Source: Heliocidaris erythrogramma
Taxonomy: Eukaryota > Echinodermata > Echinoidea > Camarodonta > Echinometridae
Assembly: GCA_025617745.1 (NCBI GenBank)
Contig: CM046853.1
Span: 30,865,313-30,929,312, forward strand
DNA length: 64,000 nucleotides
Direction: 5' to 3'
Part shown: in pieces, positions 1 through 64,000 of the stretch
Layout of the letters: each line of letters begins with the position of its first letter
How positions within the stretch are numbered: position 1 is the first letter of the stretch
The notes under the pieces: generated by a model
Database searches by the model: none
Told to the model about the DNA's origin: nothing
Seen by the model: only the letters and a program-made list of their open reading frames with translations
Program-made: the position numbers and the translations under genes

Positions 1-484
1 AAAGGGGGCACCTATCAGAATTTTTAAAATGCACTTATCAAGGGAGAAAAGGGCACATATTGCGGAAAAAAGGGGGCAATCATTATACTTGCAAAGGGGC
101 ACTTATTAGAAGGAAAAAAGGGCACTTATCAAAGAGAATGGGGGCATTTTTCAGAAATAAAAAGGGAGCTTTTGGGGTACTTCGAAAAGTGGGGGGGGGG
201 CACTGTGCACCTCCCCCCCTCCCCCCGGCATGCTACCCCTGCATACATACATATACATCCATTACGCATATTCATATACATTTATTATTTTTTAACCGTT
301 ACTAGTACATGTACTTGCGTTGCTTTCTGAATAGCGCCCTCTGCAACAAAAACAAGATTTTCATTTCTTACAAAGGAGTTATAGAACTTGTGACCTTGAA
401 ATCTCTACAGGATGTGTACTTAAACCTGTGCAAAGTTTTGCAGAATTTTGTGTAAGTCTGCAAAAGGGATGAAGTAATAGGTCA
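1..484. repeat. Degenerate G-rich/C-rich dispersed repeat, left edge
   Basis: The first 200 bases hold about six degenerate copies of a short unit built on GGGGCACTTATCA followed by an A-rich spacer, ending in a G run and C runs near 190-230. This looks like the internal part or 3' end of an old mobile element cut by the window edge. Bases 240-484 are AT-rich with no recognisable gene. No further NAB exon was found here, so the next exon probably lies beyond base 1. Confidence 0.4.
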
Positions 485-1611
485 GGAGCCTGTCCCGAAA
501 TAGTCACCCATGTTACCCATAAGATTTGACTCCTTACTTAGACCATCTAAGTCATTGACAAAAAGGTTGTCAGCCTGACCGTAGCCGCCGGGTTTAGCCC
601 CCAGAGCCCCCAAAAGAGGCCCCAAAGTCGGGTTGATTTCACCCTATGGTTTTAATTGGTCTTTTAATTAATAAGTTATTACATTGTGAAAATGGTATTG
701 CTTTCTCAAAAGTAGCCAAAAGATATCGTCAGGATTATGTAAACATACCCATTGACCATCTGACAAGGCATAATAGAGGAGCTTGCTCAGTATCTCTGCA
801 ATTAACACATGAATAGTACATTTCAGCCTGGCAGTCACATACCACAGATACCTGAAAAGCTCTTCTATTATGCCTTGTCAAACAGGTGAAGATGGACAAC
901 GGGTGTGTGTACATAATCCTGACAATACTTTTTGGCTACTTTGAGAAAGCAATACATTTTTCATAATCCAATAACTTATTAATCAAAAGACCAATTAACA
1001 CCAAATTGCACCTCAAGAAGATTATTATACTCAAAATTATGTTATGAAAAATGTAAAGTGAATTGAATAAAATGCTTTTGAATTATCATAGTCAGAAGGT
1101 AAGAAAACAGTGTTTCTTTACATACAGGGCATAGTGGGGGGCGGGGGCCGCTAAGCACTGTTAAAGGGCACTTTGGGGTTTTCATTTCAGGGGGTCTGAC
1201 ACCCCCTTCCTGAAGGACAATTTTGTCAGTTTATATATTTTTGGAATGTACATCCATAGCTCTTCCTTCTGACAAAATTTGGTCCCTGAGCTTCAAGGGG
1301 AAAATTTACCCCAATTTTTAGGAGCCGTCTGACACCCCATCCCGATGGAAATTTTTGTCACTTTTTTTGTGTTTTGTAAATTCCAGTCATACTACTTCCT
1401 ACTGACAAAGTTTGGTGCATGGGGGAGATGGGGTGAAATCGACCTGACTTTGGGGTCTCTTTTGGGGGCTCTGGGGGCTAAACCCGGCGGCTACGGTCAG
1501 GCTGAAAACTTTTTTGTCAATGACTTAGATGGTCTAAGTAACTTTAAGGGGTCAAATTTTATGGGTCAAATCTTACGGGTAAAATGGGGTGACTATTTTG
1601 GGACAGGCTCC
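485..1611. mobile_element. Foldback element with long inverted arms and an inner palindrome
   Basis: The left arm begins GGAGCCTGTCCC and runs to about 650. The right arm (about 1430-1611) is its reverse complement and ends GGGACAGGCTCC. Between them is a second, independent palindrome (about 650-1005) and a roughly 140-bp direct duplication (about 1195-1440) whose copies both begin TCTGACACCCC. No target-site duplication could be fixed and no coding sequence is visible. The element ends 36 bases short of the splice donor of the NAB exon, so it sits in the following intron. Confidence 0.7.
650..1005. repeat. Inner palindrome with arms of about 150 bp
   Basis: Left-arm landmarks TTAATTGGTCTTTTAATTAA, TATTGCTTTCTCAAA and GACAAGGCATAATAGA recur as reverse complements between about 855 and 1005. 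Arm identity looks high by eye, with scattered mismatches. The centre is about 50 bases. It occupies only the left half of the larger foldback element, which suggests one palindromic element inserted in another. Confidence 0.65.
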
Positions 1612-1647
1612 CAGACTATAACTTTAAATCAGAGGTCTAATACTCAC

Positions 1648-2196
1648 TTCATGTAGTGTGAGAGGTTTCTCTAGCTTGCGCTTGGAGTCAAATCTGCCAT
1701 AGATGCTGGACCACTTGTGTATCTCTTCCATCCTATTTGGGTGGTCTGGAGACATACCGAAGATGTACTCCACTTCTCTTGTGATCTTCTTGTTCATTGG
1801 CAGTGGGGACAGACCCTCGGAATGTATCACGTTCTCCGCCGACCCACGGATGTTCTCGATGGTCTCATGGCTCAGGGTTGGGTTGTCCGAGCGACCGATG
1901 GGAGCCGAGTTGATAGCCGCGGGGGAAGGAGAGGACAGGTTCCCGATGGGGCGGAAGCTGGGAGGAGTGGTGGTGGAGATCTGGTGGGAGGTTCCCGGAG
2001 ACATGCGACTGGGCGTGGCACTGGTGGTGGAGGGGTGTCCAGGCGAGGAGGAGGATGTTGATGCATTCCCGTGCTGCCATCTTCCGGGGGTGTGGTGGCC
2101 AGAGGGTAGGCTGCCATGAGGCTGGAGGTTGACAGCTAGTGGAATGTCTATACTGGACATCTGACTGTGATGGGCTTGTTGTGATGCTAGTGGCTC
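1648..2196 (-). CDS. NAB: NAB corepressor, coding exon 2 (residues 88-270)
   Basis: Internal exon of 549 nt (183 codons, phase 0 at both ends). The acceptor is TTTTGTAG before 2196 and the donor is GTGAGT at 1647-1642. It continues in frame from the exon at 3416-3676. The first two thirds are low-complexity Ser/Thr/Pro/His linker. The last part, with IYGRFDSKR and LTLHE, matches the start of the second conserved NAB domain (NCD2) as I know it from vertebrate NAB1/NAB2. NAB proteins bind EGR-type zinc-finger factors in the nucleus and repress them. Later exons lie left of the window, so the gene is partial here. The family call rests mainly on the upstream exon. Confidence 0.85.
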
Positions 2197-2440
2197 CTAC
2201 AAAATAGGAGGGTTAAGTTTATTGGTAGTGGAGTGATTTGTCAATATCTCAGTTGCTGATGTATATGAGCTCAAGGTATAATGCTAAAAACATAAGGTTC
2301 CTGAAGTGCCTGAATGCTGGTACTATCCAAGTCATTTTCAAATAATGTCTATTCCAATAAAATTCATGAAAACAAAAATGAAAAAAAGAAGTAGAAATAA
2401 ACTGTAAAACATGTAATCTAGTTGTACAAAAACACGTTAA

Positions 2441-2865
2441 AGACCTCAGCCTGACCGAATTTTGAAATATACACTTTATTCATCCACGGGGAGCTATATA
2501 TTTTCTGAACAATTTGAAACCAACTTCATGAGATTCCGTTTCCTGTGGAATGAGTAACAGCGTCCCGAATGTTGAGCCCCGGTGGTTTGGGCCCCGTCTC
2601 TGAGGAACGCTACTTTGCGGGGGGTGAAAATTTGATGACGACATATCGTGTAGACGCACTCGGAGGTGTATACATGACATGTCATCACACGTCTAGCGAC
2701 CCCCTGCAGTGTTACGCCATAGGGAGGGGGCGAACCAAAAAAATTATCTTTTTTATTTTTTATGGATAAACGGAGACGAAAATTTATGAATAACCAGGGT
2801 AATTATATTCTTTGTTTACTAAGCTTTACGTCAATATATGGTTGTTTTTGGTCAGGCTTACGTCT
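2441..2865. mobile_element. TTAA-flanked MITE, family T1 copy 1
   Basis: Flanked by TTAA at 2437-2440 and 2866-2869. Terminal inverted repeats begin AGACCTCAGCCTGACC on the left and AGACGTAAGCCTGACC on the right. It lies in the NAB intron. A second copy lies in the opposite orientation at 38975-39419. Short open frames in the two copies share a peptide ([12 protein letters not shown]), but that only reflects the shared DNA. TTAA targeting is characteristic of piggyBac-type transposases, so a piggyBac-dependent non-autonomous element is inferred. Confidence 0.8.
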
Positions 2866-2928
2866 TTAAACAAATCGACTGAGAAAAAGGTAAACGAGAC
2901 ATTTAGGGACTAATTATATCTGTAGGCC

Positions 2929-3037
2929 CAGGGGCGGATCCAGGATTGAGTAAAAGAGGGGGCACAAAAATGAAAGTTTGTGAAAAGGTAGAACCGTATT
3001 TTTTTGGTGTCGCCAGCTTCTCGAAAAGTCGCTCAGT

Positions 3038-3070
<33 letters not shown>

Positions 3071-3313
3071 AGGGACAAAAAAAAAATTTTCGCCAAATCT
3101 TCAAAAACCTTCGAAAATCGCTCAGTAAGGGGTTATGGGGTCCAGTTTCCCTCCGTAATTCCTTGACAAGCAAAAAAAAAAAAAAAAAAAAGGTCTTCAC
3201 TCCAAAAGGGGGGGCACAATCGATAAATGGCGGATCATCTATGGTAAAAATTCATACTTCACTTCCAAAAGGGGGGGCACGGGCCGGCCGTGCCCCCCCT
3301 GGATCCGCCACTG
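2929..3313. mobile_element. hAT-like MITE with poly-G core
   Basis: Starts CAGGGGCGGATCCAGG and ends CCTGGATCCGCCACTG. It is bordered by a perfect 8-bp duplication TGTAGGCC at 2921-2928 and 3314-3321, as expected for hAT transposition. The inside has a G run of about 31 bases (3039-3069), an A run, and repeated GGGGGGGCAC motifs. There is no transposase. It lies in the NAB intron, 63 bases from the preceding TTAA element. Confidence 0.85.
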
Positions 3314-3415
3314 TGTAGGCCTACATGTACATGTGCAATGTTGTAGGGTAGATGACATGAAATCAAAAAGTTATTTTTGTATTTCTTTATTCTTATAGTA
3401 AGTTGTAATTCATAC

Positions 3416-3676
3416 CTGAAAAGCTGCTGGATTTGCCACCCATTCCTGCAGGGCTTTCTGCAGACGTCTCACATGGAGGGGTTTGCTCCCCATGCCTACC
3501 AACGACATGATCTCCAAGAACTCGTCCTCCCCGGCCTCGCAGAGCTGCTGGACGTCGTCTCCACCCTGGAGGATGAAGTTGGCGTAGTAAGGGAGCAGAT
3601 TGGCCCTGTCAAGGACCCGGTAGAGCTGGAGCTCACTCAGAGTTTGGGGCATGGACTGACGCCTACTTTCAGCCAT
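3416..3676 (-). CDS. NAB: NAB corepressor, first coding exon (residues 1-87)
   Basis: This exon encodes the start Met and almost the whole first conserved domain of NAB proteins (NCD1), a SAM-like helical domain that binds EGR factors and oligomerises. Diagnostic stretches are [37 protein letters not shown] and [17 protein letters not shown], near-identical to vertebrate NAB1/NAB2. The start ATG (3676-3674) has a good context (CAACATGGC) and sits directly before the domain, as in the family. The donor GTATGA follows CAG at 3416, leaving phase 0 into the exon at 2196. The product is a nuclear transcriptional corepressor. One gene is expected in a non-vertebrate, so a 1/2 suffix is not assigned. 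Confidence 0.95.
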
Positions 3677-5025
3677 GTTGCTTGGTAAGTTGACATAGGA
3701 TGGAATTCCAAGCTAACTGTGCGTCAATGCTTGGGGTAACACATGAAAAAAGAATCAAAACGAAATGAGCACAAACGCGTGGAAAAAATCTCCGATAATC
3801 AATGCTAATGGCTACAGACCAGTTTGTCTAGGGTCCATACAGTGTAAGTCTGTAATTCCAAACTTTAAAACTTTTCAAATGGCTGCAGTAGGACAGCAAG
3901 TTCAAAATCCTCAATGATGAGGATGATGATAATAAAAATAATCATCATCATCATAATAACAAACACAATTACTACTAGTAGAAGTCTACTACTAGTAGTT
4001 TACTACTACTACTACTATTAATAATAATGATAATTTTTTTTAAAATAATAATAGGTGTAGGCCGAATTGTAATAATAACTGCAACAACAATGATAAATAT
4101 TTTTTAAAATCCTGATACTGATAATAAGAAACAACATAGTGCAGGAGATATGCAAATATACTCTATGCATAAAATTTAATTATATCATTACCCCCAGCAA
4201 AGAGAGCTTTCTGCAGCTTAAGCATTCAAGTTTCCTTGTTTCATTTTTCTTATACTTCACTCTACATGTAATACATGAATAATTGATTATCATGCAGGCA
4301 AATAGAATACATGTACCAAATATAGAGCTTATAATACATGTAGGAGTATAATCATTATCATATCTAATTGATAAAACAAGATTTTAAATTAAAATCTTAT
4401 TTTATTTTATGAAATATTATCTTAGATATTAGAAGCAAAACATGTCATCATTCTATGCCATATTCACTTTGTTATTTATAACTTTAAAACACAAATTTTG
4501 AAGAAAAAAAAATGTTAATAAATAAATCAAATTTAAAAGAATCAGGATTAGAAGTATATATGTAGTAGGCTCTATTTCACAAAATGTATTCTTATTCACA
4601 TAATTCACTGTAATGATCTGTATATCATAAACTTTATGATTACATGCCTACACTAAACTCATTGATGTCCATATTCTCCTGGTTTTTATATTTTTTCCCT
4701 ATAATGTTGACTGGAAAGTATTTTCCATTTAGGTGAATATAATCTACTTAAACCCCACACCTCTCAATACGCTTTCTCTCTCTTTTTCTTTCTTCTTTTC
4801 TTCCTGTATTTTGGAGCTGTAATATCACACATTTAAATATTACAAAGGCATCATAACGTACGGCATAACGTACATACATGGCAAGTGTCAGTGATAAGCT
4901 ACATACATGTACATGATGTAGCTAGTCAGAAAGTTACCACAAAAGTTGAAATACGTTACTACATTACAATATGTTATCATGGTTTAAGAGTATGAACCAT
5001 ACATCCAAGTGTCTCCAAAAAGTTA
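3677..5025. other. AT-rich DNA upstream of the NAB start
   Basis: No gene recognised. The stretch holds short ATC/TAC-type simple repeats (about 3915-4030), AT-rich unique DNA, a short pyrimidine run (about 4770-4800), and two nearby CATAACGTAC motifs (about 4854-4875). It probably contains the 5' UTR and part of the first intron or promoter of NAB. No exon border could be fixed. Confidence 0.5.
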
Positions 5026-5028
5026 TGA

Positions 5029-5056
5029 GCTCCGCCCCGCCCGCCCCGCCCCAGTC
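5029..5056 (-). promoter_or_regulatory. GC-box cluster upstream of NAB
   Basis: A run of overlapping CCGCCCC/CCCGCCCC boxes (GGGGCGGG on the gene strand) sits in otherwise AT-rich DNA about 1.36 kb upstream of the NAB start. It is followed by a roughly 170-bp C-rich stretch. Such clusters bind Sp1/KLF-type factors in animals. A core-promoter role is inferred only from position and composition. Confidence 0.4.
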
Positions 5057-5639
5057 ACGCCAGTGGCAGTACTAGTTGCTAAAGCAACAGGGCCTCAGAG
5101 GCACATATGACCCCTACCAATTATCCCGACGTGACAACCACCACCCCGCCGGCCACCCCGCACCCTCAGCCCCTATCCATGGCCCCAACCCAGCTCCTGG
5201 CCCACTGTACCTGCACCCGACAAATATGAAATAGTAACGCGACAATTTTGGTTATTTCAAAAAATCATTTACCAAGTTATATGAAACGTTGAGAAAATTT
5301 CTGCTAGTAAAGTTGTATGTTTCTCTCAATCAAGACGTGCAGCTTGCAATTCGATAAGCGCCTTGTTGTACACGATGTATGCTGGTATGGCGTACAGTGT
5401 GCTACTATGTGTTGTAGAGATTTGGCACACAGCGTGTCACCCTCACAAGCCGACGAAAAACACCTCGAAATAACACAGGTTAAATTAATCGAACGGTCTT
5501 AAAACTTATCAAATCGCCTCCAAAATGTCTCCTTAGTCAAATCAGGTCTCTTATAATGAACAACATAGCTTCTAATCGACAAAATTTGCCAAAAAGTCAA
5601 ATACGGTTGGCTTTTCCCCACCCTTGTAACACGCTTGTA

Positions 5640-5830
5640 TTGAGTGCGTGGGGGTCGCGAGCGAACGCGCGAGGGTGGTGCAGCTTCGTACGTCACCGTG
5701 TAATCGGGGGTCGGGATTGGTTAAAAACGGACATGTGATACAGTTTGCCGCCCCCGTGTCCTAGGGGTGCCTAGGGGTACGAAAAGGGTGCACACATTGA
5801 CCTGGGTCAGCGCAGCAGGTGCACTGCGGC
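5640..5830 (-). promoter_or_regulatory. GC-rich promoter-like zone with EGR-like, CRE-like and CCAAT-like sites
   Basis: Visible sites are GCGTGGGGG at 5646-5654 and CGCCCCCGT at 5749-5757, each one mismatch from the EGR consensus GCG(T/G)GGGCG. Also present are TACGTCA near 5689, an inverted CCAAT box (GATTGG) near 5716, and TGACCTGGGTCA near 5800. The zone is CpG-rich unlike its surroundings and lies 2.0-2.1 kb upstream of the NAB start. EGR factors are known to induce NAB genes as feedback, so the EGR-like sites fit, but function is inferred. Confidence 0.4.
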
Positions 5831-6057
5831 AATAACAGGGTAAGGAGTGGGGCATTGAAGTAAAAGGAGAAAGGATGGCGCTTACGACTTCGTTTTTATT
5901 CCAGTAAGGACTCGGACACTGCCTGGTTTTAGGTTCAGGTAAAGTTGAGACTCATACCAATCATCAGGATATCTTTAAAGAGATGAAAATGCATAAAACC
6001 CTCAGGACAGTGACTGAAATATAACTGGAATTTTATGTCAACGATATTCCCCCTCCA

Positions 6058-6082
6058 TCTCTCTCTCTCTCTCTATATAATG

Positions 6083-6125
<43 letters not shown>

Positions 6126-6480
6126 CTTCTTTTTCCGTCTCACCTATAGCTTCTCTTCTTTGTTTTGACTCTCTCTCCCTCTCTCCATGTTCTATAGTTC
6201 TCTCTCTCTCTCTCTCTCTCTCTCGATCTTTCTCTATTATCTTCGGACCGTTCGTACGTTCTTATCATTCTCAATCAAAATTCTGCAATCTTCAATACCA
6301 CTTCAGGCCTAACTGTGAAATATGTTTTACAGGCCGGCAAATGGAACCAACCCCCCCCCCCCCCCCAAAAAAAAAAAAAAAAACAACAACAACAACAAAA
6401 CGAACAAACAAACAAAACAAAACAAAACCAAAACAAAACAAAACAAAACAAAACAAAACAAAGACAAAAACAAAAACAAA
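6058..6480. repeat. Simple repeats: (CT)n, (AT)n, poly-C/A, (AAAAC)n
   Basis: Contains (CT)n at about 6058-6073 and 6198-6224, (AT)n at about 6074-6122, a C run then A run at 6350-6380, and (AAAAC)n to about 6480. The open frames through this stretch are low-complexity artefacts. Confidence 0.9.
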
Positions 6481-6938
6481 ACCCATTATAGATCCCTCCC
6501 GTTGACCTGTTTAACCCCGCATAATATTTTGATTATGTTGGCATGTAACATTGTACGTTGGCAAATGTAAGCATAATATTATCACTCCTATCTTTATCAT
6601 GTTTATAACACATTCACTTAGATTCCCTATCCCTGCCAGTGATTTGAGAAAAGTTTGCATTTACATATACAGGGCGTCCCAGAAAAAACGAAACCCTTAA
6701 ACAAAGGGTTATTGTGGCCACACTATGTGCTCTATGACAATAATTATCTATTTTACATAAACTAGGAGTATTGTGCTTTTAAATGATACCTTGATGGCAT
6801 TCATCTGTACATGCTTTACTGAGCAGCAGCATTTTGAATATGACATGTAAAAACTTAGTTGTGCCAGATTTCGGTAATACCGTGAAAAAACGGAAAAACA
6901 TGACCCAAACTCGAGAAGACTGTTTTCATCTTGTTTCT

Positions 6939-7700
6939 GGGCGTTGTGGCGTGCGCCTGTAATCCAGCTAACAGTGAAAGTTATAAACTGATTCAGCGGA
7001 CCCAGGTTCGAGACCGAGTCACGTCTTTCGGATGGTGACGTTAAAGGGAAGGTAAACCCTGGACTTTTGGCCTACTGAGAGTGTTAAGAGCACAATTCTT
7101 GACATTACTGTGAAAATTTACCTCTTATGAACGCTTGACGGTGGAGTAATTCACACTTTTGTGAGCAATGATCGTCTGCTACAGCCTGCTATCGGGGTTG
7201 GCCATATTTTTGATTCACCCGCGCTATGATGACGTTTTGTCGGACATGCCAAGGGGGAACTGTGATTGGCTGAAATTCGTAACGTCTTGTTCATTTTTAT
7301 TATATTGGAGCATCCGAACGCCTGGCAGTACACCATTTTGAAACGCGTAATAATGGCGGCATCCGGGTACTTCTGGTCCGAGAGGTCCGACAAAACGTCA
7401 CAGGGCGGGGCTTATCTGTTCAAAATGGCGACGCACACGATCGATATAGGACCTTCTAGCAGACGACAAAATGATATTTCTAACTACATGTTGACGGCGT
7501 TAGGGGGGGGGGGCCAAATGTGTTGAAATTCGACATATATAATCAACAATGTGCCCTTCAACTAAACAGCTAACTAAATCGCCAGGATTTACTTTCCCTT
7601 TAAAGGTCAGTCCCCAGACGTAAATAATCATATCTGATTGACTGATTGATATGATGATACACGTCGGCTGTAAAAAACAAATTACACACACACACACACA
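6939..7700 (+). mobile_element. 7SL-like SINE, copy 1, interrupted
   Basis: The head reads GGGCGTTGTGGCGTGCGCC then TGTAATCCAGCTA, with a B-box-like GGTTCGAGACC about 60 bases later. This order and wording follow the Alu domain of 7SL RNA (GTGGCGCGTGCCTGTAGTCCCAGCTA, written from general knowledge). The element continues after the inserted MITE and ends in a (CA)n tract near 7690. A complete second copy lies at 28076-28261 on the opposite strand, and the two agree base for base over most of their length. Confidence 0.7.
7045..7599. mobile_element. TTAA-flanked MITE inserted in the SINE
   Basis: Flanked by TTAA at 7041-7044 and 7600-7603. The inverted ends are AGGGAAGGTAAACCCTGG and AGGGAAAGTAAATCCTGG. 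The uninterrupted SINE copy at 28076-28261 shows the empty site (GACGTTAAAGGTC), so the borders are exact. No transposase is encoded. The open frames inside show no family signature. Confidence 0.9.
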
Positions 7701-8548
7701 CCCACACATTTCAATAATAAGGGGAAGGAAAATGCCCTCATTATAAAATAAAGGATGCTCAATGTATTGTCGATGTTAGGGGTAAAGAAAGGGCATGTTT
7801 TTCTATTGAAATGGTACCTGCAATCGAAATGAAAAGCAATTTTTGGCATTTTTCTGAACTGAAGTTTCTTTTAAGAAAATACCGGACAGAAAGGTGATGT
7901 TTTTCATAAAGATGAAGTTAATGGCACTTTCCATTGGCATCAAATGGTAATACAAGGTAGAAAGGCATATAAGGCAGAAGAAAAAAATCAAGATTGTGGC
8001 AATTTCCCAGGAATTTCCTCAGGAGGGGCACCTTTGCCATAACACGAAGGGCACTTTTCCATCTTTTGAGGAACACTATTGATTTTGAAAATGTTGGGGG
8101 TGTATGCCCCTGCCACCAATGGGAATTGGTATTAACCCGTGTTTTATGGATTTCTGACTGAATACATGCCATCAAAAAAGGGATGTTCAGGTATCTCTTA
8201 AAGCTGGTATAGTCATTTTTGCATTTGATACTAACATCTTCACGGTTTTCACTAACCCCAGGGAGCTCGATTGCACTGTGTGATCGAGTCAGCGACGGTG
8301 TACGGTACATTACACACAGTGCGATCGAGTCATTTGAATCGACGGTACAGTACGGGGAAAAGATCGGCTCGGCGAGGAAATTCCATTTTTTTCATCGAAA
8401 AAATCGTAAAATCGTAAAATCAAAGAGCCTGCTAGATAGTTACAGTAATTTTCTTGAAGTATAAATACAAATTTCTATCTTACCTGCCGAAATTAAGTGA
8501 TGCGATTAGCCATAAAATGGGCGAGGTCGACTTTGGATAGTTGTACCT

Positions 8549-8577
8549 GGAGCTCCAACGCTGCGCGTTGGAGCTCC
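8549..8577. repeat. Perfect 13-bp-arm hairpin
   Basis: Arms GGAGCTCCAACGC and its exact complement surround a 3-base loop (TGC). It lies near the inner edge of the right arm of the mariner-like element. GGGAGCTC also occurs near 8259, so the hairpin may be one end of another small element. Confidence 0.7.
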
Positions 8578-8797
8578 CTGGAGTTAGGTTTTCCCCAAAT
8601 CTGACACAACTGAGTATATACATGCCATTTTCAAAATGCTGCTGCTTGGTAAAGCATGTACGGATAGATGCCATTAATGTATCATTTAAAAGCATAATAC
8701 TTCTAGTTTATGGAAAATAGATAATTGTTGTCATACACATAGTGTGCTAACAATAACCCTTTGTTTTAGGGTTTCGTTTTTTCTGGGACGCACTGTA

Positions 8798-10020
8798 AAT
8801 GTAAGATTTTTTTTTTAAATCTACTTGATGTCTCTTTTGCTTACAGCTAGGAGCAGTGACATGATTATCATTAATTCTACTTTTCAAATTTCACTGTGCA
8901 GCGCGATACACTTTAAAAAATAATATCCCCATTAGTAACTTTTACTCATTTATCCCATGTAGAATTTACATAAAAACATAAATTTTGCCACTTACGCACT
9001 CGATTTAAAATTAAATACAAAAGAACATTTATGTAATTTCAACTTGTATTAAGTTAGTATTGTTAACTCAAAGTAAGAAAGTGTACGTATTACTCAAACA
9101 ATTTATGTTTATTGTACTTATTTATTTAAGTAAAGACTGATGCAGTGCGTAATATAAGAATTTACATAATCATGAATATTCATTAAGACCAAGTTAATCT
9201 CTTTTTTAGAATTAAGCAATTCTTTTTTTGTGGTTGAATAAGAATTTAAGGAGTTTAAAATATTTCCTAATTCATTTAAGCAAACATAAGAAGATAATTG
9301 ATATTTCAGGAAAATTGTCAACCATTTTTCTTTTTAAGATGCTACGATCAAGTATAATTATATAAAATTCGGAGCCCTTTCAGTAGTTGTCAAATAAAGC
9401 GTATGTAATAGTGTATGTTGGTGATGGTGGTAGATAGTTGGTTAAATCCTAAATTGAAAGAGTGTTAGTGAATGTTAGATGGGTACAAGTATAATCGTGT
9501 CATAATTGGGTTTTTTTTTAATTGTTATCTATCATGATTAAAATACTTAAATTATTTACGTTAATGTAACTCAATTTAACTGAGTAAAGTTTTAAGCAAA
9601 ATAAGTAAATTCTACTTAAAATTCCCTGCTACAAATACTTACAATAATCATGGCAATCCGTTGACGAACTTTTTTTGAGTAATTTCAACAATTTTTTTTA
9701 CAGTGTAGACTAGCGATCATAAATATTGTAAAAGTTTCAATTAGGCTAATTTAAAAATCTAATCTAATCTACGATCAATTTAACACAGATCTTTATTATA
9801 TAACTTATCAAAATATATTGTCGTGACCATGGTGACAGTGAAATAATGGTCATGACACAACTCGAATACAATATGGATAGGAGATTTCAGCTGAACAAAA
9901 ACAATTCAAGAGGTCGTGTGATTTAATGCAAGAGTGTATGGTCAATTCTCGTTGTCCTGATTCGTGTGTAAATAACAAATTTCTCATTATCACTGCAAAA
10001 ACCGGGGTGGTAATCTTTCA
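8798..10020. other. AT-rich intergenic DNA
   Basis: No gene recognised. From about 9000 to 9714 there are many copies of TTACTCAA/TTGAGTAA and ACTTA/TAAGT in both orientations, ending in TTTTTTACAGTGTA at 9703-9716, which resembles the right end of the CACTGTAAAA TIR elements. The matching left end was not found, so an old element is only suspected. Confidence 0.4.
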
Positions 10021-10027
10021 TTAGCTC

Positions 10028-10265
10028 GGTATCTATACTGGGCAACACCGGATAAGACAGTGTTATAACACTGTCTTATCTGGTGTCTTATAGAACAACG
10101 CCATTATCGAATCAAACAGATTTAATCCCATTGATTTGTTTCCACGCTGGTGTTGTTTTAACACTGCCATGTTGGTGTTGTAGACAATGGAATTAATCAG
10201 TTTGATTCGATACCGGTGTTGTTCTAACATTTATCTGGTGTTGCCCAGTATAGATACTGAACTGG
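10028..10265. mobile_element. Foldback element built on GGTGTT/AACACC words
   Basis: The left part TATCTATACTGGGCAACACC is answered by GGTGTTGCCCAGTATAGATA on the right, and inner stretches (ATCGAATCAAAC; GTTTGATTCGAT) also pair. GGTGTT or AACACC recurs about ten times, several times as a short palindrome such as GTGTTGTTTTAACAC or GGTGTTGAATTAACACC. A related fragment lies at about 14745-14815. There is no coding capacity. Confidence 0.7.
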
Positions 10266-11013
10266 TGTTGAATTAACACCCTGGTTTTATAACTGCTGTT
10301 TAAGTTTGTTCTCATGAGCCCTTCAGGAGCACCAAAATAATGCAACTATAGGCTATACAAGTTGTTACAGCAAATACCATCATTTATAAAGACTTTATAT
10401 ATATATTTATTCCTTTAAAAACCAATAATCATCACTCATAATCATTATTACAGTCATTTCCTTTTGCAGTACAACTGTGTTACTTTTATTCCAGTCTGAT
10501 GTTCTACTTATATCTGTATACTCATCAGCAAAGACAAGTATACGACCATGCCAAATCATTATTGTATACAATTGCAATGAATTATCATACTTCCCCAACC
10601 AGGGCCATCTTGCACAAAAAGTTGCGTTTAAAAGCAACTAACAAATTAAACGAAAGCCCAAATACCTGATCCTAATTGGTTGAAAAACAAGTTGCCTTTA
10701 ATTTTTGACGGAGATGCGTTTAAACGAAACATTTTATGCAAGAGGGACATATACATAATTACCAATAATAAAATCAAAGAAAACTATCTTCGCGTACTAT
10801 ATTTACAGCACTCAGATTAGTATAAAGCTATACCTAACTTTGATGATATAAAAGAAGAAACTATACAAAATGAAAAGTCTGGAGTGGACAAAATGTTCTC
10901 CAACTATATCATGTTCCTATTTCAGGCAAATTGAAATGGTTCTTGAGCCAATTTAATTTGGTAGAGCTCTTAAATTCCTAGAATAGTAATAAGAGTAAAA
11001 TAGTAAATAGTAA

Positions 11014-11018
<5 letters not shown>

Positions 11019-11062
<44 letters not shown>
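11019..11062. repeat. (TA)n microsatellite
   Basis: About 22 uninterrupted TA units, flanked by a duplicated TAAATAGTAAATTTATATAT motif on both sides. Confidence 0.95.
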
Positions 11063-11067
<5 letters not shown>

Positions 11068-11092
11068 TAAATTTATATATATATACATTGAT

Positions 11093-11245
11093 CTACATGG
11101 TACATTAGCAGGACATTTATTGTCCCTTTTCTCTGTTCAAATGAACAAATGTCCGCTTAATGTTCGAAATGTCCTGCTAATGTAGGGGGCGCTATTATGA
11201 CGGAATAAACCGTATTGTTGCATGTCCTGCTAAGTTACCATGTAG
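11093..11245. mobile_element. Small TIR element A (word TTAGCAGGACA)
   Basis: Ends CTACATGGTAC and its near complement (GTTACCATGTAG). The word TTAGCAGGACA occurs at the left end, and its complement TGTCCTGCTAA occurs in the middle and at the right end. The centre carries AATGTAGGGGGCGCTATTAT then GA(C)GGAATAAACC. It is paired with element B 18 bases away. There is no coding capacity, and the class is unknown to me. Confidence 0.75.
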
Positions 11246-11263
11246 GAATATATATATATAACT

Positions 11264-11390
11264 CTAAAGGTTACATTAGGTGGACAGTTTTTGTCTTATT
11301 TCTACGCTCAACTGTCCACCTATAATGTAGGGGGCGCTATTATGATGAAATAAACCACACTGTTGTGTGTCCACCTAATGTACCCTTTAG
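11264..11390. mobile_element. Small TIR element B (word TTAGGTGGACA)
   Basis: Ends CTAAAGGTTACATTAGG and its near complement. It has the same plan and the same central AATGTAGGGGGCGCTATTAT as element A, but its word is TTAGGTGGACA in all three places (the middle copy has an extra TA). Element B is shorter because it lacks about 25 bases present in the left half of A. Confidence 0.75.
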
Positions 11391-11493
11391 TAATATATTG
11401 GACCTATAACCCTCCGCTTTCATTAATACATTTCTCGTCTGTTCAACAAAGAAAATGATACATATATTCGTTATTCTATGAGCAACATCTTAA

Positions 11494-11998
11494 AGAGAAA
11501 TTCAACCCTAATGGCAAGTTGTTCTCAAAACAGAGAGGAAATCAGAGAAGCAGATTGGTGAAAGTTTGAACGAAATCAGACAAGCAATAAGGAAGTTATG
11601 AATTTTGGAAAGATGTAATCACTATACATATGGGAATTTCAAATTGGCCGAATAGGTAATGTCCCTGTGATGTAGTGGTGGACAACTCCCCCTTTTGCTC
11701 CAACACACAAAATGATTAAAATATCATTTTCTTCAAAATGTATTTACTCAGTAGCATATTTGTCTAATAAGAGGACCTAAAACAACATGCTATCTACAAT
11801 TTATTTTGAGTACTGCTCTTATAATATTATAGGAACAAAACGGCAAATTAATGATTTTTTAGTGGACAGTAATCTAATTTTTTAACATCCATAACTTTCT
11901 TATTCCTTGTCCGATTTCTTTCAAACTTTCACCATCCTGATTATCTTATTTTTTCTGCTTTCACACAAATCATATTATTACCAAGCTTGGATTGCCCT
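11494..11998. mobile_element. TTAA-flanked MITE, family T2 copy 1
   Basis: TTAA at 11490-11493 and 11999-12002. The ends are AGAGAAATTCAACCCT and, in complement, AGGGCAATCCAAGCTTGG. Subterminal inverted blocks are GGTGAAAGTTTGAACGAAAT on the left and ATTTCTTTCAAACTTTCACC on the right. Related copies lie at 28776-29338 and 59057-59594. Confidence 0.8.
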
Positions 11999-12002
11999 TT
12001 AA

Positions 12003-12906
12003 TGTTATGACTGTAGCAACTTTGTCCATAAAAATGATAGAACATTTTACTTGCTGACATACAAAGTAATACGCAAGGCTGTTTGGAAGAATATTGAGTA
12101 ACATGTAGTTTGATTTTTAAAAAAATATCCAATTAAATCTGTTTTAAACTTTTACTTTATTCAAATAACGATTCTGAATAAGTGAATATCACATCCGAGC
12201 AATCAATCACTGTAGTAATATAAGATGTCATGCCCGCACCAACGACGCAATGTTTATTTCCGCTAATACCCGCTGCACACAAAGCATCATTTTGCTCATT
12301 ATAGGACTACGTCAGAGACTTGAGCCACCTTTGAGGCGCCATGTGACAGTGACATCATACATAAGGTGAATGCAAAACGAAAAAAAAATGAATTTATTTC
12401 CACAAAAGGTATCTCCATTAAAAAAAAAAAAACATTCGTAACACAGTTCAAATATATATACACAAACAATAACATAGTACAAACAGGTAAGAAGAAAAAA
12501 TAAATGTACCGAATATAATTATGTTTGGTTTGTCTTGGATGCCTTGTCTTCGAAGGATGCAAAATTACGCTTGGTCTGCAACGCGCATGACAATAATAAT
12601 GCCTGGGCTCGGTCACATGTAGAGATAGCCAACTTTATAGCTAAAGGTACTATTTAACATCGATAGCTATGACAAAATAATTAATAAATCCAGCAATAGT
12701 GCTTTGGAAATTGGAATAACCAACTGAAAACACTTGGTGATATATTTTGGGTAATTTATGTTTCTATCGTTCATGATAATGAAGAAACAAAATGTCCTTT
12801 GTGAGTAATTTTGGTACTTTTCCACCAGATGCGTTTATCAAGGTATTCATTAAGTAAAGAAAAAAAAAATGTTAACTTCCCAATGTAGGCAAGTGAATGG
12901 TGATCC
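12003..12906. other. AT-rich intergenic DNA
   Basis: No gene, SINE or TIR element recognised. Short open frames on the minus strand (about 12299-12616) contain A/T runs and show no family signature. Confidence 0.5.
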
Positions 12907-13045
12907 GGGGGGCATTTCATGAAAGGACTTGTCAGATATTTTATCCGACAAATTTGCTCTCAGCCAATCAGATGCAAGGATTTCAGAAGCTTATAACAGT
13001 TGTCGGTTAAAATTTCCGACAACTTCCTTTCATGAAACGCTCCCC
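12907..13045 (-). mobile_element. Palindromic MITE, family F copy 1 (word TTGTCGG)
   Basis: Inverted ends GGGG(G/A)GC(A/G)TTTCATGAAAGGA. Read on the minus strand, the conserved centre is GTTATAAGCTTCTGAAATCC then TTGCATCTGATTGGC and AGCAAATTTGTC. The stem word TTGTCGG and its complement CCGACAA (or TCTGACAA) occur in both arms. Family members lie at 51306-51434 and 61539-61686. Confidence 0.8.
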
Positions 13046-13369
13046 TGTTTAGATGAATCTCTCCCATAATGTTTATCAAGCAGTTTAAAATCGCTCTTTA
13101 TGTGCAATTATTCGACCACTTTCATGTCTTACTAAAATATAACCAATGCGTACATTCGTGGTAAAACCGCAAAAAAACTTTCGACTACTCGCGTAATATA
13201 AAAAAAAAATTAAACCACAATATGAAACATTGGTAATTCGCGAAAGTTTTATGTAGAAAATTGTTTCTCGTTCCGTTGCAAGTGTCAGTAAGTATCTAAA
13301 GTTATCTTCGTTGGAAACAGTGCAACGACACCCTCTACGACAGTATTGACCGTACCACTTTTCAGCCTA

Positions 13370-13470
13370 AAAAAAATAAAAAAATAAAAAGAGCGATGGA
13401 GAGAGAGAAGAAAAGAGAAGAGAAAAGGAGAGAGAGAGAGAGAGAGAGAGAGAAAAGAAAAGAGAAGAGA
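13370..13470. repeat. (GA)n purine microsatellite
   Basis: A-rich and GA-rich tract containing about 16 consecutive AG units near 13427-13454, flanked by AAAAGAGAAGAG repeats. Confidence 0.9.
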
Positions 13471-13917
13471 AAAGAAGAATCATAAGCTGATTGTAGGCTT
13501 ATCACCAGCTTAATGGAAGAACACGAACATCGAAGTGACTTTGCCTTTTCTCCATTATTATGAAACGCATTATCACATAAACCGAAGAACAGCATATGTG
13601 CCACAAACGTTTTTCATCCAATCGCAAATCTTAAAAATAATATCCTCAAGAAAGTGATAAATAAAGCTCGCCACAGACCGTGAAACCTCCTATTTATAGC
13701 ATGGGCCTATAGAGATTTTCCCGCCCATTTTCCTCTTTGAATCATTCAATTTTTAAAAATGTGCTTTCAATTCCAACAAAAGGCCTATAGGACACACTCA
13801 TTTATACGCCATTCTTCCCGCCCTTCTCTGGTAAATTCATGGGTCTACGGAATTTTTGCGGGTTTTTTTTTTTTTTTCCAGAAAATTTTGAAGTAAAAAG
13901 GCACCGCCAAAATTCTG

Positions 13918-14098
13918 GTGACCCTTTCTTTTCTCATGTTCCCTTTCCTTTTCCCTCTCCTTTTTTTCTTCCTTTTTTCTTCTTTTTTTCTCTTTTGCTG
14001 TCGGCAAATGCGTCACCGCTGTCAGCAAAAGAGAAAAGGAGGGGGAAAAGGGAGAGGGAGGAGGAAAGGGAACATGAGAAAAGAGAAAGGAGAAGAAA
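13918..14098. repeat. Polypyrimidine/polypurine hairpin
   Basis: A C/T-only arm (about 13918-14002, containing CTCATGTTCCCTTTCC) is followed by a short mixed centre with GCTGTCGGC/GCTGTCAGC. A G/A-only arm (about 14022-14098, containing GGAAAGGGAACATGAGAAAA) is its near complement. The purine tract continues to about 14200. A C run (14240-14257) follows. The long open frames across it on both strands are artefacts. Confidence 0.75.
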
Positions 14099-14284
14099 AA
14101 AGAAAAGAAAAAGAAAAGGTAAAGCAAAGGAAAACAAAAACAGAAAGAAAACCACAAAAAAAAGGAAAATGGAAGAAAAAAAAAAAGATGGAAAAACTTA
14201 CTGGAAAGTTAATATTCGGCATTAGGCTGCAGGCTGCAGCCCCCCCCCCCCCCCCCCGAGGATTTTCAAAGTTCTGATATGTTT

Positions 14285-14580
14285 CATATTTGGGCAACGA
14301 GGAGATATATTCACATATTTGGGCAGCACGGTTCCCAGATAATTCTGTATGTAACTTCTGTACATTCTCTCTACGAAAATTTTCAACAAAAATTTGCTCG
14401 CTCGCTTGCAAAAGATTCGGCAATGGGCTGCAGCGAGGTTCCCAGACAATTATTTAACTTCGGTATATAGCTTCTGTACATTTTCTCTACCAAAAGTTAA
14501 AAAAATATTTGCTTGCTCGCTTCGTTCGCTCGCAAAAATTTAGATATTGACAAGTTGATATTCGGGTAAAAAGCGTCAGC
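14285..14580. repeat. Two-copy direct repeat of about 130 bp
   Basis: GGTTCCCAGA(T/C)AATT, CTTCTGTACATT(C/T)TCTCTAC and ATTTGCT(C/T)GCTCGCTT each occur twice, about 120-130 bases apart, with moderate divergence. The unit is probably the internal part of a dispersed repeat. The function is unknown. Confidence 0.65.
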
Positions 14581-14821
14581 CCCCTCCCTGCGAAAATGGG
14601 CCTGTATGACCAAGATCTTTACATCTGGGATTTTCTATTTTGTGAGTGGACCCCCACGAGGGGCTCTACACATTCGAACCCCGCTTGGGGCTTCACACCC
14701 AGACCCCCACTGAAACCGTACCACTACCCTTCCGACGGGCCTGAACTGGTGTTGTTTTAACACTTTTCTGGTGTAGTCCAATATTGATACCGAGATGATG
14801 TTGAATTAACATTGTTTTTGT

Positions 14822-14990
14822 AGTGCACTGTACCTAACCCTAACCCTGCACTAAAGCTAACCTAAAACCTAATGGCAACCCTAACTCTAACCCTAATTAT
14901 TTGACGAAATAAAGCCCGAAGCAATTGTCGCCCGAGCGTATGTCGGAAAACCTCTGGGAGAGTCGTGCTCCTATTCTCCTCCTTGGTCTC
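14822..14990. repeat. Dispersed repeat with telomere-like CCCTAA motifs, copy 1
   Basis: Contains CTAACCCTAACCCT and ACCCTAACTCTAACCCTAA, then TTTGACGAAATAAAGCCCGA, AGCAATTGTCGCC and TATGTCGG. The same order recurs at 49275-49710, so this is a dispersed repeat that happens to include degenerate telomere-type motifs, not a chromosome-end remnant on its own. Confidence 0.7.
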
Positions 14991-15169
14991 GTAACCACTG
15001 TTTGACGGTCGCAGCACAGTGTTCCATCCACCAAATATTGGCTTTGATTAAATCTTCTGCTTGATCCATGGTCCTGGCAGAACTTCCCAAGTCTCGCCCT
15101 TCCTTAAACTCCCTGAGCTGTGTTCAAAAAGAAAATATCCACATTGTGTATAATATTATAATAATAAAT

Positions 15170-15340
15170 GATTATGATGATGCCAGTGATGATGATGATA
15201 AAAATGCTAATAATTCTAATAATATTTATTGTTATTATTATTATAAAAATATCAATAATTCTAAAATAGTAACAATAACAGCAAAAAACATCAACAATAA
15301 TAATATAATAATAACAATAATTTTTATTTTTATATTTCTT
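15170..15340. repeat. AT-rich simple-repeat tract (ATA/ATG/AAT)
   Basis: Stretch of ATAAT, GATGATG and AATAAT units. The 92-codon frame running through it is low-complexity (Asn/Ile-rich) and is not credible as a gene. Confidence 0.8.
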
Positions 15341-15569
15341 TTATAAAAAACAGGGTAGTCCCATTCAAGCCGCCAGGCCTGCTTTCCAATGGAGCCCTGC
15401 TGTAACAAAGCACATACAATGCAAATAACATAAATTACAAACATATAGAATCATACAATTATAATACATTTCATGAAAATGAAAAATTTATGTAGAAAGA
15501 GAAATGTATGCAACTTGCAAAGGAAAAATAAATCAATTATTGTGTCTCATTTAGTATTAATACTGTACC

Positions 15570-15760
15570 TCCTGAGGGCCCTGCAATTATTATTACCCCA
15601 GCATAATTATACCAGGTACCCACGTAATACATAATGGGTAGAGAGAGTCAATTGAAACACGTTGTCCCATGTTATAGGCACCGAGTGAGGATAGAACTGA
15701 GGACCTTCCGTACGAGAGTCAATAGCATTCACCATTATACCACTTTGTTATCACCGCTAT
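15570..15760 (-). mobile_element. tRNA-derived SINE, degenerate copy
   Basis: On the minus strand an A-box-like AGTGGTATAATGG is followed by a B-box-like CAGTTCTATCC, then GGGTACC and a GGGGTAATAATA tail. The tail order matches the better preserved copies at 55340-55655 and 62205-62590. Confidence 0.55.
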
Positions 15761-16530
15761 AACAACTATTATTTTTACTAATGGTAATGTGTATTTTGTA
15801 ACATAACGATAATGTCACATCAAAATACATGACTGCGTATCTTAGCTCCGAAATCTCTATTCCTTCAAAGAAGCTATTTTCCTCAAACCCCACACAAACA
15901 ACGGGTTGATAATGATAATCCATTTTTCAAACATTATACTTGAACAACAAATATCAATCTTCCTTTATGAAAATAATGGATGTAACATTTATCATTATTC
16001 CTCCTCCGACTTGAAGCTATCCTATAGAGAATACGGAAAATATGCATTTCTTCGAATAAATAAGAGATTCAATGCAATTCAATTTAGTTTCTTTAGATGT
16101 GATGTAAGGATAAAATTATGTAATTACCGTCTGGAGATCTTGAGGGGTACTCAAAAGCCGTGTCACCGTCTCGATTATCATACGCATTGTGAAGAAACTG
16201 TTTCCATAGCTGAAAGAAAGAAGGATGATACTATTTGTAATCGGTGTGGCTCTGGTTCAAGTCCTACCGCAAGGAGGCCTTTCTTAATTTGCATGCCACA
16301 TTTCAAGATGGATGATTGGTTATCAGAAAAGGGGCGAAAAGTTGTCACGGAGTATGAAGTTTCGATAGAAAATAGCATCTAGATTGTCTCGGTTGCGCAA
16401 TCACGCTGTATATAGTTATGGATTTCATTGCCTTCTATTATAGAAGAATGAACTGCTCCTGACCCAGTCACACCGATGAGACCGACATGAGAGAGAAAAT
16501 AGAAGGAACAAAAAAAAATTATCACTCTGA
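15760..16530. other. Intergenic DNA with an unsupported 158-codon frame
   Basis: A plus-strand open frame spans 15906-16382. Its product has no motif I recognise. A GGTTCAAGTCC sequence (pol III B-box-like) near 16255 suggests part of it is an old SINE head. It is not annotated as a gene. Confidence 0.4.
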
Positions 16531-16534
16531 ATGG

Positions 16535-16882
16535 CAGGGTCGGCAAGATTTAAATCAACCTGATTTAAATCACAAATTAAATAGCCTTGAATTTTTTTTA
16601 AATCGCCGATTTAAATTAAAAACAAAGAAATGCTTTAGGAATTGTACTATTGATTTTGTTGATGCGACCAAAAACATCAAAATCACTCAATAATCATAGT
16701 TTGATTTTATTATTATTTGGCCAAAAAAAAATCCAAATAATGCCTGATATTGGATCTCCCTAAATAAAGTGTTGCTTTTCTATAAGAGCAGCAGTTAAGC
16801 CTATAAAACAAAATCAAATAAATCGATTAAAATCAAATAAATCGCGATTTTTTTTTTTAAATCATGATTTCTTCCAACCCTG
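16535..16882. mobile_element. hAT-like TIR element rich in GATTTAAATC
   Basis: Starts CAGGGTCGGCAAGATTTAAA and ends TTTCTTCCAACCCTG. CAGGG ends and an imperfect 8-bp duplication (CTGAATGG and CTGCATTG, two mismatches) fit hAT. The palindromic GATTTAAATC or its half ATTTAAATC recurs in both flanks. There is no transposase. Confidence 0.65.
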
Positions 16883-16892
16883 CTGCATTGTC

Positions 16893-18855
16893 AAGACTCG
16901 GTCGGTTTGAAGTCGGTTTGGCGTCGGTTTAGAGTCGGTTTATTTCCCAGTCACCGACAAGACGGACACTATAGACCGACAACAAATCGAATAAAAACAT
17001 TGCATTACCACACTCTTAAAAATGCGTGGTCAAAAATAACCCCAAACGGGGTTACAAATGACCTAGTAAGCGGGATCAACTATGCACAAACCCCGTGCGT
17101 GGTCACATTGACCCCGCCATGCAGGGTCACACAAAGTAACCACATAGCGTGGTTACATTTCGACCCCGAATGTGGTCAAAATTTAACCACGATTGCGTGG
17201 TCATTTCTGCATAACTTGACCCCGCATAATATGACCCCGCATACTAATGATCATTACCTTATAACCCCGTCAAAACGCACGGGGTCATTTCTTCCGACCA
17301 CGCAACGTGGTCATTTCCCGTCGGACGGGGTTGATACTTCTGCCGGATGCGCGTGTACCATCCACGTTTCAAAGATTAAAAAAAAGAAGCTAATGTCAAG
17401 TAATATCATAACATATTTTGTATATTTTGCTCACTATGACCTATAACCTATCCTCTCCTATCGTATAGCATATCATACCCCTATCATCCTACTTTAACCC
17501 TACTCCTATTATAGTCCTACATCCTATACCTATATATCCTGAAAACCTTTACTTTATTATAGGGACTGTATTGCAGTGCTTGCTAAAAGTGGTTAAAGAT
17601 TTTAATTTAATTTTCTAATGTAGATTTTTAGATCTTAAACCTAATTACATGTTTGAATATGTACAACATAATAATTAGTATACATACATTTTTCATCACA
17701 TTTCAAAGTGCAATCATTGCATAAAAACTTAAAAATGAAGTGTCATTTATATATATAAATTCTGGTTGTTTACGGTTGCTCATGGGTATTCAGGATACAT
17801 CATGAATATTTATGACAATGGCCCAACGTTTAACCAAGTAGAAGTCGGACCAATACTTTGCTGATGAATAAGCAATATTTCAAATGGTTAGTGATTAACC
17901 AGTGAAATTGGAACATTGTGACCAACATATTTTTGGAAATAACCCATATGGTGTTGACCAATCGCATTGGTACATTTTTTGACCAGTCCTTTTTTAGAGT
18001 GCTTTAAAATGACCAGTTTTTGCGTGGTCATTTTAAAATGACCAGTTTTTGCGTGGTCAAAATGACCACGCAAAAACTGGTCATTTTAATGCAGCGGGAG
18101 CATTATTGATCGAAAACAACCCCAACACGTGGTCGAATAAATTCGACCACGCATTATGCGACCCCGCATTTTTAAGAGTGCATGAATGGCAAAGAATCGG
18201 CCGGTTTGAAGTCGGTTTGGCGTCGGTTTAGAGTCGGTTTATTTTCCAGTCACCGACAACGGACACTAGACCGACAACAAATCGAACAAAACATTGCATT
18301 ACCATGAATGGCAAAGAATCGGTCGGTTTGAAGTCGGTTTGAAGTCGGTTTGGCGGTGGTTTAGAGTCGGTTTATTTCCCAGTCACCGACAAGACGGACA
18401 CTATAGACCGACAACAAATCGAATAAAAACATTGCATTACCATGAATGGCAAAGAATCGGCCGGTTTGAAGTAGGTTGGTGGTGGTTTAGAGTCGGTTTA
18501 TTTCCCAGTCACCGACAAGACGGACACTATAGACCGACAACAAATCGAACAAAACATTGCATTACCATGAATGGCAAAGAATCGGTCGGTTTGAAGTCGG
18601 TTTGGCGTCGGTTTAGAGTCGGTTTATTTCCCAGTCACCGACAAGACGGACACTAGACCGACAACAAATCGAACAAAACATAGCATTAACATGAATGGCA
18701 AAGAATCGGTCGGTTTGAAGTCGGTTTGGCGTCGGTTTAGAGTCGGTTTATTTCCCAGTCACCAACAAGACGGACACTATAGACCGACAACAAATCGAAC
18801 AAAACATTGCATTACCATGAATGGCAAAGAATCGGTCGGTTCGGGGTGTGTTTGG
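16893..18855. repeat. Tandem repeat, unit about 124 bp, about six units, split by a TIR element
   Basis: The unit contains TCGGTCGGTTTGAAGTCGG, GGCGTCGGTTTAGAGTCGG, CCAGTCACCGACAAGACGG and AGACCGACAACAAATCGAA, and ends CATTACCATGAATGGCAAAG. The junction CATGAATGGC starts at 18181, 18303, 18441, 18566, 18690 and 18816, so the unit is 122-138 bp. The first unit (16893-17010) is separated from the rest by the TIR element at 17011-18180. Open frames through it are periodic artefacts. Diverged relatives lie near 21600-21720. Confidence 0.9.
17011..18180. mobile_element. CACTCTTA-end TIR element E1, packed with GACCACG and GACCCCG words
   Basis: Inverted ends CACTCTTAAAAATGCGTGGTC and CGACCCCGCATTTTTAAGAG plus TG. 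Intact units of the surrounding tandem repeat show the empty site (ATTACCATGAATGG), so the insertion duplicated the dinucleotide CA. About ten GACCACG/CGTGGTC and about ten GACCCCG/AACCCCG words (either strand) crowd the two terminal zones (17025-17345 and 18000-18170). The middle is plain AT-rich DNA. No transposase is encoded. Confidence 0.85.
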
Positions 18856-18869
18856 TGGTTGGAGTGAGG

Positions 18870-20560
18870 TATATTACACCCATATTTGAAAACATATTAT
18901 AGTTATCAGCACTACTAATTATTACTGTCACAAGGATGGAACATCTTTCATATTCTTACAAGGAATACATAGACGGTGGAGGGACTATATGTATATCTAT
19001 TTTCTTAATGAGCTGTTACCCGCTTAAAAAATTCATCCTGGTTCGAAGATTTTCTGACTTTGTAGTCGTTCTCAATGTTGATAATGATTTTCATCACACT
19101 AACAAATTAGTAGCTACACAATGAAAGAGAGTTTTCTTTGATCTTCCAACTTGGTTTATTTTATTCAATAAAAATCAAAATTATGATTCATAACACAATC
19201 ACATAAATATATTCATTGTATTATAAATATATTACTCGATATCCCGTAATGTTATCATCTGGATTTCTTCATACAAATTCAAATATGCACAATTTACTAC
19301 AAAATCAATGGTGATAAATATTTTCTTCCATATATTTAGATAGGTTGATCTGCAAATACACAAGGTATGGATCAATATGAATCGAAATGAAAATCAAATA
19401 CATTCACATATTTCAAGAATATATAGATACAAGTACTAGACATGTATATTGCATTTGAAACATAAGCTATATTCTCTATTGTCTAAAATTTAAAAAGATC
19501 GGAATAAAATCATATCTATTAAAACAAATGCGTTGACACTATCTGACATAAATTACATCAAAATACAATTTGTTTCTACAAGATGTGTTGTGCAATGTGA
19601 AATGGCATTGTGCATCGTTTCTTTTTTGCATATAATTATATGAAACTAAGCGAACTTAGCGAAATTACTTGGGCATCTAAATTCAAATAACCGCACACAG
19701 CTGTTTGCATTACTATAGCTGGAATCGAAACATGATCTCAAAATATACAACTAATTGAAAAGTTTGCATAACTAGCTAAAGGAAATTAAAAGTTACGAAA
19801 AAGCATTTTAAAGGCAATTTGGAAAGAAAAACAAAAACTTTGGTTTGCAAACGTCACAAACAATGCCCCGTTAGAAGTGAGCAATGGAAAGTTTAAAAGC
19901 ACGAATGACTTAAGGATGAGTGGACAACATGGGTGGACAATATAAGTGGTTAAACTCTTAGGCGTTCCCTTACAAACTAAAAATCTTCATACCTTTGAGC
20001 GTGATCTATATACTCATACCGTGTTTCAACAGACGGAAAGTCATTTCTACAACACAATTTACACGTTACAAAATACATTGAATTTATATGTGGATTACAA
20101 ATGCATAAAACTTGCGATAAAGTCTAAATATTATATACACACCCGGCGTGCGCATGAGTAGGAAATTCTTCTAATTTATATACATGTTGGTAAATGAAAA
20201 CTTACACTGTGCACTCATTATGTCTAGTGAGCAGTAAATATTTACATCCACATAGTCGGCGAACCTTTAAGCGCTATCACCTGGAGTGATAACTTTTGAC
20301 TTTTATTATGATACATCTGAAACTACAACATTCCTACAATGTATACATATTTGTACCATTTTTTCCATAGCGCCCAGTGGTGGCTCTATTTCATCTGTTT
20401 TTCATATCGCAATATTCATAACGTATAAGTATACAATCGTGATAAATATATCTATCGATATTATGCCAAAAAGTATTCAGGTAGAAGTTAGAATCACCTA
20501 GATTAAACTTTGTCTGCAAAATCGTTCGTGTTACATTTGAATACATAAAGGAAAGGCCGA
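18870..20560. other. AT-rich intergenic DNA without recognised content
   Basis: No gene, SINE or inverted-repeat element was recognised in this 1.7-kb stretch. Short open frames (for example 18936-19124) have no family signature. Confidence 0.5.
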
Positions 20561-20565
20561 CTTAA

Positions 20566-20967
20566 CCCTTCAGGACAGGAATTATTAAAGGGCTAAATTG
20601 ATCACATTTTGTTCTTCAAATTGGCAACATTAATATATTTCTTTTAGTGCTACATGGTTTTAATAAGATGTAATGTCTTTGAAAACAATATACATGGTTA
20701 GAAATATGTCGAAAAGTTGAAAAAATGCCAATTGTGATGAAAAAACAATGTGAATATCTCTATGTGTTGCCAATTTAAGGATTTTAAGGCTTATTCTTGT
20801 TTGTAAATTTCATGGCATCAAACACAAAATGGTCCGGCAACAAAAATGGACATAGTGTGTGCAGAAAATAGTGCTCTCTCTACTCATGCATGTTGTATAT
20901 TTTTAGAGCTCTGAATTAAAAATTATTGAGCCAAACCACAAAATGTGGTCAGTTGTCTTGAAAGGGT
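20566..20967. mobile_element. TTAA-flanked MITE, family T3 copy 1
   Basis: TTAA at 20562-20565 and 20968-20971. The ends are CCCTTCAGGACAG and, in complement, ACCCTTTCAAGACAA. A second copy in opposite orientation, truncated on one side, lies at 30023-30410. They share landmarks such as CATGTAGCACTAAAAG and CAACTTTTCGACA on opposite strands. Confidence 0.75.
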
Positions 20968-21557
20968 TTAAGCAGTTACAACATCAAAGCCTAGACAGTA
21001 GACACATCTATCTAGTTTGAAGATTATGTAAGTCAAAATAGAGAACAACATAAGAAAACCACTATTATAACAGATTCATAAGTAGCAGACGGCATTAACC
21101 CATGCCTTGTTGTTGAGTATAAGACATTTCACTTCTATTGCATATCCCGAAAGTGCATGCATGTAATTTTATTTTTCCTGATTATGTTGAGTCAGAATTA
21201 TTAAAACACGATAAACGATGTGATAAGGAATACAGTAAGTACAAACCAGAGGACGTAGAAGAGGCGAAACAAGACTTGAACGAATTTGTTTCCTTAAGAC
21301 TTTATCTCTTCAAATGAATGTGTAAACATTTTACAACATTTAAGTTTATGTGGCGTAGATGAAGATCTCACCGTGGCGTACTGGCCACACCATAGCCGGC
21401 TAGTTCCTTCTACATCGTCACAGCCGTAAGAATTATTGAACTTACATAATGTAATGCTGATGTGGTTTTGAAATAACGATACATGAAGTTGTTGTTGCTG
21501 TTCTTGTTTTTGGCTTTTGTATTGTAAAAAAAAGTAGAGTTATCGTTGGATAGTTTG

Positions 21558-21563
21558 TTTATT
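21558..21563 (-). terminator. Candidate polyadenylation signal of the aminopeptidase gene
   Basis: AATAAA on the minus strand about 580 bases downstream of the stop codon. It is the nearest clear hexamer found by eye, and a second lies at 21168-21173. The choice is a guess without transcript data. Confidence 0.25.
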
Positions 21564-21793
21564 TCATTTGTATCATTTCGGACTGGGGAAGCAAATAGTG
21601 ATACTCCAGTCACATCGACAAGACCGATACAAGACCGACGACAGAACGAATAATATACTCTACCCCGAATGGCTTTTCGTCAATAATCGGTGGGGTTGGA
21701 GTCGGTTAAGCGATGTGACAGGGGTATCATGGGGATGGTGATGTATGGAAAAGATCATCATCATTCCATCATCAATACAGCAGCCATCTTCTA

Positions 21794-21975
21794 CACTGTA
21801 AAAAATAACTGTAGATTAACAGGTTTTTTTACTTGTAAAATTACAAGTTTTGGCCGTTTTTCTGTTAATACGGTATTTTTCTTGTGAAATGGCAGGAAAA
21901 TTAGCAACCGACAGCATAGAAACACACGGGCACCGACGACGGACCGCCTTTAGTCTACAGTTATTTTTTACAGTG
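21794..21975. mobile_element. CACTGTAAA-end TIR element E3
   Basis: TA-flanked (21792-21793, 21976-21977) with perfect 22-bp inverted ends that begin CACTGTAAAAAATAACTGTA. The words TAACTGTAG/TTAACAG and ACTTGTAA/TTACAAGT recur inside. It lies 167 bases below the stop codon of the aminopeptidase gene, so it is probably within the 3' UTR. Confidence 0.85.
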
Positions 21976-22141
21976 TAGAATGGACAAGATGGGATGATGA
22001 CTAGGATGCTGTCGGTGATGATAGGGCTGATGATGACGCGACGGTGATGATGACGATGATAGTAATTGTAGTGGTAGTGGTAGTGGTGGCGCCGGAGGTT
22101 GACGCCCTGATTGAAGAGTCGGGGTTGGTGGTCGGTCTCCT

Positions 22142-22300
22142 TTACACCCCGATCATGAGGGCGGCCATCTCGAACCATTCTTCTACTGTCATGGCGTTAG
22201 TTTCCATCCAAGCGATGTTTGCCTCTGTCTTTTCAATGGCCTGTTCGTATGTTCTCGTCGCAGATCCAAAGTCCTTTCCGTCTGCGCCGAAATCCTTCAG
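22142..22300 (-). CDS. Aminopeptidase exon 19 and stop (residues 959-1010)
   Basis: 159 nt including TAA at 22144-22142. The acceptor is [27 protein letters not shown] and VEEWF are the typical final helices. No GPI signal follows, in line with the N-terminal anchor. Confidence 0.94.
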   Translation of the reverse strand: MKDFGADGKDFGSATRTYEQAIEKTEANIAWMETNAMTVEEWFEMAALMIGV

Positions 22301-25300
22301 CTATATGGGAGAATAAAAGATGAAGATGAGTACAGAATATTCACACAATAATCATGCTAATTCTTGTATCTCTCTATTTTCTCTCATACATTTTCTCTTC
22401 GGCTTATAAACATTCTAATTTTTTCTAAAAATTTTCCTAAATACATCTATAATACTAATTTAAATGGAATATAATGATCCATCCCCATAAAATCCCTCTT
22501 TTACCGTCATTTTTAAGTTTGCCAATATCAAAGTAAAAGAGAAGATATTAACTGCACAATGCCCAAGTCCCATAAGGTAATACTCCACAGAAAACAAAGA
22601 GAATTAACTGAGTGCAAACATTTCCGAATCTTTGCAAAATGATAAACTAAGCTCAGTCTCTTCCAATGAAAAGCACCATTCTTGCCGTTGAATATATTTG
22701 CGTCAGCATGTATATTACAATCGAAGCTCTGATCTGGGGGGGGGGGGGGCAGATACTATCCCAATCCACCCTCTCCCCTGCCGCCGTTTGGGGAAGATTC
22801 AACCCCTGTTATCGATTTCTGGATATGCCACTGGATGTCATGTTGGATCTCAAAGATGTAAATAATGATTTGATTTGCATCGGAAAATGTTACTTTTCTT
22901 TGCTTATGAAAAATTTGTAAAGACACTGGCCTCCTCAGATGAATTTCTCTTTTTTAAATCACTTTTTGCTTCTCAGATACTTCGGATATATATACTTTTT
23001 GTGCCCCCCTCCCCCGAACAAATAAGAAATAAATCTGGTAACAATCTATTAAACAAACTGCCTCATTCGAGAGAGAAGAAGATGTGAAGAACATATTTCT
23101 TTTCCATAAGTAATTGTTTTAATTTTCCTCCTTACATTGCTCAAGGCCCATTTATATTTACTATAACTTTGAAATGCAATAGCATTTTTTTATTTTCTGA
23201 CAAGTAATGTATAATTTTCTGTTCTGCCTTGCCCAATATACAGCAGAAAAATAACCGATACATTTATGGCTATATTAAAACCACAACAAAAAAAATTGAT
23301 ACGCAAGCAGTGTGATGAAAGGAGTCTAAATGACGGGTGAAATAGCACTACTGACGTTGATGCTAAGAAGGTGTCAAGCGATAGATCTATTGAAGAGATA
23401 GTGTATAAAGAAGGAAGACTTTGTGGACACATTTTCAGACTTCATAGAAATGTATCATAAATACCCCCAACAATGAATTACTCTGCTCGATAAAAAAATG
23501 GGAGATTTATGACGACATAGAAATGAAATGTTTAAGAGTTTAAATTAAGTTGTAGTAAGGGAGGGCAGCATCAAAAATTCAATGCAACCATATTTTGATC
23601 AATCATTTGCAGAGATCACTGGAATATAGGCAAAATAGGTAACTATAAACATGCTTTTGTTAAGTAAAAACATTATATTTAAAGTAGAACACTCAAGAAA
23701 ATCACAAATATGGCAATTAATGTATCACTAGAAATTGGGAAGCTTACAGATGGCAATCGTATGAGTTTTATGTCAACTGCGTATATGATGATTATAAAAA
23801 CAACATAAATAAAAGCTCTTCTCAGCATGTGGAATATCCGAGGATTCGCCAGAAATATAGCGATGTTTTGATGTCGTCATACGAGGGATCGATCCTGCTT
23901 AAGCAGACGACGTCCTATAATGAATGAACGTAATTGCAATGCAATTATTTATCAAATTATAAAGAGTTTGGTACATTTAAACATGACCTTATTTCACACC
24001 ATTCTAAAAGGGAAAGTGAACTGATTCTGATAACTAAAACCGTTTGATTGTAAATACACAGGAGAAGGGTCAATGATCAATGAAATAAACCCCATTTTCA
24101 AATTGAAAAGCCCTGCGAATAATAGCTGGATGGTATTCGTTCCCTCTTGAAACGCCGAACATGCCGCGGTGCAAGCAGCTGAAAATACAATGGCGTCTTA
24201 TTTTGTTTACAAGTGACTGATTCCTTTATTTTTTTAACGCTGCATTTTTCATCAAAATAATACCATACACGAAGTTAAGAGTGAGGCAACAGACTAACAT
24301 TAAGACTGACGCTAGTCAAGTAAGAGAAATAAGTGAAGAGGAGATGACAAAACAGGCACTGAAAAATGTGTATAATGTTATGGGACATCGTCTGCTTAGA
24401 CAGGACTCGCCCCTCTTGTGTCGTCACACATCTCAGCAGCGTTCAAGGAGCTTTTCAGCTGCTATATCGGGGGCTGTATTTTACCGTTTTATAATTGATA
24501 ATAATCATTAATTCAAATGTTTCCAAGCTTTAAATTTGGATAACCTTGTTTAATTTATGCCATCTATGCAATAATAAGTATTAAGCCAATATTTAAAATC
24601 ATCAGTGTTCTACTTTTAAAAAAAAAGCATAATAAATTTATTGTCCATATTTGTATAGCTTATGTCACTGTGTAAATGAAAGAATTCAATTCTGGAGGAC
24701 GATATTTGACAAAACTTTTACAAAAGTTTTTAAACAAATACAAATCAGATCAAATTTCCACTCGCATTGTCCGTATTCTATTTGGACTAATAGAATTAAG
24801 GATATGTGAAAGATATAGATGGGTTTTATATTAAAATAGGCTCCATCTGAAAATATACTTGAAACATTTGGGGTAACGGTAAACATTAACCTGGACCATC
24901 TTGAACACTGATCTATGCAAATGGCTGACGGAACAAAATTGCTTGATTTGAAGTTAAATAAAACAGAATTCGATAAGCCCAATCACCATAAATGAAGCAG
25001 CAAAATGCAAAGGTGTAACGACAATGGAAGAGTTCGATATTATAGGTTTTCCCGCTGAAATTCGCAAAATGAAGTACACAAAATGCAGTGAAAGACCATT
25101 TTGATGTAGTAAGATATAATTAGATACTAGACTACATGTTACTCGAATTAAAGTCGAGAGAAATAAATGAAGTACACAAAATGCAGTGAAAGACCATTTT
25201 GATGCAGTAAGATATGACAAGACACTAGACTACATGTAGCCTCTAATCGAGGCGATGTGCTGCTCTGTTGATCCCCTTTTCAATCCTCGATACCCGCGGA

Positions 25301-28300
25301 ATCATCCTCTGATTATTGCACGGGAAGTCTTGAGCAGCAAGCTGCACGCTTGTGTCGACTTCCCGCGCAATCAGAGGACTATTCCGAGCGTTTCGAGGAT
25401 CGACCAGGAGATCGACAGTGCAGCACAGCCGCCTTGATTGAAGGCTAGACTACATGCTACTCGAATAAAAATCCACAGATATAAATGACATACACAAAAT
25501 GCAGTGCGTTGAATGTCCATTTTGATGAAATAATTACAAAGAACATGAACAAGGGACAAGCATAGTACATCTAATGCATTCAAAGACATGCAATATCATT
25601 ACATACCTCTTGTAGTTCAAGCTCGGTGTTAAAGTCTGCCGTTACGTCAGCAATGATATTACTGAACGAAAATGACCCTCCGCCGTAACTGTGCGTTTGC
25701 ATTGAAAATTGGAGCGTAACAAATTAAAACGTAAAGCAATGAACAACAGATTCAAAGGGAATGTCTGGTTAAAAGAAGGGTAAAAGCAGTGGCGTAGATA
25801 CAAGCACACATTCTATTGTTAGTGGGGGGGGGGCGTGTCTACGCTCGTGGGTAAAAGTATAGTGTGGTATGAACAGTTTACCCGATAGAAGTTTTTTTTT
25901 AAAGAAGCATCTTGAAGCAAAACGGTTATTTATGAAGGGAAATTGAATTAAGTCCAGTATGTGCTCATCAGCTTTCTTTCAAAGTTACAATCTCAAAATA
26001 TCTTTGATTCAACTGCACATTTCATACTCTTAATCTCTTTGTATTGTAATTGATAATAACAATGCTATGAAATAAACTGGTCAGTAACACTCACATCCTT
26101 TTTCTGATTTACTCTTCTCAAATATCTTTTTAAAATAATGATGTTTAATTTCGAGTGTGGTGCTATTGTAGAAGAAGTAGTTAAAGCAGATTAACCCCCT
26201 AATGAAAGAAAAGGCAAAACATAACTGAATAAATAACAAAATAGATAAATAAAGACAATACTTAAAGACTTAAGACAATATCTAGACATTACAAAATACT
26301 TTTTAAGACCCAAGTCATTCTTTTTCCCAATAATATGTTCCAGTCTTCCAGATTGAGTCAAGTAAATAATATACAAAGATATTATTGGGAATGAAAATAT
26401 TGCCAAAAATTCATCAATAAATAAAAATATACAAACATTTGTATAAAATAAATAAAAAAGAAATTAGATCCTCAAAAATTCAAACTACGGCAAAAATAAA
26501 TATTAAGATGCGATAATAAACTTACTATTCATAGATGGTATCCCACTCATTTCGCAGGAAGTCCCAGGCCAATGAACGACCTACGTAGTTCTGTGACACG
26601 TATCTGATGACGTAAGATGAATCTTGCTTTCGTAGATAATCTTGATCAAGAGAATAATCCAGATATCTGGTGCAGAGATGATACACGGGAAGGAAATAGG
26701 AATAAAAATTCATAAATTCATGTGAAAGTTTGTTCATAATAGAGGGGCGAAAATATAGTTTTCATTCCCTAATTTCAATTTCTATGTCAAGTCAATATCC
26801 TCTTGAAGTGAATAAATTAGAGTAAGTAAATTTTCTTATTTTCCTTCCAATTCAAGTGAGAGTTTGTGAGAATTTTGTTTTAATTTGTTCAACAGTATAT
26901 CATTATAATTATTATTATAATTATTATTATTATCATCATTAATGATAATAATATTATTATTATCAATATTATTGACATTACTATTACTATCATTATTATC
27001 ATTATCATTACTATTGCTATTATTATTATTAGTAGTAGTAGTATTAGTATAATCATCATTATTATTATTATTATTATTAATATGATCAATATTATGATTA
27101 CTATTACTATCATTATTATTGTCATTACTATTACTATCATTATTATTATGATTATATAATTATTATTATTATCATTATTATTATCATTATCATTATTACT
27201 AATATCATTATTATTATCATCATTAGTATTATTACGTAAATCCGTTCCCGCCTCTATGGAATATCCTTTTACCTGCTAAGAATCCATGGTGCTTGTGAGC
27301 ATGATAGAGCATAAAGCCATTTAGTTTGCTCAGCAGCATCGCTGGTCTCACCGTACTTCTTCCAGCCAAAGTCCCATTCTGCCTGGCCTCCCTCCTGGAT
27401 ACCGTAGCAGTAGACAGTGGTCTTCAAGTTAGGAGTGATGCTGAGGTGAGAAAAAGATCACCGAAGACATTATAAATTGTTGAATAAGGTCATCGGGATG
27501 GTTGATATCTTTAAATGAAAAACGGGTGTGCATACCAGTTGTCTGACACTTACGACAGGGCGATCGCCACATGAAAGAGGCGACTAAACTTTAATATCAG
27601 TTCGCCAGTATGTATGAGGAAGGTGTCAACCGTATAGTCTAGACATCGAAACTGTCACTGTTTTTTGCATTTTTGGATGTGTCACAGATTTTTCGTATCA
27701 TCAAAGACACCATTTTTTTACATTATGAAAACATCAGGTATATTATTAATTTTTCATATTGTTCATTACTTTGGCTTTAATAGAAATGTAAGAAAATTGT
27801 TAAATGTGATTAATGTTTCGTAATGGATAATCTATTCTCTTTTCAACGATAAAGCTATATTTAATTCGTACCGCTGTATGAATGAACCTACAGTCACAGA
27901 TATCACCAAACCAGAGAAGTAAATATAAAAAAAAAAATCCACACCACTATCGTCATACATCTTGCTTCCAATGATCAATTTTAACACGTATTTTCAAACA
28001 TTCATAAAAAGTAATTATCGTCAACTTTAAGGGCACAAAAAAATTGTGTAAGGGTCTCGTTGAAGAATTTTGGATATGTGTGTGTGTGTGTGTAATTGGG
28101 CTTTTACAGACGTGTATCAATCAGATATGATTATTTACGTCTGGGACCGACCTTTAACGTCACCATCCGAAAGACGTGACTCAGTCTCGAACCTGGGTCC
28201 GCTTAATCAGTTTATAACTTCCACTGGTAGCTGGATTACAGGCGCACGCCACAACGCGCAGTTGTTTAAAACTATCCGTTTTGATATTATCTTGCCGAAT

Positions 28301-31300
28301 AATAGAAACAAGTAACCTTTTATTCAATCTGATTTATTAGAAACTTTGAATTAGTATTTTGTTGTTAAAAATGTCATTATCAGGACCACATGAATACCCA
28401 TAATGATGTCAAAAGTCAGAAATCCTAATTTTATTCAAGTGCTGTCTTCTTCTTTTTTAAATAATGAGAATATAAAGATATTTTGAAGAAGAAAAAACCG
28501 AATAATATAATCGATCTACACTTACGGATTGAAATCATAGTCAGGGCTGTCAGTGTTGTTAGCGTCCCGCTCCATGTATTCGCGGTAGAGGGCAGAGGCC
28601 TGATCAAGGCAATCTTGATTGCGGTATCTGCATGACGTTCCTATGGCGTTAATTCTGTTGTATCTATTTCATAAATTAAACATCAAAACGTATCATAATT
28701 ACAGGACACAAATTCTACGGCTAACCAGCACAGGAGAACCAAATATTGCCTGCTATGGTATATAGAAGTCATTACAGGGCAATCCAAAATGTCAGAAAAT
28801 AAGAGAAACACGATAGTGAAAGTTTGGAAGAAAATCGGACAAAGAATAAGAAAGATATAGTATGTTTGAAAATGACATAAAATATATGCGAATCTCAAAT
28901 TGGCAATTTGATCAGTCGATTTTGACATATTTTCGGTCAACTCTTCCGTTTATCGTACACTAAAAATTTCCGTTTTCTTCTATTAAAGCGCCTTTTCCCT
29001 GGGCGCAGTCGTCAAAATATATTGCGGAGAGCATAACGGAATAGTTTTTCCCCCCAAAAAAATATCCTTTTAAATAATATGGTACTTTTTGAAAAATTAC
29101 ACTTTAACATTTTAGTCATTTTGTGTGTTTGAACAAATAGGAGAGTTACCCGCCCCGCCGCTATATCACAGTGACTTCACCGATTCGGCCTATGTGAAAT
29201 TCCCATATAATGTAGTGATTACAACTTTCAAAAATTCATAACTTTCGTATTTGTTGTCCGATTTTGTTCAAACTTTCACCAATCTGCATCTCTGATTTTG
29301 CGGCTTCAGAGCAACTTACCATAAGGTTGGATTTCCCTTTAACCCATAGCAGTACAGTGTCTACTTTTAGTGACACTTATGCAGTACCTTTTGGTCCAAA
29401 TGCTACGAATTACACATTATACATGAGCAGAAAGAGGCCATTTTAATGCAGTACGTTGTGCTGTTCTCGAATAAGAACGATTTAATTGTAACTAATCATT
29501 AAAGTCTCTAAACTGGCAATGCAGTGTAAAATATATAATCACTATTTATATGTGCAAATTGGCAGTTTTTCTGTTAAATTTTGCGATTTTCATTCACATC
29601 CGTTCATTTAATAAACATTTGTATTTTTTTCAAACTCTGAGAGTAAAAAAATAGGTGTTGCTAATTTGAGGAGGAAAAGCTAATTAATTGGAATCCTACG
29701 AAAATTATGAACTGCTATGGCAGAGACTCCAACCGAAAGCGGGAGATCTCCCGCTTTCGGCGGGAGATCTCCCGCTTTGAGGCCATTTTCGCAAAGCTTT
29801 CCAGCTTGAGTTTGAATTTCTCCCACCCTAGCTTAAGATGTATTTAGTCCCACTTAAAATTAGCTTTCTCCCGCCCAACTATTTTTAAAAAATAAAACTA
29901 CAATTATGATCTTGATCATTGGATGATACATTTAGCTTTGTCATATGTTCAAAAATAAGCCTAAGATCATTGAAGATAGCACCAGAGAGCGTCTATAACC
30001 CTAGAGCTTCCAGGGCCCTTAAACCCTTCAACAAGACAATTGACCAAATTTTGTGGTTTGGCTCTATAACTTTTGATTCAGAGCCTTTAAAAAATATACA
30101 AGATCCATGAGTAGAAAGAACAAAAATTTCTGCACACACACTAACAAAAGTCATTTTTGTTGCATGACTATACTGTGTTTCATGCCAGTAATTTTAAAGA
30201 CGAGAATTAGTTTTAAAGTCCTTAGATTTGCAACACATTGAGATGTCAAAATCATTGTTTTTTATCACAATTGACAATTTTTTCAACTTTTCGACAAAAT
30301 CCTATTATCAGATTATGTACATTGTACATCTTATCAGAACCATGTAGCACTAAAAGCAAAATATTATTGTTGCAAATTTGAAGAACAACAATTTAGCCCT
30401 GAAATTACCTTGGACCTTGGCCGCAAGGGACGTCGCCCTTCGCGCTCGTGATGTGCACTACGCGCACATAGTGCGCATGTTCGCACGCGATCAGAGTCTC
30501 CAGTTTGCTAGGGGTCCAGGCAGGAGAATCTCCCGTTTAGGGGGTGCTTGGGGTTGTAGTCGCTGCTATGGGTTAAGCAAGAATAATCCAAGAGCCAAGC
30601 TTTTCCTTAGGCTCCTTCATATGTTTATGTTTAGCAAGTCTTCAAATCTTTAATCGTGTCATTTAATACATCGTAATATTAATATTTCCATGCATATTTG
30701 AAAATTGCAAAAACTGCGATTTTTTTTTTGTGTTATACATTTTCTTATATATACACTAAAGGAAAAAAGAAACTTATAAAAGTTCAAGAGATCACCAAAT
30801 TAAATTCTCTGCATGGAAATGTACCAAATTTGGATATAATGTTGATTCAATGCATGGCTTTAAATGACAGTCAATAACAAAAAGTTTTCTTCAATGCCAC
30901 AAAAGAAATGTGCACTGAAACAAAGGACTCTCTAATCCCAAAGTCACAAAGACAAACTGCAGCCTTGTACACCATATGCATGTCAATGAATGAAACAAAA
31001 GAATTTCAAAAGGGATTTGCACCCCTCGAGCAAGAGGATATTGATGTTCTGCCATGGCGCGCCCGTTCACCAGACCTTTCCCCAATTGAACATCTCTGGG
31101 AAGAGCTTGGTCGACGTGTGTCAAGGCGTGACAATCAACCCATCAATAGGGAGACGCTCATTGCAGCACTGCAAGAGGAATGGAACAATGTTCCCCAGGC
31201 TACCATCGCGAATCTGATCGGAAGCATGCGAAGACGGTGTACAGCTTGCCAGCAAGCTAGAGGTGGACATACTGGCTATTAATCTGTTTCGATTGAACTT

Positions 31301-32700
31301 GCAAATCCCTTTTGAAATTCTTTTGTTTCATTCATTGACATGCATATGGTGTACAAGGCTGCAGTTTGTCTTTGTGACTTTGGGATTAGAGAGTCCTTTG
31401 TTTCAGTGCACATTTCTTTTGTGGCATTGAAGAAAACTTTTTGTTATTGACTGTCATTTAAAGCCATGCATTGAATCAACATTATATCCAAATTTGGTAC
31501 ATTTCCATGCAGAGAATTTAATTTGGTGATCTCTTGAACTTTTATAAGTTTCTTTTTTCCTTTAGTGTATATATATATATATATTTCTTCTTTTTTCTTT
31601 TTTTTGGGGGGATATGAAAAATAAATTCACTGGAAACTTGAAATTAATAAACATTCCACTTGTATATACTGACAGTTTTCTGAAGTTGTGACCTCATCGT
31701 AGCAGAATCATGTAAAAAGAATCGTAGGCATGTCTACACATATTTTGGGTCCGTATAAATGATTTCCACCTCAATTTTTGTTGTTGGTATTATTGTAAGA
31801 ATAGGCGTGGAAAGGCAGCACTGGGAAATTGCAATCGCTCGTTGTAGGGGAACTATAATAGTAGACCGTGATAATCTATTAGAGAAAGAACAATAATGTT
31901 TGCTAAGAATACACTGAAAATTAATAATACTAACGCATTGATAGGATTCCCCCTAACGTAGGAAATAATCTTGTAATAATAATAATAATAAACATTAAAA
32001 CTATTAATACTCAGTTCTCAGATTAAGATGGAAATCTTCCAAAGAGATTTGGATTATTACCCCGGCTCAGCCTTGTTGCCCTTGCGCTGAAGCTTTAAGG
32101 ATTAAATTCCTTGTGGGTACACGTTTACTTCATTTACTTCACCTGGGTAGAGAGAGGCAAAGTGCAATTTTTTTATGTCTTGCCAAAGGACTTAGTGCCG
32201 GGCTGGGATTCGAACTCCGTACCTTGTGATCTACAGTCCGGTAACTTATCCACTAGACCACAACACATGTACACGGATGAACCGCACACCGGTACAGGCC
32301 TGCAAAAGATCTCCCATTTTATATTCATCGTTTTACCATATTCTATCGGACACTTACTGCGTCAGATGAGGGTCATTCACAGGATCATCATTCCATCCAA
32401 GTGCGTTGTACAATGTGTCAACTTGTTGTCTCATGTATCTCTGGCAAAGGAAGAAAATAAAGGTTATTGCCTTCATCATAACTGGTAATTATCCTATCTA
32501 TCATTGTTGTCACTATACATACATCATCACTCTGCATGCTTTCTGTTCTTTCATGAATATTATCATTGATATGATCATCATAAATATGTGTCATCATTAT
32601 TAATAGCATTATCACTATGAAAAATATGATTTCTCTTATATCAATATCATTCTAATGCTGTATTTATGGTTGTTTTTATTATCATCACTATCATTATCAT

Positions 32701-32742
<42 letters not shown>

Positions 32743-32994
32743 CGGTAGAAGTAAAAGAAGTAGTAGTAGCCAGCGGCGTATCCAGGATTTCCCAATAGGG
32801 GGGGAGTGCCAGGAATTATTGATCACCATCATGGGGGAGAATTTTCTGCTTCTGAAGGAGGGCTGAGATGCAAAATAGTGCTATATAGTGCTATATATAT
32901 ATATTTTACGATGGCCAATAGGGGGGGGGCGCGCCTGTTGCGCCCCCCCCCCCTGGATACGCCACTGGTAGCAGTAGTAGTAGTAGTAGTAGTA

Positions 32995-33054
<60 letters not shown>

Positions 33055-33076
33055 CGGTAGAAGTAAAGGTAGTAGA

Positions 33077-33116
<40 letters not shown>

Positions 33117-35552
33117 CTAGTAGTAGTAGTATTGTTATCATAACCATTATCATCATTATGAGAGTTGTTGTCATCAGAGCCTACTCTTTGGGAAAGCATT
33201 AGTCCCATGGTATTAATTGTTGCTTCTTTTGAAAAGATTCTTACATTACAATATCCAGAAATTGTTTAAAACAGCGTGGCGTGCTGTAAACCCATGCATT
33301 GCAAGTTGTGTCTCTTTGTGGGTCTTCAAGGGTGGGGGAACTTCTTGCTGCTAGATACGCCACTGGGTTATGTTTTAGCAGTACACACCTGAATACCTTT
33401 GAAGCTTATCCGTAGATATGCCTTTACAGTCATGATATAATCACTCATTTATACTTCTTTATTTAGTATTTCAACACAATCTAGAAGATTTTAATATTTG
33501 AACATGTCCGACTGACAATAAAAAAATAAACAATACTGAGAATTCTTGTCATCTTATAGTTACCTCTAGTGGTCCGTAACCAGAATACCTGCTGAACATA
33601 TCTGTAATGTAGGAGATAACCCCAAGAGCTGATTCCCATGGTATATAATCCATCTCTTTATCTATGTAAAGGGTCAGATTTAGAGCGATGGGGTAATCCA
33701 CACGCCCCACACGGGCCAAACTGAAGGCATCGTTAATGAGCTGGGCGCGGTTCTCGTTCGGGAGCACCTGGACCAAAAAGGAAAAAAAAAACGTCGTTCA
33801 TTTATCTGCTGTTCATTGTAAATTCACAATTACAATTTATAAAAAATATATCAATTGATGATAGAAGTTTGAATCTATAGACTGGTATCAGTTACGTACG
33901 CATTGAATCCAGCATCACATGTCACCTCGCAATGCTTGTATTTCACATCAAATTCAAAATACTTACCAAGAGAGGGGATGTGATATCTTGTATATCTTTT
34001 CTTGAATAATACAAGAAAATCCCCTATCCCTGGCACGAATAAGATTTTTATCAACTGTATCAATGACAACTATAAGTTAAAATATGTCTAATTTATGTGT
34101 TATATGGAACACTGCAATGCTATCAGCTGTTCTTCTTTTTTTTCTAGAGCTCCGTTCAAACCCAATGATTTCAATATCAGCAGGGCCAAAAAATATTCCC
34201 GGAGTAATTGAGAATCGGTTTGATATTATTATACTAGCATATTTCACCTCCTAATGTTGTCAAATACAAAAAAAACAAGATGAATGCGACTGCGTCTCCT
34301 ATATGCCTCCGCCTAAATTCAGTTGATGGCTCAAACTGTTCTAGAAATATTTGATAACGAGGCTAAAAACCAGTAATTTCATGTAATTTCATGTAAATTG
34401 ACCTCTGTGACCTCTGACCTTTGACCTACTTACCCCAAAATCTAATCAGTTCATCTTTCTATGGGGATGCATACTGGTATCAAGTTTGAAGTTCTCACCT
34501 CAGATAGTTCTTGAGATATCGCGGTAACGGTGCTAAAAACCAGTAATTCCATGTAATTTCATGTAAATTGACCTCTGTGACCTCTGAACTTTGACCTACC
34601 TACCCAAAATCTAATCAGTTCCTCTTTCTATGGGGATACATACTGGTACCAAGTTTGAAGTTCTTACCTCAAATAGTTCTTCAGAAATCGCGGTAACGGT
34701 GCTAAAAACCAAGAATTTCATGTAATTTCATGTAAATTGACCTGTGACCTGTGACCTTTGACCTACTTACCCCAAAATCTAATCAGTTCATCTTTCTATG
34801 GGGATACATACTGGTACCAAGTTTGAAGTTCTCACCTCAGATAGTTCTTGAGATATCGCGGTAACGGTGCTAAAAACCAGTAATTCCATGTAATTTCATG
34901 TAAATTGACCTCTGTGACCTCTGAACTTTGACCTACCTACCCCAAAATCTAATCAGTTCCTCTTTCTATGGGGATACATACTGGTACCAAGTTTGAAGTT
35001 CTTACCTCAAACAGTTCTTGAGATATCGCGGTAACGGTGCTAAAAACCAAGAATTTCATGTAATTTCATGTAATTTCATGTAAATTGACCTCTGTGACCT
35101 CTGACCTTTGACCTACTTACCCCAAAATCTAATCAGTTCATCTTCGTATGGGGATACATACTAGTACCAAGTTTGAGGTTCCTACCTCAAATGGTTCTTC
35201 AGATATCGCGGTAACGAGAAGTGGGACGGACGCACGCACGCACGCACGCACGGACCTACGCACGGACGGACGGACAACCCGAAAACATAATGCCTCCGGC
35301 ACCCACCTTCGGTGGGCGGAGGCATAAAAATCGATTACGTAATAACAAGTATAGACAAGAACATGCCATGTATTCGAAGGGATAAAATATGCAAGAATCA
35401 TGACAAAAAATTATAATGCACATTTATCTTGTCAATAATATATTGGATTATGCATGACGGTGGGGGCCTTTGCCATTAATTTCGATTCCCTATACCTACC
35501 ACATTCCATCAGGATTTAATTTCGGGGGGTGGTTGTGGGTGCAGGGAGGGGT

Positions 35553-35587
<35 letters not shown>

Positions 35588-37924
35588 CCCCCCCCCCCCC
35601 TCCCTTGCGAAGCGCGAAGGCTTTGATGTTTTACAAAATTTTGAGTGAAAGATATCGGCTGTAGCACCTTTTTCGGCGGAAAGTTAGTTCGACGCCCTGA
35701 ATGCTTTTCAATACTGCACTGTACATGTAACAACAATAGATGCGCATGCATATAGCGGGCGGGTTCTAATAGCGGGCGGGTTCTACACAAGTGTCCGTAG
35801 CAGAGATCAACTCTTGAATGTATACACATATACGTTGGGCAGGACGAGCAGCAAATTCATGGATGAATGATTTTGTAACTTGATTTCTTACTTATTTAAA
35901 CAAAATAAAGTCCATCACGCCCCTCAATTATTTCTCTCTTTATATCGCTTTCATTTCATCATTCCCTGTCTGTACTTTTTCGATTTATTTCTCTAACTTC
36001 CCCCTTTTTCGCTCTCACGTTTTTTTCTTTTGGCGTTTTTGGGGGCGACCGCCCCCATCGCCCCCCCCCCCCCCCCCCCCCGCTGGCTACGCGCCTGGTC
36101 ACAAAAAAGGAGAGCGCATCAGCTCGGCTTACCGTATGATCATCCATCAACTGTTGGCTGAGACGGGCCCAGTTTTCATCGTCATAATTCACACGATAGA
36201 AACCGAACTGCTGGATGTTGGCCAGATACCAATCGTCTGGACCCATGCTGGATGAGAGATTGACCAGGGCTGGAGAAAGTGAAAAACGGGAGGGATATTC
36301 ATATCAGTTTTCCATCGACCCCTGTTTTTAATTCACATAAAAGAGCAACTTAACATTTTTAAGTAACTTACTCGAAAAGCATTGTCTATATTAAGATTGA
36401 TAAATCACCTCCAAGCATTAAAAATCAAATTCCTCATGTTCTGATGATTCTGTAATCCTATTATATTGATCAATAAAAACTGAATGAAAAAAAAAAAAAA
36501 AAATCCGTTTTCTTGAGTACCTTTTTTTTTCTTGATATCTTGCTCTTTCATATATAATTCAATCAAGCTTCAACGATGCTTGCTGTAATTTGTATTTGGT
36601 ATAATTTACATAACACGTACGGTCTCCTAACATAAAAATTTGAGTTGTGCTTTGAAGGGAACATTTTCATTACTTTTCTTTATAATTCGTTTTGCCCCAA
36701 CAAACTATAACTATAAAGAAACACTTTAAAGTGACAGTAAACTGGAGCTCCTAAATAGTGCCATCTTTTAACAGGATTTGATAAAACATCTGTGCCTCTC
36801 ATTTTCCCATCATGCATCATTCTAGTTTGTAAAAGCTTAGAATGTACCTGTCACACAATTTTCCACAATGCCAAGTCTAAAATAATAGTTTGAAATATAA
36901 AATGTAACTATTATCCAAACAAGCTGTTTGTCAAAATTCAAAGAAAATTTCAATTAATTTCAAATTATAATCTTAATTTAGCAACCACTGTAAGATGGCG
37001 CTTTTCAAGTTCTGCCAGTTTAATGCCATTTTAAGCTCTCAAAATGCCATTTCAATACCATAACTTAACCTGGGAAGATTCTCTTACCCCATGGTTCTTT
37101 TTCGATCCACATCGAATGAGGGTTGTCGAAATCGGGGCCTGTCTGCTGTGTGTACGTGAGATATACATACCACAAATATCTGAAACAAACGACAATACAA
37201 CAATTACTGGAAACGCAGAGTTTTCAATTTAGGTGGAAGCAAGAATCTTGGGGATCTGTTCAACTTTATGTCAGGTCAATTTAGTGACAGCTATTGGACA
37301 TCAAAATCTTAATCTGCCAGTTCTAAATTACATGTCCCAAGTATAGTTATATTCGTTTTGTATCTTGATTGTGCAAGGAGAAATACCATAATGGTCAAAC
37401 AAAGGTCCTCAGGAAATGTGTGTTTACATGTTGGTAAATGGGAGTAGATCCTCTTCCAGGACTGGAGGAAATTACACAGATACAACCAGAATCAGAAGCT
37501 TCATAGTAAAGCACCAAAGTTGCCCCCGCCCCCCAATAAAACATATCATCTTGTCCCACAAATAAATCTGGATGTGTAAAAAAAAAAAACCTCGGAAAAT
37601 GAAACCTTCCAAACAATGAAATATAAAAGGTATTACACGATCAGACTTCAATTTTGCCGCCTGCGAATTCTCTAATATTCCCTGCTTCAATAACCGTGGA
37701 GAAGCTAGTAATTAAGAGGCGTTAAGAAAATCACGAAGGGTACTATTAGGATGTCTCCCCCCCCCCCCCCCCAATCAGAAAAACGGATCGACGCCCCTGG
37801 AGGCCACTGAGTCCAAGAACCAATGGCTATGAAGTGACGGGTCAGAGGCTCCACAGCCATTGCTAGGAAATTAATTGATAGATGAATAATGATGAATATA
37901 GGCCAAAAGGAGTTAGGTAATGTC

Positions 37925-37955
<31 letters not shown>

Positions 37956-40900
37956 TTTTTTTTTTTTTTGGGGGGGGGAATCATACCAATTATCACTCAC
38001 AAGACAAGAAACCTGTGTAAATACAACAAGCTTGCAGGGGCATCTATCCGAAAATTTTGACAGAGAGAGATAGGGGTCATCAGAGAAAGAATATACACAT
38101 TTTTTTCTGAGCCACGTACCCCACATCGCCATATTTGTCATCGACTCCTGCCTCGGGGTTGACGAGGAAATGTTCCTGTGAAGCATTGAGTTGGTTGCTG
38201 CCATAGCGGTGGAGATCGACCACGGGGTAACCCATCTGTAGCGTCCAGGTATCCATGATTGCCTTCACGTCGTTGTCTCCTTTGCCTTCATCTGCCTAGG
38301 TGTGGAATATAAGGGTTATAATGATATTCCCCCGTTCTTTTATACGATAGCGGATTTAGGGGGGGGGCGATTCCGGCCCTTGACCCCCCACCCCTTCGAA
38401 AGAAAAGTGTACATTGTGCCCCTTCTTTTTGGAATTCTGCCCCCACCTTTTTTTTTTTTTTTTTGCTTTTGCTTGGATTCAAAGAAGACAAAAAATGTTG
38501 AAGAATGTATCGTCAAAGAAGTGATGTGCCTACAACCTTCGCATCCCTAGCTAAATGTTTAAACCACTCAAATCGATTACATCTCACACACAAAAATATG
38601 ACGTCACTGCAAAATCGTGATCTGAACTTCGTGTCATTGAAATCTGTATTAATGAGTCTGTCTAAGTCTACCCATGTATTTTTTAGTGATTGTTTGGCTC
38701 GATGAATTTATTTTATTGATTGACCTAACTACTAAGAAAGCGAGTAGTCAACAGGTGTGGGATTTCCCAATTTAAATTTATCTAATGGTCCCATGACTAT
38801 CGGATGGATTTTGAATAGTGATGCTTTACCGAAGGGCATTGTAGCGTGCTGATTAATTTTGATCTCGAATGCGGGTCTTTTTGATTACCTGACCATCGCT
38901 CCGAGTAGGCCTACTTAACAATGTTGCTTCCTCTTATACATTTCTTGGCATAAAAGCTCCTTCAATCATGTTAAAGACCTCAGCCTGACCCAAAACAACC
39001 ATATATTGACGTAAAGCTTAGTAAACAAAGAATATAATTACCCTGGGTATTCATAAATTTTCGTCTCCGTTTATCCATAAAAAATAAAAAAGATAATTTT
39101 TTTTGGTCCGCCCCCTCCCTATGGCGTACCAACAGAGGAAACTGCAGGGGGTCGCTAGACGTGTGACGACATGTCATGTATACAGCTCCGAGTGCGTCTA
39201 CACGATATGTCGTCATCAAATTTTCACCCCCCGCAAAGTAGCGTTCCTCAGAGGCGGGGCCCTCGTCAGAAAAACCACCGGGGCTCAACATTCGGGACGC
39301 TGTTACTCATTCCACAGGAAACGGAATCTCATGAAGTTGGTTTCAATTTGTTCAGAAAATATATAGTTCCCCGTGGATGAACAAAGGGTATATTTCAAAA
39401 TTCGGTCAGGCTGAGATCTTTAACTCTTAGAGCGAGGCTGTTTGAAAATACAACAGCGATCATAAAACAGAAACATTAAAGACAGGAACCAAACAATTAT
39501 TTTTTTTGTGGAGGCTATATTCTATTCTTTCACTTGAAACGAAACCCTCTTTTCTAGTTGATTGTTGGGCAGATAGATTATCATTTAACCATTTGGATGA
39601 AGAGTTCATTGTTACCTCTTTGAGAGCAAACCATAGATCGTCAGAGTCAGCATTACTCTCCTTGTGGCTGTTAAGATAATAGCTCAGACCTTCAACGAAG
39701 ACTTCTTCACCGAGGAAGTTGTTCAACATACGAATAATCGAAGCTCCCTGGAAGAATGAAATGAACATGCCATATCCGTAACGTGTTATTTGCGTTTGTA
39801 TTTAATAGGATACACATTTTCATATGTTAGAAAACTAAGTGAGTGTCGAGAAGAAGTGAGATGGACTTTCCTTAAATGTTATTTGCGTTTGTATTAGGAT
39901 ACACATTTTCATTTGTTAGAAAACGAAGTGAGAGTTGAGAAGAAGTGAGGTGGAGTTCCTTAAATGGCCGTTGCACACGTCGCGTCATTTGCTAACAGGG
40001 CTGCGTCGGCAACGAGTGCGGTATTTGACGCTTCGTTTCCTTGATGATCTTTTTCGTCACTAGATCATTTCGCTCGTCATGTCTCTAAGAGCCAGATCAT
40101 TATCACCGATGTTCCCATACAATTATTCATATTCTCAAGGTATCCATTGATAGAATGCTTCATTGCAATTAACATTAACCCTAAAAAGGCCGGGATATTT
40201 TGGCTATGCCACAGCCGGGGGGGGGGGGGGTGGAATCCACCCCCCCCCCCCCCCCCGCCGATATCTCGACCGTCGACCGTGCGATCGCGCCGAAAATCGG
40301 CAAGCACGTCGTCCACAACGTAATCTACAAAACTATATAGTTAAATGCTGCGAAATATTTTCACATTAATTAATTATGCAAATTTATGCATGAAATGAAA
40401 ACTCTTTCCAGTATTCTTAGCAAATATACTTGAAAAATATTCGGAATCAAAATTGATTGCTTATGTATTTTATTGTATTTAAAATTTCTTATGTATTTCT
40501 TTGTTTTTTTACCTTTTGTTTTTTATTGTTTTTTTGATGAAATTTGTCGGGGACACTTTCGCGAACATAAACAGCCTAAAATAAATTAATTTCAATCAGC
40601 AAATGTAAAAATATTCATAGATTTCTAAATTTTGGCTGAAAACACATTTTATATTGAAATTATACATGAAATCACGTTTTTGAGCAATTTTCGGTCTGAC
40701 GTGCAAGTGCGAAATGTTGCGTAACTTCGGAACCGCATGCCCGGACTTCGCGAATTTGGTCTCAAAAGATGCGTGAGATTCGAAAGAAAAAGTCATGAAA
40801 CGCCGCGGTGACTGCTTTGCGCTTTGCGGACATATCCGAGAAACGTCGAGGGGGGTGGATTCCACCCCGGCCCTTTTTGGGTTAATATCGATATTAACTT

Positions 40901-43900
40901 ATCAGCGCTCATATCCGTCATCCGCAGTTACACCCTATTAAAGCGCTCCAATATCATAATTATTTGCTTTCGCATGGCCATCATAACGGTGCTTACAACA
41001 TTAAAGGGCCCCTGCAGCCCAAATGAAAGTTTATTCATGTTGATGTGCAGGGATGCATACAACTAATATTCTGTTTTTCAAACATATAGATATGTTTCAT
41101 AGATTTTTGAAATATTTTTCCCAACCTCCTAAGCTCCACTCTCAAAAAATGCTCCAAATCTCATTCCTATGTAATGACATCATCTGTCAATCATCAGTCA
41201 GCTACACTAACATTCTCCAATAGACAGTGGAATGTAACTTCCCCCAGTTCAGCACATGCTCACAATTGAATTGCATGCTTTCAAACAATACCTTCTCAAT
41301 ACAATTCGTTTCCATGTGATGCTGCAGCACTTCTGACATAGCAACTCCTATGTGGGCATTGTATGGTCTATTAGAACAGATGGTTATCTCTGGCAAAGTT
41401 ACATACCAATATTTTTCCTTAGCTCACTAATGATTGACAGATGATGTCATTGCAGGAATGAGATCTGACGCATTTTGGGAGGGAACTTAGCATGTTTGAG
41501 AAAACGATTTTAAAAATATTTTTAAAATTTATGAAACATATTTAGATGCTTGAATAACAAAATATAAGTTATATATGCACCCCTGCACATCAAGAGGAAT
41601 CAACTTGCATTTGGGTTGCAGGGGACCTTTAAAAAGAATTTTTTCCAACCATGTACACAATCACTATTCCCCTGGGTTCAGAGAGCCAACTGTAGATAAA
41701 AGGTCTTGTCTAAGACCACTCGACAAAGTTTCGAACCCTCAACCTCTCAGTTAAAAGTCAAGTAAATGAATCTCTATACTACAGTGCCCCCATCGTGATC
41801 TTGCTCAGCACACATTTTTGATTATCTTCAAACACTATCAAAAGAATCAAATATAATTGTCCCTCTCTTACCTTGCTGTATGAAATGGAATCGAAAATCT
41901 CGTTGATTTCATCCGGGGAATTGACAGGTACTCGAACCGGATGTGACGTACCCAGGGAATCAGGCTCGAACACTACCTCTAGATCCACCACAACAAATTG
42001 TTCCCTCTGTTTCATAAAAATAAACAAGTCATTAAAATATCATAATTTAGTTACATACGTACAAAATTTTTAGCTATTTAACCATATCTTATATAAAACA
42101 TAATATTTACTGTTTGAACAAGTTGAATTCTCAGCATTACCTGGAGCATTACCTTACATTGCTTCAGACGACAACAATCAAGACATACATGTATATTGTT
42201 TTTAACTAAAGTTTACATCATCATTGTGAACGCCGATCATCTATTACTACAAAATGATATCAACGGATAAGTGCGTCATTATTATCGAATCCTATTATTG
42301 GGGTAATAATTCACTGTAAAGAGTGCTGAAAAATTACTTGCAAATATGATTATCATTATTTATTATTCCTGTAACTGTTGTTGTTCTTCTTGTTGTTCTT
42401 CTTGTAGATGTTACCATTATTATTATTATCATCATTATAATTATTATTGATCTATTTCAATTGAGATTAATTATAATATATGATCGCACCTGCAGATATC
42501 AACTAACATATTTTGACAACTACAGGTGGGGGTGGGGTGGAATGGGGAGATGGGGTAACAAGTGACTCACCATTCCCCAATCTGGTTCTGTGTAGTCGAC
42601 ACCGAGATATTCGACGTAGCTGGCGAATCCCTCGTTGAGCCAGAGATCATCCCACCATATAGGTGTCACAAGATTACCAAACCACTATAGGAAAGATGAG
42701 AAAAGTATGACGTCATAATGGGTGGTAAAATACAAATTACGTGTACAAAGGATAGAAGTCTCACTTTCATATCTTACTTATTATATCATGCTAAATCTAA
42801 AATTCAAGGTTGTGAATATATCACAATGACCAAAAATTGTTGGTGTTGCTATTATTGTTTTGTTGCAGATATCTGCAATATTTGTTGCTGCCACATGTTT
42901 GCTGTTGTTTTATTGGCGAGTTTTTTTCATGTCGATGATGCATACTGCGATATAGTTTTCATTTTGCTGAGTGCCGACAACAAATACATCTTGAGTGATG
43001 TAAAATATCCTACATTTGTTGTAATGAAATAGCTGTCCTTAATGTAAAGCCTCTTTATAGAATGTAAGGAACTTTCAGTGTTACCTGATGGGCGAGTTCG
43101 TGAGATACCACAACAGCAACACGTTGTTTGTTGCTAGCTGAGTTGACTCTGCTGTCGTAGAGTAGAGCAGTTTCACGGTATATGATGAGACCCCAGTTCT
43201 CCATGGCTCCTGCTGCAAAGTCAGGCACGGCAATCATGTCTGAGGGAAGAAGAAGAAACGGAATGACAGGAGGCACGGTTAGACCAATAAAACAAAGACA
43301 TACAGATACACAGAGAGAGCTAGGGGTCGTCAGAGAAAGAATATACACAATTCCAATCGGGTTTGGCCTTGTAATTCGTTTATATTAAGTTTTATTCATT
43401 TTAATAATGTATTGTTGATTGCATCGAATAAATGACCTCTGAAGAGGTAAAAAAAATAATTAAGTTTTATTAGGCTATGTTACTGGACGATGCATGTGTT
43501 CGAAATTGATAACTTCTTCTTCTTCTTCTTCTTCTTCTTCTCATCCTTCTCCTTCTCCTTCTCCTTCTTCTTCTTCTCCTTCTCCTTCTCCTTCTTCTCC
43601 TTCTCCTTCTCCTTCTCCTTTACCTTTTCCTTCTCCTTCTTCTGTTTTCTTTTTCTTCTTCTTCTCTTCTTGTTCTTACCACACAAGATTTCAAAAAACA
43701 TTTTAATTTGAATGATTGGTAGAGACAGTATCCTCCCAATCAATTAAGATACCGTCATACCTTGTTTTGAAAGAGGGAAAGGCGTATCGAAGTATTCTTC
43801 GAAGTACGTTGTGATATTAGCTCCGATATCCAAAGCGTATTTCGTCGAGTTTACTGCCTCTGGTCGTGACCACACACGGAACTAAAGAGTAAAAAACCCA

Positions 43901-46900
43901 AAATGACCGCCAGTTTTAATTTAAGACTATCTAAATAAAAATAGACTAACATCAAGTGTTAGATGTAGTCCGATTTTAAATGTTGTATGTATTTGAAGAA
44001 AATCAACAGAATTTTTAAATTCAAACTTTACCAATATTAATCACTAACCAGCATAAAACTTGGTTAGTGATACAAAAGAGATATTAAACAAACATATGGG
44101 TACCGGAACGTCGTGGTAACCAATGACTCGGCAAATTTTTGTTGGTTAATAGTTGGGTACTTTTCTTTTACCCACTGAATGAATAAGTTCTTTTCATTGC
44201 AGAATTGCCGTCATGTTTGGTAAAAATCTAGCAAATCTATCAAATAAATGATCTAACTGTGCTTTTCTAGATATAAATCCATTTTATTGGTGTGTGTGTG
44301 TGGGGGGGGGGGTTGTGTGGGCTTACATAGATTCATTTGTGGGGTACAGAGAACAATAGAGCACAATGATGACCTTTATTCCGTCATGCTTGTGGGGTAC
44401 AAAATACAATAGGAGAAATGCTTGCGGGGTACAAAATACAATAGGAGAAAACAATAAAGTTCCCCACAAATCAATGTGTGTAGAGGTGGGCGTGTGTGTG
44501 TGAGTGTGGGATGGGAACTACTTGCCCGAACTCCATTTTCGGTTATCTTCTCCGTGTAGTCGAAATAGCCGACGACGAAGGCAAGAAGGTAGGTCGGCAT
44601 CTTGGGCGTTGCCCTGTAGCTCGTAATTTTCCACCCAGCAGTATTACCGTCCCGTTCGTCTTCCTCGATGCCGTTGGAGAGAGCAACCATGTCTTCACGG
44701 TGCTCGATCTCGGTGTAGAAGATGGCCCGGAGGTCGGGCTCGTCGAAACATGGCAGGGCGCGGCGAGCGTCGGTGGGCTGCATCTGAGAAGTGGCGAGCC
44801 ATCTGAGAGGGACGCCGAGAGTGTCGAGAAGATACATATAATTTAGAGAGAGAGAGAGAGAGAGAGTGAGTTGGAGGGAGAGAGAGAGAGAGAGTGAGAG
44901 TTGGAGGGAGAGAGAGAGAGAGAAATAAAGAATGAGGTAATAAGGGGATAGAATGAGAGTGAGAGAGAGAATGAGAGGAATGGAGAGAGAGATATAATTA
45001 GAGACAGAGGGAGGGAGAAGGAGAGACACAGAGAGACAGAGAGGAGAGAGAGAGAGACAGAGAGTAAGAGAGAGACAGAGAGAGATGGTGATGAAAGAGG
45101 GGACACAGAGGCGGAGAAAAGGAAGGGGTTAACTTGCGTGTTTTGTTGTGTTTTTTTTGTAGCCTTAACAGGAAATATGCGATAAATCAGAATATCGGAC
45201 CCAAACAGAGGCGGGTCTAGTGGTATTTGCCCGATGACATCGCTCCCTCCCCCCCCCCCCCCCCCCCCCTCCTCTCGCCGGCAAAGCCCAAACTGACATC
45301 TAGCATACCCCAAGTGCACGTAGAGTATAAAAAAGAAATATGCCCTCTACATATGCACCCGGCAGCAATTTTAGCCCTCATCATGCTCATAAGGCATCTG
45401 GAAAAATAAGATTACCTTTTTTCAGACTTGTGTCATCCCCCCCCCCCCCCCCCCCCCCCCCCCCGCCAGAAAATCATGGTTCCGCCACTTGGAAATGCTA
45501 TAGGGATCAATGTACACTATACAACTAACAAAATAGTTTTACGGCCTATGGCTAAATAACCTTAATCCAGAGTCCCATTATCTGCAAATATGTATAAATC
45601 TTCTTATCTGTATATTTACGCCTTAAGTATTGCCAGGTGAGACGAAGTTAAGAAGTTATATTTGGTCAATGATGTATCAATACGTCACGTGAACTGTGCA
45701 CAAAGCCATAGGTGCTTTATGCTCGCTTTGGTAGAAGAAAATTCTCGAAAACTTTGAAAATAACTGTATCGAGATTAACGAATACTGAAATGAAGACCAG
45801 CCTCTCCCATTTCGAAATGAACATTAGGGTGACAGAGCAACCGAAGAATTGAATGTAGAAGTACATGTAGTATATTTCAAAGACATTATATCATATAAAC
45901 TTCAATAATTAAATACACCAAGCTACGAATCTTGTAACAGTGCGTACTCGCATGAAACCTGTTTCATCTCATTTATATAGCACTTTGCAATGTTCCGTAC
46001 GTCATGTATGTAGACCATATTCAAGTTCGTTGATGTTGAAATGGTTTTAGTTCTACCAAGACTGTGCGTATAAAAATTTAGGGTGCAAGCTCGGTTGAAG
46101 AACTGTTGAGCAATTCCAAGATAATGTTCCAAATAAACAAATGAAAAAAAAAACCAAACATATACTTTACCGGTTGAAAGTATCTAATTGATAGGTCTTA
46201 AGGACTGCCAGATATCCAATAATAAATTATATTTCGACGTCATTTGGAGAACATAACTATTGCTCCCGTGTACTCAATTACGAATATGGAACATAATCAA
46301 TACTCTTTTAAGAGAACTGTTATGGTCTGAAATTAAGCTGCAGTAGAAGAAATAGAAACGGGATGATAATGTTATTCTGAAGACAGACTAACTTGGTTTC
46401 GCCTCCTTCCGTGTAACTACTGCGGTAGAAGCCAGCGAGGCCGTCCCACAGCTCCCCTAGGTATTCGATCTCCAGCACGTAACCCGTTCCCGCCTCGAGC
46501 ATCGTGTCGGCATGGAAATGGACGAAGTCGTATTCGTCTGTGTAATCGACGTGTGCGTGTATGGCCTGGCCATTCTTTGACTCGAGTGTGAATGAACGGA
46601 TGGTGATGTTTTTACGGTGAAGGGTGATGACATCGGTGGCTACTACACACTCCATTACGATCTTGACTCTGCCGTCAAAAGTAAATCTCCGATCGTCTGT
46701 ACTTAGGTCCTGGGTCATTAAAAGAATGAAGAAGGATTTGAAAAGCACTTTTTAAAGCTGATCGAAAGGGGGGAAATATCTTTCAAATCATGGTTGGATT
46801 GGAATTGGAATCTTTCAGATTTATGGTTATAATCAAAAGCAAGAACATGGATTTGAAATTAAGGAACTTTTAAAACTTATCGAAAGATGATTCATGATTA

Positions 46901-49029
46901 TGTAAGGAATGTTCAATTCCGAAAGATGAAACGGCCAACAAAAAATCAGGATTAGGAAAGGAACACACTAGACCAAAAAGGATTTTGACACCCCCCCCCC
47001 CCCCCCCCCCCTCTACCCATTGTTACAATATTACCGGTCATCGCTATATTACCTTTATCGTAGATTTTCGTTTTCTTCTCCTCCCCACATCATTACGATA
47101 CATATTTTTTATCTCCATCGATATAATCATCCAAAAATATTCACGTACAATATTTTCTCTATTTATCTCTTTTCCAAGTTATCATTTCCACTGATACCAC
47201 TATCATCCCAAAATATGAAAATGATGCTTTCTCGTTTCTTTTCTTTTCCGCTAAAAGTTAGTCTATTGTTCATTGATACCAAGGAGTTCTGTGATAACTC
47301 CTTGTTGATACAACCCGTTATCATCCCAGCACACGGTAATGATACTTTTTCGTTTTAATGGGATACGCCACCAGGCGGCCGTGGGTAAAGTCAGGATTGC
47401 GTAAGCCCCATTCACTCGTACACAAAGTCTGTGCGTCGAACGCGTCCATTGGACTAAGTGGGATTACACTTCGACTGCACGAAGCCGACCGAATCTCGCA
47501 CGAGAGCTCGAGCTCAGGCGGAGCGTGCATGTTTGTGCGGCGACCAGTCTATCCGAGGTTTGCGCCCTGCACGGCAACGGCATGATCAGGTAACGATCAC
47601 GGTGCCCTCTCGCGGCATTAAAACGTCCACAATCTGCGGTTGAGTATCCCTTTAAAGCAATCGTAAAATGTACGAATCACCTAATAACAAGAATTTGTGT
47701 ACAGCTAGAATGTATAAAACTGGCCTCAAAGCACTTTACCTGGCCTGGCAAGGGTTAACGGTTATAAGGAGTATGCAGAAAATTAAGGAAAACATAAAAC
47801 CCCCTCGCGCGGAACCCAACTCCGAGTGCAGTTCCGCGCGGACCCTTATTCTATGCAAGCACGTACGGATGCGTCGACTAGTCTCTTCACAACTCGCTAT
47901 ATTGTTTATTGGGAGTGTATTTCAACTTGCAATATCTCTTTATCTGTTTATAGAATCAACATTTGAAGTATATATTTTGATAATAGTATGTCGACATAGA
48001 ACCCCTAACATACAGAGCAAAATATCTTATGGTGATTGGTACATTTTAAGTCACTGGCAAACGGTTTCAAAAATCATTCAATTAGCACTAATATCATTTC
48101 AACATTTAGAAATTAATCGTTTTCGTTGTTACCTCGTCATACAGGTACGGTTTGAGGTATAATTGGTAGTTTTCTGGGATGACATTGCGCGGGAGACGAC
48201 CGTCCCACACGCCATCTGTAGGCGTAGGTGCCATTTTCGTCGTCATCCGGGGCTCCGTAGCGGGGGGTTCCGTTTTGGGTTTTTCCGTGGCGGGCTTCTC
48301 CGTCATATGCGGCTCCGTGGGTTGTACCTGAAGTGAGTAAGGTTTATAGAATTGTTAAAATCTGTTAAGGCAATATTTCATCGAAGCTATAAGCTGACAT
48401 ATATTGAAATGACAAATAAAATACACTATTATGAAATACATGTGTTAGTACGGCGAAAAAAGAAAATAATCACAAGAATATCAAACTTCTCCAAGAAATC
48501 ATAATGAAACAATGTTATTAGCATGAAAGAAGATTAGCATATTGAAATCGCAATTAACTCCTGCCAGGTACGCATTTACCTCAACTGGGTCGAGTGTGGC
48601 GATTGTCGAAAGACACTAACGCTGAGCTTGAGATTCGAACCCCGTACCTTGTGGTTCACAGTCCGTGGACCTATCCACCAGACCACAACACCTCTACTTG
48701 CTTAAAGCATGGGACACCCAATGAACGATTACGGGCACCTTATACATGCCCGTGTTCATATTGTATTTCGTTGAAATATTATAACTTCAAGAAATAAGAT
48801 TGATATGATTAATATTAAGAACCTGTGGTTCCGTCACTCGCCCGGACGGCTCGGTGGGCGGCTGCTCGCAGGTGCGGTCGGGAAGGTAGAAGCACATGCA
48901 TCCGACACCAGCGATCAGGCCGGCTGCCACAATGCCAAGGAAGACGAGCTGGCCGGTCGTACAGTAGTACCCGTCCGACTTCTTGTGCCCCGACTCCTCG
49001 TCGATCTCGAACTTGCCGTCAACCGTCAT
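22142..49029 (-). CDS. Membrane-bound M1 zinc aminopeptidase (aminopeptidase N type), whole gene, 19 coding exons
   Basis: The nineteen exons listed separately join in frame to 3033 nt, giving 1010 residues, close to vertebrate ANPEP (967). The order is cytosolic tail 1-27, membrane anchor about 28-49, Thr/Pro/Glu stalk about 50-110, N-terminal beta domain, and [17 protein letters not shown] (246-262). Then come the exopeptidase motif GAMEN (383-387), zinc motif HELAH (419-423) with third ligand Glu442 at the canonical 18-residue gap, and the catalytic Tyr505 in ISYSK. The C-terminal helical domain ([13 protein letters not shown] from about 662) ends at 1010. It would remove neutral N-terminal residues from peptides at the outer cell surface. 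Gln248 at the position that favours neutral residues in APN, rather than the acidic-specific wording of glutamyl aminopeptidase, supports the APN type. All key residues are present. No frameshift was found. Confidence 0.97.
23880..24418. mobile_element. TIR element with 8-bp duplication TGTCGTCA
   Basis: TGTCGTCA stands at 23872-23879 and 24419-24426. Inside, the left end TACGAGGGATCGATCCTG and the complement of the right end, CAAGAGGGGCGAGTCCTG, are related, followed by a shared TAAGCAGACGA. There is no transposase signature in its 76-codon frame. The superfamily is uncertain (hAT is possible from duplication length). It lies in the last intron. Confidence 0.75.
25068..25570. repeat. Three-copy direct repeat of about 98 bp, interrupted
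   Basis: TACACAAAATGCAGTG, ACCATTTTGATG and AGACTACATG recur starting at about 25073, 25170 and 25488. The first two copies are close relatives, the third is diverged. The foldback at 25234-25440 separates copies two and three. Confidence 0.75.
25234..25440. mobile_element. GC-rich foldback element
   Basis: Arms of about 80 bp begin AATCGAGGCGATGTGCTGC and, in complement, AATCAAGGCGGCTGTGCTGC, and contain TCCTCTGATT/AATCAGAGGA and GGGAAGTC/GACTTCCC near the centre. It is clearly richer in CpG than the intron around it. Confidence 0.75.
25607..25688 (-). CDS. Aminopeptidase exon 18 (residues 931-958)
   Basis: 82 nt, short. The acceptor is ACGCACAG and the donor is GTATGT (phase 0). [20 protein letters not shown] matches the G-x-x-SFS-x-(L/I)I segment of M1 enzymes. 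Confidence 0.9.
25787..25849. mobile_element. Minimal 63-bp hAT-like element
   Basis: Starts CAGTGGCGTAGATAC and ends GTGTCTACGCTCGTG, with a G run inside and a perfect 8-bp duplication GGTAAAAG at 25779-25786 and 25850-25857. It is among the shortest mobile units one could expect to recognise. Confidence 0.8.
26526..26666 (-). CDS. Aminopeptidase exon 17 (residues 884-931)
   Basis: 141 nt. The acceptor is TGCACCAG and the donor is GTAAGT (phase 2). [19 protein letters not shown] and AWDFLRNEW are the usual late helices. Confidence 0.94.
26890..27235. repeat. (TTA)n/(TCA)n simple-repeat tract
   Basis: About 345 bases of mixed ATT, ATC and TAG units in intron 16. The Ile-rich frame on the minus strand is an artefact. 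Confidence 0.95.
27273..27440 (-). CDS. Aminopeptidase exon 16 (residues 828-884)
   Basis: 168 nt. The acceptor is CACCTCAG and the donor is GTAAAA (phase 2). [20 protein letters not shown] followed by GW and ALSCS gives the second conserved cysteine pair and the YC-x-G-I motif. Confidence 0.95.
28076..28261 (-). mobile_element. 7SL-like SINE, copy 2, uninterrupted
   Basis: Read on the minus strand it begins GCGCGTTGTGGCGTGCGCC, has TGTAATCCAGCTACCAGTGG, a B-box-like GGTTCGAGACTG, the body GACGTTAAAGGTCGGTCCC and a tail ending in (CA)n. It lacks the 555-bp MITE found in copy 1 and so proves that insertion. It lies in intron 15. Confidence 0.7.
28526..28663 (-). CDS. Aminopeptidase exon 15 (residues 782-828)
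   Basis: 138 nt. The acceptor is TGAAATAG and the donor is GTAAGT (phase 2). [20 protein letters not shown] carries the conserved cysteine pair (Cys-x6-Cys) of the C-terminal domain. The 3.7-kb intron before it holds several mobile elements. Confidence 0.93.
28776..29338. mobile_element. TTAA-type MITE, family T2 copy 2
   Basis: Right TTAA at 29339-29342. The left site reads TTAC, so it is mutated. Ends AGGGCAATCC and, in complement, AGGGAAATCCAACC. Subterminal AGTGAAAGTTTGGAAGAAAA and TGTTCAAACTTTCACC match copy 1. It lies in intron 14. Confidence 0.7.
29733..29778. repeat. Perfect 28-bp palindrome plus second overlapping palindrome
   Basis: 29733-29760 is a perfect palindrome: CCGAAAGCGGGAGA followed by its exact complement. 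The inner CGGGAGATCTCCCG is repeated at once after it. Related CTCCCGC/CTCCCAC words recur downstream to about 29875 and at 30528. It could extrude as a cruciform. Confidence 0.85.
30023..30410. mobile_element. TTAA-type MITE, family T3 copy 2, truncated
   Basis: TTAA at 30019-30022 then ACCCTTCAACAAGACAATTG. The interior matches the complement of 20566-20967. The far end loses homology near 30405, where an unrelated CpG-rich sequence begins. It lies in intron 14. Confidence 0.65.
30754..31567. mobile_element. Tc1-type element with 268-bp inverted repeats
   Basis: TA at 30752-30753 and 31568-31569. Ends CACTAAAGGAAAAAAGAAAC. The arms 30754-31021 and 31300-31567 have equal length and appear almost perfectly complementary by eye. 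The 278-base centre encodes only the C-terminus of a Tc1 transposase (31022-31282). Arm similarity suggests fairly recent activity. It lies in intron 14. Confidence 0.9.
31022..31282 (+). pseudogene. Tc1/mariner transposase, C-terminal fragment
   Basis: About 86 codons in frame to a [22 protein letters not shown] is the highly conserved Tc1 segment around the third catalytic acidic residue (the Glu after SPIEHLW). The DNA-binding domain and the first two catalytic Asp residues are missing, so it cannot act as a transposase. The open frame seems to start at 30908, but that part lies in the inverted repeat and is not transposase. Confidence 0.9.
32095..32275 (-). mobile_element. tRNA-derived SINE copy
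   Basis: On the minus strand: GTGTTGTGGTCTAGTGGATA (A box TGGTCTAGTGG), then GAGTTCGAATCCCAG (B box), then GTCCTTTGGCAAGACAT and a CCCAGGTGAAG segment. Same family as 48565-48695 and 55340-55655. It lies in intron 14. Confidence 0.75.
32358..32440 (-). CDS. Aminopeptidase exon 14 (residues 755-782)
   Basis: 83 nt, below normal open-frame cut-offs. The acceptor is TTGCCAG and the donor is GTAAGT (phase 2). It encodes [18 protein letters not shown], matching the helix around GW in the family. The preceding plus-strand open frame over this spot is a shadow. Confidence 0.88.
32700..33135. repeat. (TAG)n tract with internal duplication and an inserted element
   Basis: Runs of TAG/AGT surround a GTGGCGGTAGAAGTAAA motif that occurs twice (about 32739 and 33050). 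The hAT-like element at 32771-32967 splits the tract. Open frames across it are homopolymeric. Confidence 0.9.
32771..32967. mobile_element. hAT-like MITE inside the (TAG)n tract
   Basis: Starts CAGCGGCGTATCCAGG and ends CCTGGATACGCCACTG. The flanks GTAGTAGC and GTAGCAGT are a poor 8-bp pair, uncertain because they lie in a triplet repeat. C and G runs sit inside. Confidence 0.8.
33564..33767 (-). CDS. Aminopeptidase exon 13 (residues 687-754)
   Basis: 204 nt, phase 0. The acceptor is GGTCCAG and the donor is [26 protein letters not shown] and DYIPWESAL are standard C-terminal-domain motifs. Confidence 0.95.
34290..35330. repeat. Tandem repeat of about 170 bp, five units, each with TGACCT half-sites
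   Basis: GCTAAAAACCA starts near 34362, 34532, 34701, 34869 and 35040. Each unit has a block of four TGACCT-type words at 34399-34427, 34569-34597, 34738-34764, 34906-34934 and 35086-35114, then CCAAAATCTAATCAGTTC and AGATATCGCGGTAACG. Units 2 and 4 share variants (AATTCC, TGAACT), as do 3 and 5, so a two-unit block was duplicated. The array ends in (ACGC/GGAC)n and a hairpin GCCTCCG...CGGAGGC at 35292-35323. A matching ATGCCTCCGCC at about 34303 marks the other end. It is an internal expansion of a TIR element in intron 12. Confidence 0.85.
35555..35605. repeat. Poly-C tract
   Basis: About 47 bases, nearly all C, in intron 12. It sits in GGGGTG-rich DNA that may be the remains of an hAT-like MITE, but no clear ends were found. 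Confidence 0.85.
36035..36100. mobile_element. hAT-like element end with C run
   Basis: GGGGGCGACCGCCCCC, a C run and GCTGGCTACGCGCCTG, which resembles the CTGGATACGCCACTG right ends seen elsewhere. No left end was identified. Confidence 0.5.
36133..36269 (-). CDS. Aminopeptidase exon 12 (residues 641-686)
   Basis: 137 nt. The acceptor is TCTCCAG and the donor is GTAAGC (phase 0). [13 protein letters not shown] is the conserved linker to the C-terminal domain (GYYRVNYDxxNW). An hAT-like transposon end with a C run lies about 35 bases beyond the donor. Confidence 0.95.
37088..37179 (-). CDS. Aminopeptidase exon 11 (residues 610-641)
   Basis: Short exon of 92 nt, too small for open-frame callers. 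It was found from phase and family wording: [12 protein letters not shown] and the run ending EKEPW. The acceptor is GTTTCAG and the donor is GTAAGA (phase 1). It joins exons 10 and 12 without a frame break. Confidence 0.88.
37735..37802. mobile_element. hAT-like element remnant
   Basis: A C run followed by AAACGGATCGACGCCCCTG, similar to the GGATCCGCCCCTG right end of hAT-like MITEs. The partner end was not found. A poly-T tract (37928-37968) lies nearby in the same intron. Confidence 0.45.
38120..38295 (-). CDS. Aminopeptidase exon 10 (residues 552-610)
   Basis: 176 nt. The acceptor is CACCTAG and the donor is GTACGT (phase 2). [18 protein letters not shown] is the conserved MDTWTxQMGYPV segment. 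[11 protein letters not shown] matches the Q-x-x-F-L strand. Confidence 0.94.
38347..38465. mobile_element. Degenerate hAT-like repeat with T run
   Basis: TAGCGGATTTAGGGGGGG resembles a decayed GGCGGATCCAGGG end. CCCCTTCTTTTTGGAATTCT and a T run follow. It lies in intron 9, about 50 bases from exon 10. Confidence 0.45.
38975..39419. mobile_element. TTAA-flanked MITE, family T1 copy 2
   Basis: TTAA at 38971-38974 and 39420-39423. Ends AGACCTCAGCCTGACC and, in complement, AGATCTCAGCCTGACC. It is collinear with the complement of 2441-2865, including the shared words CGTCTCCGTTTATCCATAAA and CATGTCATGTATACA. It lies in intron 9. Confidence 0.85.
39616..39747 (-). CDS. Aminopeptidase exon 9 (residues 508-551)
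   Basis: 132 nt, phase 0. The acceptor is TCTTCCAG and the donor is [23 protein letters not shown] and DDLWFALKE match the GAS(V)(I/L)RML helix and LW motif that follow the catalytic Tyr. Confidence 0.94.
39783..39965. repeat. Two-copy tandem duplication of about 95 bp
   Basis: GTTATTTGCGTTTGTATT, AGGATACACATTTTCAT and GAGAAGAAGTGAG occur twice in the same order, first from 39783 and again from about 39880, with a few changes. It lies in intron 8 close to exon 9. Confidence 0.85.
40179..40881. mobile_element. TTAA-flanked element with CCCTAAAAAGGCCGGG ends
   Basis: TTAA at 40175-40178 and 40882-40885. Ends CCCTAAAAAGGCCGGG and, in complement, CCCAAAAAGGGCCGGGG. A GGGTGGAATCCACCC palindrome occurs near each end. 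The interior is CpG-rich on both sides with an AT-rich middle. It lies in intron 8, 123 bases from the next TTAA element. Confidence 0.85.
41005..41628. mobile_element. TTAA-flanked palindromic MITE
   Basis: TTAA at 41001-41004 and 41629-41632. Ends AGGGCCCCTGCAGCCCAAAT and, in complement, AGGTCCCCTGCAACCCAAAT. Complementarity continues inward (AGATGATGTCAT, TTGACAGATGATG and GGAATGAGAT blocks) for about 200 bp per arm. It lies in intron 8. Confidence 0.85.
41872..42006 (-). CDS. Aminopeptidase exon 8: catalytic tyrosine (residues 463-507)
   Basis: 135 nt, phase 0. The acceptor is GAAACAG and the donor is [21 protein letters not shown] matches the conserved SHP segment. ISYSK at the end holds Tyr505, equivalent to the transition-state-stabilising Tyr477 of human aminopeptidase N. 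Confidence 0.93.
42571..42684 (-). CDS. Aminopeptidase exon 7: third zinc ligand (residues 425-462)
   Basis: 114 nt, phase 0 on both sides. The acceptor is TCCTATAG and the donor is [26 protein letters not shown] supplies Glu442, completing HEXXH-(18)-E with exon 6. The zinc site is therefore split by an intron directly after HELAHQ. Confidence 0.96.
43085..43239 (-). CDS. Aminopeptidase exon 6: GAMEN and HEXXH (residues 373-424)
   Basis: 155 nt. The acceptor is CCCTCAG and the donor is GTAACA (phase 0). [14 protein letters not shown] holds the exopeptidase motif that binds the free N-terminus. SHELAHQ at the exon end holds His419, Glu420 and His423. GAMEN-to-His spacing (36 residues) equals that in human aminopeptidase N. 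Confidence 0.96.
43508..43660. repeat. (CTT)n/(CTCCTT)n polypyrimidine tract
   Basis: Strict C/T strand for about 150 bases in intron 5, roughly 100 bases below the exon 5 donor. Frames through it are Ser/Phe or Glu/Lys repeats only. Confidence 0.95.
43761..43881 (-). CDS. Aminopeptidase exon 5 (residues 333-372)
   Basis: 121 nt. The acceptor is CTCTTTAG and the donor is GTATGA (phase 1). It encodes FRVWSRPEA and [15 protein letters not shown], matching the (R)IWARP and YDTPYPLPK segments of aminopeptidase N just before GAMEN. Confidence 0.92.
44526..44802 (-). CDS. Aminopeptidase exon 4: substrate-pocket segment (residues 240-332), GC donor
   Basis: The acceptor is CCTCTCAG. It contains [20 protein letters not shown] and [15 protein letters not shown], both hallmark M1 segments. 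To keep frame with exon 5 the exon must end after CGG at 44526, where the intron begins GCAAGT, a typical GC-AG donor. The alternative GT donor (GTTCGG, six bases earlier) also keeps frame but drops Val-Arg, which the family alignment (NGV-x-x-R-x-W) retains. Confidence 0.9.
44843..45075. repeat. (GA)n purine tract beside exon 4
   Basis: GAGA-rich with a repeated GAGTGAGAGTTGGAGGGAG block. It begins 41 bases upstream of the exon 4 acceptor, so on the gene strand it forms a (CT)n tract preceding the acceptor. A 217-codon frame seems to fuse it to exon 4. That extension is not coding. Confidence 0.9.
45205..45492. mobile_element. hAT-like MITE with two C runs
   Basis: Left AGAGGCGGGTCTAGTGG and right ATCATGGTTCCGCCACTTGG resemble the GGCGG...CCGCC ends. 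C runs lie at about 45249-45270 and 45438-45464. No clean duplication was found. It lies in intron 3. Confidence 0.55.
46393..46709 (-). CDS. Aminopeptidase exon 3: N-terminal beta domain (residues 135-240)
   Basis: 317 nt. The acceptor ends CCCAG and the donor is GTTAGT (phase 2, the split Lys240 codon is completed by exon 4). Family landmarks are [22 protein letters not shown] and [12 protein letters not shown], the last matching the YRS(x)Y segment of M1 enzymes. Confidence 0.93.
47359..47651. mobile_element. GC-rich TTAA-flanked element
   Basis: TTAA at 47355-47358 and 47652-47655, with short inverted ends (A/T)GGGATAC. The inside is CpG-rich, in sharp contrast to the AT-rich intron 2, and includes GCACGAGAGCTCGAGCTCAG. 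Open frames on both strands exist but show no family motif. Confidence 0.65.
48133..48327 (-). CDS. Aminopeptidase exon 2: stalk and start of ectodomain (residues 70-134)
   Basis: 65 codons, phase 0 on both sides. The acceptor is CACTTCAG and the donor is GTAACA. Residues 70-108 repeat TEKP/TEPP-type motifs typical of an O-glycosylated stalk. [14 protein letters not shown] (114-127) is the usual opening of M1 ectodomains. Confidence 0.92.
48565..48695 (-). mobile_element. tRNA-derived SINE copy
   Basis: On the minus strand: GTGTTGTGGTCTGGTGGATA, then GGTTCGAATCTC-like B box and a CCCAGTTGAGGTAAATGCG segment. It is collinear with 32095-32275. It lies in intron 1, about 130 bases below exon 1. 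Confidence 0.7.
48823..49029 (-). CDS. Aminopeptidase exon 1: cytosolic tail, membrane anchor (residues 1-69)
   Basis: Starts at ATG 49029. Residues 1-27 are charged and polar, 28-49 are hydrophobic ([20 protein letters not shown]), and the rest begins the stalk, so this is a type II signal anchor without cleavage. The donor GTTCTT follows CAG at 48823 (phase 0). Upstream of the ATG the frame stays open back to an acceptor (CATTACAG at 49062) and would read GSATQPTENS, so an earlier start in an upstream exon cannot be excluded. Confidence 0.9.
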
Positions 49030-49274
49030 GCTATTCTCCGTGGGTTGCGTTGCTGAACCAGCTGTAATGAAAAGAAAGATGTATATAGAAAGAAGGGTGG
49101 ATTAAAGATAACGATAAAATCTGGTATACAGTTGATATAATGGAAACGCATTTCAAGAGAACTTTTAAGAAGCATGTCTCAACCATTATTTTGAGTAACG
49201 TGTCCTGTAACGTGTGCACGACCCGTGCTCCGGCGACAAATTGCTCCGCGTCTATTTCTTACACTAACCTAATT

Positions 49275-49710
49275 CTAAGCCTCAACCCTGCACCACACAC
49301 CATACCTAACCCTAACCCTAAACCTGACCTAAAACCCAATTTCGACCCTAAACATCACCCTATATCTTTGACGAAATAACGCCCGGGTGGTGTTTCATAA
49401 AGCTATTCGTAAGTTACGCACGACTGGTGATAAGTTCTTGTGCTAAATGATTGAGAATCTGATTAGTATAGCACCTAAGAACATGTTCCAGTCGTTCGTA
49501 AAGTCATTCGTAACTTTACGAACAGCTTTATGAACCCCCCCCCCCCCCCCGAGCAATTGTCGCCGGGGCATAATATTGAGAATCTGATTAGTATAGCACC
49601 TAAGAACATGTTCCAGTCGTTCGTAAAGTCATTCGTAACTTTACGAACAGCTTTATGAACCCCCCCCCCCCCCCCCGGAGCAATTGTCGCCGGGGCATAA
49701 TATGTCGGAG
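49275..49710. repeat. Telomere-like dispersed repeat copy 2, with inserted palindromic element and 125-bp duplication
   Basis: CTAACCCTAACCCTAAACCT, then TTTGACGAAATAACGCCCG, then an insertion (49386-49550) with ends GTTTCATAAAGC/GCTTTATGAAC and TTCGTAA words, then GAGCAATTGTCGCC. Copy 1 at 14822-14990 lacks the insertion. A 125-bp block starting TTGAGAATCTG at 49451 is repeated at 49576, with C runs of similar length and no other obvious change, so it is a recent tandem duplication. Confidence 0.8.
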
Positions 49711-51300
49711 CACCGTTCCATTGACAGGGACTAAATGGTTGGCCACATTTGTCCGATAACGATGACGATAACGAGATTTGACATTAAAGTCACACCCTAG
49801 AACTAACTCACCATTATAAGAGGGTGTCCCTTTTAATTGAAAATCTCGATATCGTTATCGTTATCGGAACAAATGTGACTATAGCCCTTAACAACTCGAT
49901 CACTTTCTTTGCTCAATATTATTCCACAATATTTGGTAACGTTTGGTAACGTTTGGCAGATTAGGCCTGCTCGCACATTCGCATTCAAAGTGTAAATTCG
50001 AGTGACCTTTACAAATACTGTGCATGGACTTTGAACCCCATTTGCTACGTATAAAAATCATCTGTTTTGGAAATTTAAAAAACAAACAAAAACACTCTCA
50101 GTGAAAATCAAACTGTGACAAAGGCGTATCTTTCAAAACATTTGCACTGTCCCGAAAACATAGCGATATCCTAAATAGGATTTAAAAACATAAATGTGGA
50201 TGTTGTTTTACGGCGCTTGTCATTCATTACCATCATGACCATGATTTCTGAATATATATCAGCGCTGAAGGAAATTTTACGAAAATTCCAAATACTAGCC
50301 TTGCGTCAGGTCGAAAATGAAGTTTCGCCTCTACATGTGTACGACATTCATTGCGCTGATTCTCGAGCGTGAATACTAACTAGAGCTATACCCCTCTACT
50401 ATGAGTGGAAAGGAATCAGTCTACATCCTTCCAACTTCAGACTCAACCTCACACATTGTCCATGTGATGGGGAAATCTCTCTAAGCCTTAGTGTTAGACT
50501 ATATAGCCACTGGATCATTTGGGTTTGTCTTTAACCTTTGATACGGCAAAGTTCAAATTCTGGGTCAATCGCCAAGGGAAGATAAGCAAAATTGATCCCA
50601 TTTCAGTCTTCTAGATTACACTTAAGAAAACAAAGTTCAAAGCCATTTTGACCGGAATACGTATGTTTTTTCATCTTATTTCGTTATAACCTCTAAAGTA
50701 TAGTGTTTACGATGTTTACTTCGCAATAGACCGATCTTCAAATCGAACGCTCCAACTCATTGTGGGGCAGTGAAAATTGCTCAACATATTTATGTTTATT
50801 TTGTTGGCACAATCACTTGGACTGCATCACCCCCCCCCCCCTTATGAAATAAATATATACGCTTAAATGCTATGACTATCAACTGATGATTAAAGGAAGT
50901 TAATTTCTACATAAAAATATTAGACTCTACTCAGCGAAAGGGCTTGCTTTAAAGCATACTCTGAGATCGCTATTTTAAAAGATTACATGACGGCTTTTTT
51001 GTTATATTCTATCCTGAAACTGTTGTCAAACGAATGCTGATATTATGAATCATGATCATACAAGAAAATAAACATACAAGGACTCGTATAATGATAAAAA
51101 TGGTTAAAGCACTTTGTGTTAAAGTCGTGGTACTTATATGTGAGGCAAGCCGCATCCTTCATCAAAACAATTTATCGGTCATGTCGTCAGATACCTCATA
51201 CCTCTAATTTTTTCTAGTTTTTTTCTTCACTGTTCATCACAGTCACTTGCTCTTTATATAGCCCGAAGTGTCTTCCCTCTCTCTCCCTATAGACCAGGAA
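49711..51300. other. Probable 5' intron DNA without recognised content
   Basis: No gene recognised. One inverted pair (GTCCGATAACGATGACGATAAC near 49751 in part, and GATATCGTTATCGTTATCGGA in part near 49848) gives a loose 110-bp palindrome. The rest is AT-rich. Confidence 0.45.
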
Positions 51301-51305
51301 AGAAT

Positions 51306-51434
51306 CTGGGCCCCGTTTCATAAAACTTGATAACAATAACAGTTATAAGCTACTGAAATACTTGCATCTGATTGCCTGAGAGCTAATTTGTCATAGATTG
51401 TTATTGATAATAAGTTTTATGAAACGGGGCCCAG
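51306..51434 (+). mobile_element. Palindromic MITE, family F copy 2 (word TTATTGATAA)
   Basis: Ends CTGGGCCCCGTTTCATAAAA and exact complement. Centre GTTATAAGCTACTGAAATAC then TTGCATCTGATTGCC. The stem words are TTGATAACAATAAC on the left and GTTATTGATAATAA on the right. Compare 12907-13045 and 61539-61686. Confidence 0.85.
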
Positions 51435-51439
51435 TTTCA

Positions 51440-53125
51440 ACATTTTTGTTCCTGCCCTCTATTGATACAATGAAACCACCCTCTGCCGCCCGATATTTAG
51501 TAATAATAATATTGTTCATGGACGGGGTCATATTTTTTGCAAATTCGTACTGCTCGAGTCAATATTTGCTATCTGGACCATCTCGTTGGAAACATCTGCC
51601 TTCGGTGCGCACTTCAAAAACTGGAGAAATGGTAGGAACAAAGTCCGAAAAGGGGACAAGATCAGGGCTATAAATGCAACAACTAAAATTCGCCATTATC
51701 GGTTATATATTTATGAATATGATAAGCATACTTTACATTGTATCATATTTTCTTTATAAGAACAGAGTTATAATTAACGCAGATATCCCACATAATCATT
51801 TCTGGAGGCCTTGATTCGGAGTAAAATCAATTCTTGTCAAGGGTATTTTTTCCACCTTTGAATTCAAATGAATTATGCAACCAGTCTCGTACCTTTAGTC
51901 GAAACGTAGGTTTAGAATGTGTAAGGAGACTTCAGCTAAAAAGGAAAACGACAGTAAATAATTTCCTTTTTGTACTATTCTTAACGAAATTGGAAACATA
52001 TTGTCGACCACTCCAGTAAATCGCGACAACAAAAGTTAATGATTACCACGAATCATAAGTCTCAGTTCATAGAGTGTGATCTATCGCCATATATGATTTG
52101 ATATATCATGACCATGGACTATAGAAGATGCAATTAACAGAGTTTAAGTGCAGCATATATATGTAGATAATTTGGAATGGTTCACCATATAAGAGTGCGC
52201 CATTGTTTCACAAGACATGGTTTGTTAAATTCTGTTTTAAATTTGAACAGCAACTGTTCCGGATTTGCAAATACGTTGGATGTACAGGGAGCGAGGCGCC
52301 ATATTGTCAACCTGCTTTCAACATTGTTGGCACGAAATGTGTTCAGTGCGTCTTATGATTTGCATAATGGGCAGCCTAGAATATAATTGCATAACTTTTG
52401 AAATCAGAATACTGGATAATTATTAAAGATATGACAGTCTCAAAAGCGTTCTCTAATATATCCCTGATCATCGCACAAATCAACAACAGTTTGTCGGTTT
52501 AATATTTCTGTTAGTAATCTTGCTGATGACGAAATAACGTAATTCAACATGCTCAAGTACTTGACTGTGGACGATATTGATTATGATATCGTTCCATGTT
52601 GACTAAGTCTGTTGAAAGTGGGAAATTATATTCTGTATCATGGACTTGAAGTGCTATAGATATGTGAAGAAACGATAACTTGAGAGGCAAAGGTAGAGTA
52701 GATGCAAATATCATGTTGAAGTCTACAAGGACGTTATAGTGGTGTGAAATAAGAGGGTAAATTACGAAAGAGATATTGGTGTTAGACCGGAAATAAAATA
52801 CTGAAAATGAAACAGGGGTTTTAAAACAGAAAGGACAGAAACGGTGTGGTAACCGGGTAATTGAAGATCTCATAATCAGACAATGAAAGAAATCGGAATA
52901 GAATAAGAGTGCATAAAAGTGTATCCGGATGAATGATGGGGTGAAAATGAAAACTGGTATTGAGATAGAAAGAGGGTGGGAGAAAGAAAGACAGAAAGAC
53001 AGAAGACAGACAAGAGAAAGACAGGGAGACAGACAGAAACAGAAAGAGGTGGACCGAAGACATGCACACCACAGAGAATCGACAAGACAGATCTTCAAAA
53101 AAAATCTCACCAAAAGGGGCCGATG
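51440..53125. other. Probable 5' intron DNA with an AGACAG-rich purine tract
   Basis: No gene recognised. From about 52970 to 53060 the plus strand is rich in GAAAGACAGA repeats, which gives overlapping low-complexity frames on both strands (Ser/Phe/Leu-rich on minus). The rest is AT-rich. Confidence 0.5.
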
Positions 53126-53141
53126 TTATGGCAACAGTGTC

Positions 53142-53191
53142 CAGGCGCCTGGGAACGATTTTGTTACTGGGGGTGCTTTAAACCCCCCCCC

Positions 53192-53224
<33 letters not shown>

Positions 53225-53473
53225 TGCTCAGCATTTTAGTGTCTCTTTTTCAGTCCAAAAATCTTTTGAAAAGCACAACAAAAAAAAGAAAAATGTCCTC
53301 AGCATTTTAGTGTCTCTTTTTCAGTCAAAAAATTTCTGACAAGCAAAAAAAAAAAAAAGGTCCTCAGCGTTTTAGGGTCTCTTTTTAACTACTTTTTAAA
53401 GAAAAAAGCCTAGCATTGCAGGGGGTGCTGCAGCACCCCCCCCCCCCCCGCACCCCCGGCTCCCAGGCCCCTG
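53142..53473. mobile_element. hAT-like MITE with three internal repeats
   Basis: Starts CAGGCGCCTGGGA, ends TCCCAGGCCCCTG, with a perfect 8-bp duplication ACAGTGTC at 53134-53141 and 53474-53481. Inside, an A-rich spacer plus TCCTCAGC(A/G)TTTTAG(T/G)GTCT unit occurs three times. C and A runs are present. Confidence 0.9.
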
Positions 53474-54582
53474 ACAGTGTCATATTGAGTTACTCTTCGT
53501 ACATGCATGAACATAAGGACATCTCCTGTAAAACCATAGTAACATTAATCGCCCCCGGGGTACCGACTTGTTTCAAGCACCTCGACAAATCACATTCGGA
53601 AGACGGTAGACTACCTTTTATATAACTCGATTCTGATGTCGAGAGTCGTTTATTTGTCTTCCCCAGTAGCCATTTATGGCGTCTGCGAGTCAGAGGGTTA
53701 CGTCAGTGAGGGCTGATTTATGACTACATGCAGATATGGAAGTATTTGGCTGTGGTGCATTTATTGACGCCAGAGGATAAGACATAGATTCGGCAATAAT
53801 TCCAGTTCGCACTATTTCATGTCCACTTGCGTTTCATTGTAAGCTGTATATTCTACATGTATATATCTCTCTCTCTCTGTCTATCTCTCTGGAAAAACAA
53901 CCTCTACCCCTCCCCCTGAAAAAGAAAAACAAAAAAAAAACACACAAGAGAAACAACAGTTCTACAAGGTCATGCATTACAACAACAAAAAAGAAAAGTT
54001 GAAATTTCAACGAAAATGTAGATCATTGTGAGAATCAAATATTTTCAAAACATTACATCATGCTTTAGCATTAGTTTCATTTATCACACTTGGAGAAAAA
54101 CTACAAACGAATCATAAATTTGACGCAGTGGGCGGGTACAAAGCAATGAACTGTTATATATCCCATACGAAGTTACATCGTTCAATTTGCACTCAGGTTG
54201 ATAATGTCAGGCAGCTCAATTCAATATCAAGATATCAGCAGACTATCAAAATTCGTTCCAAAAGAGCTCCTTATTAAACAGTCGCAGCCCCTAAGTGCAT
54301 TGCACTCATTTCCAGCACGATACGTTCCCTTATTCTTCATAAATTATGATTATCAGCGGTCCAATGTTCAAGAACATTTATTTTAACTCGCCCATACATT
54401 AGTGAATTAATCACGATGCAGATAATAATCATTAACTGATTTGATAAAACATTATGCGGTGTTTCTTAGTCATTGTTACGAATTGAGAGGGATACATTGA
54501 CTACTAAAAGCAATTATAATAAAAGGTATAAGTTCTGTGTATCATAGTTCATACAATTATGATGCTTCATCGATCTTGTTAA

Positions 54583-55952
54583 AGACCCCAACTGAAGCAA
54601 ATACAACCATAGATCGATGGAAAGATAAGTAGACGTAAAATACAAATAATGTGGGTAAGCATCATTTTTCCTTTCAAAAATCCACAAAAAACAGAAAGTA
54701 CAACTCACTGTACGCCCCCTTCCGGTTACGTAATAACAAGGGTTCGCTCGGCCGATACACTTATGACGTCATCTTGTGTGGACAACTCTGTGGCTGGCGC
54801 ACGTAGCAGCGCGTAAACAATGGACAGTGAATAGCTTTCGTACAATAGCCAGTTAGTTTCGGGGGCGGAGTTTGTCAAGTTTTGTGAAAGTTTTGAGAGC
54901 TGATTTAACAGAGATGGCTGCCTCAAAAACATAGGGCTTAACAAGAGAAATGCAACAGAAAAGAATTATTGAAATTTAACAATTTGTTATCGAGTTATGC
55001 CATCATTGCCATATTGTGACAGGTTTGATTTACATGTCCCATCCTGCCGCATAAGCAAATTAAGTCATCTATCAACTCTCCTTCACACAGATTTTGAACA
55101 GAAAATTGAGGAAAAAATACTGTGACTTTCTTAATCTGACAGACACTGCCTTGGGGTTTTTGAGAGGGAATGAGACATGAGAGAGGTTTTCATGCCCAGA
55201 ACTCAGAAGAAAAATGTTCATGGACTCAGAGTTCGTCCCGAAATCAGTTTATCATCTTTAGCACTGCAGTTTGATTATTTTTATAACATTTGAGACTTCA
55301 GAGGCTCTCCTATAAATTTCAGGGATTATATATATAATATATTCCGTTTTTTATATAGCGCCTAATACATCGGTGATGTCTCTAAGCGCTTTACAGATAT
55401 ATTATTACCCCGGTCATCGGATTCTGGCATGCCCTCACACAATGTATGCACATTCTCCGCTTCCTGCAGTATTCCAGCAAAGGGCAATACAGTGACGCTC
55501 CCATTGCTAAGCAAACGACATTAACTTTCGCATCCTACCGGGTACCCATTTAACACCTGGGTGGAGAGTGGCAAATGTAGATCAACGTCTTGCCAAAGGA
55601 CTCTAGTGCTGCGGTTGGATTCGAACCCCGGACCTCGTGGTTCACAGTCCGGATTCTGTGAAGCTAGAAGCAGTCTCAGCGAGAAATATCTCTGAAACCA
55701 TACAATGTAGAGTAGACTTATTTTTCGTTCTAGTCTGACTAAATTAACCTAAAAAATGCATGGTAGAATTCCACTATTTACGAGTTTCCAAATCAGTAAT
55801 CAATAGTCAGTTAGTGTCTTTAAAGAAAACTAGGAGTGTGTTGTAACCAAATTTTACCAGGGTAAACCGCTGCCTTAGAACTAGAAATTAGAGTTAGAGC
55901 TTTCTGCAGATATATAATTTGTCTATTCCATTTTTGGCTTCGGTTGGGGTCT
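54583..55952. mobile_element. TTAA-flanked element of 1.37 kb with a SINE inside
   Basis: TTAA at 54579-54582 and 55953-55956. Ends AGACCCCAACTGAAGC and, in complement, AGACCCCAACCGAAGC. It is related in wording to family T1 (AGACCTCAGCCTGACC), including a following TACAACCATA segment. A tRNA-derived SINE lies at 55340-55655. No transposase frame was found. Confidence 0.85.
55340..55655 (-). mobile_element. tRNA-derived SINE, best preserved 3' half
   Basis: On the minus strand: GTCCGGGGTTCGAATCCAACC (B box), AGAGTCCTTTGGCAAGACGT, CACCCAGGTGTTAAATGGGT, then GGGGTAATAATATATCTGTA, AAGCGCTTAGAGACATCACC and a GGCGCTATATAAAA tail. The tRNA-like head is truncated or diverged near 55655. This tail defines the family. 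Confidence 0.75.
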
Positions 55953-56342
55953 TTAACTATTCTATGGGGCGATGGGATATTGAAAAGGAAGTGCGAAGGG
56001 GTATTGAAAGGAATAATCACGCTCAATGAATGTATGAGAAAATATCAACATAAAAATATTGTTCTTGACTTAATTACAAATATTTGGTTGAATTTGAATA
56101 GAACAGCTAGGACTTGTGTCTGACCCGTTGACTACTGGATTATCAAATTCCCATAGGATTAATACAGGGATGACCCTGTTCCCGTGGGCAATGGGTTAAT
56201 GTCCCTAATAAAGATACTAGAATCAGTGGAAGAGTATTCCAAAGGTATGGAGCTGATGCACTGAATATCTCTGAATGCAAAATTCTCACAGCATATCATG
56301 TATAGATGTCAAGCTCATTGTAATTTGATTCTGAGCTCGTTA

Positions 56343-56553
56343 CACTCTTAGAAATGTTGGGTAAATGCCACTGGGTAAATGAAGATTGGGCATAGGTTGG
56401 TTAAATATTGCTCAAATTTTACATGCATTTACCCAACATTGGTCAAAAATAACAATGAAATTGGTAAAGTTTACCCAAAAGTTGGTCGGACTCATAAGGA
56501 CCCTCATGTTGGGTAAAATTTGGGTAAAATTTTGCCCAATATTTCTAAGAGTG
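56343..56553. mobile_element. CACTCTTA-end TIR element E2 (word TTGGGTAAA)
   Basis: TA-flanked (56341-56342, 56554-56555). Ends CACTCTTAGAAAT and exact complement. GGGTAAA or TTTACCC (with close variants such as GGTTAAAT and TTGCCCAA) occurs about nine times in 210 bases on both strands. Confidence 0.85.
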
Positions 56554-57344
56554 TATGGTTATTTCTTGAAATATGAGTAAGAAAAATATATTCTCATAGA
56601 AATTATTCGCCATATTCACTGAATATTGTGAAACATCAGTAGATTACAAAATATGTCAGTCATGTGAAGAAAAAAATCGGAGCAAGACTTAATCCTCCAT
56701 CATGAAAATAATAGTCGATTAAAAATATGATTTGCAACTCTGCTGCTAAATCAGACCCAACAAGTTGCATCGGACATTGGATACAAATCCTTTAAATTTG
56801 AATATTGTGTGTGTATATAACAGAGAAGGAGAAATAGGAAAACAGAAAGTGCTTCGTGGCGTGCATATCACCTCTCAAAACCATATGGGACGAAAGGTCA
56901 GACAAATGCGACCAACATGGAGTTAGTCAAGTTCGTCAGCCCATGCAGACGACACTGCAGAGCTTACAAAATAGAAATATTCACAGATATAGATATATGT
57001 AACTCAGTGGTGAAAGAACACTTTAAACAGCCACAATATATAAATCCTTTCTACAGATCTTCTTTAGTAGAATACAGGTTGGTGAATCCGAAAAGAGTGA
57101 TCGTTCAAGGTATAACGCGGCAATTCTGAAACAAACCGAAGTTAGACCGCTCACAACTCATACCAAACAGCAAACTCTCTCTGTGAATTCTTTTTAAAAA
57201 TTCATATCATTTCAGAACATCAATCAACATTTTCATGCAGCATCTTTAACTTTATAACCATCAGAGCACAGATCTTCACAATACTCCCATTGCTCGAAAA
57301 ATGGAAGAAGAAATAAATGACAGAAAATCAAGTTCAACACTTAC

Positions 57345-57417
57345 AAATAAAAAGATGCAACTGGTTGCGATGTCCCTGCTGACCAGTCTTACACAGTATA
57401 GCGGACTGGTGATATAA
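57345..57417 (-). promoter_or_regulatory. Candidate TATA box and noncoding first exon of the aminopeptidase gene
   Basis: On the minus strand TTATATC (57417-57411) is followed about 30 bases later by a possible start zone (GTAAGACTGGTCAG, about 57390). After a further 45 bases without ATG comes a strong donor GTAAGTGTT (57344 downward). Exon 1 needs an upstream donor because an acceptor precedes its ATG at 49062. Other sites could serve equally well. RNA data would decide. Confidence 0.3.
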
Positions 57418-57429
57418 GGGTGTTGCAAC

Positions 57430-59050
57430 TCTTTGTATAATGTAACGTAAACCGCTGCTCCGTTTGTTTCGCTGTACGGTTTACTTTAGACCCTGTTTAC
57501 ACTCGCAGGTGGAACAAGTTCATAGCAAGCCACAAGGGGAATTTCTCCACGATTGTGAATAAGAGAAGCCTTACCGTATATCAAGACCGTCAGAAATGTA
57601 ACAGCAGGTGCTCGGGGAGCAAAATGATTGGGGGTGGGGTGCTTTTAACATGATTTCCCGACAGGAAACAACAAATAAATAAATACTTACAAGCATTGTA
57701 AACGTCCCTAGATTATAGAATAAGCAGACAAACATTAAGTGAAAAGCCAACAAGCAAAATTATAAATTGGTCCTTGGATTTTTCCCGACAACATTTCGTT
57801 TCCATATAAGGGGTATTTTTTCGTTCAATTAATATTTCATCAGATTTTTAAAGGAAACTATGATTAGATTGATGTAACCCTCCACCTCCAGCAACACGTC
57901 CCCTTAAAGAATGTGTTCCCAGAAGTAAAGAGTGGCCCATAGCGTACTAAATTCATCTTATATGGCTTTTTTTTATAAGATCATGGTCAAACTCATAGTA
58001 AGCTTGTTCAATTAATGCATGCTTTTTCAAGATGTAAACGGCGTGTTCACACATGTACCACTCTACAAGAACGGTCTGATGCGATTTCTTGTTGGATCTC
58101 CCGATGTGAAATGGGTCTCGTATCACCCAGCTCTTTTACTCTAATGGGCGTTGCATATGTATCGCCAAGTCCAAAGGTAGCCAAGTGATGCGATAAGGAA
58201 ATGGAGGAGTAAAAAAAAAAGAAATTTGTGCAAGACTGAAATTATCTGTGGATGATATTACGATAAAGTAGGTGGCAAAATTGCAGTTTAAAGTTTTTAA
58301 ACCATTCATTGCCATTCGGATGAGGCCATGTGACTCTGTGTGTGTGTGGGGGGGGGGGTATGCGTGTGTGTCTATATGACATCGAACAAAGAGAACAGTG
58401 GGTCATCGGTAGTAATTCAATAGGTCATCGGTTGTCAACAGTTGGTGAGGTTTATTCCGTCAATGAATTTTGTGACGCAATTCAATAGTGGAGTCATCGG
58501 TTGAAATTCGAACAATAGAAAACATAGATGTGTGCGTATGCGTATGGGTGTGTGGGTGGGTGTGTGTGTGTGAGTGAGTGAATGTCTGGTTTTAGGGAAG
58601 TAAGTGTGGGTGGGAGGGATGGAAGGTTTCTACGCACTGGTAGTTCCGGAGAGAATGGGTAGGGAGGGGTCCTTGTCGTTTGTTTGTCTTTGTTGTTTTT
58701 TTTAATAATAGATTCCGTAAAATTATGATTTGTTCACTTTGTTTGGATATACATCATCACACTAATATGTTTAAATCTTATATAATCATGTATGGAATAA
58801 TTTCAATTCAGTTACACCATTAGAAACGCACATTTTATTAGTTTTGATTTTACGTTCCAGAGGAAGAATATTTTGCATGATAATTATATAAGTGATGATA
58901 AAGTATTTTATTTGTTCATTGTGTTAAAACATTCAAAGAGAATATGTTGATTGTATAATTTGTGTTTCATGGAGTCAGTAATAAAGATGATTATTCTGTA
59001 AACAACAATTTTTCGAATAATGACATACACTACCAAACAGCACACTACGA
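57430..59050. other. Intergenic DNA with a GT-rich tract
   Basis: No gene recognised. From 58335 to 58600 there are (GT)n, a G run, and three copies of GGTCATCGGT/AGTCATCGGTTG. The rest is AT-rich. Confidence 0.5.
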
Positions 59051-59056
59051 TAGACT

Positions 59057-59594
59057 GCGAAAGCAGATTGGTGAAAGTTTGAACGAAATCAGACAAGGAA
59101 TAAGAAAGTTATGAATTTTTGAAAGTTGTAATCACTATGCATATGGGAATTTCAAATTGGCCAAATAGGTAATGTCACTGTGATGTAGCTGTGGACAAAT
59201 CTCCCATTCGCTCCAACACAGAAAATGACTAAAATGTCACTTTTTTCAAAACGTATTACTCAGTAGGATCTTTTTCTTTCATGAGGACCTATACCAATTT
59301 GCTATCTCTAATATATTTTGAGTACTGCCTCGAGGGTAAAAGTGCCTTGAAGTAAACAGCTAATTAATGATATTTTTGTGTATGACAAATGGAAGAGTTG
59401 TCCACAAAAAGGTCACACAATCCACTCACCAAATTGCCAATTTGAGATTCCCATAGATGTAGTGATCTCATTTTTTAAACATCCATAACTTTCTTAGTCC
59501 TTGTCCGATTTCTTTCAAACTTTCACCATCCTGTTTTTCTTATTTTTCTGCTTTCACACAAATCAACTTATTACCAAGGTTGGATTGTCCTTTT
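59057..59594. mobile_element. TTAA-type MITE, family T2 copy 3, left end lost
   Basis: Contains GATTGGTGAAAGTTTGAACG and, toward the right, ATTTCTTTCAAACTTTCACC, then GGTTGGATTGTCCTTTTTAA. It is collinear with 11494-11998. The left terminal repeat is missing. Confidence 0.7.
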
Positions 59595-60702
59595 TAAGCC
59601 TATCTGGGCATTTAACCCTTCTACCACGGCTGGTAGACCTACAAATACGTTGTTTTGAGTTTATATCTATATGCAATCTTCATCGTTTGATTTCTTCAGG
59701 TTAGCAAAATATGACATGATAATACTTAACAAATTTTGATAATTTTCTCAGCTGGCAAGCATTAGACAGATTAAAAAGCTTGTTCATGTTCAATGTACTT
59801 ACTCTGCTTTTTAACAAGTTATTTGGTAAATAAGTATGTCTCAAGTCATGAAAACAGGAACAAACAGAAATATAATGATATTCATCTCCAATATCTTTAG
59901 AAGTACATAAGGGAAATTGAATACCATCAATAACACTAGCATCAAATCGACTTATATTGACAGGCAGATTATGTGATCTGCATCTAAATCTTTATGATCC
60001 AGAAGCTCAAAATATTTTTCTTTCACTAAGTTTGAATATTCTGTAATTAGTGCAAATACGGTTATATAGTGTGCGGTGGGCATTATGTCACTTGGTGCTG
60101 ATGTCACATATTACTTCGCTTTGAAATTATCATTTGGAAAGCATTAAAGTAATAATCCTTATCGTCACGTTATAAGCATGCTACGCTTTTGTTATATTAA
60201 TGGCTCTTCATTCGTAACATTATAAAATGACGTAACCCACCTTTAGTATTTGAGACAAACCAACCAATCTCCAATTTACAAAAAAAAATTAAAAATGAAT
60301 AATCATATATACGACTACCATGCAATTTCCATTGATTTTAATCCCAAAATACTCCAATCACATATTATGCATTCATATAGGGCAATGAGAAATTGTCAAG
60401 CAGAAATGACTCTCCTCTTCCCTGGTGGGGTGTGGCAAATGGAAATTAATGCCTTGCTCATTTGTCCAATGGTAATTTATTCTTTTAAAGGAATAATTCG
60501 TCATGACGTTTACTAATGGGACACATAAATGTAGTTCAATTCTGTTAATTTGGCCATTCTATAAATGTATTCGTATGGTGTAACATGATTCATATTATAG
60601 CAACGAGCAAGAAATCTTCGTCAGTTGCATTTCTGTTAAAAAAAGGATCTATTTTTATGGGTTTGCTTAACAGGGGTTTGCTTAACAGGGGTTATTTAAC
60701 CA

Positions 60703-60733
60703 GGGAGGTGGAAGAGTCTGCCACCTCCCTGAT
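60703..60733. repeat. Hairpin CAGGGAGGTGG...CCACCTCCCTG
   Basis: 11-bp arms around a 9-base loop, just after a 15-base direct repeat (GGGTTTGCTTAACAG-type) and just before the TTAA of the next element. Confidence 0.7.
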
Positions 60734-60737
60734 TTAA

Positions 60738-61219
60738 CTCTTTCAGTGCCGATGTTACGTATATGTGACTGATAGACTTGCCAGTTTCATTCACCAATTG
60801 CTCGACCACAGGAAAGGTATATGGTGGTCAATGTATATCAAAATATTGAGCATAAATCAAGCATTCTAAATATATGATTACAATTATATGCTACCATAGA
60901 AATTTTCAGATAAAATTACAGATTTTTAAAAAGATATTACCTTATTTCAGCATTAAATAATAGTAAACATATGAGAAACTAAAAAAGTGGACAAAATAGG
61001 AACTCAAATATAATTTTTATAAATAATTCTTATGCAAAAATTTGGGTAAAGTAATAATGTTTGGTATCATAAGAAATGGTAATAAATTTCCTAACAAGTT
61101 TTGTACACAATATTCTGTGAAATAATACATGGTTAATGAAGTGCAGACATTTGAAAACTAAGCATTGATCCCATTTTGGTAAAATTTTGAGAGAGCTAAA
61201 CCCCTTGGCACAGTAAGAG
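60738..61219. mobile_element. TTAA-flanked MITE with CTCTTTCAGTGCC ends
   Basis: TTAA at 60734-60737 and 61220-61223. Ends CTCTTTCAGTGCC and, in complement, CTCTTACTGTGCC. The interior is AT-rich without coding sequence. Confidence 0.8.
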
Positions 61220-61538
61220 TTAACCAACCGACGAGTTCATTGAAACATGTATATTGATACCTGATATTGTTCAGTTTGCACTGTACAAAAGGAAGGTACA
61301 AAGTTCAGCATGATTTTGTTTGGTAAAGTATTTACTCCGAGAGTCCGTATCAGTTCACGACAATCTTATCTCTTTGCCTTTGCCATACACCTGTTGATTT
61401 GAGCATTATATCGATAGCGCATTCCTATATAAAGATTGCAAAGCGGTTCTACAAAAATAATGCGTTTGAAGACGTTATAACATCTCAGCCACACCGTCGA
61501 TACATCTCCAAACCGACCGAGAACTAGGTCATCCTTAT

Positions 61539-61686
61539 GGGCCCCATTTCATAAAACTTGTTATCAATAACAAGTTGCTATAGTTGTTATAAGCTACTGA
61601 AATCCTTGCATCTGATTGGCCCACAGCAAATTTGTCATAGAAATGTGGCAGTTGTTACTGATAACAAGTTTTATGAAACTGGACCC
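61539..61686 (+). mobile_element. Palindromic MITE, family F copy 3 (word TTGTTATCAATAACAA)
   Basis: Ends GGGCCCCATTTCATAAAACT and, in complement, GGGTCCAGTTTCATAAAACT. Centre GTTATAAGCTACTGAAATCC then TTGCATCTGATTGGC and AGCAAATTTGTC. Left stem word TTGTTATCAATAACAA, right TTGTTACTGATAACAA. Confidence 0.85.
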
Positions 61687-62204
61687 TGGTATCGGTCTTG
61701 TTGGTCTGACGGGGTATGACGTAACAATATCACGTGGTTCAACAAAGCTGCGATCCCTATTAAAACAAAGGTTACTCATAACGCAAAGAAATGTGAGAGG
61801 AAAAAAACAAACAAACAAGGGTACGTCTCTAAAGGGTTTCATCAAAATTGCGATTAGCTTTACTTAAAGGTCTATTATACACAACCCCCCAAGTTGAGAA
61901 CCACTGTTCAAGATGGAGGAAGGAGAGTGATACCACGGTTACGGAAATGCAAAACAATATAAATATTGACAGGAAAAAAATGAAATATGTCTTCTCTCAC
62001 TTCCCTTATCCAAGACTGATATTCCAAAAAAAGAAAATGGCGATTAGGCTATGTCATCACCACATAATGACAGGGTGCAGCTGTTTTAGCTCAACAATTA
62101 TAATGCTTTATGGGGCACTTTGCTCCTTTTTTGGAAGCGGGGCTGTAAATAAAGGATATCTGATAGGAGAATCTGATAGATTTTGATGGATTCCATGTAG
62201 ATGT

Positions 62205-62590
62205 CGACGTAGCTGTAAGTGGATAGTGTAGTGGTGTCGAAGTCGAGTGGTTCAAGCACTTTACTGGAGATGAGAAGGTCGTGGGTTCGATCCCCGGCAC
62301 GGCATCTTTGTCTCTGAGCAAGGCATTTTATCTACATTGCTCCTCTCCATCCAGGCAATAGATGGGGACCCGGTATACGATGCGAAAGTTATTGTAGTTG
62401 GTTTAGCATTGTGAGCATCTGCAAAAGGCGCCTGGCTGGAATGCTCCCCAGGGAGTGGAGAAGGTGCATACATTGTGTGCGAGCAAGCCTGAATCCGATG
62501 ACCAGAGTAATAATACATGTATATCTGTCAAGTGCTTAGAGACACTGGAGACCTTAGTACCCTATGTAGACACCGTGGACCAAGGGGGGA
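62205..62590 (+). mobile_element. tRNA-derived SINE, plus-strand copy with intact-looking head
   Basis: A-box-like region AGTGTAGTGGTGTCGAAG and a clear B box GGTTCGATCCC (about 62286), then TCTCTGAGCAAGGCATTTTA, GGGGACCCGG, GCATACATTGTGTGCGAGCA and a tail GTAATAATACATGTATATCT followed by GTGCTTAGAGACACTGG. The tail is the same as in 55340-55655. Confidence 0.75.
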
Positions 62591-62716
62591 TGTTTACATT
62601 CGCGCGGTATCATCCTAGAAATGCTTGATGTAGAATAATATCTAAAACATTCCAACTAATACTAGTAGGCTATATCGATGTCATCATTTCATGTGTATTT
62701 ATAACATGCGGGAACA

Positions 62717-62932
62717 AAAGGGGCTCGTTTATGGTGATAGCATGCGTTGCAATCATACCACCGTGTGGTCCGTATTTTTACACAGCTAGTTTCATGTCTC
62801 CGGGCTAGGTTAAATAGTAACAGGGGCTCGTTTATGGTGATAGCATGCGCGAGTTGCAATCATACCACCGCGTGGTCCGTCTTTTTACAGCTAGTTTCAT
62901 GTCTCCGGGCTAGGTTAAATAGTAACAGAGCG
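62717..62932. repeat. Two-copy tandem duplication of about 105 bp
   Basis: GGGGCTCGTTTATGGTGATA, TTGCAATCATACCACCG and GGGCTAGGTTAAATAGTAAC occur twice in tandem (from about 62720 and from about 62823) with small indels. Confidence 0.9.
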
Positions 62933-62982
62933 AGAATCAATAAGAATAAAATAAGACAATGTATTAAAAAAAAAAAGAGCTG

Positions 62983-62983
62983 C

Positions 62984-63013
<30 letters not shown>
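62983..63013. repeat. (GA)n microsatellite
   Basis: About 13 uninterrupted AG units after an A run. Confidence 0.95.
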
Positions 63014-63018
<5 letters not shown>

Positions 63019-63424
63019 AGGCCATTTCGACCTTTGATCTCTGCAAATTGAACCAAATTTTAGGAGTAATTGGGAGGTCGACACCATACCGAGTTAGGTC
63101 AGTGTGTAACCATGCATGCATGTATATATGTCGTGGAAGGGAGGGGGAGGGGGTTGTACTATAATTCTTTAAACAAAACCAAAAAAAAACAAGGACCCAA
63201 AGAACTGGGACGACGCCAAGAATTAAAATTTACGAAGGGAAAAGGATAATCACAATTCATGAAGGAAGTGTGGATAAATTCTATTTGCACTTCCTTATAA
63301 GTTTCCAATTCCCCACCATCTTTTTTACAGTTCGGGTGGGAGGGAAAAGAGTTTCGGAATAATTTCAAATGACTTTGGCATGTTCAACTGCCACTAATGA
63401 GTAAGGTCATGTGATGGAAATTGG

Positions 63425-63678
63425 CGTAGATACGAAGGCACGGGGGTACATGCCGTAACCCCCCCCCCCCCCCCCCCCCCCAGCGAAAGAAGGGAAAAGA
63501 GCGAAAGAGGGAGAAAAAAAGGAGGATGGGGAAGGCAACGTAAAAATAATAATAATATACACGACCCCCCTCCCAAACATTCTCCTCGCTCGACGCGCCA
63601 CCATATAAATACCGCGTGCCCAACCCCTCCCCTTGACACCATTGCCCCCTTAATAGCTGGACCCATGCTACGCCACTC
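63425..63678. mobile_element. hAT-like element with long C run
   Basis: Left ATTGGCGTAGATACGAAGG and right GGACCCATGCTACGCCACTC resemble the GGCGTA...TACGCC ends of the hAT-like group. A C run of about 23 bases lies at 63460-63481. No clear duplication was found. Open frames on the minus strand are artefacts. Confidence 0.55.
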
Positions 63679-63679
63679 T

Positions 63680-64000
63680 GGGATATTATAAAGTTTAGAG
63701 TTTAGACAAAGTCACCGATCTTTGACCATTTAAGAGGCAAAAGTATATAGATTTGTACTGCAGGTTTTTTAATAATTCAAATATTTGTAGAGCTGACCCG
63801 TTTTTCTCACCAGTTTCTCTGTAATGAAACTTGCGAATTTTCTTGGAACACGATATGAAAAGCATGTGTTGAAATGTTATAATGTTATCTAACCATTAGC
63901 TTTTTTGCATTAAAATTATTATTTCAATAACTGTGTTTTTTTATTAAAACATGAATTTCCTAAATATATATTATACAAAATAAACAAAAGTTCATCGTGA
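63680..64000. other. AT-rich DNA at right edge
   Basis: No gene or repeat recognised. Confidence 0.5.

Follow-up and report, generated by a model that had tools for sequence, protein, structure and literature searches.

Palindromic MITEs with a common asymmetric centre and several arm versions in the sea urchin Heliocidaris erythrogramma

Palindromic elements in the window

The window, that is, the whole stretch of 64,000 nucleotides of Heliocidaris erythrogramma contig CM046853.1 that was analysed, contains three palindromic elements of 129–148 bp (E1–E3, Table 1), which had been picked out in an earlier note made from the letters alone. As single-strand DNA, these elements fold far better than shuffled sequence, with fold z values of −9.50 (E1), −9.87 (E2), and −5.70 (E3), and no equally good fold was obtained in 200 dinucleotide shuffles of each. 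The nearly invariant asymmetric centre and the exchange of stem words described in that note were likewise recovered: GTTATAAGCT.CTGAAAT and TTGCATCTGATTG are present without mismatch in E1, E2, and E3, and both the words and the outer stem (CATGAAAGGA versus CATAAAACTT) differ between elements. In subfamily S1, to which E1 belongs, each arm has two sites for the word TTGTCGGATA and its complement, with TTGTCAGATA at the outer site on the right; the S1 outer stem is CATGAAAGGA, and the left arm of E1 carries additional changes.

Table 1. Coordinates of the palindromic elements and their centres in the window
Feature	Position	Strand	Basis or detail
E1, palindromic MITE, subfamily S1	12907..13045	-	fold and genome copies
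E1 asymmetric centre	12947..12997	-	51-base centre, 98% identity
E2, probable shortened relative of subfamily S6	51306..51434	+	fold and genome matches
E2 flanks	51306-51308; 51432-51434		CTG; CAG
E2 asymmetric centre	51342..51392	+	94% identity
E3, palindromic MITE, subfamily S3, word TTGTTATCAATAACAA	61539..61686	+	fold and genome copies
E3 asymmetric centre	61586..61636	+	94% identity
E4, additional palindromic element	49391..49536	+	fold z −8.12

E1 and E3 are each one copy of a separate multicopy subfamily; among the best 40 scored genome copies, the 39 others are 97–99% identical to E1 and 93–95% identical to E3. For E2, the 39 best other genome matches are 80–89% identical, and 32 of these 39 are 144–155 bp long versus 133 bp for the query; because of this lower identity, the longer matches, and the presence of an S6 copy (L154) among them, E2 looks like a diverged, shortened relative of S6. 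The ends of E4 (GTTTCATAAAGC and GCTTTATGAAC) are of the same kind as those of E1–E3, its word (TTCGTAA/TTACGAA) and centre are different, and its similarity to them is one of plan.

A genome-wide family with one centre and several arm versions

The genome contains 11,290 exact occurrences (5714 + 5576) of the combined 33-base core pattern of the centre, and none of it read backwards. The elements are short, have terminal inverted repeats and a high copy number, and show sharp ends in 157 copies, as is characteristic of MITEs. Their arms carry an inverted-repeat word, and five subfamilies (S1, S3, S4, S5, and S6), each close to a common consensus, combine one asymmetric centre with several arm versions; the S1 and S3 consensus centres, for example, are identical over 51 bases in copies found with whole-element queries, their left arms being 58% and their right arms 61% alike. 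Among 100 copies selected by the centre, the arm classes were S4/S4 (62), S1/S1 (17), S5/S5 (8), S3/S3 (2), and S6/S6 (2), followed by S4 with an S5-like right arm (3), S4 with the right arm lost (3), and single cases of S1/S4, S5/S3, and a lost left arm with S5. The framework with exchangeable words proposed earlier thus stands as regards the common centre and its several arm versions. Both arms do carry the same version in E1–E3, but not as a rule, as is evident from the eight S5, one S1/S4, and one S5/S3 copies per hundred.

S5 has different words on its two arms, which are only 46% alike; its right arm is 83% alike to that of S4 and its left arm 82% alike to that of S3. A 74-base S5 probe gave 1,456 genome matches at ≤3 mismatches, 64 of them exact (for scale, exact matches number 692 for S4/S4 and 266 for S1/S1). 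In the 100-copy sample, seven of the eight probe matches were S5 and one was S4, which gives roughly 1,270 S5 copies in the genome. Recognisable, differing words are retained on both arms in 17 of 18 exact S5 matches that were fetched. In L201 the right arm is broken, and L205 and L206 lack the right end and have near-identical flanks; L115 and L116, both S5 chimeras, are near-duplicates. Further combinations are rarer. S1-left/S4-right gave five exact matches, in all of which the outer arms are likewise S1 and S4, and two of which share flanks; S4-left/S3-right gave 11 matches at ≤3 mismatches, and the outer arm bore out nine of these, including two duplicates; and S4-left/S1-right gave two exact matches, with only L218 confirmed on the outer arm. 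The other, L217, was rejected as a chimera because S1 is present on both sides, including the outer left arm. Whole arms of different subfamilies joined around a common centre therefore exist, and matched arms are unnecessary for amplification, S5 having reached about a thousand copies. As an alternative to a recombinant origin, S5 may be ancestral.

The flanks were counted in 157 of 203 loci, with 46 left out for a missing end or as duplicates and only GGG-pattern ends considered. CW and WG flanks were found in 115 of these 157 copies, and the flank composition yields an extended palindromic target with a consensus of about AnAYCWGRTnT. In 78 of the 115 copies the two flanks have the same W; in the other 37 the W differs, which is odd for a plain 3-bp duplication. 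CWG duplications and ends that are usually GGG are described for NuwaI (PMC4482050), and an extended target preference, present here, is described for PIF/Harbinger (PMC2836001); on the basis of CWG flanks, GGG ends, and the extended palindromic target, the sequences point to the NuwaI/PHIS (Harbinger-like) group. A DDE_Tnp_4 search, in which 150 of 581 candidates were scored, served to look for a partner. Matching ends on both sides were absent from all 14 loci inspected (eight transposase loci with about 1.5 kb of flank and six more in 5-kb stretches) and from one 5-kb extension, so that no autonomous element bounded by such ends turned up there. The single S4 end followed by foreign sequence was rejected as the end of an autonomous element, being a truncated copy, as was an end beside the transposase at L187, which belongs to another small palindrome.

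Arm changes between subfamilies and within copies

Coordinated change, as described in the earlier note, appears real at the founding of S4 versus S1: between their consensus sequences, eight changes are shared by the two arms, four affect one arm, and one differs from arm to arm. It is not seen in S3 versus S6, where no change is paired and seven are on one arm, S6 being represented by one copy. One explanation is two-ended selection, in which the words bind a transposase or DNA-binding protein that itself changes, and each new word is fixed stepwise at both ends through success in transposition, without arm copying. The words do occupy the same subterminal position on both arms and, by analogy, the Harbinger3_DR Myb-like protein is described as binding a 9-bp subterminal motif (PMC9710019). 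However, S5 is abundant despite its differing words. Moreover, of 46 hand-aligned columns, 11 differ between S4 and S1 in each arm, and the 17 bases adjoining the core (the core itself being fixed by the selection of S4 copies) are the same in the two majority sequences, so block replacement fits better and two-ended selection is rather unlikely.

Within copies, pairs were counted in 62 S4 and 15 S1 copies picked by the centre alone, after removal of flank duplicates (65 to 62 and 17 to 15, respectively) and omission of copies with a lost arm; the whole-element query samples of S1 and S3 are best hits, biased to low divergence, and their counts are secondary. Non-CpG stem pairs of S4 showed 140 one-arm changes and one compensated change, against a shuffle mean of 0.79. 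All pairs of the centre-selected S1 copies gave 32 one-arm and no compensated changes, and the 40 low-divergence best hits of S1 gave 16 and none. In the S3 best hits, non-CpG pairs gave 53 one-arm changes and one compensated change (shuffle mean 0.27). At non-CpG sites the arms of one copy therefore change independently of each other in S1 and S4, and less firmly so in S3. S4 copies average 3.1 arm mismatches, with none in only two of 62, and S4 variation is 2.9% in non-CpG stem columns versus 2.4% in 13 columns of the loop that lie beyond the selected core.

CpG pairs behave differently. In S4, 19 were compensated versus a shuffle mean of 10.34, and none of 2000 shuffles reached this number; the inner CpG was TG/CA in 15 cases and CA/TG in one. 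In the S3 best hits, eight were compensated versus a mean of 3.35, a total reached in 0.62% of 5000 shuffles. The S3 states were TG/CA (4) and CA/TG (3), with CA/CA (2) and TG/TG (0) uncompensated; both mirror forms are present, as correction would give. The excess is judged to result from repeated CpG hits together with inherited sub-lineages, and it stays partly unexplained; no sub-lineage marker for the S4 excess was found among the other S4 columns.

Hairpin-templated correction that continuously keeps the arms of resident copies alike, one of the two causes of arm agreement suggested in the earlier note, would account for the eight paired S4/S1 changes and the compensated CpG excess. Such correction should, however, act on non-CpG positions too, where one-arm changes predominate in S4, S3, and S1, and it sits poorly with the mismatches carried by nearly every S4 copy; it is accordingly very unlikely. 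Independent divergence of the arms in most copies, which the note had named as evidence against its own idea, is what is seen outside CpG, the paired CpG excess being the part that runs the other way, and the arms are mostly not kept matched.

Similarly improbable is the idea that the words stem from unrelated elements with nothing but their ends in common, which picked up the same centre. The low likeness of the S5 arms to each other and of S1/S4 arms to S3/S6 arms (54–64%) would suit such an origin, but S1 and S4 are 77% alike in their left arms and 78% alike in their right arms, which can be aligned base for base, and half-sites of the TTGTC type recur in S4, S5, and S1. Least probable of all is that the arms are held paired by selection acting on folded RNA or DNA: the hairpins are strong, but in S4 conservation is no higher in the stems than in the loop and no surplus of compensated changes is seen outside CpG, S5 with its mismatched arms is abundant, and no Rfam family reached threshold in the 64-kb window. 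One-arm drift outside CpG, similar stem and loop variation within S4, and the abundance of S5 thus lend no support either to a general correction of resident copies or to selection for the fold, both of which were tested on centre-selected copies.

Proposed origin of arm agreement and comparison with known systems

The pattern of arm agreement probably reflects mainly the founding of subfamilies and less a standing correction system. In the account preferred here, which is given a probability of roughly 0.6 as a whole, the elements are non-autonomous palindromic DNA transposons, most likely mobilised by a PHIS/NuwaI Harbinger-like transposase, and the words are putative recognition sites of an element-encoded DNA-binding protein or transposase. 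The arms of a copy would agree mainly because the founder's arms agreed, and mixed elements would be products of recombination or deletion via the common centre. Rare arm-to-arm copying (by template switch or post-excision repair) or two-ended selection may have matched the arms of some founders before their bursts.

Parts of this account have published counterparts. NuwaI, a member of PHIS (PIF/Harbinger, ISL2EU, Spy, Pangu, and Nuwa), shares the CWG flanks and mostly GGG ends; its group occurs in animals, with a separate Myb/SANT DNA-binding protein, and its families were found via transposase homology, by which MITEs were possibly missed according to that paper (PMC4482050). Unlike in that description, W is often unequal here and an autonomous partner was not found at the 14 loci. 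Tourist-type MITEs such as mPing, of PIF/Harbinger, are likewise short and non-autonomous with an extended target preference; they are moved by two proteins and make a 3-bp duplication, which for mPing is usually TAA rather than CWG (PMC2836001). Galileo, of the P superfamily in Drosophila, has terminal-repeat subfamilies and chimeras with two different ends, as here, and also copies in which two ends of one subfamily enclose the interior of another, and recombination and conversion were proposed; it differs in its superfamily and long terminal repeats, and its 12 chimeras, out of 170 copies, lie between non-matching flanks, in contrast to the high-copy subfamily that S5 forms here (PMC3573991). 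Template switching, which both forms and mends hairpin stems, can give the two arms several identical changes in a single event with the loop unchanged, much like S4 versus S1, although it was studied in RNA genes (PMC8794818) and would here be deduced from two consensus sequences. Arm chimeras are thus already known from Galileo and compensatory stem copying as template switching; a title-level literature search found no published title describing the present family.

A more specific version of the preferred account is offered tentatively, as a possibility with the odds against it: a subfamily would be born when a foreign or new arm is acquired by recombination through the centre, a template switch copies that arm across the hairpin, and the founder bursts. 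Arm copying of this kind would at once yield a palindrome with the new word at both ends and the centre untouched; S1-left/S4-right and S5 would then be intermediates, every stage of the cycle would be present in the genome, and the paired CpG states of S3 and S4 would be minor remnants of such copying in active lineages. Apparently compensated stems among a few repeats may, more generally, be subfamily differences. With more than ten thousand copies, several arm versions, and several mixed combinations, the family forms a natural data set on how palindromic transposons gain new ends, and arm copying at the founder level, if true, would explain how both ends of a MITE change jointly.

Subfamilies of the palindromic elements

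The genome searched comprises 1.064 Gb in 26 contigs, in which the window corresponds to C1:30865313-30929312, and the open frames of the window include matches to M1 aminopeptidase domains and a NAB conserved region, which suggest an animal genome. Three palindromic MITEs (E1, E2, and E3) are present where the earlier note had placed them, all of which fold far better than shuffled sequences. As queries against the genome, E1, E3, and E2 yielded 1,364, 2,862, and 3,144 candidates, respectively, of which the best 40 were scored in each case; the 39 matches besides the query itself reach 97–99% identity for E1, 93–95% for E3, and 80–89% for E2 (32 of E2's 39 are 144–155 bp long). From these identities and lengths, E1 and E3 belong to separate subfamilies, S1 and S3; E2 appears to be related to subfamily S6, in shortened form. 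The differences that had suggested exchangeable arm motifs ("words") are real, but the items compared are three subfamilies rather than three mutating copies of one.

A 33-base core of the common asymmetric centre has 11,290 exact matches genome-wide, and the first 100 on contig C1, a selection blind to the stems, were classified by left/right arm. Classes with both arms of one subfamily are S4/S4 (62), S1/S1 (17), S5/S5 (8), S3/S3 (2), and S6/S6 (2); the mixed or lost classes are S4/S5-like (3), S4/lost (3), S1/S4 (1), S5/S3 (1), and lost/S5 (1). The commonest subfamily in this sample, S4, is absent from the window, and its majority sequence is complementary between arms in 44 of 46 arm columns. 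Exact genome-wide matches number 692 for S4/S4 and 266 for S1/S1.

Coordinates of the palindromic elements and of other features observed in the window and at other genomic loci
Feature	Position	Strand	Observation
E1	12907-13045	-	palindromic MITE
E2	51306-51434	+	palindromic MITE
E2 flanks	51306-51308 and 51432-51434		flanking CWG triplets (CTG, CAG)
E3	61539-61686	+	palindromic MITE
Fourth palindromic element	49391-49536		GTTTCATAAAGC ends; word and centre both different
Partial repeat of fourth element	49570-49655		immediately downstream, beyond a C-run
Inverted repeat	30746-31575		276-bp arms, 100% identity, spacing 278 bp
Open frame	30878-31282		resembles the C-terminal region of a Tc1-type transposase; no hit in the Pfam search of window frames
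Hairpin	18000-18093		near-perfect; arms of 35 nt with 97% complementarity; perhaps a further MITE
S3-type copy	L008:1673-1777		lacks most of its centre; adjoins a second S3 copy
Small palindrome (L187/L188)	~C4:25204085-25204222		100 bp, 88% self-complementary, CAGGGCATCGTTTCATCAA start on one side only; ~200 bases ahead of a 373-aa frame containing a DDE_Tnp_4 match

Coordinated change in copies and founders

Pair changes in S4 were counted over 62 deduplicated copies and 44 complementary pairs, with the chance level obtained by random re-pairing of left and right arms. All 44 pairs together gave 192 one-arm changes, 20 compensated changes (16 of them on one CpG pair), and 1 uncompensated double; without the four CpG pairs, the counts become 140, 1, and 0 (shuffle mean of compensated changes, 0.79). 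The non-CpG pairs of S3 (40 best hits) gave 53 one-arm changes and 1 compensated (shuffle mean 0.27), and S1 (15 copies, all pairs) gave 32 one-arm changes and none paired. S4 variability is alike in non-CpG stem columns (2.9%) and in the 13 loop columns outside the core (2.4%).

The earlier note had attributed coordinated arm change to hairpin-templated correction or selection on a folded form. Within copies, such coordination is seen at CpG pairs, in which compensated changes exceed the shuffle level both in S4 (19 versus a mean of 10.34, with 0 of 2000 shuffles as high) and in S3 (40 best hits; 8 versus 3.35, a level reached by 0.62% of 5000 shuffles); the excess lies at columns 19/120 and 7-8/141-142, respectively. 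A general correction of the arms would yield such an excess, as well as the two mirror forms found in S3 (4 and 3); it is nevertheless unlikely, because it ought to act alike on non-CpG sites, where only 1 of 141 changed pairs in S4 and 1 of 54 in S3 are compensated. The paired forms of S4 are lopsided (TG/CA 15, CA/TG 1), as would be those of an inherited sub-lineage, though no other column marks one. The CpG excess is only partly accounted for.

Between founders, a hand alignment of S4 and S1 arms (46 columns) gave identical changes on the two arms at 8 columns, one-arm changes at 4, and differing changes at 1; when 11 changes were placed independently in each arm, 8 coincidences arose in 0 of 200,000 simulated trials. 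Between S3 and S6, the latter represented by one copy, 37 columns hold 7 differences on one arm and none that are paired; founder-level coordination is therefore real in one comparison, but not general. The simplest account of the S4/S1 change is arm-to-arm copying, in which template switching, a mechanism described in PMC8794818, would copy one arm onto the other and leave both founder arms alike. A rival is that both ends were selected for a new binding protein.

Target sites and element type

Flanks were compared at 157 of 203 loci, those whose ends are recognisable and whose flanks are not duplicates; 115 of these carry CW before and WG after the element, and the two W bases agree in 78 copies but disagree in 37. 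Mutation by itself would probably not produce so many unequal pairs; a flanking base might travel with the element, or the repair of gaps might be atypical. Further flank bases extend the target consensus to about AnAYCWGRTnT, and pairs of MITEs lie end to end around one common CWG (at L042, L044, L134/L135, L219, and L223). CWG at the flanks would fit NuwaI elements of the PHIS superfamily, for which PMC4482050 describes CWG duplications and usual GGG ends. Since the words are subterminal inverted repeats, and the Myb-like protein of Harbinger3_DR binds a subterminal 9-bp motif (PMC9710019), we infer that the words are putative binding sites. An autonomous partner was found neither at the 14 transposase loci inspected nor by way of an S4 end that runs into other sequence.

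Mixed arms and the common centre

Contrary to the earlier note, the same word need not occupy both arms: in S5 the left arm is S3-like and the right arm S4-like, and the two are 46% alike when two and four flanking bases are included. With up to 3 mismatches allowed over 74 bases, the S5 pattern has 1,456 genome matches, of which 64 are exact, and seven of eight such matches in the 100-copy sample are S5, the remaining one being S4, so the copy number is about 1,270. Recognisable, different words are kept on the two arms in 17 of 18 exact matches fetched. Other combinations are S1-left/S4-right (5 matches, all confirmed by the outer arms; 4 distinct by flanks, 3 of these with equal W), S4-left/S1-right (2 pattern matches, 1 confirmed), and S4-left/S3-right (11 pattern matches, 9 confirmed, 8 distinct). 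Some loci of the last kind (L219, L223, L224, and L227) abut another S4 end or sit within about ten bases of one; a likely source of mixed elements is therefore recombination, or a deletion, that joined neighbouring elements through the common centre. S5 may be such a product, or may instead be an ancestor of S3 and S4.

Arm swapping is already known behaviour, because Galileo in Drosophila mojavensis (PMC3573991) likewise combines ends of different subfamilies (chimeric in 12 of 170 copies), with some copies having both ends of one subfamily around another's interior. It is less usual that a mismatched chimera reached a high copy number and that the centre stayed unchanged. S4 and S1 are identical over 17 bases beyond the core (itself fixed by how S4 copies were chosen), and in copies retrieved by querying with whole elements the S1 and S3 centres match over 51 bases. 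The other strand of the centre reads AGCCAATCAG, which we take to be CCAAT-box-like, and this likeness might be a reason for the conservation of the centre.
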